A DNA stretch of 40,243 nt, taken from an uncultured Hungatella sp. Its GTDB lineage: Bacteria > Bacillota > Clostridia > Lachnospirales > Lachnospiraceae. Both the position numbers and the translations under genes were made by a program. Shown here in pieces: positions 1 through 40,243 of the stretch; the first letter of the stretch is position 1, and every line of letters starts with the position of its first letter. Below the pieces are notes generated by a model. The model saw nothing but the letters and a program-made list of their open reading frames with translations, was not told the origin of the DNA and did not search any database. The DNA lies in contig CAMTAF010000022.1 of assembly GCA_947066955.1 (NCBI GenBank), forward strand, positions 1 through 40,243, in the 5' to 3' direction.

Positions 1-50
1 TTTTATGGGGAATTCGGAACTGGCTTTGCATAACTATTAACTTTACATAA

Positions 51-569
51 CATCGAGATTACAGTGTGCATACAGAAAATACGCCGGTTAGTATTGAGAT
101 GTACAGAGACAGGCTGGTAATTAGGAGCAGTGGCGGTCTTTATGGGAGCATGTCACTGCAATCTCTTGGCAAGTCAAGACCGGAGACGAGAAACGCTGTT
201 CTGGCCAATATTCTTGAACTGCTGAAAGTGACAGAGAACCGGTATTCCGGCATTCCGACGATTCGAAAGGAATTGAGAGATGCCGGGTTGCCGGAACCGG
301 AATTCAGTGTAAGACACGGCGAGTTCACGGTTGTATTTAGAAACACCATATTCCAGCCAGAGAATGTAGTGGATCATTCTGATATGTTTCAGGCAATTCT
401 TGAATTCTGCAAGACACCCAGATCAAGGCAGGAGATTGTGAACTTCGCTCAGAAGAGCAGATACTATGTAATGAGTACCTGGGTTCAGCCTTTAGTAGGA
501 CAAGGGGCTTTGCGAATGACGATCCCGGATAAGCCCAAGAGTTCGAAACAAAAATTCGTCAAGGTCTGA
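51..569 (+). pseudogene. 3' remnant of RecG-like/AlbA-type ATP-binding protein
   Basis: The reading frame carries an HRDYS motif at 51-65, then an 'IEMYRDRLVIRSSGGLYG' stretch and a C-terminal winged-helix-like part (residues about 105-167 counted from GTG 66). This is the typical end of the AlbA_2 (AAA_4) / HATPase_c_4 ATP-binding proteins often annotated as RecG-like transcriptional regulators, usually some 400-550 residues long. A TAA stop at 48-50 lies in the same frame directly before HRDYS, so only about the last third can be made from this frame. The GTG at 66 has no Shine-Dalgarno sequence and follows a motif that is internal in relatives. I infer a decayed gene; a sequencing error or a programmed event is less likely. 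The 5' part lies outside the window. Confidence 0.6.
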
Positions 570-574
570 AATAA

Positions 575-596
575 GCCTCCGGCCCAAACCGGAGGC
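575..596. terminator. Bidirectional hairpin terminator
   Basis: A perfect 8-bp stem (575-582 with 589-596) closes a 6-base loop. It lies between the end of the RecG-like remnant (569) and the convergent LysR gene (623). The plus-strand tail is only moderately T-rich (TGTTAAAC); on the minus strand the tail is TTATTTC. It probably serves both convergent units, though neither T-tract is strong. Confidence 0.55.
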
Positions 597-622
597 TGTT
601 AAACAATATAGCAACTATTTTT

Positions 623-1579
623 TCATAGATTTGGCGCAGGTGATACGCATTCTTTCGCAATCCGTATGAATTCTTTTGTAGCCTGGGACATATAATGGCC
701 TTTGTGGTACCCGATTCCCAAGATCCCCCGGGCTTTGGGGGAATTTAGGTGATAAAAGCCGGCTTTGAAGTACCCCTCCCCCCATTCCTTCTGGATATCC
801 TGGCCGGACATGAACATTCTGGGGTAGAAGGTGATCCCCATCCCCTTTAAGGTCAGGGCCAGGGCGGTCTCGATGTTTTCCGTCTCCAGTATGATCCTGG
901 GATTGATCTCAGCCTCGGCAAACATCTCGTCCGCCAAGGTGCGGACCCGGTTTCCTGAATTGATCAGGAGGAAGGGGCAGTCCTTCACAAGGGTTAAGTC
1001 TGCGTTTTGGGCCAGCTGTTCTTTTAACCGGGCCAGGTGTCCGGGATAGCTTCTCTCCAGGACAGCGTCAGGGACTACCAGGAGGATTTCCTCTTCGCAG
1101 ATGGGAACGGTCTCCACGTTTTCTACTTTAAAGGGAAGCATGCCGATGATCAGGTCCACATCTCCGTGGAGCAGGTCCGCATCCAATTCCGTGGAATTGC
1201 CCTCCTTGAGATGCAGGTCAATGCCCGGAAACCGCTCCTGATATACAGGAAGGATTCGGGGAAGGATCTTGCGGCCCCTGGTGTGGGACATTCCGATGGT
1301 CAGCTGTCCTTTGGTGAAATCTTTGATGTCGGCGATTTCCTGGTAAGTCTCCTCCCTCAAAAGCAGGAGCTGGCGGGCCCGCTTTTTGAGAACCTGCCCC
1401 GCGTAGGTGAGGGTTAAGGGGGCTGTCCGGTTAAAGAGGGCAACCCCGAATTCTTTCTCCAAGTTGGAGATGTGACTGCTTAAGGACTGCTGGGAGATAT
1501 ACAGCCGTTTGGCGGCTCTGGTGAAGTTCAGTTCCTCCGCGGCGGCCAGAAAATATTCCAGATTCAGAAAATTGATCAT
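623..1579 (-). CDS. LysR-family transcriptional regulator
   Basis: 318 residues, the normal LTTR length. Residues 1-60 form the winged HTH (NFTRAAKRLYISQQSLSSHI, then the wing up to LFNRT), and residues from about 90 form the periplasmic-binding-protein-like effector domain beginning 'GQLTIGMSHTRG'. The effector is not predictable. The ATG overlaps the stop of the upstream phosphatase gene as ATGA, with a CAGGAGG about 14 bases upstream, so the two are one minus-strand operon. LTTRs commonly control a neighbour or their own operon; the AT-rich gap at 2330-2440 would be the natural binding region, but I could not pick out a convincing LTTR box. Confidence 0.92.
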   Translation of the reverse strand: MINFLNLEYFLAAAEELNFTRAAKRLYISQQSLSSHISNLEKEFGVALFNRTAPLTLTYAGQVLKKRARQLLLLREETYQEIADIKDFTKGQLTIGMSHTRGRKILPRILPVYQERFPGIDLHLKEGNSTELDADLLHGDVDLIIGMLPFKVENVETVPICEEEILLVVPDAVLERSYPGHLARLKEQLAQNADLTLVKDCPFLLINSGNRVRTLADEMFAEAEINPRIILETENIETALALTLKGMGITFYPRMFMSGQDIQKEWGEGYFKAGFYHLNSPKARGILGIGYHKGHYMSQATKEFIRIAKECVSPAPNL

Positions 1580-2319
1580 GACCCGGTCCGCGCCTCCTGA
1601 AAAATCCCGGCAGCAGGGATGTAGGGGATGAGTTTGTCCGCGGATGTGTTGGCGATCAGCTCCCCGGGGAAATGGATCTCCTCAAGAAGGGCATGGGCCA
1701 GGCTGTGGTTTCCGGCGTCATCCACCCAGTGGGCATCGCTGCCCATGAGTATGGAAACATGGTAGCGGACGCACAGTTCCAGCATCTGGAGATAGTGCTC
1801 CTTGGCGCCCTGGCGGAAGGAGCCGGGCTTTAGGGAGCTGCTGTTTACCTCCAGAAGCTTGTGGTGCTCCCCGGCGGCAGATACCAGAGTGTCGTAGTCC
1901 ACAGGGTAGCGGCCGTCGTCGGGGTGGCCGATGATCTGGATCCGGGGGTTTTTTATGGCGCCTAAGTAAGCGTCGGTGTTCTGGGCCGCGGTGCCGGGCT
2001 GGCAGCAGGGAATATGGAGGCTGGCGATGGCGTAATCCATCTTGGCCAGAATATCGTCGCTTAAATCCACATTGCCCTGGTAATCCAGGATATTCAGCTC
2101 ACATCCCATCAGCAGGCCGATGCCGGTCTGGTGTCTGGGGATGGCCTTAAAGTTGGAAAAATACATCCGGCCGCAGCTTCCCGGCATGGCCGGACCGTGG
2201 TCGCTGGAGCCAAAGATCCGTATCCCTGCCGTTTTCGCGCCCTGAATCATTTCTGAGAGGGTATTGTAAGCATGGCCGCTGGCCAAAGTATGCGTGTGAA
2301 GATCGATGATATCTCTCAT
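1576..2319 (-). CDS. PHP-domain phosphatase (YcdX-like)
   Basis: 247 residues from ATG 2319. The polymerase-and-histidinol-phosphatase fold is shown by the metal-binding motifs DLHTHT (residues 4-9), a GSSDHGP motif, 'IIGHPDD' in the middle and 'GSDAHW' near residue 190, in the same order as E. coli YcdX, a trinuclear-zinc phosphatase of about 245 residues. The substrate is unknown. A GTG nine bases upstream (2328) would add three residues but overlaps the AGAGGTG ribosome-binding site, so ATG 2319 is preferred. First gene of a two-gene operon with the LysR regulator; an unlinked housekeeping phosphatase role is equally possible. Confidence 0.85.
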   Translation of the reverse strand: MRDIIDLHTHTLASGHAYNTLSEMIQGAKTAGIRIFGSSDHGPAMPGSCGRMYFSNFKAIPRHQTGIGLLMGCELNILDYQGNVDLSDDILAKMDYAIASLHIPCCQPGTAAQNTDAYLGAIKNPRIQIIGHPDDGRYPVDYDTLVSAAGEHHKLLEVNSSSLKPGSFRQGAKEHYLQMLELCVRYHVSILMGSDAHWVDDAGNHSLAHALLEEIHFPGELIANTSADKLIPYIPAAGIFQEARTGS

Positions 2320-2398
2320 AAAAGACACACCTCTTTATAAAAATTTTATTTTTCTCCAATATAACATATTTTTTTTAAGAAAACTATAAAAATAATGA

Positions 2399-2427
2399 TG
2401 TAGAATTATAGAATTTTATGGTATGAT
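2399..2427 (+). promoter_or_regulatory. Possible promoter of the S1-domain gene
   Basis: A TATGAT -10-like hexamer at 2422-2427 lies within AT-rich DNA, with a weak TGTAGA at the -35 position (2399-2404, 17-bp spacer). It lies between divergent genes and just ahead of the repeat and ribosome-binding site of the S1-domain gene. Weak -35 match, so low confidence. Confidence 0.3.
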
Positions 2428-2444
2428 ATAAGGCAAAGGCTGTG

Positions 2445-2490
2445 GGCAGGTGCCGCAGGGCGGCGCGTGCCGATACCAAAAACTAGGAGG
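2445..2490 (+). repeat. Dispersed structured repeat, copy A (3' hairpin only)
   Basis: Begins GGCAGGTG, contains a GC-rich hairpin (GCCGC / GCGGC with loop AGG), then a GCGTGCCGATACC segment and ends in AGGAGG, which is the ribosome-binding site of the S1-domain gene starting at 2500. It matches the second half of the longer copies at 3352, 11618 and 11713; the first hairpin is absent. Diverged in the stem but still pairing. Confidence 0.7.
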
Positions 2491-2499
2491 AACAATATC

Positions 2500-3342
2500 A
2501 TGAGCCAGGAATTAACACCCGAAGTAACCAAGACACTTGAGGCAGCAGAAGCTGCCGAGACACCAGCCGTCGAGACACCAGCCGCTGAGACACCGGCCGC
2601 CGAGACACCGGCACCTCAGGCAGCCGCTCCGGCGGAGTCCATGGAGGACTATGCCGCGGAGCTGGAGGAGTCCTACAAAGCATTTGACCAGCGCCGGAAT
2701 CAGACGTATGTTCCGGAAGAATCCCCGGACGCGGAAAAGTGGCAGGAGATCCGCCAGATGCAGGCTGACAAGGTTGTGGTGAAAGTAAAGATCAAAGAGA
2801 TCGTAAAGGGCGGAGCCATCGCCTACTTAAATGACCTTCAGGCATTTATCCCCGCTTCCCAGCTTTCCTTAAGCTATGTGGAGAAGCTGGAGGACTGGAC
2901 GGGCAAATATATTGAAGCCTATATCATCACCGCGGACCCGGAGAAGAAGCGCCTGGTGCTGTCTGCCAGGGAACTGTTAAAGGAGCGCAGGGAAGCGGCC
3001 CGCCTTGAGAAGCTGGCCTCCTACAAAGCAGGAGACGTGGTGGAGGGAACGGTTGACACCTTGAAAGACTACGGCGCCTTTGTAAACCTGGAAGGCGGCG
3101 TGTCAGGCCTTCTGCACGTTTCCCAGATCAGCGCCCAGAGGATCAAACACCCGGGAGTGGTGCTGAAGGAGGGACAGAAGGTTAAGGTAAAGATCCTTTC
3201 CGTTGAGAACGGCAAGATCAGCCTGAGCATGAAGGCCCTGGAGGCTCAGGAGTCCCGGGAAGAGGAAAAGCATTTTGAGTATAAGAGCACAGGTGAGGCG
3301 TTTACCGGTCTGGGAGATCTGCTGAAGGATTTGAAATTCTAG
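2500..3342 (+). CDS. S1-domain RNA-binding protein (ribosomal S1-like)
   Basis: 280 residues. Two S1 OB-fold domains, at about residues 90-158 (VVVKVKIKEIVKGGAIAYL) and 176-248 (GDVVEGTVDTLKDYGAFVNL, GLLHVSQIS), follow an acidic, Ala/Pro-rich N-terminal tail. The tail contains four tandem 15-bp units encoding E-T-P-A-x (2557-2616). Much shorter than true ribosomal protein S1 with 4-6 domains; Clostridia commonly have such two-domain proteins, which presumably bind mRNA or help translation, but the exact role is not established. ATG 2500 is chosen because AGGAGG is at 2485-2490; a GTG at 2467 would read through the dispersed repeat and is spurious. Confidence 0.88.
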   Translation: MSQELTPEVTKTLEAAEAAETPAVETPAAETPAAETPAPQAAAPAESMEDYAAELEESYKAFDQRRNQTYVPEESPDAEKWQEIRQMQADKVVVKVKIKEIVKGGAIAYLNDLQAFIPASQLSLSYVEKLEDWTGKYIEAYIITADPEKKRLVLSARELLKERREAARLEKLASYKAGDVVEGTVDTLKDYGAFVNLEGGVSGLLHVSQISAQRIKHPGVVLKEGQKVKVKILSVENGKISLSMKALEAQESREEEKHFEYKSTGEAFTGLGDLLKDLKF

Positions 3343-3351
3343 ATAGGACCA

Positions 3352-3444
3352 GGAGGAGGGCAAATGCGCAGCATTTTTAGGATGCCCTCCGACGACATGG
3401 CAGGTGACGCGCAAGCGCCGCGTGCTGATACCCGATGGAGGAGG
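3352..3444 (+). repeat. Dispersed structured repeat, copy B (both hairpins)
   Basis: First hairpin: GGAGGGCA (3355-3362) pairs with TGCCCTCC (3383-3390) around an inner AATGC/GCATT stem (3363-3367 with 3371-3375). Second hairpin: GGCAGGTG then ACGCG (3407-3411) pairing with CGCGT (3419-3423). The 3' end GGAGGAGG provides the ribosome-binding site for the alarmone synthetase at 3451. Relative to copies C and D the stems carry paired base changes (G:C for A:T in the outer stem, T:A for C:G in the inner stem), which is covariation. Confidence 0.85.
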
Positions 3445-3450
3445 GATAAG

Positions 3451-4110
3451 ATGGACCATATCCCCAAAACGTATGACCAGCTGGAGCAGTGGAATTCTCT
3501 GATGTTTCTCTACAGCTCGGCGCTCAAGGAGATCAATGTAAAGATTGAGATCCTCAACAATGAATTTATTCATATTTATAACTACACACCCATTGAGCAT
3601 GTGAAATCCCGGCTGAAGAACGCGGAGAGCATTGTCCGCAAGATGAAAAGGCACAACTATGAGGTGACCATCGCCAATATGACGGAAAAGCTCAGCGATA
3701 TTGCCGGGATCCGGATCATCTGCTCCTTTACCTCGGATATCTATCAGATCGCTGATATGATATCCAGGCAGAGGGATGTGACGGTGCTGTACATTAAGGA
3801 TTACATCAAAAACCCCAAGCCCAACGGCTACAAAAGCTATCACATGGTGGTGACTATCCCGGTATATCTGTCGGAAGGGCCGGTGGAGACCAAGGTGGAG
3901 ATCCAGATCCGCACCGTGGCCATGGATTTCTGGGCCAGCTTAGAGCACAAGATCTATTACAAGTTTGAGGGGGAGGGACCGGACTATCTGCAGCAGGAGC
4001 TGAAGGCGTGCGCGGATATGGTGAATATGCTGGATGCCAAGATGTATTCTCTCAATGAGGCCATCCTGGCATGGAACAGCCAGAGAGAACAGAGAGAGGC
4101 AGAAGGATGA
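3451..4110 (+). CDS. Small alarmone synthetase, RelQ-type GTP pyrophosphokinase family
   Basis: 219 residues, the usual length of single-domain small alarmone synthetases. The RelA/SpoT synthetase fold is seen from 'HVKSRLKNAESIVRKMKR' through 'LSDIAGIRIICSF' to 'KPNGYKSYHM' and 'VEIQIRT.AMDFWASLEHKI' (ribosyl- and pyrophosphate-handling motifs). There is no hydrolase, TGS or ACT domain. It should transfer pyrophosphate from ATP to GDP/GTP to make (p)ppGpp in the cytosol. ATG 3451 follows GGAGGAGGG; an upstream frame to 3364 is only the dispersed repeat read as protein. Its stop overlaps the next start (ATGA at 4107-4110), indicating coupling. Confidence 0.88.
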   Translation: MDHIPKTYDQLEQWNSLMFLYSSALKEINVKIEILNNEFIHIYNYTPIEHVKSRLKNAESIVRKMKRHNYEVTIANMTEKLSDIAGIRIICSFTSDIYQIADMISRQRDVTVLYIKDYIKNPKPNGYKSYHMVVTIPVYLSEGPVETKVEIQIRTVAMDFWASLEHKIYYKFEGEGPDYLQQELKACADMVNMLDAKMYSLNEAILAWNSQREQREAEG

Positions 4111-5903
4111 GGACCTTACTGAGAGAGACGGGGCAGATCATCCGGTTCAACTTAAAGAACCTGCTGTTGTTTTTTATAGGATACCGGCTGACAGCGGCTG
4201 CGGTGTATCTGCGGCTGCTGTCAGCCGGTATGCGGTTTTCTCTGGACAGGGCGGGGTACGGCTACCTGACTCTTGAGAATGCGGGAAAAGTGTTCTTAAG
4301 TCCCTGGACCATCCCGGTTGTGCTGGTTCTGTCCGGGACAGGGCTTTTCTTTCTTATGACAGAGGCCGGAGGATTGGTGGCGGCGTACTCGGCAGCCGTG
4401 TATTCCCTGAGACTGTCGGGGCTTCAGATTTTTACCCAGGGACTCCAGAGCGCCATCCAGCAGGTCCGGCGAAAGAATTTTGGGCTTTTTGCCGTTGCGC
4501 TGGCGGATTTTCTGCTGATGAACCTGGTGTATCTCTACCGGGCCCTGACCCACATAAAGCCTGTGGATTTTGTCATCGAGGAGATGGCGGGGCGTCCCGG
4601 GATCTGGGGGGCAGTGGCTTTGGCGGTCTGCGCCTGCGTGGCCGCGGTGATCCCCGCTTATTTCGCGTTCCACCAGTGCATGGCGGATCAGAAATTTTAC
4701 AGGGACGCGAGAGCGGGGAGCGTGGAGATGTTAAAAGGCAGATGGCTTGGGACCATAGTCCGGGTGGTGTTCCCCCAGCTTCTGGTGATAGGGGCAGCCT
4801 GGGCTCTTTACCGGTTTCTTCTGGTGCTGATGGCTGTGTTTACCGTATTTTTTGTCAAAAGAGAGCTGCAGCTCTCCTTTCTCATACGGGCCTCATCCTG
4901 GACCGAGTGGATAGTCATGGCAGCGGCGGGGATGGGGGCAAGCCTTATTTTTTTTGCGGATCTCACTGTACAGTACTACAAATACGGGGAGAGCCAGATC
5001 GGAAGAAAACATTTTTTCTATACAGGCGAGGCGCTGGTCAGCAGAAAAAACGGTCTGGCGGTGCTGGCAGTGTCCGGGCTCATCGGAGGGCTGGGTCTGA
5101 TCGACGGGGCGCTCAACGGCACATTTCTCTCAAGCTCCGTTGTGGTGCAGACGGAGATCACGGCCCACAGGGGAAGTTCCGCCTCTGCGCCGGAAAATAC
5201 CATGGCTGCCATAGAGGCCGCGGTGGAAGAGATGGCGGACTGGGCAGAGATCGATGTCCAGGAGACAGGGGATGGAGTGGTGGTTCTGTGTCACGATACC
5301 AGCCTGCGGCGGGTGGCAGGGATTAAGAGCAATATAAAAGATCTGACATTTGAGGAGATCAAAGAAGTGGACGTGGGTTCCTGGTTTGGAGAGGAATTCG
5401 CAGGCGAGAGAATACCGGCCCTGGCGGAAGTTATGGAGTACGCCAAGGGGCGGCTGAATCTGAACATTGAACTGAAATATTCGGGGATGAACAGCATGCT
5501 GCCGGAGAAGGTGCAGCAGCTGGTGGCAGAGTACGGGATGGAAGACCAGTGCGTTATTTCCTGTACCAATTTAAATTATTTAAGGCGGGTAAAAAGAGCA
5601 GATCCCCGGATAAAGACAGGGTATATCATCCCCGCGGCCTATGGGGATTATTATATGGATGAGGATGTGGATGTGATCAGCATCCGCTCCGGATTTGTCA
5701 CAAAGGGCCTGGTGAGGGCTGCTCATGAGGCCGGGAAGAGCGTTCACGCCTGGACGGTCAATGAGAAGCTGGAGTTAGAGCGGATGCGGGTGCTTATGGT
5801 GGACAATGTGATCACGGATATGCCGGTGCTGGCCAGGGAGATCCTGTACCGGGAGGAGGTTACGGAGAGCCTTCTGGAATATCTGAAGCTGATCTTTCAG
5901 TGA
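4107..5903 (+). CDS. Membrane glycerophosphodiester phosphodiesterase
   Basis: 598 residues. The first ~350 are an integral membrane domain with several hydrophobic helices (for example 'IPVVLVLSGTGLFFLM', 'AVALAVCACVAAVIPAYFAF'), of the GPDPase_memb type. The C-terminal ~240 residues form a GDPD TIM barrel with TAHRGSSASAPENT, AEIDVQ, VLCHDTSL and ELKY metal/catalytic motifs. It should cleave glycerophosphodiesters to glycerol-3-phosphate and an alcohol at the outer membrane face, possibly from lipid or teichoic acid turnover. It overlaps the alarmone synthetase gene by four bases, so ATG 4107 is used rather than the in-frame ATG at 4071 inside that gene. Confidence 0.9.
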   Translation: MRTLLRETGQIIRFNLKNLLLFFIGYRLTAAAVYLRLLSAGMRFSLDRAGYGYLTLENAGKVFLSPWTIPVVLVLSGTGLFFLMTEAGGLVAAYSAAVYSLRLSGLQIFTQGLQSAIQQVRRKNFGLFAVALADFLLMNLVYLYRALTHIKPVDFVIEEMAGRPGIWGAVALAVCACVAAVIPAYFAFHQCMADQKFYRDARAGSVEMLKGRWLGTIVRVVFPQLLVIGAAWALYRFLLVLMAVFTVFFVKRELQLSFLIRASSWTEWIVMAAAGMGASLIFFADLTVQYYKYGESQIGRKHFFYTGEALVSRKNGLAVLAVSGLIGGLGLIDGALNGTFLSSSVVVQTEITAHRGSSASAPENTMAAIEAAVEEMADWAEIDVQETGDGVVVLCHDTSLRRVAGIKSNIKDLTFEEIKEVDVGSWFGEEFAGERIPALAEVMEYAKGRLNLNIELKYSGMNSMLPEKVQQLVAEYGMEDQCVISCTNLNYLRRVKRADPRIKTGYIIPAAYGDYYMDEDVDVISIRSGFVTKGLVRAAHEAGKSVHAWTVNEKLELERMRVLMVDNVITDMPVLAREILYREEVTESLLEYLKLIFQ

Positions 5904-5976
5904 CCCTGGTTCGGGGCGCGGCGGCGGATCTTAAGGCCAGGAAGGCCTGGGAAGAGAGAGGAAGGAGAAAGAGATC

Positions 5977-6426
5977 ATGAAGATCGTGGTGCAGAGGGTG
6001 AAGGAGGCAAGCGTGACCGTGGACGGGCAGGTGGTGGGCCGGATCGGAGCCGGTTTTCTGGCGCTCGTGGGAGCGGCGGAGGAGGATACGGAACAGACTG
6101 TCGAAAAGATGGTGGACAAGATGTGCAAACTGAGGATCTTTCCGGACAGTGAGGGAAAGACCAACCTGTCCTTAAAGGATGTGGGAGGGGAGCTTCTGGT
6201 GGTGAGCCAGTTTACCCTCTATGCGGACTGCAAAAAGGGCAACCGTCCAAGTTTTGTGAAGGCAGGAAGCCCTGACAAGGCTAAAAAGCTTTATGAGCAC
6301 GCGGTGGACCGCTGCCGGCTCTACGCGGATAAGGTGGAACATGGGATATTCGGAGCGGACATGAAGGTGTCCCTGGTAAATGACGGGCCTTTTACCATTC
6401 TTCTGGACAGCGAAGAATTATTCTGA
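5977..6426 (+). CDS. dtd: D-aminoacyl-tRNA deacylase
   Basis: 149 residues, the family length. It carries the diagnostic SQFTLYAD and NDGPFT motifs and starts [20 protein letters not shown] hydrolyses D-aminoacyl-tRNAs (and Gly-tRNA-Ala) in the cytosol and works as a homodimer whose cis-proline and SQ residues reach across the active site. Purine-rich ribosome-binding site GGAAGGAGAAAG just upstream. It is 73 bp downstream of the phosphodiesterase; that gap contains a small hairpin (CCAGG-AAGG-CCTGG) without a T-tract. Confidence 0.96.
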
Positions 6427-6472
6427 ATTTTTTGTTAATTTTGCAGAAAAGCTTTTTTTTAAGAAAAGGATG

Positions 6473-6481
6473 TGCTATACT
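6473..6481 (+). promoter_or_regulatory. Extended -10 promoter element before FKBP lipoprotein gene
   Basis: TGCTATACT at 6473-6481 is a TGn-extended -10 element. The -35 position falls in an oligo-T run, with an A/T-rich region upstream. It is the only AT-rich gap between dtd and the lipoprotein gene and fits a promoter for the lipoprotein-HAD pair. Confidence 0.45.
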
Positions 6482-6544
6482 TGAACTCAGGCCCTTGGGG
6501 TCAATACAAAGCAGTGAAATTTTTTAAGAAAGAAAAGGGAAGTA

Positions 6545-7672
6545 ATGATGAAGAAAAGTTTAAAAGTGTGCGTGTGTGGCCTCGTGGCTGTGATGATGGT
6601 GTCTGGGTGCTCCAAAAAGGCGGATTCCGCCACAGATACAACGGCTGCGGTCACGGATGCTTCTGTAGAGACCACGGGGGAGACAGGAGACGGGACAGAG
6701 GCTGAGACAGCGGCCCAGGAGCCGCCGGCTATGGCAGATCCGGGAAAAGTGGAGAAGCTGGGCAACTATAAGGGCGTTACCTTCACTCCCATGTCCACGG
6801 AGGTTACCGACGAGGACGTGGAGGAGAGGATCCAGTCCCTGGTGGCAGCTTATCCGGAATTTAACGAGGTAGACAGGGCGGCCGCGGAGGGAGATGTGGT
6901 GAACATCGACTATGTGGGAAAGAAGGATGGAACCGCTTTTGAAGGAGGAACCGCGGAGGGCTATGATTTAACGCTGGGATCCGGACAGTTTATCGACGGT
7001 TTTGAGGATGGACTCATCGGAGCCGTAAAGGGACAGGAGCTGAACCTGGATCTCACATTTCCTGAGCAGTACCACAGCGAGGAGCTGGCAGGCCAGGCGG
7101 TGGTGTTTGAAGTGAAGGTCAACGCGGTTAAGGAGCAGGTGGAGCCGGAGCTCAGCGACGCTTTTATCGCGGAGCACACAGATTCCGCCACTGTGGAGGA
7201 ATACCGGAAGGCCGCCAGGGAAGAGATGGAGGAGATGGCCCGGTCCAACGCGGATAATCAGAAGAAGTCCGATGTATTTTTAAAGGTGATTGACGACAGC
7301 GAGGTCACTACACCGGAGGAGTCCATCCAGACCACCTTTGAGCAGCAGAAAGCTTCCTACGAGCAGCAGGCTGAGATGTTCGGCATGGACTTGGAGACCC
7401 TGGCGAGCTACTATGGCACGGATCTGGAGGGTTTTGAGAGCGAGCTGATGGAGATAGCCAAGGAGATCTGCAAGCAGAACGCCGTGGTCAAGGCTATCGC
7501 TGAGGCGGAGAACCTTACGGTGGAGGATTCCGACAGGGAGGCTCTGGCGGAGGAATTCGGATACCCGGATGTGGCTACTATGATTGTGAACGCGGGAGCG
7601 GATAATGTGGATAACTATATTCTCACCGAGAAGGTTGTCCAGCTGATCGCGGACAACGCGGTGGAAGAATAA
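6545..7672 (+). CDS. FKBP-type / trigger-factor-like peptidyl-prolyl isomerase lipoprotein
   Basis: 375 residues. An N-terminal lipoprotein signal peptide with lipobox VSGC (Cys about residue 22) is followed by an acidic Thr/Ala-rich linker. A segment like the end of the trigger-factor N domain (residues ~75-115) leads into an FKBP domain (GDVVNIDYVGKKDGTAFEGG, GSGQFIDGFEDGLIGAVKG, LTFPEQYH; residues ~115-200) and a helical trigger-factor C-like domain. It should be a surface-anchored foldase/chaperone acting on secreted proteins, functionally comparable to PrsA. Ribosome-binding site AAGGGAAG precedes two adjacent ATGs (6545, 6548). The HAD gene follows after three bases. Confidence 0.88.
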   Translation: MMKKSLKVCVCGLVAVMMVSGCSKKADSATDTTAAVTDASVETTGETGDGTEAETAAQEPPAMADPGKVEKLGNYKGVTFTPMSTEVTDEDVEERIQSLVAAYPEFNEVDRAAAEGDVVNIDYVGKKDGTAFEGGTAEGYDLTLGSGQFIDGFEDGLIGAVKGQELNLDLTFPEQYHSEELAGQAVVFEVKVNAVKEQVEPELSDAFIAEHTDSATVEEYRKAAREEMEEMARSNADNQKKSDVFLKVIDDSEVTTPEESIQTTFEQQKASYEQQAEMFGMDLETLASYYGTDLEGFESELMEIAKEICKQNAVVKAIAEAENLTVEDSDREALAEEFGYPDVATMIVNAGADNVDNYILTEKVVQLIADNAVEE

Positions 7673-7675
7673 CCC

Positions 7676-8467
7676 ATGGGAAGAAAAGCACTTTTTTTTG
7701 ATGTGGACGGCACGCTGTTCAGCGAGACGGAGCGCATTGTGCCGGAGAGCGCCAAGAGAGCCCTCATAGAGACAAGGAAAAAAGGGAATCTGGTGTTCAT
7801 CAACTCAGGCAGGGTCATGAGCAACCTGGGCCCTGTCATGAAGCTGGTGGAGTCGGACGGGTATCTGTGCGGGTGCGGCACCTATGTGGAGATGGGCGGC
7901 GAGAGAGTGTACTGTCATCGGATTCCCCACGACAGGGGGATCCAGGTGAAGAAGGCCATTGTCCGGTATGATTTTGACGGGGTCTTGGAGGGCATTGAGA
8001 GCTGCTATTTCCAGAAGGGGGAGTCCCGAATCCCTAAGGTCAGGGAGCTGAAAGGCTTTATGAGAGAAGGGGGCCACTTAAGCCCCTGGGGATGGGAAGA
8101 CGACTGTTACGAGTTTGACAAGTTCTGCGTGGTGGCTGACGAGCGCAGCGACAGAGCGGGACTGTTCGCCTTTCTGGAGCCGGACTTCCAGGTGATTGAC
8201 CGGGGCGATGACTTTTATGAGTGCGTGCCCAAAGGCCACACCAAGGCTACAGCCATAGAGCTGGTCCTTAGGCGCCTGGGCATGGGTCTGGAGGACGCGT
8301 GGGTGTTTGGCGACAGCAGCAATGACCTGGATATGTTCCGGTATGCCCGCAACGCGGTGCTTATGGGAAAGCATGACAAGGTGCTGGAGCCCTATGCCAC
8401 CTTTGTGACCAAGACCGTGGAAGAGGATGGAATCGAATATGCCATGAAGAACCTGGGGCTTTTATAA
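7676..8467 (+). CDS. HAD-superfamily hydrolase, Cof/IIB type
   Basis: 263 residues. Motif I is DVDGT (residues 9-13), motif II INSGR, and the late motif GDSSNDLDM with a following Lys context (MGKHDK) completes the HAD phosphatase site. The type IIB cap lies between residues ~85 and 190. Family members dephosphorylate sugar phosphates, phospholipid head groups or flavin precursors; the substrate cannot be read from sequence. It begins three bases after the lipoprotein stop with GGAAG as a modest ribosome-binding site, and ends within a Rho-independent terminator. Confidence 0.88.
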   Translation: MGRKALFFDVDGTLFSETERIVPESAKRALIETRKKGNLVFINSGRVMSNLGPVMKLVESDGYLCGCGTYVEMGGERVYCHRIPHDRGIQVKKAIVRYDFDGVLEGIESCYFQKGESRIPKVRELKGFMREGGHLSPWGWEDDCYEFDKFCVVADERSDRAGLFAFLEPDFQVIDRGDDFYECVPKGHTKATAIELVLRRLGMGLEDAWVFGDSSNDLDMFRYARNAVLMGKHDKVLEPYATFVTKTVEEDGIEYAMKNLGLL

Positions 8468-8482
8468 GACCCGGGTTTTTTT
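8450..8482 (+). terminator. Rho-independent terminator after HAD gene
   Basis: AACCTGGG (8450-8457) pairs with CCCGGGTT (8470-8477), one G:T wobble, with a 12-base loop. The T run extends 8476-8482. The stem begins inside the last codons of the HAD gene, which separates this unit from the redox gene at 8515. Confidence 0.75.
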
Positions 8483-8514
8483 CGCAGGGGTCCGAAAGGA
8501 GAAAGATTGTAAAG

Positions 8515-9870
8515 ATGGGTTTTTCTATAGAAACGAATATGTCGGCTGCCGCTGTGTTCTTACAGGGAATTTTAAGCTTTTTTTCTCCCTGTGTGCTTCC
8601 CATCCTTCCTTTATATATGGGCTATCTGTCAGGGGGAACCGGAGTAAAGGGCGAGGATGGGCAGATTCATTATAACAGGGGCAAGGTTATGGTTCACACC
8701 GCATGCTTTGCGGTGGGAATCAGTTTCGCTTTTTTTGTTCTGGGCCTTGGGGTGTCGGCTCTGGGGACTTTTTTTCGGTCAGGACAGATGATGTTTGCCA
8801 GGCTGGGAGGCGTTCTGGTGCTGATCTTTGGCCTGTATCAGCTGGGAATTTTTGGTCAGCCCCAGGTTCTGGGAAAAGAGAGGAGGCTGTCCCTGCCCAT
8901 TGACAGGATGGCCATGTCCCCGTGGACTGCCTTTCTCATGGGCTTTACTTTCAGTTTTGCGTGGACGCCCTGCGTGGGGCCGGCCCTGGCCGGCGTTCTG
9001 CTGATGGCGGCCTCCTCATCCTCCAGGCTGGCAGGATTTGTCCTGATCGGGGTGTACACTTTGGGGTTTGTCCTGCCTTTTTTGGCAGCGGGATTGTTTA
9101 CCACATCCGTCCTGGGGCTGTTTAAGAGACATATGGGAGTGGTAAAATATACTGTGAAACTGGGAGGAGCCCTTCTGGTGGTCATGGGGCTTTTGATGAT
9201 TACCGGAAAGATGAATGAGGTCAGCGGGTATTTGTCCCGGATGACGCCAGGGGCGGAGGTTCAGGAGACAGAGGAGACCCCGGGGAGGCCAGGGGACAGC
9301 GTTCCGGCAGAGACAGCTGAGAATCAGGAGAGCGGTGATTCCCAGGAGACTGGGCAAAGTCCAAAAGACCGGGCCCAGGAAGAGACGGAGAAGGATTCCC
9401 AGGCAGAGGGGCAGGAGGCGAAAACAGCGGCCCCGGATTTTGAACTGGAGGATCAGTTCGGCCAGGTCCACAGGCTGTCGGACTATAAAGGGGCAACGGT
9501 ATTCCTGAATTTCTGGGCTACCTGGTGTCCGCCGTGCAGAGCGGAGATGCCGGATATCCAGAAACTCTATGAGGAGTATGACAGGGAAGGGGATCAGGCC
9601 CTGATCGTTCTGGGGGTGGCGGGGCCCAACATGGGGAATGAAAAATCTCAGGAGGAGATTGCCGCGTTTCTGGAAGAAAACGGGTACACCTACCCCGTAG
9701 TCATGGACACAAGCGGGGAACTGTTTACGGAATACGGGATCTACGCTTTTCCGACCACTTTTATGATTGACCGGGATGGCAATGTGTTCGGATATGCCTC
9801 AGGACAGCTGTCCTATGAGGTGATGCAGGATATCGTCCGGCAGACCATGGAAGGCGAGAGGCGGCAGTGA
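8515..9870 (+). CDS. CcdA-TlpA fusion: thiol-disulfide transporter plus thioredoxin-like domain
   Basis: 451 residues. Residues 1-240 form a CcdA/DsbD-beta-type membrane domain with the two conserved Cys-containing helices (FFSPCVLPILPLY and FAWTPCVGPALAG). A Glu/Gln/Pro-rich linker of about 60 residues follows, then a TlpA/ResA-type thioredoxin domain with WATWCPPCR and the cis-Pro segment FPTTFMI. CcdA carries electrons from cytosolic thioredoxin across the membrane; the tethered outer domain would reduce disulfides in exported proteins or maintain surface methionine/cysteine enzymes. In many bacteria these are two genes. Start ATG 8515 follows GAAAGGAGAAAG; the zinc operon lies 34 bp downstream behind a hairpin. 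Confidence 0.9.
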   Translation: MGFSIETNMSAAAVFLQGILSFFSPCVLPILPLYMGYLSGGTGVKGEDGQIHYNRGKVMVHTACFAVGISFAFFVLGLGVSALGTFFRSGQMMFARLGGVLVLIFGLYQLGIFGQPQVLGKERRLSLPIDRMAMSPWTAFLMGFTFSFAWTPCVGPALAGVLLMAASSSSRLAGFVLIGVYTLGFVLPFLAAGLFTTSVLGLFKRHMGVVKYTVKLGGALLVVMGLLMITGKMNEVSGYLSRMTPGAEVQETEETPGRPGDSVPAETAENQESGDSQETGQSPKDRAQEETEKDSQAEGQEAKTAAPDFELEDQFGQVHRLSDYKGATVFLNFWATWCPPCRAEMPDIQKLYEEYDREGDQALIVLGVAGPNMGNEKSQEEIAAFLEENGYTYPVVMDTSGELFTEYGIYAFPTTFMIDRDGNVFGYASGQLSYEVMQDIVRQTMEGERRQ

Positions 9871-9888
9871 TTGGGGGCACGGCCCCAA
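9871..9888 (+). other. Hairpin between redox gene and zinc operon
   Basis: TTGGGG (9871-9876) pairs with CCCCAA (9883-9888) directly after the stop codon. It is followed by AAAAGG rather than a T-tract, so it is more likely an attenuating or mRNA-stabilising hairpin than a terminator. Confidence 0.4.
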
Positions 9889-9904
9889 AAAGGAAAGTGA
9901 GTCT

Positions 9905-10921
9905 ATGGGAAAATCAGGAAAGATATGGGTATTGGCGGTAGCTGCGGCTCTGGTTCTGGCGGGCTGCGGACAGGAACCAGGGGATGGCGGCAGAGCCCTG
10001 GGGGAAAGGCCTCTGAAGGTTGCGGCTACTTTATTTCCCTATTACGATTTCGCGAGACAAGTCGGAGGAGATGTGATAGACTTGGAACTGATTGTTCCCG
10101 CGGGGATGGACAGCCATTCCTTTGAACCTACCCCGGCGGATATGAAGAAGCTCCAGGACGCAGATGTGGTAATCTTAAACGGCGGCGTTATGGAGCATTG
10201 GGCAGAGGATGTGCTGGAGGCGGTGGGACGGGAGGATCAGAGGGTGATCAAGATGATGGATTATGTGGACGCGGTGGAGGAGGAACTGATGGAAGGCATG
10301 GAGGAGAGCTCCCACAGCCATTCCCACGCCTTCCACGACAGCCGGGATGGGGAGCATCTCCACGACGACGGCCATGAGGAGGAGATCGAGTACGACGAGC
10401 ATATCTGGACTTCTCCGGTAAATGCTATAAAGTTTACGGAGGTGATCGCCGACACCCTGTGTCAGGCGGACCCGGGCCATCGGGCAGAGTTTGAGGCCGG
10501 AAGGGATCGGTACGTGAAGGAGCTTGAGGAGATCCATCAGGGCTTCTGCCAGGTTGCGGCGGACAGAAAGCGGAATTTAATCGTCATAGGGGACCGTTTT
10601 CCTTTCCGGTATCTGGCAGATGAGTACGGCTTTGAGTACAGGGCGGCATTCTCAGGGTGCGGGGCGGACACGGAGCCCAGCGCCAGAACCATCGCTTATC
10701 TCATTGACAAAGTAAGGCAGGAGAAGATCCCGGCGGTTTACTACCTGGAGCTGAGCAGCCACAGGGTGTCCGAGATCATAGGAGAGGAGACAGGGGCGGC
10801 GCCCATGCTTTTGCACTCCTGCCACAATGTGACCAGAGCGGAATTTGAAAACAATGTCACTTATGTGGAGCTCATGAGGCAGAATATTGAAAATCTGCGG
10901 AAAGGATTAGATGAGGATTAG
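9905..10921 (+). CDS. znuA: Zinc-type ABC transporter substrate-binding lipoprotein
   Basis: 338 residues, cluster A-1 (ZnuA/AdcA) family. Signal peptide with lipobox LAGC (residues ~18-21), then 'PLKVAATLFPYYDFARQVGGD', a metal-ligand motif 'GMDSHSFEPTPAD', a His/Asp-rich loop (residues ~130-158, SHSHSH...HLHDDGHEEE) and 'YDEHIWTSP'. The His-rich loop argues for zinc rather than manganese. It delivers metal to the permease encoded downstream. The ATPase gene starts four bases after its stop, so this is the first gene of the zinc operon. No Zur-like operator was recognised. Confidence 0.9.
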   Translation: MGKSGKIWVLAVAAALVLAGCGQEPGDGGRALGERPLKVAATLFPYYDFARQVGGDVIDLELIVPAGMDSHSFEPTPADMKKLQDADVVILNGGVMEHWAEDVLEAVGREDQRVIKMMDYVDAVEEELMEGMEESSHSHSHAFHDSRDGEHLHDDGHEEEIEYDEHIWTSPVNAIKFTEVIADTLCQADPGHRAEFEAGRDRYVKELEEIHQGFCQVAADRKRNLIVIGDRFPFRYLADEYGFEYRAAFSGCGADTEPSARTIAYLIDKVRQEKIPAVYYLELSSHRVSEIIGEETGAAPMLLHSCHNVTRAEFENNVTYVELMRQNIENLRKGLDED

Positions 10922-10925
10922 ATAA

Positions 10926-11648
10926 ATGAGCGCGTTGATTACATGCAGCCATGTTGATTTTGGATATGAGAACCATGACGCGGTGGTGGACCTGACCATG
11001 GAGGTGGAGGAGGGAGACTATTTCTGTGTGGTGGGGGTCAACGGTTCCGGAAAAAGCACTCTGGTAAAGGGGCTTTTGGGACTTTTAAAACCAACAAAAG
11101 GCACTCTGGCGGTGTCTGAAGAGCTGAAAAAGACCGGGATCGGCTATCTGCCACAGCAGACGGCAGCCCAGAAGGATTTTCCTGCCACGGTCAATGAGGT
11201 GGTGCTCTCAGGCGCTCTGTCCAGAAGGGGAAACCGGCCCTTCTACAGCCGCCGGGAGAAAGAGATGGCTCTGGAAGCCATGGAAAAACTGGGAATTCAA
11301 GATCTGAAAGGCCGCTGCTACCGGGAATTGTCAGGAGGGCAGCAGCAGAGAACGCTCATCGCCAGAGCCCTGTGCGCTGCCAGGAAGATGCTGATCTTGG
11401 ATGAACCCATCACCGGGCTTGACCCGTCGGCCATCCAGGATTTTTACGGCCTCACCAGAAGGCTTAACCAGGAGGGCGTGACCATCTTTATGGTTACCCA
11501 CGATGTGGCCAATGTGGTGGGCCAGGCCACCAAGATCCTTCATCTGCGCCAGAGACCTCTGTTTTTCGGCACCCCTCAAGAGTATGTGTCTACCCCCGCG
11601 GGACAGGAATTTTTAGGAGGAGGAAGGCAAACGCGCAAGCGTTTTTAG
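10926..11648 (+). CDS. znuC: Zinc-type ABC transporter ATP-binding protein
   Basis: 240 residues. Walker A GVNGSGKST, Q-loop GYLPQQ, signature LSGGQQQ, Walker B MLILDEP and the switch histidine in MVTHD are all present. Its place between the binding protein and the permease gives the zinc assignment. The last ~11 residues (GGGRQTRKRF) and the TAG stop are encoded by the 5' end of dispersed repeat copy C, so the native C-terminus has probably been replaced when the repeat arrived. Start ATG 10926 is four bases after the binding-protein stop. Confidence 0.9.
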   Translation: MSALITCSHVDFGYENHDAVVDLTMEVEEGDYFCVVGVNGSGKSTLVKGLLGLLKPTKGTLAVSEELKKTGIGYLPQQTAAQKDFPATVNEVVLSGALSRRGNRPFYSRREKEMALEAMEKLGIQDLKGRCYRELSGGQQQRTLIARALCAARKMLILDEPITGLDPSAIQDFYGLTRRLNQEGVTIFMVTHDVANVVGQATKILHLRQRPLFFGTPQEYVSTPAGQEFLGGGRQTRKRF

Positions 11649-11712
11649 GATGCCTTCCGACGAGCTGGCAGGTGACGCGCAAGCGGCGCGTGCCGCTACC
11701 TAAAGAAGGAGG
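11618..11712 (+). repeat. Dispersed structured repeat, copy C (both hairpins)
   Basis: GGAAGGCA (11622-11629) pairs with TGCCTTCC (11651-11658) around AACGC-GCAA-GCGTT, a GNRA tetraloop hairpin. Then GGCAGGTG (11667-11674) and ACGCGC (11675-11680) pairing with GCGCGT (11686-11691); ends GAAGGAGG at 11712. It overlaps the last ~30 bases of the zinc ATPase gene. It is head-to-tail with copy D at a period of 92 bp. Confidence 0.9.
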
Positions 11713-11804
11713 AGGAAGGCAAACGCGTAAGCGTTTTTAGGATGCCTTCCGACGACATGGCAGGTGACGCGCAAGCGGCGCGTGCCGCTACGTAAAGAAG
11801 GAGG
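11713..11804 (+). repeat. Dispersed structured repeat, copy D (tandem with C)
   Basis: Nearly identical to copy C (92-bp period). Differences include the tetraloop (GTAA instead of GCAA, still GNRA) and GACATGG instead of GAGCTGG. The first stem is 11714-11721 with 11743-11750. The pair reflects a recent tandem duplication. Confidence 0.9.
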
Positions 11805-11844
11805 AGGAAGGCAAGCGGCGCGTGCCGCTACGTAAAGAAGGAGG
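11805..11844 (+). repeat. Dispersed structured repeat, copy E (internally deleted)
   Basis: Starts like C and D (AGGAAGGCAAG) but jumps directly to the distal part GCGGCGCGTGCCGCTACG, then ends AAAGAAGGAGG, which is the ribosome-binding site of the permease gene at 11854. The junction lies at a shared GCAA(G) sequence, as expected for slippage or recombination between short repeats. Confidence 0.85.
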
Positions 11845-11853
11845 AAGGTCTGT

Positions 11854-12687
11854 ATGAGGCTGATTATGGAAATGTTGTCCTACCCCTTTTTGGTCAGGGC
11901 GTTTGTGGGTGGGATTTTAGTGTCCCTGTGCGCTGCCCTTTTGGGGGTCAGCCTGGTGTTAAAACGGTATTCCATGATCGGGGACGGGCTGTCCCATGTA
12001 TCTTTCGGGGCCTTGTCCGTGGCCATGGCGGTGGGGTGGGCGCCTTTGCCTGTGTCCATCCTGGTGGTGGTGCTGGCGGCGTTTTTCCTTCTGAGGATCA
12101 CGGAAAACAGCAAGGTGAAAAGCGACGGGGCCATTGCCATGATCTCCGCGGTCTCCTTAGCGGCGGGAATCGTAGCCACATCCCTGACCACAGGGATGAC
12201 CACGGATGTGAGCAGCTACATGTTCGGCAGCATCCTGGCCATGACCCCGGCTGACGTGAAGCTGTCCGCAGGTCTCTCAGCAGTGGTTCTGGGGCTTTTC
12301 CTGTTCTGCTACAACAAGATTTTCGCGGTCACCTTTGACGAGAATTTCGCCAGGGCCACAGGAGTCAATGTATCTCTGTACAATATTCTCACAGCGGTTC
12401 TGACAGCAGTGACCATTGTTCTGGGGATGCGCATGATGGGGGCCATGCTGATCTCCAGCCTGACCATTTTTCCGGCCCTGACCTCCATGAGGCTGTTTAA
12501 AAGCTTTAAAGGGGTGGTGCTTTCATCGGGCCTGGTGGCAGTGGCATGCTTCTGCGTGGGGATGGCCGGGTCGTACCGGTTTTCCACCCCGGCCGGCGCC
12601 AGCGTGGTGCTGGTCAATATGGGGGCTTTCGGGATATTCTGGCTGGCGGCTAAGATCAGGGAGGTATGGTATGGAAGAAAAAAATAA
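11854..12687 (+). CDS. znuB: Zinc-type ABC transporter permease
   Basis: 277 residues with about 8 hydrophobic helices, ABC-3 family. The sequence opens with a membrane segment (FVGGILVSLCAALLGVSLVL) and contains 'MIGDGLSHVSFGALSVAMAVG' and 'ATGVNVSLYNIL', typical of ZnuB/MntB-type permeases. It would form the membrane dimer energised by the ATPase encoded upstream. A 205-bp array of repeats separates it from the ATPase gene, and repeat E supplies its ribosome-binding site (GAAGGAGGAAGG). Its 3' end overlaps the potassium transporter gene by 17 bp. Confidence 0.9.
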   Translation: MRLIMEMLSYPFLVRAFVGGILVSLCAALLGVSLVLKRYSMIGDGLSHVSFGALSVAMAVGWAPLPVSILVVVLAAFFLLRITENSKVKSDGAIAMISAVSLAAGIVATSLTTGMTTDVSSYMFGSILAMTPADVKLSAGLSAVVLGLFLFCYNKIFAVTFDENFARATGVNVSLYNILTAVLTAVTIVLGMRMMGAMLISSLTIFPALTSMRLFKSFKGVVLSSGLVAVACFCVGMAGSYRFSTPAGASVVLVNMGAFGIFWLAAKIREVWYGRKK

Positions 12688-14035
12688 AGAACAAAGGACA
12701 AAGAGGAGGCGGACACTGGGGCAGACCCAGTTTATCGCGTTTGGTTTTTTTGTGCTGATTATGGCAGGCACCCTGCTCTTGATGCTGCCGTTTTCCAGCA
12801 GGGACGGGAAAAGCATGGATTTTCTGGGAGCCCTGTTCACTGCTACCAGCGCCTCCTGCGTCACAGGGCTTGTGGTGGCGGACACCTGGACTCAGTGGAG
12901 CCTTTTCGGCCAGATGGTGATCATCACCATGATCCAGATCGGGGGCCTGGGTTTTATCACCATTGGCGTCTATGTGTCCATCCTTCTGAGAAGGAGGATC
13001 GGGCTCAAGATGAGAGGGCTTATGCAGGAGAGCACCAGCGCCCTGAATATCGGAGGCATCGTAAGGCTGGCCAAGAAGATCATTGTGGGGACAGCCATCT
13101 TTGAGGGGGGCGGGGCCCTGCTTTTGTCCATCCGTTTTATCCCCCAGTATGGCTTTTTCAGAGGGATCTTCTACAGCGTCTTTCACGCAGTGTCTGCTTT
13201 CTGCAACGCGGGATTCGACCTTATGGGCCATCAGCAGCCCTACAATTCCCTGTCAGCCTACTATGACGACTGGCTGGTGAACTTAGTGATCATGTCCCTG
13301 ATCATCATAGGAGGAATCGGCTTTGTGGTGTGGGATGACTTGAGCAAAAAGGGGCTGCATGTGAAAAAATACCTCCTTCAGACCAAGATCGTGCTGCTGA
13401 CCACCGGGGTGCTGGTTTTCGGCGGGGCCGTGATTTTCTATCTCCTGGAGAAGGATCTTCTCATGGCGGACATGTCGGTCAGCGGAAAGATCCTGTCCTC
13501 CCTGTTCAGCTCCGTCACAGCCAGGACAGCGGGCTTTAACTCCATAGATACAGGGGCCCTGTCAGACGGCAGCAAGTTTCTGACTATGATCCTGATGTTT
13601 ATCGGAGGAAGCCCGGGGTCCACGGCAGGCGGCATTAAGACCACCACCATTGTGGTGCTGTTTCTCTTTGTCAATTCCAGCATCCGCAGAACCTACGGGG
13701 TCAATGTGTTCGGCCGGAGGCTGGATGAGGAGGCGGTAAAGCAGGCCAGCTCGGTGCTGACCATCAACTTATTTTTAGCTCTCTCGGTGTCCCTGGTGAT
13801 CATGGGCGTGCAGCACATGCCCCTGTCGGACACCTTGTTTGAGACATTTTCCGCCATAGGAACGGCGGGGATGACCACTGGAATTACCAGGGACTTAGTG
13901 CCGTTGTCCAGGTTTTTGATCATCCTTTTGATGTACTGCGGAAGGATCGGCAGCATGTCATTTGCCCTCTCATTTACCCAGCAAAAAAGAATTACCAGGG
14001 TGCAGAACCCCTTAGAATCCATCAGTGTAGGGTAA
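12671..14035 (+). CDS. ktrB: TrkH/KtrB-family potassium transporter
   Basis: 454 residues, the KtrB length. It contains four pore-loop-like repeats, including 'TATSASCVTGLVVADTWTQW', 'FHAVSAFCNAGFDLMG', 'SVTARTAGFNSIDTGALS' with 'GGSPGSTAGGIKTTT', and 'FSAIGTAGMTTGIT', each with the selectivity-filter glycine. It imports K+ (probably with Na+) as a membrane dimer gated by the RCK ring protein encoded next. It overlaps znuB by 17 bp, an unexpected coupling of zinc and potassium uptake genes. The basic N-terminus (KNKEQRTKRRR) is cytosolic. Confidence 0.92.
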   Translation: MEEKNKEQRTKRRRTLGQTQFIAFGFFVLIMAGTLLLMLPFSSRDGKSMDFLGALFTATSASCVTGLVVADTWTQWSLFGQMVIITMIQIGGLGFITIGVYVSILLRRRIGLKMRGLMQESTSALNIGGIVRLAKKIIVGTAIFEGGGALLLSIRFIPQYGFFRGIFYSVFHAVSAFCNAGFDLMGHQQPYNSLSAYYDDWLVNLVIMSLIIIGGIGFVVWDDLSKKGLHVKKYLLQTKIVLLTTGVLVFGGAVIFYLLEKDLLMADMSVSGKILSSLFSSVTARTAGFNSIDTGALSDGSKFLTMILMFIGGSPGSTAGGIKTTTIVVLFLFVNSSIRRTYGVNVFGRRLDEEAVKQASSVLTINLFLALSVSLVIMGVQHMPLSDTLFETFSAIGTAGMTTGITRDLVPLSRFLIILLMYCGRIGSMSFALSFTQQKRITRVQNPLESISVG

Positions 14036-14088
14036 CGACCTGGCAGGTGCCGCGCAACGGCGCACGCCGAAACCTTAAAGTTAGGAGG
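14036..14088 (+). repeat. Dispersed structured repeat, copy F (3' hairpin only)
   Basis: CGACCTGGCAGGTG followed by a changed but still pairing hairpin (GCCG-CGCAA-CGGC, 14049-14061), then CGCACGCCGAAACC and a terminal TTAGGAGG that is the ribosome-binding site of the ktrA gene. It begins immediately at the ktrB stop codon. Confidence 0.75.
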
Positions 14089-14097
14089 TTTATACGT

Positions 14098-14751
14098 ATG
14101 AAATCAATATTGATTATCGGTATGGGGCGGTTTGGCCGCCATCTGTGCAGAAATCTGGCGGATCTGGGCAATCAGATCATGATCGTGGACCAGGTGGAAG
14201 AGAATCTGGAGGAAATGCTTCCCTATGTGGTAAGCGCCAAGATCGGGGACTGCACCAATGAAAATGTGCTTAAGACTTTGGGGATCGCCAACTTTGACAT
14301 CTGCTTTGTCTGCATCGGAACCAATTTCCAGAGCAGCTTAGAGATCACCAGCCTGGTAAAAGAACTGGGAGGCCGATATGTGGTCAGCAAAGCCAACCGG
14401 GATATTCACGCCAAGTTCCTTTTGAGGAACGGCGCCGACGATGTCATCTATCCGGACCGGGATATTGCGGAAAAAATAGCAGTGAAATACAGCGCCAACC
14501 ATGTATTTGACTATATTGAGCTCACAGACGAGTATTCCATCTATGAGACGCCGCCTCTCCCCCAGTGGGTGGGCAAGAGCCTCAAAGAGTCCGATATCCG
14601 CAACCGCCATCACATCAATATTCTGGGAACCAAGAGAGGGGAGCAGGTGGATCTGATGCCTCCGGCAGATTACATTATCCGCTCGGATGACCACATGATG
14701 ATTATCGGGAAAAAGACGGATATCGACAAGCTGCTGGAGGATATTAAATAA
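14098..14751 (+). CDS. ktrA: KtrA/TrkA-type potassium channel gating protein
   Basis: 217 residues. Residues 1-130 form an RCK N-terminal Rossmann domain (IIGMGRFGRHLCRNLADLG with the GxGxxG nucleotide motif, acidic D at the end of beta-2 in IVDQ). Residues ~135-217 are a TrkA_C domain. KtrA octamers bind ATP/ADP and c-di-AMP in relatives and gate KtrB. ATG 14098 follows TTAGGAGG; the upstream in-frame reading from 14047 only translates repeat copy F. Confidence 0.93.
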   Translation: MKSILIIGMGRFGRHLCRNLADLGNQIMIVDQVEENLEEMLPYVVSAKIGDCTNENVLKTLGIANFDICFVCIGTNFQSSLEITSLVKELGGRYVVSKANRDIHAKFLLRNGADDVIYPDRDIAEKIAVKYSANHVFDYIELTDEYSIYETPPLPQWVGKSLKESDIRNRHHINILGTKRGEQVDLMPPADYIIRSDDHMMIIGKKTDIDKLLEDIK

Positions 14752-14756
14752 CCGCC

Positions 14757-15368
14757 ATGCTTGGAAAAACTCATTTGGCCGTAGGAGCGGCGGCCGCTGT
14801 GGCCGTCATGAGGCCGGGGACGCTGCCGGAGCTGCTGGCAGGGCTTGGGGCCGCCGTGGTGGGAGCGGTGATCAGCGATATCGACGTGGGCTCTTCCGGG
14901 TCAGGCAGGGCTGCCGACAGGATCATCTGGGTCTCAGCCGGGGCAGTGGCAGCGGTGGCGGCCATGGAGCGGTTCTGGAATGTGGGTGTGTGGAATATGA
15001 TCCTGAGGAACAGCAGTCTGTTTCGAGTGATTGCGGGGAGCGCCGCGTTTATCGGGGTATGCGCCTTCGGGAAAGCACAGCCTCACCGGAGTTTTATGCA
15101 CTCGTTTCTTGCCCTGGGAATCCTCTCCGTTATTATGGGAGCCGTCCTTCCCGCGGCAGCGCCCTATTTTGCGCTGGCGTTTCTCACCCATCTGGCACTG
15201 GATCTTTTGAATTACAAGAAAGTCCGGATCTTTTACCCTAAGCGGGAAGGCATATGCCTCCGGCTGTTCCGCGCGGACGGGGCAGTCAACTGGCTGCTGT
15301 TTTCGGCGGGGACGGTGCTGGGCCTGTGGCAGACGGGGATGTGCCTGTGGCGCATGACGGGCCGCTGA
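14757..15368 (+). CDS. YdjM-like / DUF457 membrane-bound metal-dependent hydrolase
   Basis: 203 residues. Starts MLGKTHLAVGAAAA, with the invariant H of the family, followed by 'GAVISDIDVGSSGSGRAADR', 'HRSFMHSFLAL' and 'LTHLALDLLNYKKVRIFYP'. These HxxxG, DxD, HR..MH and HxxLD motifs are characteristic of YdjM (DUF457), a multi-helix membrane family called metal-dependent hydrolase. Biochemical function in this group is not established. It lies five bases after ktrA and ends the run of transport genes; no strong ribosome-binding site, consistent with coupled translation. Confidence 0.8.
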   Translation: MLGKTHLAVGAAAAVAVMRPGTLPELLAGLGAAVVGAVISDIDVGSSGSGRAADRIIWVSAGAVAAVAAMERFWNVGVWNMILRNSSLFRVIAGSAAFIGVCAFGKAQPHRSFMHSFLALGILSVIMGAVLPAAAPYFALAFLTHLALDLLNYKKVRIFYPKREGICLRLFRADGAVNWLLFSAGTVLGLWQTGMCLWRMTGR

Positions 15369-15410
15369 TCACGCAGGCATAATATTACAGAAAAGATTAG
15401 GAGAACCGAC

Positions 15411-16082
15411 ATGTCATTTATCAGTGTGTTTGATGTACTGGGCCCCAATATGGTGGGGCCATCCAGCTCCCACACGGCGGGGGCCTGCGCCATCGGATAT
15501 CTGGCCAGGAAGATGAAAGGCCAGGAGTTAAAAAAAGTGGAGTTCACTCTGTACGGTTCCTTTGCAAAGACCTACCACGGACACGGCACGGACCGGGCTC
15601 TCCTGGGAGGGATTATGGGGTTTGCCACAGACGACATCCGGATCCGGGATTCCCTTGAGATCGCCGGGGAGAGAGGACTGGAGTACTCTTTTGTGCCAAA
15701 CACGGAGGAGGAGGATGTGTACCCCAACACCGTGGATATCCGGATGGTGGCTGTTGACGGCAGCGAGATGACGGTCAGGGGAGAATCCATGGGGGGCGGC
15801 AAGGTCCGGATCGTCCGCATTGATCAGGTGGCGGTGGATTTTACAGGGGAATACAACGCCGTGATCGTGACCCAGCAGGACAAGCCGGGAGTGGCGGCCC
15901 ACATCACCAGGGCCTTAAGCGAGAGGCATGTGAACATCGCTTTTATGAGGATTTTCAGGGAATCCAGAGGCGAGAAGGCCTACACCATCGTGGAGTCCGA
16001 CGACCCTCTGCCAAAGGATATCAGGGAAGAGCTGCTGGGCAACCCCAATGTGAGGGAAGTCATGATCATCGAGAAACGGTAA
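15411..16082 (+). CDS. sdaAB: L-serine dehydratase, iron-sulfur-dependent, beta subunit
   Basis: 223 residues. The N-terminal catalytic-lobe domain shows 'FDVLGPNMVGPSSSHTAGA' and 'FTLYGSFAKTYHGHGTDRALLGG'. A C-terminal ACT domain (about residues 148-220, 'YNAVIVTQQDKPGVAAHITRAL') is typical of the two-subunit Bacillota enzyme. With the alpha subunit it deaminates L-serine to pyruvate and ammonia using a [4Fe-4S] cluster. Ribosome-binding site TTAGGAGA; the alpha gene follows after 16 bp. Confidence 0.95.
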   Translation: MSFISVFDVLGPNMVGPSSSHTAGACAIGYLARKMKGQELKKVEFTLYGSFAKTYHGHGTDRALLGGIMGFATDDIRIRDSLEIAGERGLEYSFVPNTEEEDVYPNTVDIRMVAVDGSEMTVRGESMGGGKVRIVRIDQVAVDFTGEYNAVIVTQQDKPGVAAHITRALSERHVNIAFMRIFRESRGEKAYTIVESDDPLPKDIREELLGNPNVREVMIIEKR

Positions 16083-16098
16083 AGGGGGAAGCAGGGAT

Positions 16099-16968
16099 AT
16101 GACGGATTTTAAAAACGCGGAAGAGCTGATGAAGCTGTGTGATGAAAACAGCCAGAGCATCTCTCAGGTGATGAGGCAGAGGGAGCTGGATCAGGGGGAT
16201 ACAGACGAGGACCAGATTCAGAGCCGCATGGGCAAGGTTTTGTCCATTATGAAAGAGTCTGCCTTTACCCCCCTAAAATCTCCGGTGAAATCCATGGGCG
16301 GCCTTATCGGGGGGGAGGCAAAGAAGCTGGAAACCTGCTGTGAGGAGGGGAGGAGCATCTGCGGCGATACCCTGAGCACTGCCGTCACCTACGCCATGGC
16401 CGTGCTGGAGGTCAACGCTTCCATGGGAATCATCGTGGCAGCCCCCACCGCGGGCTCCTCGGGAGTGGTTCCGGGAGTGCTTCTGTCCCTCCAGAAACAC
16501 TGCTCCATCTCGGATGACAGGCTGATCGACGGGCTGTTCAACGCGGGGGCCATCGGCTATCTGGCCATGCGCAACGCCACCGTGGCCGGCGCGGTGGGGG
16601 GCTGCCAGGCGGAGGTGGGAGTGGCCGCGGCCATGGCGGCCTCGGCGGCAGTGGAGCTCATGGGCGGGACGCCCCGCCAGTGCCTGGATGCCGCCTCCAC
16701 GGTCCTCATGAATATGCTGGGCCTGGTGTGCGACCCTGTGGGGGGCCTGGTGGAGTACCCCTGCCAGAACCGCAATGCCGCCGGGGTGGCCAATGCCCTT
16801 GTGGCGGCCCAGATCGCCCTGTCCGGCATCCGGCAGTGGATTTCTTTTGACCAGATGCTTGCCGCCATGTACCATGTGGGAAGACGGATTCCCTACGAGC
16901 TGCGGGAGACGGCCCTGGGGGGATGCGCGGCCACGCCCTTTGGGTGTGAATTCTGCGGGAAGAGATGA
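16099..16968 (+). CDS. sdaAA: L-serine dehydratase, iron-sulfur-dependent, alpha subunit
   Basis: 289 residues. It has 'AAPTAGSSGVVPGVL', 'GAIGYLAMRNATVAGAVGGCQAEVGVAAAMAA' and 'GLVCDPVGGLVEYPCQNRNA', and ends 'CAATPFGCEFCGKR'. The conserved cysteines in these segments ligate the labile [4Fe-4S] cluster that binds serine. The cluster makes the enzyme oxygen-sensitive and fits an anaerobe. The gene ends 18 bp before a convergent minus-strand gene with no visible terminator between. Confidence 0.95.
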   Translation: MTDFKNAEELMKLCDENSQSISQVMRQRELDQGDTDEDQIQSRMGKVLSIMKESAFTPLKSPVKSMGGLIGGEAKKLETCCEEGRSICGDTLSTAVTYAMAVLEVNASMGIIVAAPTAGSSGVVPGVLLSLQKHCSISDDRLIDGLFNAGAIGYLAMRNATVAGAVGGCQAEVGVAAAMAASAAVELMGGTPRQCLDAASTVLMNMLGLVCDPVGGLVEYPCQNRNAAGVANALVAAQIALSGIRQWISFDQMLAAMYHVGRRIPYELRETALGGCAATPFGCEFCGKR

Positions 16969-16986
16969 GAATATCTTGCAGGAAGG

Positions 16987-18189
16987 TCAGCCCCCATCTT
17001 CCGCTGCCTCCAGGATCATGTCCCGGAAGGTGTCCAGAGGCCGCGGCGTCCTCGCGGAGAACAGAAAGATCTGGTCATAGGGGCTTCCCTCGTACAGGGG
17101 CCCATAGCCGCTTTCCGCCAGCTGGTCCCGGGCGTCATCCACATAGGCAGCATAGAGATCTCCGGGATCTTTGCTCAGGAGGGCAGTGACAAAGAAGCTG
17201 TAAAAGTGGAGAAGGATCAGCATCTTTCTCACAGCGTCAAAGGTTACATGGCCGCTTCCGCTGAGGATATCCGATAAAAGCTGTTTGGAGGGGAAATTAA
17301 TCCTGGCCAGCTGGGGAAGGCCGGCATTTTTAGAGAAGGATTTTTTCTCCGCTCCAGGCTCATAGAACCGGTCCAGGCGGATCCCCAGAATCTGGGACAG
17401 CATAAAATCCGCCGATGTCACATTCTGGCCCTTCAAATCACGGAACGTTCCATGGTAGAAAAAATACTCTCTCACCGCCAGTCCTTCCAGGCTCTCGTAT
17501 TCCCTGTCTGACAGCGGGGACATGGTTTTCCTGTGAGAATTTACAAGAGCCTGGTCCCGAACAGTGCCCTGGATCCGGCCGAGAAGCCTATTTAGCTCCC
17601 TCCTGGCGCTCTGGTTAAATTCGCCGAAGCTCCTTTGGCGGGATTTCACATAATCGAAAAATTCCTGGTCTGTTCCAAGGGCCAGGATTTCTTTTTCCAT
17701 ATCTCTGGTACGCAAAATGATTTCCCGATGATCCGAAGTTCCCAGAGAGTTCAGAAGTTCCCGGGTTTCTGCCAGAAGTTTTTGGGCCTGGCCGTAGTCC
17801 TTTCCCACAGAAAAGCAATAGCAGTACACGGATTCCAGGAGGCTCCGGCAGTTAAAGCCCCGGCTTAAGTACACATGCTGAAAAAAGTCACAGACCTGAG
17901 AGTAAGTAAAACGGAAAACAAAACAGAGCTCATGCATCCTCTGCCGGCTTCGGGCCTCAAAAAAAGGGCGGCTCTTCCCGGAAAACCAGCTTCTTAAAGT
18001 AGACTTCGTCATGGGAACCGAGGCCGCCTGGTACAGGTTGTAGAGAAAGAGAGCGCAGGCGTCCGCGTCCCGGAGATCCCCTGTGTAGCCGTAATCTCTC
18101 AAGATCTCCGCCAGCCGGAGGGAAAAAGACTGGCAGAGGCGGGTGTCTGTGGCGGCGGATTGCTGTAAGATATCATCAATATAGGACAT
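16987..18189 (-). CDS. Uncharacterised protein with possible N-terminal HTH, partner of the STAND kinase gene
   Basis: 400 residues, not matched to a named family. Residues ~50-75 (ASVPMTKSTLRSWFSGKSRP) look like a helix-turn-helix of the 'xxxTLRxWxxGKxRP' style. This is followed by a helical region rich in aromatic and cysteine residues (FFQHVYLSRGFNCR, ESVYCYCF), then a longer helical C-terminal half. ATG 18189 is chosen for the AGGAGGA at 18196-18202; a GTG at 18240 has no ribosome-binding site. It is divergent from the kinase/NB-ARC/TPR gene and shares the 18190-18373 control region, so a regulator of, or sensor partner for, that gene is plausible. Function is inference only. Confidence 0.75.
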   Translation of the reverse strand: MSYIDDILQQSAATDTRLCQSFSLRLAEILRDYGYTGDLRDADACALFLYNLYQAASVPMTKSTLRSWFSGKSRPFFEARSRQRMHELCFVFRFTYSQVCDFFQHVYLSRGFNCRSLLESVYCYCFSVGKDYGQAQKLLAETRELLNSLGTSDHREIILRTRDMEKEILALGTDQEFFDYVKSRQRSFGEFNQSARRELNRLLGRIQGTVRDQALVNSHRKTMSPLSDREYESLEGLAVREYFFYHGTFRDLKGQNVTSADFMLSQILGIRLDRFYEPGAEKKSFSKNAGLPQLARINFPSKQLLSDILSGSGHVTFDAVRKMLILLHFYSFFVTALLSKDPGDLYAAYVDDARDQLAESGYGPLYEGSPYDQIFLFSARTPRPLDTFRDMILEAAEDGG

Positions 18190-18260
18190 GGAAGATTCCT
18201 CCTGTCGGTATTTTGAGGGCGCAAGCTTTGGTCGGACCACCCGCCAGGGTGCTGACCTGC

Positions 18261-18276
18261 GTGCGCATCAGCGCAC
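18261..18276. other. Perfect hairpin in divergent control region
   Basis: GTGCGC and GCGCAC pair perfectly across an ATCA loop. It lies between the divergent starts at 18189 and 18374. It may be an operator palindrome or a hairpin in the leader of the minus-strand gene. Confidence 0.4.
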
Positions 18277-18308
18277 TTCCGATTGTAACATTTTTGGTGG
18301 GAAAATGG

Positions 18309-18338
18309 AAGACACCTTATGTTGTTTTGTGGTAAGAT
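18309..18338 (+). promoter_or_regulatory. Likely promoter of the STAND kinase gene
   Basis: AAGACA (18309-18314) and TAAGAT (18333-18338) are separated by 18 bp, about 35 bases before the GTG start. Both hexamers match the vegetative consensus in four or more positions. Confidence 0.4.
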
Positions 18339-18373
18339 AGCGGAAAGATGAATTTTAGGCAGAGGTGAAGAAT

Positions 18374-21300
18374 GTGGATAATCGAAAAGCCCTGGAACCG
18401 GGAAGTGTCATAAAAGTTTATAAAAACAGGGGAGAGACAGGGCCTGAGACCTTGTTTCAGATCAAGAGCGAGGCAGGGCGGGGAGGAAGCTGCATTGTCT
18501 ATGACGCTGCTTACGTGGACTCTGTGGGAAGCCGCCATCCGGTCCGCTTAAAAGAGAGCTTTCCGTATCAGGTAAATTGCGGCAGGGATGAAAAAGGCTG
18601 TCTGCGTCCTTTGCCAGGCCAGGAACCCGGGTTTCTCCGGGAACAGGAAAAATTTATCAATTCCTACAAAAACCAGGTTGAGATCCGAAAAGAGATGGGC
18701 CTGACCAACATAACCGTCAGCGCGTTTCAGCTTTACTATGGCAATGGAACCGTGTACTCCATGATGGATTACAGCCAGGGGAGCGACTACGGCAGTGTGG
18801 AACCAGAGGGACTCTGGGAGACGCTCAGGAGAACAAAAGCCGTGGCAGCGGCCCTGAAGCAATACCACAGAGCCGGATATCTGCACCTGGACATAAAGCC
18901 GAAAAATGTCTGGATCATCCCGGAGACCATGGATGTGGTCCAGCTGTTTGACGTTGACTCTGTCACAAGAAGAGAAGAACTGGGAGAGGGTCAGGCCTGG
19001 CTAACCTTCTTCACGGAAGGGTTCGCGGCGCCGGAGCTGGTGTCCGGAAATGTTCAAAAAATAGGTCCGGCCGCGGATCTCTATGGGCTGGGGGCTCTTC
19101 TGTTTTTCCGCCTTATGGGGACCTGCCCCCAAAGGCAGGACAGAGAATACCAGGCAGTGTACGATTTTTCCAGGCTTCGGGAGGAATATTCCTGGTGCGG
19201 GCCCGGATTTTTCCGCAAGCTGAGAGAATTTTTCCACAGGACCCTGGCCGCGTCTCCCAGCCTCCGCTTCCCGTCCATGAACCAGGCAGAGGAGGCTCTG
19301 GAGGAGCTTTTGAAACTGTCCGATCCCGGCAGGGTCTGGGCAGTGCCGAATTTTTCCTATCACCAAAACTGCTTTGTGGGGAGGAAGAGAGAGCTGGGGG
19401 AGATCGGGGAGCGGCTGGAGGAGAAGCATGTGCTGTTCCTCCACGGAATCGGCGGCATCGGAAAAACCGAGCTGGCCATGAATTACGCTTACGAAAAAGA
19501 AGACCTCTACGATACCATCCTCATGCTCCGGGTAGAACACAGCCTGGAGGACAGCTTAAGCCGGGAGGACATCACGCTCCAAAACTTTGCCAGGGAGGAG
19601 TCAGAGGAGGCATCCCGGTACAGCAGGCGGAAGCTGGCTGCCATGAAAACCTGTCTCGGGGAAAAGGATCTGCTGATCCTGGACAACTTTGACCTGGAAA
19701 ATGACGAGCTGCTGGAGGAAGTATTGGAGCTGCAATGCCGGATCCTGGTAACTTCCCGGTGTGATTTTTCAGACTGGAATTATCCGCAGATGGAGGTTGA
19801 GGCCCTGGAGAACATGGAGGATCTCCTGGCTCTTTTCCGGGCTTTTAATGATCTTCCCTATTCCGGGGACGAAACAGAGGCTGTGGAAGACCTCATAACG
19901 CTGGTGGAACGCCACACCATGCTCACGGAGCTGATGGCAAAAAACTTAAGGGATTCGGGAACCGCGCCGTCACAGCTTAGAGAAAGGCTCAAGGAGGCAG
20001 CGGGGACTCTCGGCCTGGAGCCGGAGCCGGTGCGGCATAGGAAAGACAAGGTCCGGCGGCAGGCAGCCGTCCAGGAGCACTTAAAAATCCTGTTTGACAT
20101 CAGCGAGCTGGGAGAAAAAGAGCTGCGGGTTCTGGACAATCTGTCCCTCTTTGCGGGAGTCCGGATCCAAAGGCAGATCTTTCTCCAGTGGTGCCAAGAA
20201 GATCTGGGAAAGGAACTGGAACTTCTCATCAGGAGAGGCTGGATAGAAAGCGGCAGGGAAGAGAACAAAGACAAAGTATCTCTCCACCAGATTATCCTGG
20301 ACCTGATCTATGAGGATAGAAAGCCAGGGGGAGAAAGCTGCGGGGGACTGGTCCGGTCCATGACCAGATACGCCTGTGCGGATCTGGAAAACAGGGTGGA
20401 GGAAAACGTCAGGGACAAGCTCTGCGCTATTGTCGCCAGAAGGCTCCAGGGAATTCACCAGGAGACCCTGGCCCTTTATCTGGTGTGCTGCGAGAAGATC
20501 CACTGCGAGCCCCGGTGGCTCTCTCTGTGCCTGGAGGAATATGGAAAAAGAGAAGAAGAATGCAGCGATCAGCTGGCAAGAGTCTGGTGCGTTAAGGGGA
20601 AGGAGAAGCTGAAGGAGCTCTCGGACTGGGAATATGTGGGGGAAGAAGAGCAGCAGAAGGACATAGGGGTCCAGGCGGTCTCGTACCTTGAGAAAGCGGT
20701 TCAGTATAAAGAGCGGTCTGTGGGAAGAAAGGACTACGGGGAATTTCTGTACTTTTTGGGGAAATACTGCAGCAGTGCCGCAGATAATTTCATGATCGAG
20801 GAATCCGTCTCTATCCTGCTGGATTCTTTTGGCGTTAAATGCATGGAACAGGGAGCAGAGATCTATGAGGGAGAAGAAGAGAGAGATGAGAACCTGCTGA
20901 CAGATATGTATGACAGTCTTATAGAATTCTATGACCCGGAAGCCTTTACCATGGTGAGGCCAGAGCATTTCGGAGACATAAAAAAACGGCTTGCCTATTC
21001 CAAAAAGAGAGAGAAAATCCGGCCCTCCAAGACAGTAGATGAGAATGGAAATGTTGTCATCTGTCTGGACTCCCATCAGATATCCCTTACAAATGCCGGG
21101 GAACAGGCAGAGAGCCTGGGGAATCTGGAGGAAGCGGCGGAATATTTTTTGATGGCAGAGGAGAACATGGAAGAAGAAATGCAGTTCTATGTGGATAAGC
21201 CGGGATATTTGTACGAGCAGGCCGGGCAGTATGACAAAGCTCTGACTTACTTTATGGAGCGGTACGAAAACCAGAAGGACAGCCAGGAGGACGGAAATCG

Positions 21301-22750
21301 GGCTCTGTGCATCGGAAGGCTGCTGAGGAAAAAGGGGCAGCATGAAGAGGGAGCCAGATACTTAGAACAAAGCATGGAATTCTTTCAGCAGAAAATGAAG
21401 GAAAGCAAAGCCGAGGAAGGGTGGAAAGGAGAAATCCTGGGACAGGTTTTGGAAAATTATCTGGAGTTATCCCGGATTCCAGGGCAAAAAGGTGAGGAGA
21501 ACTGGAAAGCGGGGGTGGATTTCTATGAGAGGGAACGGAAAGAAGTGAGCCTGAGCCGGAGTGCTCTGGACTTCCAGATGGAGTGGGCCAAAAGGCTGGC
21601 AGCAGCCATTGAGGAGGGGAATGAGGAGGAAAACGAGGAACCATCAGGAAGCAGCCGCCCAGGGAAGGGCAGGGACGAAAAGTCCAGGCTTCTGGAACAG
21701 ATCGGGGAAATCCTCATAGACGGAGGAAGGAACTGTCTGGAACACTACGCTTGCACAGAAACCGGGCCAAAGCTTACAAAGACGGCAGAGGGGATCTGGT
21801 GGAGGATTCCAAAAATCTCTCTGCAGATCCAGCTGCTGGTGGTCTGCGGCATGGTGTTTCAAAACATGATTCCCGAAAATGAGGAGAAAGAAAAAGGATG
21901 TTATGAGAAAGCCCTGGAACTTTTGGAGAAAACAGGGCAGGGAGAAAAACTTCAGGCCATGGAGCTGCGGAAAAATCTCGTAAGGGTCTGCAATTCCCTG
22001 AATCTCGAGGAAGAAGCCAGGGTCTATGGCAGAGACTGCGATTACGAGATGCTGGCAAAAGAAAAAGTTAAAGAGATAAAAGATCAGGGCACCTACGACA
22101 ATGCCTCCCGGCTCAGAGAGCAGATGGAAGTGTGGCAGGAAGCAGGAGATGACATAAGAGAGAGCGTTTCCGGTGAGGAGAAAGGCAGGGACCGGGACAG
22201 GCGCCTTGGCCAGGCCATCCGATGCTACAGGCAGGGACTTTCCCTGTGGAAGCAGATGGACCAGGAGGGGAAGCGAAAAAACCTGTACTGGTTTGGCCGG
22301 GGGTGGGGACATCTGGCGGAAACCGAGAAAACCATGGGAGAATATGAGAAAGCCCGAAAGGCTGTTCTGCGCTGGCGGGAAGAAGTTTTAAGACAAATCG
22401 GGGAGGGACAATTTGACAGGTGGAATCTGATCAGCCAGATAAACGGCCTTGCCCGAATTTTCGAAAAACTCCAGGACACAGACTGGGAGATCACCTGCGC
22501 CCTGGAGAGAGGAATCCTGGAACTGGAGGCAGAGGAAGACTACGACTGGAAAAAAGCAGACCCGGACAGCGCCGGGGAGGCCTTTTTCATGCGCGTGGAC
22601 CAGGGAATTACAAAGAAACAGATTGACACAGTCCTGGATGTATGCCAGGATGTCCTGAGATTATGCCAACCAAAAGAAAAGCAGGCCCTTAAAGAAGCCT
22701 GCCAGAACACAATAAAACGATATAGGGAAGAGCAGGTCTCATTCAAATAG
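18374..22750 (+). CDS. Ser/Thr kinase - NB-ARC (STAND) - TPR signalling protein
   Basis: About 1458 residues. Residues ~20-320: protein kinase with a glycine loop (GRGGSCIVYDA), ATP lysine in VRLKESF, catalytic loop HLDIKPKN (H171, D173, K175, N178), a DVD in place of DFG, and FAAPEL. Residues ~330-620: STAND NTPase with Walker A GIGGIGKTELA (K364), Walker B LLILDNFD (D437) and an ILVTSR sensor, then a winged-helix-like part. From ~770 to the end: repeated helical TPR-type units (for example ESLGNLEEAAEYFLMAEEN, EQAGQYDKALTYFMERY). Such proteins oligomerise on a signal and phosphorylate partners. GTG 18374 is placed after AGAGGTGA; GTG 18365 would overlap it. GC content resembles the upstream chromosome, unlike the operon after 23.6 kb. 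Confidence 0.9.
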   Translation: MDNRKALEPGSVIKVYKNRGETGPETLFQIKSEAGRGGSCIVYDAAYVDSVGSRHPVRLKESFPYQVNCGRDEKGCLRPLPGQEPGFLREQEKFINSYKNQVEIRKEMGLTNITVSAFQLYYGNGTVYSMMDYSQGSDYGSVEPEGLWETLRRTKAVAAALKQYHRAGYLHLDIKPKNVWIIPETMDVVQLFDVDSVTRREELGEGQAWLTFFTEGFAAPELVSGNVQKIGPAADLYGLGALLFFRLMGTCPQRQDREYQAVYDFSRLREEYSWCGPGFFRKLREFFHRTLAASPSLRFPSMNQAEEALEELLKLSDPGRVWAVPNFSYHQNCFVGRKRELGEIGERLEEKHVLFLHGIGGIGKTELAMNYAYEKEDLYDTILMLRVEHSLEDSLSREDITLQNFAREESEEASRYSRRKLAAMKTCLGEKDLLILDNFDLENDELLEEVLELQCRILVTSRCDFSDWNYPQMEVEALENMEDLLALFRAFNDLPYSGDETEAVEDLITLVERHTMLTELMAKNLRDSGTAPSQLRERLKEAAGTLGLEPEPVRHRKDKVRRQAAVQEHLKILFDISELGEKELRVLDNLSLFAGVRIQRQIFLQWCQEDLGKELELLIRRGWIESGREENKDKVSLHQIILDLIYEDRKPGGESCGGLVRSMTRYACADLENRVEENVRDKLCAIVARRLQGIHQETLALYLVCCEKIHCEPRWLSLCLEEYGKREEECSDQLARVWCVKGKEKLKELSDWEYVGEEEQQKDIGVQAVSYLEKAVQYKERSVGRKDYGEFLYFLGKYCSSAADNFMIEESVSILLDSFGVKCMEQGAEIYEGEEERDENLLTDMYDSLIEFYDPEAFTMVRPEHFGDIKKRLAYSKKREKIRPSKTVDENGNVVICLDSHQISLTNAGEQAESLGNLEEAAEYFLMAEENMEEEMQFYVDKPGYLYEQAGQYDKALTYFMERYENQKDSQEDGNRALCIGRLLRKKGQHEEGARYLEQSMEFFQQKMKESKAEEGWKGEILGQVLENYLELSRIPGQKGEENWKAGVDFYERERKEVSLSRSALDFQMEWAKRLAAAIEEGNEEENEEPSGSSRPGKGRDEKSRLLEQIGEILIDGGRNCLEHYACTETGPKLTKTAEGIWWRIPKISLQIQLLVVCGMVFQNMIPENEEKEKGCYEKALELLEKTGQGEKLQAMELRKNLVRVCNSLNLEEEARVYGRDCDYEMLAKEKVKEIKDQGTYDNASRLREQMEVWQEAGDDIRESVSGEEKGRDRDRRLGQAIRCYRQGLSLWKQMDQEGKRKNLYWFGRGWGHLAETEKTMGEYEKARKAVLRWREEVLRQIGEGQFDRWNLISQINGLARIFEKLQDTDWEITCALERGILELEAEEDYDWKKADPDSAGEAFFMRVDQGITKKQIDTVLDVCQDVLRLCQPKEKQALKEACQNTIKRYREEQVSFK

Positions 22751-22801
22751 AAGAGAGAAAGTCATTTTTACAAATTTTTTCAAGGATCAGGTATACTGAA
22801 T

Positions 22802-23092
22802 TTAAGAGGAACTCTGGCGGTTGTTGGCTGTTTTGGCCGAACCTCTGGGGTTTTCTTCATGTACGCGGAAATCCAGCAGTTCCTTGGCAGGGATCTGCAG
22901 CACATCGGCGATGGAAAACAAGGTATCCAGGGAAATATGTGTCTTCATATTGGGTGCCTCGATGTTGGATATATGGGTGCGGCTTAAATCCGTAAACTCG
23001 GCTAAGTCCAGCTGGGTAAGGCCGCAGAGCTTGCGGTAGTAGGCGATATTGAGGCCCAGCTGCTTGTAATAGGACTGATATTCTGATTTCAT
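22802..23092 (-). CDS. XRE-family HTH transcriptional regulator
   Basis: 96 residues. A Cro/CI-type HTH (about residues 11-70: LGLNIAYYRKLCGLTQLDLAEFTDLSRTHISNIE...) is followed by a short polar Ser/Asn-rich tail. It should bind a palindromic operator as a dimer. Ribosome-binding site CAGGAGG precedes the ATG. It lies exactly at the junction between the STAND kinase gene and the low-GC operon and is divergent from that operon, so it is the obvious candidate for binding the palindromes at 23405 and 23545. Confidence 0.92.
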   Translation of the reverse strand: MKSEYQSYYKQLGLNIAYYRKLCGLTQLDLAEFTDLSRTHISNIEAPNMKTHISLDTLFSIADVLQIPAKELLDFRVHEENPRGSAKTANNRQSSS

Positions 23093-23177
23093 GGTGCTAC
23101 CTCCTGAATAGTACCATTTTAAACTATGGGATTGGAGGGGTTAAACCAATGAAATATGTGCAAAAGCAAAGAAAATA

Positions 23178-23206
23178 TTTGCAAAAATCGACATAGATGG
23201 TATAAT
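23178..23206 (+). promoter_or_regulatory. Candidate promoter of the injection/Hsp70 operon
   Basis: A perfect TATAAT at 23201-23206 has TTTGCA at 23178-23183 (17-bp spacer, four of six matches). Transcription starting near 23213 would give a leader of almost 400 bases carrying both palindromes before the J-domain gene. Confidence 0.55.
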
Positions 23207-23404
23207 GGCGGTAGGTGTTTTATTGCGCTAAAGTTGCCCTCAATATTCAATATCTTTTGGAGACAATAATTTTAGAAAAGATTTTTAGGAAACTGCGAGA
23301 AGAAAAGGGCAGCCGATAAGAGGGATTCTGGTAGAAAGTACGGTAATAGGTTATTTTAAGGAAATTTTGAAGAAAGACAGAAAAGGTGAATGGGGTCTGG
23401 GAAG

Positions 23405-23430
23405 TGACCAAAAAGTATACCTTTTGGTCA
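23405..23430. promoter_or_regulatory. Operator-like palindrome 1
   Basis: A 26-bp palindrome centred on GTATAC, with TGACC ends mirrored as GGTCA and only one mismatched pair. An 18-bp stretch of it (23410-23427) is repeated as an exact inverted copy at 23544-23561. Confidence 0.65.
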
Positions 23431-23544
23431 AAATGCTCAAGATACAAATTCAGTCTGATTCTACCATAATATTACAACATTTTCAATGTTTTGAGTTCTT
23501 TTTATGGAGATTTCCGACTAAAATCGATCATAATCTTCTATTGC

Positions 23545-23562
23545 CAAAAGGTATACTTTTTG
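23545..23562. promoter_or_regulatory. Operator-like palindrome 2
   Basis: CAAAAGGTATACTTTTTG, the same GTATAC-centred palindrome, lying 45 bp before the J-domain start. Its centre is 136 bp (about 13 helical turns) from palindrome 1, a spacing that could allow DNA looping by a dimer or tetramer repressor. It overlaps a TATACT that could act as a -10 element. Confidence 0.6.
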
Positions 23563-23606
23563 ATTTTTCGTGTATAAAACTGTTTAGCGGGAACAAGGAG
23601 GCTGCA

Positions 23607-23948
23607 ATGTTAATAACAGAGGCATTGGATATTCTGGAACTAGATCGTTCGGCATCCCCGGAGATGATAAAGAGAGCTTATAAAAGACTGGCAAGGAACT
23701 ACCATCCGGACAATAAAGCAACACGGGATGAGAAGATGTTTCTAAAGGTAAAGGAAGCATATGAATGTTTGAAAAACAGAGTTTCTCCGGAGGACTCAGA
23801 ATCAGCTAGCACAAGAAAGGCAAGACAGGAGCCATGTTTTCAATGTGGAGGTACAGGAAAGAGGAAGATAAAGAGGAAAACCCAGAGAGGAATCATGGTT
23901 GTAACAATACCATGTGAGAACTGTAAAGGAACAGGCTATGGGGGATAA
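23607..23948 (+). CDS. Small J-domain protein with half DnaJ zinc-finger
   Basis: 113 residues. Residues 1-60 form a J domain with helix II 'RAYKRLARNY' and the invariant HPD at 33-35, needed to stimulate Hsp70 ATPase. Residues 77-110 carry two CxxCxGxG motifs (C77/C80 and C103/C106), one complete zinc centre, whereas DnaJ has four such motifs and two centres. No Gly/Phe region or substrate-binding C-terminal domains. ATG 23607 follows AAGGAGG. The toxin gene starts inside its last codons. It is the dedicated co-chaperone candidate for the three Hsp70-like proteins encoded downstream. Confidence 0.88.
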   Translation: MLITEALDILELDRSASPEMIKRAYKRLARNYHPDNKATRDEKMFLKVKEAYECLKNRVSPEDSESASTRKARQEPCFQCGGTGKRKIKRKTQRGIMVVTIPCENCKGTGYGG

Positions 23949-25623
23949 GTATTTAAATGAAGGCTGTAAATTTATATGTGACTGTGGGATAGGAGCAAAT
24001 CTATTTAAAACTACATCAGGGATTCCATCAAGGGTGAATCTGCACAATAAATCGATTTTGACAAATGAAACCATACTTGTTCCAGAGATTGACATAGGTC
24101 TATTTTGCATGAAACAGCCTAACCCGCAAGGAAATCCTCCGTATTTTCCATGTAAATTAAAAAGTTTAGGAGTTAATTGGAAGAAATGTTCTAAAAATAA
24201 ATGTGGCGGACGGAATTTATTGACAGAACAATCTAAAGCCATATGTAATGGATTTTTTGGTGAGCTGACAGTAAAACCTCCTGTTATTATAAAATGTGTT
24301 CAGGATATAAATGCGGTAAGAGTGCTTTCACCGGCAAGTAATCACCAGAAACAGAAAACAATGGAACAAAGGGGCAATAATGGTGAAGCAAGTCAAAAGG
24401 CTCAGGAAAAAAAGCGGACGATTGAAGATACTTCAGACAAAACAGAGATTGCTAACAGCATAATAATGAAGTGTCCATACTCGCCAGAAAAAGAAAAGTG
24501 CAGGACTTGTGGATATCTTCTCGCTAAAACAGATCGTGTGGAATCCGCTCTTATAGAGGGAAGCTCCAAAACCCCCTCTATGATTCTGCGGGAAAATTAT
24601 GAGAAGAATTATGGACAGGTAAAATCCAGACGAAAGTATCTGAAAAATTTTGAAAACTATATGGCAGAATTGACTTTGTTTGATCGTAATAGAGCTGGAA
24701 ATCAAGCCCATCATATCATTTCCGCGAAAGATGTGTTGATGAAGCCACAGGTTGAATTCGTATTAAAATTAGTAAATTATTATGGTTGGGATGTGAATAA
24801 TGCATTCAATTGTATTTTATTAGCAGGAAATAAAGAACAAGGAGATTTTAAGGGACGTGTAGAAGACAAAAAGACAGAGGAAAAGTATCAAATAATGAAT
24901 ACTGTCAAAAGACAATGGCATGGGGGCGGACATGAATTCTCTGTCCATAACAGTGAAGAGTTTGAGGGGGATTACGCAACGCTGGTAACTGACAAACTGA
25001 TGGAAGTTATGAATGGTTTGTCCAGTTCCTTCTGCCGCCGAATCGGAGAGGAAAACAAATATTATGAGAAGGGACGAACAGAATTCATTAATAGAATGAA
25101 TGTATTCATTGATTATATTTGCGATAAATTGGCGGATTTTGAGAAAAATCCTCGAAATAGCCATCCATTTTATGTTTCCGCAGATGCGTTCCAGTATTCT
25201 TATGGTATTCCGGAAAACTGGAAATTTTTAGTTGTAAGATATGGAAAAATCAGACGAGAGCTCAAAGTATATAAGTATATAGCGATGAGGAAAGAAGATG
25301 ATACCAGAATATTAAAATTTGATTTTAGAGGGGAAAAGAATTTTTTGTTGGATGAGTATGATCAAAAGAAGAAAGCCGAAAGATCCCTGGTAATGTTTTG
25401 TGAACAAATTGATACAATGATTTTGGACAAAAATGGGTATGATGTACAGTTCCCGTTTTCTGTCACAAATATCTATGAAGTTTCTATTAAAGAACTGGAA
25501 GTAAAGGATTATCTGGTTATGAATGCGAATGCAATAGGAGTTTTTCTAAGCAAAATTGAGAAGTGCAACCAGAAAAATTGTATGCGCAGGCGCTTATTAG
25601 AATTGAATGGCGACGGGGGATAA
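23938..25623 (+). CDS. PAAR-like (DUF4280) polymorphic toxin with AHH nuclease domain
   Basis: 561 residues. Residues ~1-125, Cys-rich and opening 'EGCKFICDCG', match the DUF4280 PAAR-like fold that caps VgrG spikes and carries toxins. A Lys/Gln/Asn-rich linker follows, with CPYSPEKEKCRTCGY near residue 180-200. Residues ~245-335 contain A257-H258-H259, a 'GWDVNNAFNCILL' segment and HGGGH (H328, H332), the arrangement of AHH-type HNH-fold nucleases. A ~225-residue C-terminal extension is unassigned. It is predicted to be a DNase/RNase effector delivered by the spike. ATG 23938 is used (GTG 23914 lies deeper in the J gene); 11-bp overlap with the J-domain gene. The immunity gene follows. Confidence 0.72.
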   Translation: MGDKYLNEGCKFICDCGIGANLFKTTSGIPSRVNLHNKSILTNETILVPEIDIGLFCMKQPNPQGNPPYFPCKLKSLGVNWKKCSKNKCGGRNLLTEQSKAICNGFFGELTVKPPVIIKCVQDINAVRVLSPASNHQKQKTMEQRGNNGEASQKAQEKKRTIEDTSDKTEIANSIIMKCPYSPEKEKCRTCGYLLAKTDRVESALIEGSSKTPSMILRENYEKNYGQVKSRRKYLKNFENYMAELTLFDRNRAGNQAHHIISAKDVLMKPQVEFVLKLVNYYGWDVNNAFNCILLAGNKEQGDFKGRVEDKKTEEKYQIMNTVKRQWHGGGHEFSVHNSEEFEGDYATLVTDKLMEVMNGLSSSFCRRIGEENKYYEKGRTEFINRMNVFIDYICDKLADFEKNPRNSHPFYVSADAFQYSYGIPENWKFLVVRYGKIRRELKVYKYIAMRKEDDTRILKFDFRGEKNFLLDEYDQKKKAERSLVMFCEQIDTMILDKNGYDVQFPFSVTNIYEVSIKELEVKDYLVMNANAIGVFLSKIEKCNQKNCMRRRLLELNGDGG

Positions 25624-25627
25624 GGAT

Positions 25628-26158
25628 ATGGCAAGATATTTCATTATGAAACCGATAATTTCTGACAACTTTATCAGGATATCAGCACCTAAAGAACTGC
25701 AAAAAGGCTGTATGAACTCTGAATTTCAATATCTTGATCATAAGCCTATGGAAATAATCGTTTCTCTTGATTATGGAACAGATTTCCCTGATTACATAAT
25801 AGGGGATGGTTACGCGCCTTTTATTTCTGACAAACTGCGGAGACTGTTTGAAAAGGAAGGAATTTGCAACTTGTTCTATAAAAAAACCAGCTTGATTATG
25901 GAAGATTTTGATATAGAGGAATTATACTGGTTTGCTCTTCCTCCTCGGATAAACTGTCTTGATCCAGAATATATTGATCCGGATATGGGTATAGCCACGG
26001 AAATCCATATATTGGATGAGAACGTAGGAAATTATCAGATATTTAAACTGGCAGGGGTTGGGAATCATGATGTAATCGTCACAAGCTATTTAAAGAATAT
26101 GATCCAGGAGGAGATAGAAGCGCGAAAGATGAAAGGAATACGATTTAAACCATTGTAA
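25628..26158 (+). CDS. Imm11-like immunity protein
   Basis: 176 residues from ATG 25628, chosen because GGGGG lies eight bases upstream; an ATG at 25607 inside the toxin gene lacks this. The sequence starts MARYFIMKP and has an alpha/beta composition with acidic surface and short conserved-looking stretches (DFPDYIIGDGYAPFISDKL, FKLAGVGNHDVIV) that resemble the Imm11 (MXAN_0049) family. Immunity proteins bind and neutralise their cognate toxin in the producer. The position four bases after the nuclease toxin strongly supports this pairing; family assignment is by eye. Confidence 0.6.
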   Translation: MARYFIMKPIISDNFIRISAPKELQKGCMNSEFQYLDHKPMEIIVSLDYGTDFPDYIIGDGYAPFISDKLRRLFEKEGICNLFYKKTSLIMEDFDIEELYWFALPPRINCLDPEYIDPDMGIATEIHILDENVGNYQIFKLAGVGNHDVIVTSYLKNMIQEEIEARKMKGIRFKPL

Positions 26159-26175
26159 AGGAGAGAAGACCGCAG

Positions 26176-28383
26176 ATGAGCGATATCAAAAATTATATGA
26201 GAGATATCAAGCAGACGAGCAAAACAATTCTATTTGAACGGTTTGTCAGAGAAGATCAGGAAGGAGAAACGCCTGATGATTTGTGCATGATTTTAAACGG
26301 TCAAGATTATGTAAAAAGTGACAAGTGTTTTAAGGACGTTGAAACGAAACTGGGAGTGAGAAGTTTTGAGGAGTTTGTAGAAAAATTTATCCCCTTCATC
26401 TATGAACAAGTGTGGACAGATCCGAATACCGGAGAACTCAGGGTTTCCTATACAACAGAAAAACCAAACGGATGGGATGAAGAGAAGAATCCCATAGCCT
26501 TAAACACTCAGGCTTTTTATACAATGATTGAGAGGCTGTACATTAACAGAAAGAACAGTGGACGTGCCAATATAGAATTTGATTTTGATGATATCTCCAG
26601 ATTGTTATGTCCAAAAGAAAGGCAGGAAGGATATAAAAGACTGAGAAGACAGTTATCATACTATACAAAAGAATATTATCGTCTCGAAGAATTGACACCA
26701 GGAATAGATACTGAGGAAAAAGACAAGTGTATCGATATGATTGAAGATTCAAGGATCGCGTTCACCTCTTTATATCAGGCGGGTGTGTCGGAGGTACTGT
26801 CACTGCAGTTGGCGGATGCGCAGTCGTTTCTTTTGGAAATGAAACAGGAAGCATCAGGATTTGAAGGAGAATCAAGTAATTTTGTAAAAGCACTTCCCGT
26901 ATTTGATAACGATGGCAATCTTAAAGTTGTTCCAATAAAACAGGAAGAAAATATAGCGGACAGGATTGAGATGAAGGAGGATCCTGAGGTTCTTCTATTA
27001 GAAACATTAAAGGAGGATTTTGAAGAAACAGCACCTGAATTGGCCAAGTCTAAAGAAATAACAGATCTTGTATTATCCACAGTTTCCAGTATTCATACAA
27101 GAAGAAATATGACATCGGAAGAGGCAAAAAAACGAGTAGAAGAAAGCCAGGAGTTGTATAAAAAGTGGAATGAGGCATTGGCAGAGACCATTGCTCCTCT
27201 GATAGAAAAATTCTTAGGAGTCAGAGCTTTCTTTGAAAACGCGGGAGAAGGCCAGCTGGAAAGTCTTTTGATTGTAGCTAACTGTGATGCGGCAGAATTG
27301 ATGAAAGAATGCAAATCAAGGCTGGAAGAGTTTTTGGAGCATTTGAGCGCGTCACCGGAGGATAGAATATGGTTTGGGATTATTCCGGCGGTTGCTCTTG
27401 GGGATGAAAGGATTAAGACCGCGGCTTCGGGAAAAAGAACGCCCCTGGGAAGAAGTCTTGGAGAGATGCGGCAGAGAGAGGAAAAAAAGGTAGAGAATCT
27501 GGTCTCTTCTGGGAGCGCTGGCGAACTGCTGGCAGTTTGCGAGAAAGCGAAGATTATGTGCTTTTATAATTATAAAGCCAATGAGAATACATGTTTTGGC
27601 AATTTGAGCAAAGCCACATATGAGAAGATGCGGGATAAAATAACATTTCCAGACGGATCTTACGCGGTATGCTGCCTTCCCAATTTTACGGTTCTTCCAA
27701 AAGATAAAGCAAAGGTCTTAATAAATGAGGATCTTCAGAAAAACAAACTTGCGGAAGATCTGGTTGCGGTTGAACTGCCGGGAATCTATCTTGATGCCGC
27801 GTATGTAGCCTGCGGGATGGTTGTTGGTTCCCAAAGGCATGGAGTCCTTAAAGCAAAAGGATTTAGGGTTAATAGAAATCTGCCAGGTATAAGGGTCGAT
27901 TTTGAGGATAAAGAGGTATCTTATGGGTTTACCTCAAATATGTGTCGGGAGAGATTGCTGCCATGCCCTAAAGATTTAGAAAAAGGGATCATGGAGAATC
28001 GGTTCGGTTTTTACTTTTGCGATACAAAGATTACAGGCAAGGACGGAAATCCCATTACCTATTGCTATGTAAAGAATTCACGAACCATGAGATTAAAGGG
28101 AACAAAATATCGAAAATTAAACCATGTTCTCTTTGCAGATTTTATAGAGTTGTGTGTTAATGGAGGAAGCAGTGAGGTAAACGCGGATCAAGTTAAAAAC
28201 TTTATAGACGGAGATGTAAAATCCTGGGGACAGTTATTCCAGGAACAGGAGTCAGAGGAAGAGAAGGAGGTGAACAGGTTGCTTCGGGAAGATGAAAAAA
28301 TCAAGCTGTCCGGATTATCAGATATAGAAATCCAGTATGGTGAAGATAAAGACTATGTGAAAGTAAAAGTAGAAGAAAAGTAA
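26176..28383 (+). CDS. Large uncharacterised protein of the injection operon, possibly sheath-related
   Basis: 735 residues, no firm family. N-terminal ~230 residues are mixed alpha/beta; ~270-480 is helical and acidic; the last ~200 contain 'LPGIYLDAAYVACGMVVGSQ', 'LPGIRVDFEDKEVSYGF' and 'NSRTMRLKGTKYRKLNHVLFADFIELC'. The AAYVA-G-----SQ style helix followed by a beta-rich end is reminiscent of TssC/tail-sheath C-terminal halves. The position just before the tube and spike genes is where sheath genes lie in contractile systems. A fused or expanded sheath, a baseplate part, or an unrelated scaffold all remain possible. Ribosome-binding site AAAGGAG about 12 bases before the ATG. Confidence 0.7.
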   Translation: MSDIKNYMRDIKQTSKTILFERFVREDQEGETPDDLCMILNGQDYVKSDKCFKDVETKLGVRSFEEFVEKFIPFIYEQVWTDPNTGELRVSYTTEKPNGWDEEKNPIALNTQAFYTMIERLYINRKNSGRANIEFDFDDISRLLCPKERQEGYKRLRRQLSYYTKEYYRLEELTPGIDTEEKDKCIDMIEDSRIAFTSLYQAGVSEVLSLQLADAQSFLLEMKQEASGFEGESSNFVKALPVFDNDGNLKVVPIKQEENIADRIEMKEDPEVLLLETLKEDFEETAPELAKSKEITDLVLSTVSSIHTRRNMTSEEAKKRVEESQELYKKWNEALAETIAPLIEKFLGVRAFFENAGEGQLESLLIVANCDAAELMKECKSRLEEFLEHLSASPEDRIWFGIIPAVALGDERIKTAASGKRTPLGRSLGEMRQREEKKVENLVSSGSAGELLAVCEKAKIMCFYNYKANENTCFGNLSKATYEKMRDKITFPDGSYAVCCLPNFTVLPKDKAKVLINEDLQKNKLAEDLVAVELPGIYLDAAYVACGMVVGSQRHGVLKAKGFRVNRNLPGIRVDFEDKEVSYGFTSNMCRERLLPCPKDLEKGIMENRFGFYFCDTKITGKDGNPITYCYVKNSRTMRLKGTKYRKLNHVLFADFIELCVNGGSSEVNADQVKNFIDGDVKSWGQLFQEQESEEEKEVNRLLREDEKIKLSGLSDIEIQYGEDKDYVKVKVEEK

Positions 28384-28403
28384 AGTAAAGGAGAGTACAG
28401 GTT

Positions 28404-28832
28404 ATGGAAGACGCAACAGGATTTTCAGTAGAAATTATACAGGAGAATGGAAACACGATTTTTTTGGATGATAAAACTGTAAATACAGTAGAGTTTAAAA
28501 TTGATACTGTGGAGGAAGATGTAAAAGACAGATCAGAGAATGTGGTCAACAAAGTTGTAGTCATCGGAAACATCAAACCGGAAAGCAAAGATCAAACAAG
28601 AATGTTAGCTCTGTGGTCGCTGGACAAGAAAAGAGAAAAAGTATACAGAATGATGAAAATCACTCTGAAAACCGGGGGAGAGACCTTAAGGACGTATAAT
28701 ATGGACAGGGTATTCTGCATCGATTATACAGAACGTTTTAACGCGCGGGAAGGCGAGAAGGGACATACTTTTGAACTGGTGGCGGCTCAGCGAAAGGATA
28801 ATTTGGATGGAATCAAGATAGGGTCAGTTTAA
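28404..28832 (+). CDS. Hcp-like tube protein
   Basis: 142 residues, mostly beta with a single central helix region (ALWSLDKKREKVYRMMKITL) flanked by strands. Begins 'ATGFSVEIIQENGNTIFL' and ends in beta strands (FELVAAQRKDNLDGIKIG). The size and pattern agree with the Hcp/phage tail-tube fold seen in Bacillota injection-like loci. It is followed after 15 bp by the spike gene. It would form stacked hexameric rings inside a sheath or as a bare tube. No export signal. Assignment rests on fold pattern and context; ribosome-binding site AAAGGAG. Confidence 0.6.
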   Translation: MEDATGFSVEIIQENGNTIFLDDKTVNTVEFKIDTVEEDVKDRSENVVNKVVVIGNIKPESKDQTRMLALWSLDKKREKVYRMMKITLKTGGETLRTYNMDRVFCIDYTERFNAREGEKGHTFELVAAQRKDNLDGIKIGSV

Positions 28833-28847
28833 GGAGAATAATTAATC

Positions 28848-30194
28848 ATGATGGTGACGGAGTTCAGGAATATAGACGGATTCAGGAAATTTAATCTGAG
28901 TAAGAAAAGAAATACTCATTCTGTCTGCGAATTTACTTGTAGAAAAGGGAAATACGCAATATCTGATAGTGTTTTTAAAAGGACAATAAAAGTTTACGAC
29001 TGTGAGGATACGGATACTCCATCTTCTGATACCCTTTTAATGTCAGGAAATTCGCGGGACATTAAGTGTATGGAGGGCTACAGTGAAGACCTGATCTCTG
29101 TCACCATTATGTCAAAATCTGTAAAGCTGGAAAGGGAGACTCACACAAGGATTTTCCAGAACGCTGGAAAAACATATAGAGATATATTAAATTACCTACG
29201 GGGTGAAGAAGATTTTGAAATTATATTTTTAGAGGAAGGACTGGGAAGAGATGCGGTAGAACAGCCAGTGGTCCAGATAAATGAGACAGATATGGAATTT
29301 ATCTGCCGTATAGCGCTGATGATGGGTTCTTCTGTGTGGGTAGATGATAAAAGTGACGATGTATGCCAGATTCGGATAGGAGATAAAAGAGGAAATTCAG
29401 CGATAGAGATTGACGCGGAAGAACTGATTGTATTGGAGAAAGAGTTTTGTCCAGACCGGGAAAGAATTCGAATCCAAATCAGTAATATTGATGATAAGAC
29501 TAGAAACTTAGACATAGGAAAGCAGATAAGACTTGACGGAAGGGATTATATAATTGATGAGTTAAATATTCGCGGACAGGATCAGGTATATAGATACGAA
29601 TATCTGGCAAGCCGCAGTCGGGGAGATACAGGGACTTACGCAAAAAAAACCGAGAATATGATTCCAGTATATCATTTTGTTGGGAAAGTGATCGGCAATA
29701 AAGATCCAGAGAACAGGGGGAGAGTTCAAGTAGATTTTAATTCCGGGGATATTCAGGATATTTCAGACAATAACAATATATGGATTGACATGGAAACCAT
29801 ATACGATGGAGATAAGGGCGGAGTTGTATTCATTCCGGATATAGGAGATTTTGTGGATGTCTTGTGGGATGGAAAGGAATTCGTTATTACAGGAGTAAGG
29901 CGGATGGAGGACATTGGCGAGGAACATAGGAATATTGATGAAAAATCGATCATTGATCGGTCAGGCAGAAAAATTTATTTCGCTGGTGACGGACTGAGGA
30001 TGGAATCAAAGGACAGTGTTGTTATGATCAATGATGATAAAGTGGAAATAAGAAACCGAGATCTATGTATCGTAGCGGAAAATGGAACGGTTCATATGGA
30101 TATTAACAAAAACTTGGAATGTAATGTAGAGAAGAAAATCATTCTGGAAGGAAACGCAATTATCATTACAGGAAAAAATGTAAACATTAATTGA
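28848..30194 (+). CDS. VgrG/gp27-gp5-like spike protein
   Basis: 448 residues. Residues ~1-265 fit the gp27-like hub ('RETHTRIFQNAGKTYRDILNYL', 'ETDMEFICRIALMMGSSVWVDD'). Residues ~274-350 form the gp5 OB-fold ('HFVGKVIGNKDPENRGRVQVDF', 'GGVVFIPDIGDFVDVLWDG'). Residues ~365-448 are short repeating strands (IYFAGDGLRMESKDSVVMI ... NVEKKIILEGNAIIITGK) typical of the trimeric beta-prism needle. This is the clearest injection-machine component here, and its blunt end would take the PAAR-like toxin as tip. Ribosome-binding site AAGGAG before ATG 28848/28851. The next gene starts at or just beyond its stop. Confidence 0.85.
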   Translation: MMVTEFRNIDGFRKFNLSKKRNTHSVCEFTCRKGKYAISDSVFKRTIKVYDCEDTDTPSSDTLLMSGNSRDIKCMEGYSEDLISVTIMSKSVKLERETHTRIFQNAGKTYRDILNYLRGEEDFEIIFLEEGLGRDAVEQPVVQINETDMEFICRIALMMGSSVWVDDKSDDVCQIRIGDKRGNSAIEIDAEELIVLEKEFCPDRERIRIQISNIDDKTRNLDIGKQIRLDGRDYIIDELNIRGQDQVYRYEYLASRSRGDTGTYAKKTENMIPVYHFVGKVIGNKDPENRGRVQVDFNSGDIQDISDNNNIWIDMETIYDGDKGGVVFIPDIGDFVDVLWDGKEFVITGVRRMEDIGEEHRNIDEKSIIDRSGRKIYFAGDGLRMESKDSVVMINDDKVEIRNRDLCIVAENGTVHMDINKNLECNVEKKIILEGNAIIITGKNVNIN

Positions 30195-30205
30195 TGGGGA
30201 TGGCA

Positions 30206-31528
30206 ATGAAATTTACAGAATTCAGTGAATTGAAGGAGAAATTAAAAAACAGCAGTTGTGAGAATTTGGATTTTTTATTGGGAATGATAGATTGTGTCCA
30301 AAATTATACAGAAGGACAGATTGAACAGATAAAAAACAGGATTGAGCAGACGCTTTACGCGCCAGAAAAATCTTTTGGAATAGTAATAACGGCGCTGGCT
30401 GATGAGGAATATAGAGAAGGATTAAGGCATGCTGGTTTTTATGGAATAGATGACACGCTTTTCTACCTCTCAAAATCAAAAATTGAATCAGCAATGAACA
30501 GTGAGTTAATTAAGAACATAATTGCTGCTAAAAAAGAGAAGAAAAAAAGCAGTGTGCTGGGATATACGTTTCTGAAATGTGATTATAAAAGATTCCGAAA
30601 AATGACAGAACAGTATGATATGTACAAAGGCTGTATCAGATATAGAGACGGAAAAGAGATGGAGATTTCTTACAGATTGATCTTTTCTGATAAATTGATC
30701 CGGAAAGAAAAAATATTAAGATATTGTGGGGAATTATATGGCATTACAGCGCCTATTATCTTTTTGCCCTTGGCGCGGAGACTGGTTGAGATACGGATCA
30801 ATGTTGAGAATATTGAAGATTACAAGGAAGATATTGAGAGCGTGGATTTGAAATTAGAAGAAAATACTTTGAATGAAGTCGCGTTTCTAAATAAATTCGC
30901 CGCATGGAATATCAGGATACAGAGCCAGGATCTGGATATCAGCAGAACCAGAGGGAATCCTTTGGGAAAAGAAAGACATTATAGTTATGTTTTTGATGGG
31001 TGCGACAGAAATCAATATATTATACCGCTGGTAAAACAGAGTTTTCTTTTTGATCTTCCACATCGTGACCGAGATAAAATTGAGTTTAAATATTTAGAAA
31101 ATTATACGGATGGATTCGCTAAAATTACCATTAACAGTATTTTAAAAGAGCCGGAAACACCGTATCTTTTTTCCAATGCGCATAAAGCGAATGACAGTAA
31201 TGGAAGAGCTGTGGAACAGTTGATAAAAGAAAGGCTGCGGAGTGAGGCGGATATATTGACAGCAATCAAGCAACATGGAAAGCAGCTTGGATTAGAATTG
31301 GAGAAGATATCAGCAGCTAGGCTGCCTGACTATAAAGAATATGAAAAATATAGAAATGAGCTTTCCTATACCACTGTTGACAAACTTTGGCTAAAAACAA
31401 CAAGGACAGTTTATCTCTATTTCGCAAACAAGGAAAACAGTATTTTCGCAGATGATTACCTCAATTATCTTTGCGATTATTTTACAGTCATGTATCCGGA
31501 TATTACGTGGAGAGGAGGATACCGTTGA
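30206..31528 (+). CDS. Uncharacterised injection-operon protein 1
   Basis: 440 residues; no family recognised. N-terminal 60 residues helical, a Lys-rich helix near residue 110 (IAAKKEKKKSSV), then alternating strands and helices with 'YGITAPIIFLPLARRLVEIRI' and a C-terminal helical part ending 'YPDITWRGGYR'. Placed between the spike and Hsp70 genes, it could be a baseplate/adaptor part. ATG 30206 has GGGG 6-9 bases upstream; ATG 30194 overlapping the spike stop (TGATG) is an alternative adding four residues. Its 3' end contains the ribosome-binding site of the next gene and overlaps its start. Confidence 0.75.
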   Translation: MKFTEFSELKEKLKNSSCENLDFLLGMIDCVQNYTEGQIEQIKNRIEQTLYAPEKSFGIVITALADEEYREGLRHAGFYGIDDTLFYLSKSKIESAMNSELIKNIIAAKKEKKKSSVLGYTFLKCDYKRFRKMTEQYDMYKGCIRYRDGKEMEISYRLIFSDKLIRKEKILRYCGELYGITAPIIFLPLARRLVEIRINVENIEDYKEDIESVDLKLEENTLNEVAFLNKFAAWNIRIQSQDLDISRTRGNPLGKERHYSYVFDGCDRNQYIIPLVKQSFLFDLPHRDRDKIEFKYLENYTDGFAKITINSILKEPETPYLFSNAHKANDSNGRAVEQLIKERLRSEADILTAIKQHGKQLGLELEKISAARLPDYKEYEKYRNELSYTTVDKLWLKTTRTVYLYFANKENSIFADDYLNYLCDYFTVMYPDITWRGGYR

Positions 31529-32184
31529 CTTATATATTTGATAATTATTCTGTAGATAATGCATATCGTCTGGCATTGAATAATTTTTCACCTTATGCGG
31601 AATGTCTGAATACTCAGGGTTTGGAGAGAGAAGTAAATGGGTTGTTCCGCTTTAGTGATATTTTTAAAGAGTTGGCAGGTTATTTGGAGGGAGGAAAGGA
31701 TAGAAGTGAGGAAATTTCGCTTTTGTTTCATATTCTTGCCAACTATGATCTTTTGTCTGGAATGACGGGGATGGATATCCACATGATCTTGTGGGAAGAA
31801 ATGATTCAAGGGGGATACTGTGGTGATCGGAATAAGGACTTATATGAGAAGTTAAGCAATCATCAAAAATATATCATTTTAAAATATTTTGAACATAGGA
31901 GACAGAGCAATATCAGAAGAAGCTATGCTTATGAGGCAGGCAGAGAATTGCTGGATGCTATGTTTTACTATTCATGCGCAAAAGAATGTTTATTGATTTT
32001 CATTCCTTTCGCAAAGAAAGAAAAAAGTGCAGAGGACAGTGAATGTACATATGGGGAATTATATGAGTTATGGAGAAGTATGTTTTTGGATTACTGGGTG
32101 AAGGATAAAGCAGTGTGGGAAAAGCATTTTGGAGTTATAGGGTTTGAGAGCTTAATGACGATTGGTGAACTGCAGCTTATCTAA
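31525..32184 (+). CDS. Uncharacterised injection-operon protein 2
   Basis: 219 residues, largely helical, aromatic-rich (LTYIFDNYSVDNAYRLAL, EYFEH-like helices, FLDYWVKDKAVWEKHFG). No family recognised. Start is TTG 31525, with GAGGAGG at 31512-31518 and a TTGA stop-start overlap with the preceding gene; the in-frame ATG at 31471 lies inside that gene without a ribosome-binding site. The tight coupling implies it is made in proportion with the preceding protein, perhaps as a complex. The Hsp70 gene follows after 19 bp. Confidence 0.75.
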   Translation: MTYIFDNYSVDNAYRLALNNFSPYAECLNTQGLEREVNGLFRFSDIFKELAGYLEGGKDRSEEISLLFHILANYDLLSGMTGMDIHMILWEEMIQGGYCGDRNKDLYEKLSNHQKYIILKYFEHRRQSNIRRSYAYEAGRELLDAMFYYSCAKECLLIFIPFAKKEKSAEDSECTYGELYELWRSMFLDYWVKDKAVWEKHFGVIGFESLMTIGELQLI

Positions 32185-32203
32185 ATTATGGGGAGGACAT
32201 GAT

Positions 32204-33790
32204 ATGGGAAAAGAGATAGGGATTGATTTTGGAACCACGACAACAGAAGTCAGCTATATTGATAAGAATGGTTACGCTCGGGCTATGAAGTTGGAAAGAG
32301 GATATCTAATTCCTACGGTTTTATATTTTATGTCTGAGGATGAATATATAATCGGCTCTAAGGCCGCTGTGAGAGGAAGGATGAAGCCAGAGGGTATGGT
32401 GAGGAATTTTAAGCTATTTCTCACAGATCCAACCAAGAAATATAAGGTAGTTGCTAATAATGGGGATCGCTTTATTATAAAGCCTGTTAAGGCGGCGCAG
32501 TTGTTCTTGAATAAACTGATACAGATAATTCAGCCAAAACTTCTCAGTGAATTTGGAGAAAAGGAGGGAACCATCGATAAAGCGGTGATAACGGTTCCTG
32601 CTCAGTTTGATCCAGAAGAAAAGTCCGCTATCAAAGAAGCGATTTTGAAAGCAGCCAGTCAGGCCGGTTTCTCCGATATTAAAATAGCCGCGGAACCTAC
32701 AGCGGCAGCTGTGGCTTACCAGGATGAAAACTGTGAAGATGGGGAATCTATCTTGGTATATGATTTTGGAGGCGGAACTTTTGATGTGTCCGTTATCCGG
32801 AAATTAGGAGAAATTTATACAGAAATTGCCACAGATGGAGATAAGAAGCTGGGAGGAAATCTGATAACAGAGAAGATCGCGGAGAGGCTGTGGGAAATTT
32901 GCCTGGACGAGGTGGACAGAGACTATCCATTTGATGCAGAGGAAGCGGATCATTATTCAGAGGACGATTATGAACTCAGTAGTGAGCGATTTTTCTTAAA
33001 TCGCAATGAGGTTTTTGAGGCAGCAGAGAATATGAAAAAGGATTTTCTTGAGGAAGATGAAGTAGAACAGGCTATCAGGTTTTATCTGGATAATAACAGT
33101 GAGCCAACGCTGATCAATGTGGAGATGAGTCTGGAGGATTTTTATGACATTATAGAAGAGGATATCCAGAAAACAGTTAGCTTGACCAGCAGAGTTCTTA
33201 AAGAGACCATGGAACGGGGAGATGTATCAAAGATTGATCAAGTGGTATTGGCGGGAGGAAGCTCACAGATTCGTTTGGTAAGAGAGAAGTTGTCTGAAAA
33301 TGATATTCTGAGAAATCTGGTGGGGGTGGCAGGAGAATCATCGACGCTGATTTCACGAGGGGCCGCTAAGCTGGCGTCAGTAGAGTTGAAAGTAGAAGAG
33401 AGGACCCGATTTGAAATAGGAACAAGACTGATAAAAGGTGTGCAATTAAATTTGTTTGAACCAGTAATCAGGGCAGGGGAGAGGCTTCCTTGCTCAGGGA
33501 CACAGGTGTTTTATCTCTCCAGGCAGGATCAAAAGGAAGTGACCATAGAATATTACGAGAAAGATGTAAAAAATTATCCTGATGCGAAAAAAATTGATGA
33601 TGATGGAATCAACTTAGTTAGTGAATTAACAATCACAGGAATTCCGTCTCAGGCAGGACTTTCATTGTGGGTGACATTTAGCATCGGAGCGGATGGAACT
33701 CCCTCTGTGTCAGCGGAGATTAAAGATCAGAGCCATCAGGTGGTGAAGGCAGAAAAGTTAAAGATTACCAAAGGGGGGAATCTGTATTGA
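32204..33790 (+). CDS. Hsp70-like chaperone A (lid-less)
   Basis: 528 residues against about 610-640 in DnaK. The actin-fold nucleotide-binding domain is complete: GIDFGTTTTE (phosphate 1), VPAQFDPEEKSAI, AEPTAAAVAY, DFGGGTFDVS (D187 region, phosphate 2), LGGNL and VLAGGSSQI (adenosine). Residues ~415-528 retain a beta-rich SBD-beta-like segment ('LSLWVTFSIGADGTPSVSAEI'), but the alpha-helical lid is missing. It would hydrolyse ATP and bind clients with help of the J protein encoded at 23607. An acidic insert lies near residues 245-270. ATG 32204 follows GGGAGG; the next gene begins in its stop codon. Confidence 0.88.
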   Translation: MGKEIGIDFGTTTTEVSYIDKNGYARAMKLERGYLIPTVLYFMSEDEYIIGSKAAVRGRMKPEGMVRNFKLFLTDPTKKYKVVANNGDRFIIKPVKAAQLFLNKLIQIIQPKLLSEFGEKEGTIDKAVITVPAQFDPEEKSAIKEAILKAASQAGFSDIKIAAEPTAAAVAYQDENCEDGESILVYDFGGGTFDVSVIRKLGEIYTEIATDGDKKLGGNLITEKIAERLWEICLDEVDRDYPFDAEEADHYSEDDYELSSERFFLNRNEVFEAAENMKKDFLEEDEVEQAIRFYLDNNSEPTLINVEMSLEDFYDIIEEDIQKTVSLTSRVLKETMERGDVSKIDQVVLAGGSSQIRLVREKLSENDILRNLVGVAGESSTLISRGAAKLASVELKVEERTRFEIGTRLIKGVQLNLFEPVIRAGERLPCSGTQVFYLSRQDQKEVTIEYYEKDVKNYPDAKKIDDDGINLVSELTITGIPSQAGLSLWVTFSIGADGTPSVSAEIKDQSHQVVKAEKLKITKGGNLY

Positions 33791-34479
33791 TAGAGAAGAT
33801 AAAAAAATTGATCGACCGTCTGAGCCGGAAATATAAGGAGGAATCGCTGTATGAAAGATTAGAACAGAAATACGGGAATGTAAAAACGGATAAAAGAACA
33901 GTAGAGATAGAAGTTCCAGATATTCAGGAGAAAACAGCGGAAGTAATGTTCCAGGATCACCTGGAATATAATCAAAAAAAACTCCAAGATATACTGGAAG
34001 ATTTTTCTGATATGTGTCAGGAACTGGAAAAAGTATATCCTGAAAATGAAAGGACCGCTAATTATTATAAATGTATCAGACAGTTTTCAAACAAGATAAA
34101 TGGAATATTGAATAAGAGGCAGATTCTTGAAAAAGGTGAAGAAGTAGCGAAAAAATTTAAATCCGGTTTAGAACAAACATTAGTAAAGGTATGGAATATA
34201 GGGGCTGGTTGTTCCATTATTAAAAATTATCTGATCAAATGGGGAATAGCTATAGCAGCTTATGATAAAGGGAAGTATTTGTCAGATGAGGAGATGGAAT
34301 ATCTTGATTTGAGTACAATACAGATTTATCAGAAAAGAACGGCCGACAAAGGAAAAGACGGAGAAGTGATTGAGATGATCCGCCCAATTTTTCTTATCAG
34401 TTATTTATCAGAAGAGGAAGAACTGCCTGAATACGAATATATAGCGGGACAGTGCAGGTATTATTGTTATTCAGCTTGA
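33787..34479 (+). CDS. Divergent GrpE-like protein 1
   Basis: 230 residues. N-terminal ~60 residues basic then polar; ~60-125 long helices suitable for a GrpE-type coiled-coil dimer. The end ('LIKWGIAIAAYDKGKYLSDEEMEYL', then 'GEVIEMIRPIFLISY' and a final strand pair) follows the layout of the GrpE beta-domain (KFGV..I-----DP..H.A-----V..------G------). GrpE exchanges nucleotide on Hsp70; position immediately after Hsp70 A supports this. Start is TTG 33787 overlapping the Hsp70 stop (TTGA), with GGGGGG at 33773-33778. Assignment is by eye and tentative. Confidence 0.75.
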   Translation: MIEKIKKLIDRLSRKYKEESLYERLEQKYGNVKTDKRTVEIEVPDIQEKTAEVMFQDHLEYNQKKLQDILEDFSDMCQELEKVYPENERTANYYKCIRQFSNKINGILNKRQILEKGEEVAKKFKSGLEQTLVKVWNIGAGCSIIKNYLIKWGIAIAAYDKGKYLSDEEMEYLDLSTIQIYQKRTADKGKDGEVIEMIRPIFLISYLSEEEELPEYEYIAGQCRYYCYSA

Positions 34480-34497
34480 GAAAAGTAGGAGGAAACA

Positions 34498-35610
34498 GTG
34501 CTTTTTTGGTTATCAAGAAGAAAACAAGAAGAATGGTTTGAAAAAATAAGATCAGAACAAGAATATTATGCGGAACAGAATAGACAGGCAACACAGGAAC
34601 AGTTGGACAGTTTCCAGCAGTCTATAATAGAAAATCAACGGATCACAGAAGAAAATATGGAGGTTTACCTAGAGCAGGTCATCCGAAATAACTTGGCAGA
34701 ACTGGCCAGTTTTGGGAGTATAGAAAAGTTGGAGAAGGAACTGGTCAGGTACAGGGAAGAGAATGAACGGCTGATAAAATATATTAAGGAATTGCTTTGT
34801 GTGACCCAGTCCATAAAAGATTCTGTTGATAAGCTGCAAAGACAGGTAGAAGATTTGGGTAAAGAAAGAAACTGGACCACTCCATTTCAATGGATGCCTC
34901 CAGTACAGCCACAGGTTCCCCCTTTGCCCCAAAATGAAACAGGGACAGTAGCCTCTGTCCCTCCGATATCAAAGACTTTAGAAGCGTCAGTGATGGGGAC
35001 GGAATCATCGGTAAAAAAATGGACAGGTGTTCCTCTGGAAGCAGAAGTTACTAAAAGGACACTTCCGACAACCATTGTAACCCCTGTTTTTACATGTGAC
35101 AGAGGGGAGAACAAACATGTGCTTGCGGAATGTATATTCCAATGCGGAGAGTTAAAAAAGGTATTAGAACAGAAAACCAGTGCAGATAGGTCTTTTGATA
35201 TTTATTATAAACTGTTGGAGAAATGTCAAAAGAAGTTAGGCGACTTATTACGGAAAATAGATGAGAAAGATTATGATTCAGAGAAGCTTGCCAGTGAAAT
35301 GATCAAATTGCTGAAACAGACCATGATTAAGGCTTTATCTCAGGAGACGGTTCATGATCTTGTAGACAGTTTTTTGATAAAGTGCGGGCTGAGAAAGATT
35401 GAGTTTAAAAAGGGAGATAAGTTGGCTGACAAAGACTATGATTATATAGACGACCTGGTTTTATACGAAGAAGTGGATGATATCAAAAAAGACAATAGGA
35501 TCCTTGAGATTAAGCAGGATGCCTATGCATTGGATTATGTGGACGAGAATGGTGAGACAGAAGCGATCATACCAGGAATTTACAGGATCGGCAGATATAA
35601 AGATTTTTAA
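34498..35610 (+). CDS. Divergent GrpE-like protein 2 with long coiled coil
   Basis: 370 residues from GTG 34498 (AGGAGG at 34487-34492). Residues 1-125 form a long coiled coil; ~125-190 are a Pro/Thr-rich flexible linker (WMPPVQPQVPPLPQ); ~200-280 is helical. The end fits the GrpE beta-domain: 'FLIKCGLRKIEFKKGDKLADKDYDYID', then 'NRILEIKQDAYALDYVDENG' and 'IIPGIYRIGRY', aligning with the E. coli GrpE 'RKFGVEVI', 'VLGIMQKGYTLNG' and 'RAAMVTV' strands. Predicted nucleotide-exchange factor for a neighbouring Hsp70, with added scaffold segments. Family assignment is from pattern only. Confidence 0.75.
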   Translation: MLFWLSRRKQEEWFEKIRSEQEYYAEQNRQATQEQLDSFQQSIIENQRITEENMEVYLEQVIRNNLAELASFGSIEKLEKELVRYREENERLIKYIKELLCVTQSIKDSVDKLQRQVEDLGKERNWTTPFQWMPPVQPQVPPLPQNETGTVASVPPISKTLEASVMGTESSVKKWTGVPLEAEVTKRTLPTTIVTPVFTCDRGENKHVLAECIFQCGELKKVLEQKTSADRSFDIYYKLLEKCQKKLGDLLRKIDEKDYDSEKLASEMIKLLKQTMIKALSQETVHDLVDSFLIKCGLRKIEFKKGDKLADKDYDYIDDLVLYEEVDDIKKDNRILEIKQDAYALDYVDENGETEAIIPGIYRIGRYKDF

Positions 35611-35634
35611 ATCAGCAGATAGGGGACAGGCTTT

Positions 35635-37185
35635 ATGAGAATGTTGGGGATTGATTTTGGAACATGCAACATAAAGGGGGCAGAGCGAAAGAGAAACGGC
35701 GATATAGCCACTCTGAAATTAGGAAAGCAGATTGACAAACCGAGAGTACCTAACGTCACTTTGTATGAAAAAAAAGAAGGACAGAAAGTTAGTGTTATAT
35801 TGGGGAAACTAGCGTTGACAAAATCCGCGCGGGAACAGGACAGAATAAGGAACATTAAGGCATATCTCCAGGAGTATAACTGGATTCGAATGCTTTCCTT
35901 TGGTATCAGTGTCTCAGCCTATGATGTGACCAGGGATATTATGAAAAACCTTTATGATGAAATACATCGTTCAAATAAAGAAGAGGATATATCAGCTGTG
36001 ATTACCGTGCCAGTGAATTTTTCAAAAAGGCAACAGCAGATTGTGAAAAAGGCAGCCGAAGAGGCGGGGTTTCTTGTTAATGAGGTTATCACGGAACCTT
36101 TTGCCTGTTTCTTTTCCCTGATGCGGGATGAACTGGATGAAGATCATAATGTTATGATTTTTGATTTCGGGGGTGGGACATTGGATTTGTGTTTGATAGA
36201 GGTTCGGCAGAGGGATGGAAAGGTAAGGATTCAGACACAGGCCACGGTAGGAATCGGTTATGGCGGAAACCACATCAATGAAGATATTCTGAAAGAAATT
36301 CTTTGTAAAAGGAAACCAGATAAAATACGGGAAGTTTTGGAGCAACAAGAGGACAAGTATTATAGAATGCTGAACAGATATTATATTATGACCGCTATTG
36401 ATGAGATGAAAGAAACCTTGTTTGGAGGAGATGAAGAAGAGGCAGACACTCATATAGCTTTTAAGGACAGCATAGAAGATTTTGGAAAAATCACTCCAGC
36501 GGATATTTATCAGATATTTGAAAAGCAGAATTGGAAAAAAAGACTTCACAAGCTGTTAGATAGTCTGTTCTCCGACAGTGATGATATGACTGCAGATGAA
36601 GTTACAGATATTTTTATGGTAGGAGGATCATCATCTATCCCATATTTCAGGAATATCATTGAAAGCTATTTTTTAAAAAACGGGCATGAAGATGTGAAAG
36701 CCCTTTTTGAGTTGAATGATGATATGGAGGAGGAGGAAAGGCTGTACGCCTCAGTGGCCCGTGGAGCGGCTATCTATAACGAATTGATTACGTCTCATGA
36801 TGAGAATATGATCATAAAAGACAAAATCCCGTTTATGGTCTATACCAAAGGAGAGGGAGAGAGAAAATTAACACCGCTGATGAAAAGTGATTCCTATAAG
36901 GATTACCGCTCACGACTGGACTCTCTGTCAGAGGCAATGAAAAGAGAACGGAAGATCCAGGTATATCAGACTATTTTTGGCGAGGAGGAGAAAGAAGTAT
37001 ATCTGGGGGATATTTGTCTGATAGAGGAAGCAGCAGCCCAGGGCAGCCTGTATCGTTTGATGGTAGACAAGGATAGGAACATATTGGCCGAGATCGGTTA
37101 TCTGGATATGGACGAGGATTACGAGGAGGGAGAAGACAGATTTTGTGTTGACTGGCGGTTTCCGCTGGAAATAGACCTTTCCTAA
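35635..37185 (+). CDS. Hsp70-like chaperone B (actin-fold ATPase, atypical C-terminus)
   Basis: 516 residues. Phosphate 1 is LGIDFGTCNIKG (Cys where DnaK has Thr), then VITVPVNFSKRQQQIV, TEPFACFFSL, FDFGGGTLDLCLI (D177), GYGGNHIN and FMVGGSSSIPYF; later VARGAAIY. Residues ~405-516 are a short mixed region unlike SBD-beta, with no lid. It is more divergent than Hsp70 A and may act as a regulatory or structural actin-fold subunit rather than a general foldase. Two adjacent ATGs (35635, 35641) after AGGGGACAGG. Codon and GC character match the rest of the low-GC operon. Confidence 0.88.
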   Translation: MRMLGIDFGTCNIKGAERKRNGDIATLKLGKQIDKPRVPNVTLYEKKEGQKVSVILGKLALTKSAREQDRIRNIKAYLQEYNWIRMLSFGISVSAYDVTRDIMKNLYDEIHRSNKEEDISAVITVPVNFSKRQQQIVKKAAEEAGFLVNEVITEPFACFFSLMRDELDEDHNVMIFDFGGGTLDLCLIEVRQRDGKVRIQTQATVGIGYGGNHINEDILKEILCKRKPDKIREVLEQQEDKYYRMLNRYYIMTAIDEMKETLFGGDEEEADTHIAFKDSIEDFGKITPADIYQIFEKQNWKKRLHKLLDSLFSDSDDMTADEVTDIFMVGGSSSIPYFRNIIESYFLKNGHEDVKALFELNDDMEEEERLYASVARGAAIYNELITSHDENMIIKDKIPFMVYTKGEGERKLTPLMKSDSYKDYRSRLDSLSEAMKRERKIQVYQTIFGEEEKEVYLGDICLIEEAAAQGSLYRLMVDKDRNILAEIGYLDMDEDYEEGEDRFCVDWRFPLEIDLS

Positions 37186-37212
37186 AGAAATTCAAAAAAG
37201 GAGTTCAAAAGA

Positions 37213-38232
37213 ATGGTAAAAACAGATGATTATGGGATAGACAAGCTTCGTGCTTTTGAAAAGCAGATTTCTGTGAAAGTGGAGGAGAATATTAACAGTG
37301 CTGTTGGGATAGCCCAGGAAATTTTATCAATGTTTCATGACCTGCAGGAAATATGTGAGACATTTTATGAGGTGCTTGAACAGAGAGAGCAGGAGCTGAA
37401 AAGCCAGCAATCAATCAATAAAAGTCTGGAGAAGAAGATTGAAGAACAGAAGATAAAAATTGAGAAGCATGAGTCAAAAGCAGACTATTATGAAAAGCTA
37501 GAGTTGGATTCCGGGAAAATCGTGGCATTGTTGATCGCGAACCAGCAAGGGAAAGAAACGCTGGACAGGGAAAGGGAGAGGCTGGTTGAAGAGAGGAAAG
37601 ACCTTGAGGGGGAGCGAATCCGACTGGTCTTGGAAAAGGACAATGCAGTAAACAGAGCAAACAAATACAAAGTAGAAAGAGACACAGCTATCCATTCCAG
37701 AGATGAAGCGATCGCGGAAGCGCAAAGATTAAAAGAAGTAATAGCTGTTAAGGAAAAAGAGATCGAAGCAAAAGAACAGGAAATTGCCGAGAAAGAGGAA
37801 GAGATTAAGGACAAGGAAAAAGAGAAAAAAGCGAATGAAGAGCAAGTGTTGAAGTCTTTGCGTGAAGAAATTCAAAAAAGAATGAGTATAATTGAAGAAA
37901 ATAGGCGAGTCAGCGAAGAACTGGAATGGATGAAAGGGTATGCGGAAGCGCTTGATGGAAAGATAATTCAGTATTTTAGGGATGATAAAAAGAAAGAGTT
38001 AAAAAATCATTTTAGCGATTATCTGAATAATCCAGGGAAGTGGGCGGAACATAGAAAGCATTTTCCGGAGTTCGAGGGTACACGCAAAAAAAAAGAAAAA
38101 GAAGAGGGAAGAAATGAAGAGATAGACAGATCAGCGGAACGACTGATGAAAAATGAGGCAGAAGAAGAAAGAAAACCTCGTGTTCAGAAACCTCATACTA
38201 ACAATTTACCAAAAGGGGAACAGATATTATGA
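37213..38232 (+). CDS. Long coiled-coil protein
   Basis: 339 residues, almost entirely charged heptads from ~45 to 245 (for example 'EKEIEAKEQEIAEKEEEIKDKEKEKK'), then 'HFSDYLNNPGKWAEHRKHFPEF' and a basic/acidic tail. It is a scaffold, spacer or bridge between two Hsp70-like gene products; no enzyme motif. It could functionally replace the dimerising helix of a GrpE, but the beta-domain is not visible. Ribosome-binding site AAAGGAG. Its stop overlaps the next start as ATGA (38229-38232), so it is coupled to the Hsp70-vWA protein. Confidence 0.85.
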   Translation: MVKTDDYGIDKLRAFEKQISVKVEENINSAVGIAQEILSMFHDLQEICETFYEVLEQREQELKSQQSINKSLEKKIEEQKIKIEKHESKADYYEKLELDSGKIVALLIANQQGKETLDRERERLVEERKDLEGERIRLVLEKDNAVNRANKYKVERDTAIHSRDEAIAEAQRLKEVIAVKEKEIEAKEQEIAEKEEEIKDKEKEKKANEEQVLKSLREEIQKRMSIIEENRRVSEELEWMKGYAEALDGKIIQYFRDDKKKELKNHFSDYLNNPGKWAEHRKHFPEFEGTRKKKEKEEGRNEEIDRSAERLMKNEAEEERKPRVQKPHTNNLPKGEQIL

Positions 38233-40243
38233 AAAAAGTGCAGGTAGGGATTGACTTGGGAACTACAAACACTCTTGCATGCTGCAGGATAAAGGGGAGG
38301 CTGAAACTTCTAAAATTCAGAAGTAGTCAGATGCTTCCGTCAATTATGTACGTGGAACAACAGCCCGATGGAACGATCAGAGAAATTGTGGGAAAGCCGG
38401 CGAAAGTAAAAGGATTGGCAGATCCGGATAATTGCATTCGTTCCTCAAAAACATACATAGGGCTTACTGGCAAGAATAAAAAAACCTGGACTTGCCGTGG
38501 AAAGACCTATACTCCCACAGACGTCGCGGCAAGAATTCTCAGCGAGGTTCACCAGAAGGTGAGGGAGACTTATGACCTGGAGGATGAGGATATTGTCCAG
38601 GCGGTGATCACAGTGCCAGCCTACTTTTCCAGCACCCAGTCCGATGAGACAAAGCAGGCGGGGAGGAGAGCGGGAATGGAGGTTCTCAGGATCATCACAG
38701 AGCCAGTGGCTGCCGCTGTGTCTGCTGCCGAGGATACGGATGGAAAGATCTTTGTAGTGGATCTTGGAGGCGGGACTTTCGATGTAAGCGCGTTGAGCGT
38801 AGATAGCAAAGGACTTTCTACCTTGGATATAGGGGGAGAGAGAAGGCTGGGAGGGGATGATTTCGATAAATGTCTGGTGAAGTATTTTCTGAAATATATT
38901 GAGAGTGACCTGTCGATGGATCTGTCAAGCCTGGAAAAATCAGGACTCGATTATGAGAACTATTATATGATGATGGCAAAGATCCAGAATGGGGCGATAG
39001 AGTTAAAAGAAGAACTGAGCGAAATCGATGAAGCGGAGGTTGATATTCCAGGTCTGTTTACATATGGCCCGGACAAGAGATCCTATGATTTTTCTATGTC
39101 TATGAGCAGAGAGGAGTTTAACCAAATATGTAAGCCGCTGTTTGAAAAAATCATTCAGGTTATTGACGAAACTGTAAAAAATAGCAAGAAATTTAAAAAA
39201 GAAGAACTGAAAAAGATATTCTTGGTAGGAGGAAGCTGTTATATTCCCAAGGTTCAGGAGGATGTGGAAAATTATTTCGGCCTTTCTGCCAACGGAGAAC
39301 AGGACAGGGCCACGCAGGTTGCCATGGGGGCAGGAAAAATAGCTGATGCCTGGAACGGATTTACGCCAGAACAGAACAGGATCGATCCCTTTGATGACAA
39401 ACTGCAGGATATTATTCCCCATTCCATGGGAATTGAAGTGTTGGATAAAGACGATAAGAGTATATTCTCAGAATTATTGTCAGAGGGAAGTTTATATCCC
39501 TGTGTCCGCAAAGAGATTTACAGAAATGCTTATGATTATCAGGAGTCAGTGGTCATCAAGGTTTATGAGAAGATCAACAGGAGCTCTTCTGACAAGATCG
39601 AAGGGAATGATAAGAACTTTGACTTATATGGTAGTTTTGTTTTGGAAGGCATAGATAGGGCACCAGCGGGGCAGACAGAGATATGTGTGACTTTTGACTA
39701 TGATCAGAGCCGTACTCTCCATGTCACCGCGGAAGATACCAAAACCCATGTGGCGAAAAGGGTGGAGCTGCATAAGGGACAGATCGTGGAAAATTTCAAG
39801 AAAAAAGGGGCAAAGCCGACAGATTTTTATTTACTGCTGGATGTATCAGGGAGTATGTCAGGAAACCGTATTACACAGGCAAAAACAGCCTGTGAAAAGC
39901 TGATACTTGAGATTCTGGATTTAAATATTCACCGTCTTGGTCTGATAACATTTGAAAGTAAAGTACAGATGATGTGCAGGTTAACACAGAATAAGAGAAC
40001 CCTTTTGGAAGCCGTTAAAGCTGTGGGCGTTGGTGGGAGTACTAATATGGATGGGGCCATCAGGCTGGCTACAAATGAATTGTGTGGAGTTGAAAACAGC
40101 AACAACAAGGCGGTCATCCTGATTACAGATGGTGCTCCAGACAGCGCTTCCATTGCATTGAGAGAAGCTGAGAAAGCTAGAAATAGCGGTATTTCCATTG
40201 CGACTATAGGAGTCTATGGGGCTGTGGAAAGTTTTTTAAAAGA
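38229..40243 (+). CDS. Hsp70-vWA fusion protein (3' end outside window)
   Basis: 671 codons are visible without a stop; the gene continues past the window. Residues ~1-380: Hsp70 nucleotide-binding domain with GIDLGTTNT, VPAYFSSTQSDET, TEPVAAAVS, DLGGGTFDVS (D178 region), LGGDDFD and FLVGGSCYIP. Residues ~405-525: SBD-beta-like region ('PHSMGIEVLD', 'CVTFDYDQSRTLHVTAED'). Residues ~531 onward: von Willebrand A domain with an intact MIDAS: DVSGS (D538), the Thr of GGSTN (T605) and TDGAPD (D634). vWA domains bind partners through a metal ion, so the protein may link chaperone activity to assembly of the machine. ATGA overlap with the coiled-coil gene sets the start. Confidence 0.9.
   Translation, partial: MKKVQVGIDLGTTNTLACCRIKGRLKLLKFRSSQMLPSIMYVEQQPDGTIREIVGKPAKVKGLADPDNCIRSSKTYIGLTGKNKKTWTCRGKTYTPTDVAARILSEVHQKVRETYDLEDEDIVQAVITVPAYFSSTQSDETKQAGRRAGMEVLRIITEPVAAAVSAAEDTDGKIFVVDLGGGTFDVSALSVDSKGLSTLDIGGERRLGGDDFDKCLVKYFLKYIESDLSMDLSSLEKSGLDYENYYMMMAKIQNGAIELKEELSEIDEAEVDIPGLFTYGPDKRSYDFSMSMSREEFNQICKPLFEKIIQVIDETVKNSKKFKKEELKKIFLVGGSCYIPKVQEDVENYFGLSANGEQDRATQVAMGAGKIADAWNGFTPEQNRIDPFDDKLQDIIPHSMGIEVLDKDDKSIFSELLSEGSLYPCVRKEIYRNAYDYQESVVIKVYEKINRSSSDKIEGNDKNFDLYGSFVLEGIDRAPAGQTEICVTFDYDQSRTLHVTAEDTKTHVAKRVELHKGQIVENFKKKGAKPTDFYLLLDVSGSMSGNRITQAKTACEKLILEILDLNIHRLGLITFESKVQMMCRLTQNKRTLLEAVKAVGVGGSTNMDGAIRLATNELCGVENSNNKAVILITDGAPDSASIALREAEKARNSGISIATIGVYGAVESFLK

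Follow-up and report, generated by a model that had tools for sequence, protein, structure and literature searches.

A putative contractile injection operon carrying Hsp70 and J-protein genes in an uncultured Hungatella

Machine genes of the operon

The window, a 40,243 nt stretch from the draft genome of an uncultured Hungatella sp. (240 contigs, rated 92% complete), carries 14 genes between positions 23607 and 40243 that all lie on the + strand, have inter-gene gaps of at most 27 nt, overlap frequently and share a uniform GC content; the contig end at 40243 truncates the last of them. A sequence-only reading had described a single co-directional operon with gaps of about 30 bp or less, and both its layout and its coordinates are right. 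A promoter scan found 44 promoter-like sites, no excess over the 44.7 in shuffled sequences, and a terminator scan found 15 terminator-like sites, compared with 10.1 in shuffles (sd 3.2). Further upstream, a kinase-STAND gene (18365-22750) was ruled out as an operon member by an 856-nt gap and a GC of 0.53; it matches a profile built from the kinases of relatives.

The second and third genes bear out the claimed PAAR-like nuclease toxin and immunity gene. In particular, 23914..25623 encodes a PAAR-like (DUF4280) tip fused to an AHH nuclease toxin, with Pfam matches over the cut-off for AHH (2.4e-5) and under it for DUF4280 (4.2e-4), and 25607..26158 encodes an Imm11 immunity protein (7.9e-6, over the cut-off). 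The next gene (26176..28383), previously read as a possible sheath, encodes a single 735-aa protein whose predicted fold is that of a contractile tail sheath; its top fold scores include eCIS sheaths, level with phage sheaths, and a PDB sequence search with it returned no match. Downstream, the tube gene of the earlier reading (28404..28832) encodes an Hcp-like protein with a TssD match at 0.012 and, for its family profile, a match to PDB Hcp1 at 0.0038, a weak but consistent sequence signal for an inner tube of Hcp/gp19 type. The proposed spike gene (28848..30194) encodes a VgrG-like hub/spike with matches to Phage_base_V (4.7e-8, over the cut-off), Phage_GPD (1.6e-6, under) and TIGR01646 (4.6e-9, under). 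The window has the hub/spike and tip of contractile injection systems, with Phage_base_V over the cut-off and Phage_GPD and DUF4280 under it.

Two conserved machine proteins follow, G445 (30191..31528) and G237 (31471..32184), neither of which has a sequence match in Pfam, PHROG or the PDB; they are probably baseplate proteins. Counted with profiles made from the same 80 loci of relatives, as are all presence counts here, the tube family has a member in 80 of 80 loci, and G445 and G237 have members in 57 and 56 of the 64 well-covered loci, respectively. More broadly, NCBIfam returned nothing for most of the ten proteins searched and the PHROGs search was uninformative. A phage or plasmid origin was rejected on the absence of sheath matches: the window sheath matched none of 72,556 plasmid records, the sheath of a relative matched none of 50,697 phage records, and none of 46 pattern matches in IMG/VR was a relative.

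Chaperone and coiled-coil genes

The operon opens with the expected J-protein gene (23607..23948), which has AAGGAGG before its ATG. Its product has an HPD motif and matches Pfam DnaJ at 2.3e-14 and DnaJ_CXXCXGXG at 1.6e-6 (under the cut-off), in a search that used a longer frame starting at 23367. The J domain with its HPD motif is found both here and in the J proteins of relatives, and the CXXCXGXG zinc finger is only partial in the window.

Three distinct Hsp70-like proteins had been proposed, and Pfam agrees. Hsp70A (32162..33790; HSP70 5.1e-43, profile positions 2-491 of 599) has a nucleotide-binding domain (NBD) and an SBD-beta region, and keeps its catalytic residues; its gene overlaps that of G237, or starts 19 nt after it if the likely start, the ATG at 32204, is used, and the GC of the two is similar. 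Hsp70B (35635..37185; 2.1e-26) is diverged, and keeps its catalytic residues as well. Hsp70C (38229..40241; 2.7e-84), the protein cut by the contig end, joins a VWA domain (4.8e-18) to its NBD and SBD-beta region. Hsp70B matches the PADLOC candidate PDC-M61B at 1.2e-15; the PADLOC matches of Hsp70B and Hsp70C probably arise through the shared Hsp70 domain.

The two genes between Hsp70A and Hsp70B (33787..34479 and 34498..35610) had been called GrpE-like, a label that is not supported. No GrpE model matches either product at E <= 10, and hhalign against the genome's own GrpE gives a probability of 0.2%, on a thin two-row input and a single GrpE. The pair are instead mutual paralogues (4.4e-9) and coiled-coil-like proteins. 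A long coiled-coil protein (37213..38232), judged by eye from its translation, has no Pfam family at 0.01.

The Hsp70-type ATPase of related loci

Among 397 relative-encoding stretches of the GTDB collection, 80 were studied, mostly from Bacillota, with ORFs taken from a simple longest-ORF script and J genes counted with a six-frame search. Paenibacillus terrae and P. brasilensis, examples of cultured soil strains that carry the cluster, are represented among the loci. A dedicated Hsp70-fold ATPase, P900, is regular in these clusters and a J protein occurs in most loci. As in DnaK, P900 has the Hsp70 nucleotide-binding fold and all key catalytic residues; unlike DnaK, its gene sits in an injection cluster, and the protein is extended N-terminally by some 220 residues and carries insertions. 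The fold is supported by hhalign, whose control comparisons score 0.1-0.8%. Pfam HSP70 recognises only 6 of 28 P900 proteins at a threshold of 0.01, and a PDB sequence search finds no match. The part beyond the NBD may be SBD-like: the alignments of six full-length Hsp70 chains extend as far as residues 861-873 of the P900 model, at an rmsd of 4.5 to 26 A and with the region outside 225-729 rated as barely probed.

P900 and the sheath co-occur with p = 6e-21 in a family sample and p = 2e-9 in a class sample, where both values ignore common descent and the samples overlap (the positives they share are G000 and G071). Weak P900 matches in two genomes with no sheath (5.7e-5 in G242 and 3.0e-5 in G271) were not counted as P900, nor was a weak sheath match (G526; 7.2e-4, 52 residues) counted. 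This co-occurrence ties P900 to the machine; it says nothing on its job. The idea that tube/spike and Hsp70 genes belong together survived its check in other genomes, where the machine regularly includes a dedicated Hsp70-fold ATPase and a J protein. In most relatives the machine has an Hsp70-type chaperone of its own, often with a J protein, so the pairing is no accident of one genome, and chance adjacency was rejected. It is very improbable that ordinary stress chaperones ended up here through chance or misassembly, as the 240 contigs of the draft might allow: a DnaK gene with a GrpE-like gene preceding it lies on another contig (C6), the window genes overlap with uniform GC, and in relatives the corresponding slot is taken by a conserved gene of Hsp70 type.

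The window itself is an odd member, with three canonical-type Hsp70s and no P900 found in its genome, and its exact gene set was seen in no other sampled genome. The 'private, multi-paralogue' chaperone set of the earlier reading does not generalise in its exact form, as relatives of Hsp70B at 1e-20 occur in 0 of 298 other genomes; a milder form occurs once, in L081. In this locus, P900 and P250 are followed by a coiled-coil gene and then by another Hsp70-type gene, which escapes Pfam but is recognised by hhalign (97.7%, 1.4e-12). Since the extra gene lies beside P900 and not in its place, it speaks for addition over replacement.

A slot comparison places Hsp70A where relatives have P900, and the family Hsp70 was probably replaced by a canonical-type one in the window lineage. 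It is rather unlikely, by our estimate, that the three Hsp70s and the coiled-coil genes instead form a module of their own, for cargo, defence or stress, that was inserted downstream of the machine genes, with P900 and P250 past the contig end. The genes after the conserved core do vary, with three GTPase genes in one relative (G117) and the additions in L081; the set is absent from all other sampled genomes, the contig breaks off within Hsp70C, P900 might sit past 40243, and the PDC-M61B match of Hsp70B could be read as defence. However, in the near relatives L080-L083 the variable genes come downstream of P250, with P900 directly after G237, whereas in the window Hsp70A comes right after G237, overlapping it or nearly so at similar GC; moreover, the operon is led by a J gene, and the 92% complete genome has no P900 elsewhere. 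The clusters of L080-L083 contain P900 and no Pfam-detectable Hsp70, and their fetched flanks contain no J gene.

Sheath handling and comparison with known systems

AAA+ ATPases are credited with recycling or assembling the sheath of well-studied contractile systems; in the T6SS, ClpV takes the contracted sheath apart for reuse. Pfam finds no AAA+ match among the 14 operon genes up to the contig end, as the earlier reading had noted, and a motif scan, which could miss degenerate ATPases, detects no Walker A of AAA+ type among the 831 ORFs of the 80 loci. Around ten larger loci, the P-loop ORFs that were scanned with Pfam are ClpX and Lon, which in G220b lie upstream at a distance of three to four genes, a sigma-54 activator (G197), and an ORF with a weak AAA_22 match just beyond the last VgrG piece (G160). 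Accordingly, by these scans, no ClpV-type or PVC15-like ATPase is seen in the relatives' clusters or in the window genes to 40243, and no standard ClpV follows the machine genes of relatives.

We consider it reasonably probable that the window encodes a phage-tail-derived contractile injection machine that uses Hsp70/J in place of ClpV-type ATPases. This reading draws on the sheath fold, the Hsp70 fold with its catalytic residues, their co-occurrence, and clusters with no ClpV-type ATPase seen; from these we infer the substrate of the Hsp70, the direction of its action (assembly or disassembly), the partnership with J and the replacement of P900. The system would be chromosomal, within a family found mainly in Bacillota among the loci seen. 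Its sheath would drive a tube tipped by VgrG and the PAAR-like toxin into neighbouring cells, which are probably competitors, judging from the toxin and immunity pair. A dedicated Hsp70 cycle, comprising the Hsp70-fold ATPase and, in most cases, a J protein to stimulate it, would replace the AAA+ ATPase. The pair may act on sheath and tube subunits of the machine itself, maintaining them in an assembly-competent state, and may pull the contracted sheath apart for reuse, as ClpV does. Hsp70B, Hsp70C-VWA and their coiled-coil partners would have been added in the window lineage. Several observations count against this reading: the missing P900, which might lie past 40243, the singleton gene set, the few P900 proteins that match Pfam HSP70, the lack of a J gene in the fetched flanks of L080-L083, the extra Hsp70-type gene beside P900 in L081, and the role of ClpB in the Francisella system (PMC7182274).

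The Hsp70/J pair could alternatively load effector and spike, holding the PAAR-toxin and VgrG loadable before firing like an adaptor chaperone, while the sheath would depend on housekeeping Clp ATPases for recycling or would not be recycled; we regard this as unlikely. The window J gene lies directly upstream of the toxin gene and overlaps it, the SBD-beta regions of Hsp70A and Hsp70C suit unfolded clients, and, according to the available part of one source, the chaperone serving the system of Francisella is ClpB, a general one (PMC7182274). In ten larger relative loci, however, P900 directly follows G237 in 7 of 10 and J directly follows a tube gene in 4 of 6 with a labelled J, rather than the toxin, and P900 is kept across loci that differ in their effectors and in where these lie.

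The proposed Hsp70/J-served machine differs from the T6SS in that its sheath is one gene in place of TssB and TssC, neither of which is among the operon's Pfam hits; in having an Hsp70-fold ATPase and J protein where no ClpV-type ATPase is seen; and in the mostly Bacillota origin of its 80 loci. No T6SS baseplate or membrane-complex family, including TssJLM, is among the Pfam hits of the 14 genes. A single-protein sheath is shared with eCIS (PVC, AFP, Streptomyces CIS). PVC-type systems use a distinct AAA+ ATPase, as the accessible part of PMC3482391 states, whereas none of that type is seen here, and the effector here is a PAAR-nuclease with an immunity protein. No Hsp70-bearing contractile injection system was recognised in the open PMC literature, a scope that excludes most subscription papers and preprints. 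The accessible part of PMC8651086 (2021) describes Firmicutes loci in which Phage_GPD genes adjoin PAAR_H2 genes of DUF4280 type and have no conserved T6SS or eCIS neighbours, and guesses at an 'unknown phage-like translocation system' in Gram-positive bacteria. Similarly, a DUF4280-like gene and a Phage_GPD gene share the window operon; that guess, in the same part of the paper, names no sheath, tube or ATPase.

Overall, if the family runs on an Hsp70-type ATPase, it would represent a different energetic solution to sheath handling. More tentatively, Bacillota contractile injection machines may form a class with an Hsp70/J cycle, not a ring-shaped AAA+, as the motor, where Hsp70 dismantles or builds the sheath and, in the window lineage, the role has passed to three Hsp70s of canonical type and coiled-coil partners of their own. 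The family also provides the translocation system guessed in 2021 with a sheath, a tube and an ATPase, as far as the accessible text of PMC8651086 describes it, and makes that guess testable in cultured soil strains.

Layout and left edge of the injection operon

The window is one entire contig among the 240 of a 4.2 Mb draft genome. A single plus-strand operon, strongly supported as encoding a contractile injection machine with a toxin and its immunity protein, runs from position 23607 to the contig end, with gaps of at most 27 nt and many overlaps between genes. Its order is a J-domain protein (J), a PAAR-like AHH nuclease, Imm11, sheath, tube, a VgrG-like hub, the conserved and probably baseplate proteins G445 and G237, Hsp70A, two paralogous coiled-coil-like proteins, Hsp70B, a long coiled-coil protein and Hsp70C-VWA; catalytic residues are kept in all three Hsp70s. 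The machine and Hsp70 genes are alike in GC content, and because the operon's genes (0.35-0.44) lie below the preceding gene (0.53) and the window's first 18 kb (0.55), the operon looks like an acquired island. The gap at 22750-23607, where the GC of the genes falls from 0.53-0.55 to roughly 0.40, is probably its left edge.

Directly left of the island, a gene at 18365-22750 (+) encodes a 1461-aa protein kinase-STAND (NB-ARC)-TPR protein, which matches the profile of the relatives' sheath-adjoining kinases and is set apart from the operon by GC and an 856-nt gap. Between the two, a small gene at 22802-23092 (-) has, by eye, the look of an XRE-type helix-turn-helix regulator, and a promoter-like site at 23178-23206 scores 10/12, such sites being no commoner than in shuffles.

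An Hsp70-type ATPase in related clusters

Of 299 genomes in the window's taxonomic family, 15 carry the sheath, and 397 stretches of the GTDB collection encode a relative, 80 of which were kept for study; the sheath was not found in phage, plasmid or viral-contig collections. The kept loci are mostly from Paenibacillus, Lysinibacillus, Brevibacillus, Clostridia and Lachnospiraceae, alongside a few records from Treponema, Fusobacteria and elsewhere. The Treponema and Fusobacteria (Fusobacteriaceae, Cetobacterium) records (L082, L087, L157) are from diderm bacteria; another contig (L094), binned as the archaeon Candidatus Methanovirga, has sheath, tube, J, kinase and P900 (the relatives' Hsp70-fold ATPase), through archaeal ownership or a binning error.

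Ten larger loci typically run VWA protein, sheath, then one or two tubes, J, an FHA protein, P180, P279, a PP2C/TPR protein, G445, G237, P900 and its next neighbour, P250; VgrG/PAAR/Imm11 sets also occur, as do kinases and rearrangements. A Pfam scan of 55 cluster proteins (8 each of J, kinase, PP2C, FHA, VWA and P180, and 7 P279) matched DnaJ 8 times, protein kinase 8, VWA 8, PP2C_2 10 and FHA 15, the last count indicating a second FHA-bearing family besides the FHA proteins, probably P180. The VWA protein is separate and upstream of the sheath in 31 of the 57 relative loci with 6 kb upstream; in the window, its domain is fused to Hsp70C. VgrG-like ORFs longer than 2,000 aa, probably spike-effector fusions, occur in or at the end of two clusters (G160:C3 and G071:C31; L050/L174, L060/L180). 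The P250 N-terminus (L080:11301-12029 and relatives) may resemble phage baseplate proteins and TssK.

The evidence strongly supports a dedicated Hsp70-type ATPase, in most cases with a J protein, as a regular part of the machine. Strong P900 matches (E <= 2e-157) occur in 13 of the 299 genomes, all 13 with the sheath; only the window's own genome and G133, whose contig stops 5 kb past the sheath, have a sheath without one, and two sheath-less genomes give weak matches (3e-5, 6e-5). In a class sample of 216 genomes, overlapping the 299, 6 have strong sheath matches and 5 have P900; the odd one out is again the window's own genome. Of the 64 loci covered for 9.5 kb past the sheath, 56 have P900, 55 have J and 2 have neither; several of the 8 lacking P900 contain effector genes, so P900 may lie past the fetched flank. 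The two loci with neither inside the flank are L085 and L154; L085, which carries a VgrG-like ORF of 975 aa or more, is perhaps a further variant.

The window's Hsp70s: a proposed replacement of P900, or an insertion

Hsp70A occupies the exact slot of P900, and no P900 match was found elsewhere in the window's genome, rated 92% complete. The exact gene set was not found in other sampled genomes; among the 298 others, Hsp70B has no relatives at 1e-20 and the first coiled-coil protein has two weak matches. Our reading is that canonical-type Hsp70s replaced P900; nearly as simple is that they were inserted, with P900 beyond the contig end.

The near relatives L080-L083, with sheaths 30-35% identical to the window's, run sheath, tube, VgrG, G445, G237, P900 and P250; PAAR and Imm11 precede the sheath, except in L082, where they follow P250, and no J gene is in the fetched flanks. 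A Pfam HSP70 search of the L080-L082 contigs gave zero matches but is incomplete, since it misses P900 and left G555 without any Hsp70 match; on the L083 contig (G117:C39), profiles label P900 only. On the L081 contig (L199:11190-15129), P900 and P250 are followed by a coiled-coil gene and one encoding a 981-aa protein. This protein has no Pfam match, keeps GIDFGT and FDFGGGTTD motifs and aligns with Hsp70 nucleotide-binding domains (hhalign 97.7%, 1.4e-12; control 0.3%). Such an extra Hsp70-type and coiled-coil pairing therefore occurs twice in the clade, in L081 alongside P900. A further coiled-coil gene lies at L199:18059-18871, and a near relative (L042:11585-15289) has three consecutive septin/dynamin-like GTPase genes after the machine genes, P900 and P250.

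A variant contractile system and its chaperones

A ClpV-type ATPase was not seen in the clusters examined, a conclusion that is strongly supported. A Walker A motif scan, which could miss a degenerate ATPase, gave 7 matches in 831 ORFs from the cluster spans of 80 loci, none AAA+-like by eye, and a Pfam scan of P-loop ORFs near the ten larger loci found no ClpV-like ATPase in place. In G220b the P-loop ORFs encode ClpX and Lon, which lie three to four genes upstream of the VWA gene, and in G197 a sigma-54 activator; an ORF just beyond the last VgrG piece in G160 had a weak, under-cut-off AAA_22 match (1.6e-4). With one sheath protein and no ClpV seen, the machine differs from T6SS, and with no AAA+ seen, from PVC-type eCIS; we therefore file it as an Hsp70-equipped variant of contractile injection systems that is neither. 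No Hsp70-bearing system of this kind was recognised in the literature searched. The sheath family may well be the 'unknown phage-like translocation system' of Gram-positive bacteria guessed at in PMC8651086.

J proteins stimulate Hsp70, and here J would stimulate the machine's Hsp70, which would act on sheath and tube, either during assembly or to dismantle the contracted sheath. We favour machine subunits, not effectors, as clients, because P900 persists when effectors, J, FHA, kinase or phosphatase are missing or moved. In Francisella, the chaperone ClpB has a part in disassembly, according to PMC7182274. FHA and PP2C are missing from the window; the kinase/PP2C/FHA set carried by most relatives points to a cell-bound machine that fires repeatedly under regulation and would need recycling.
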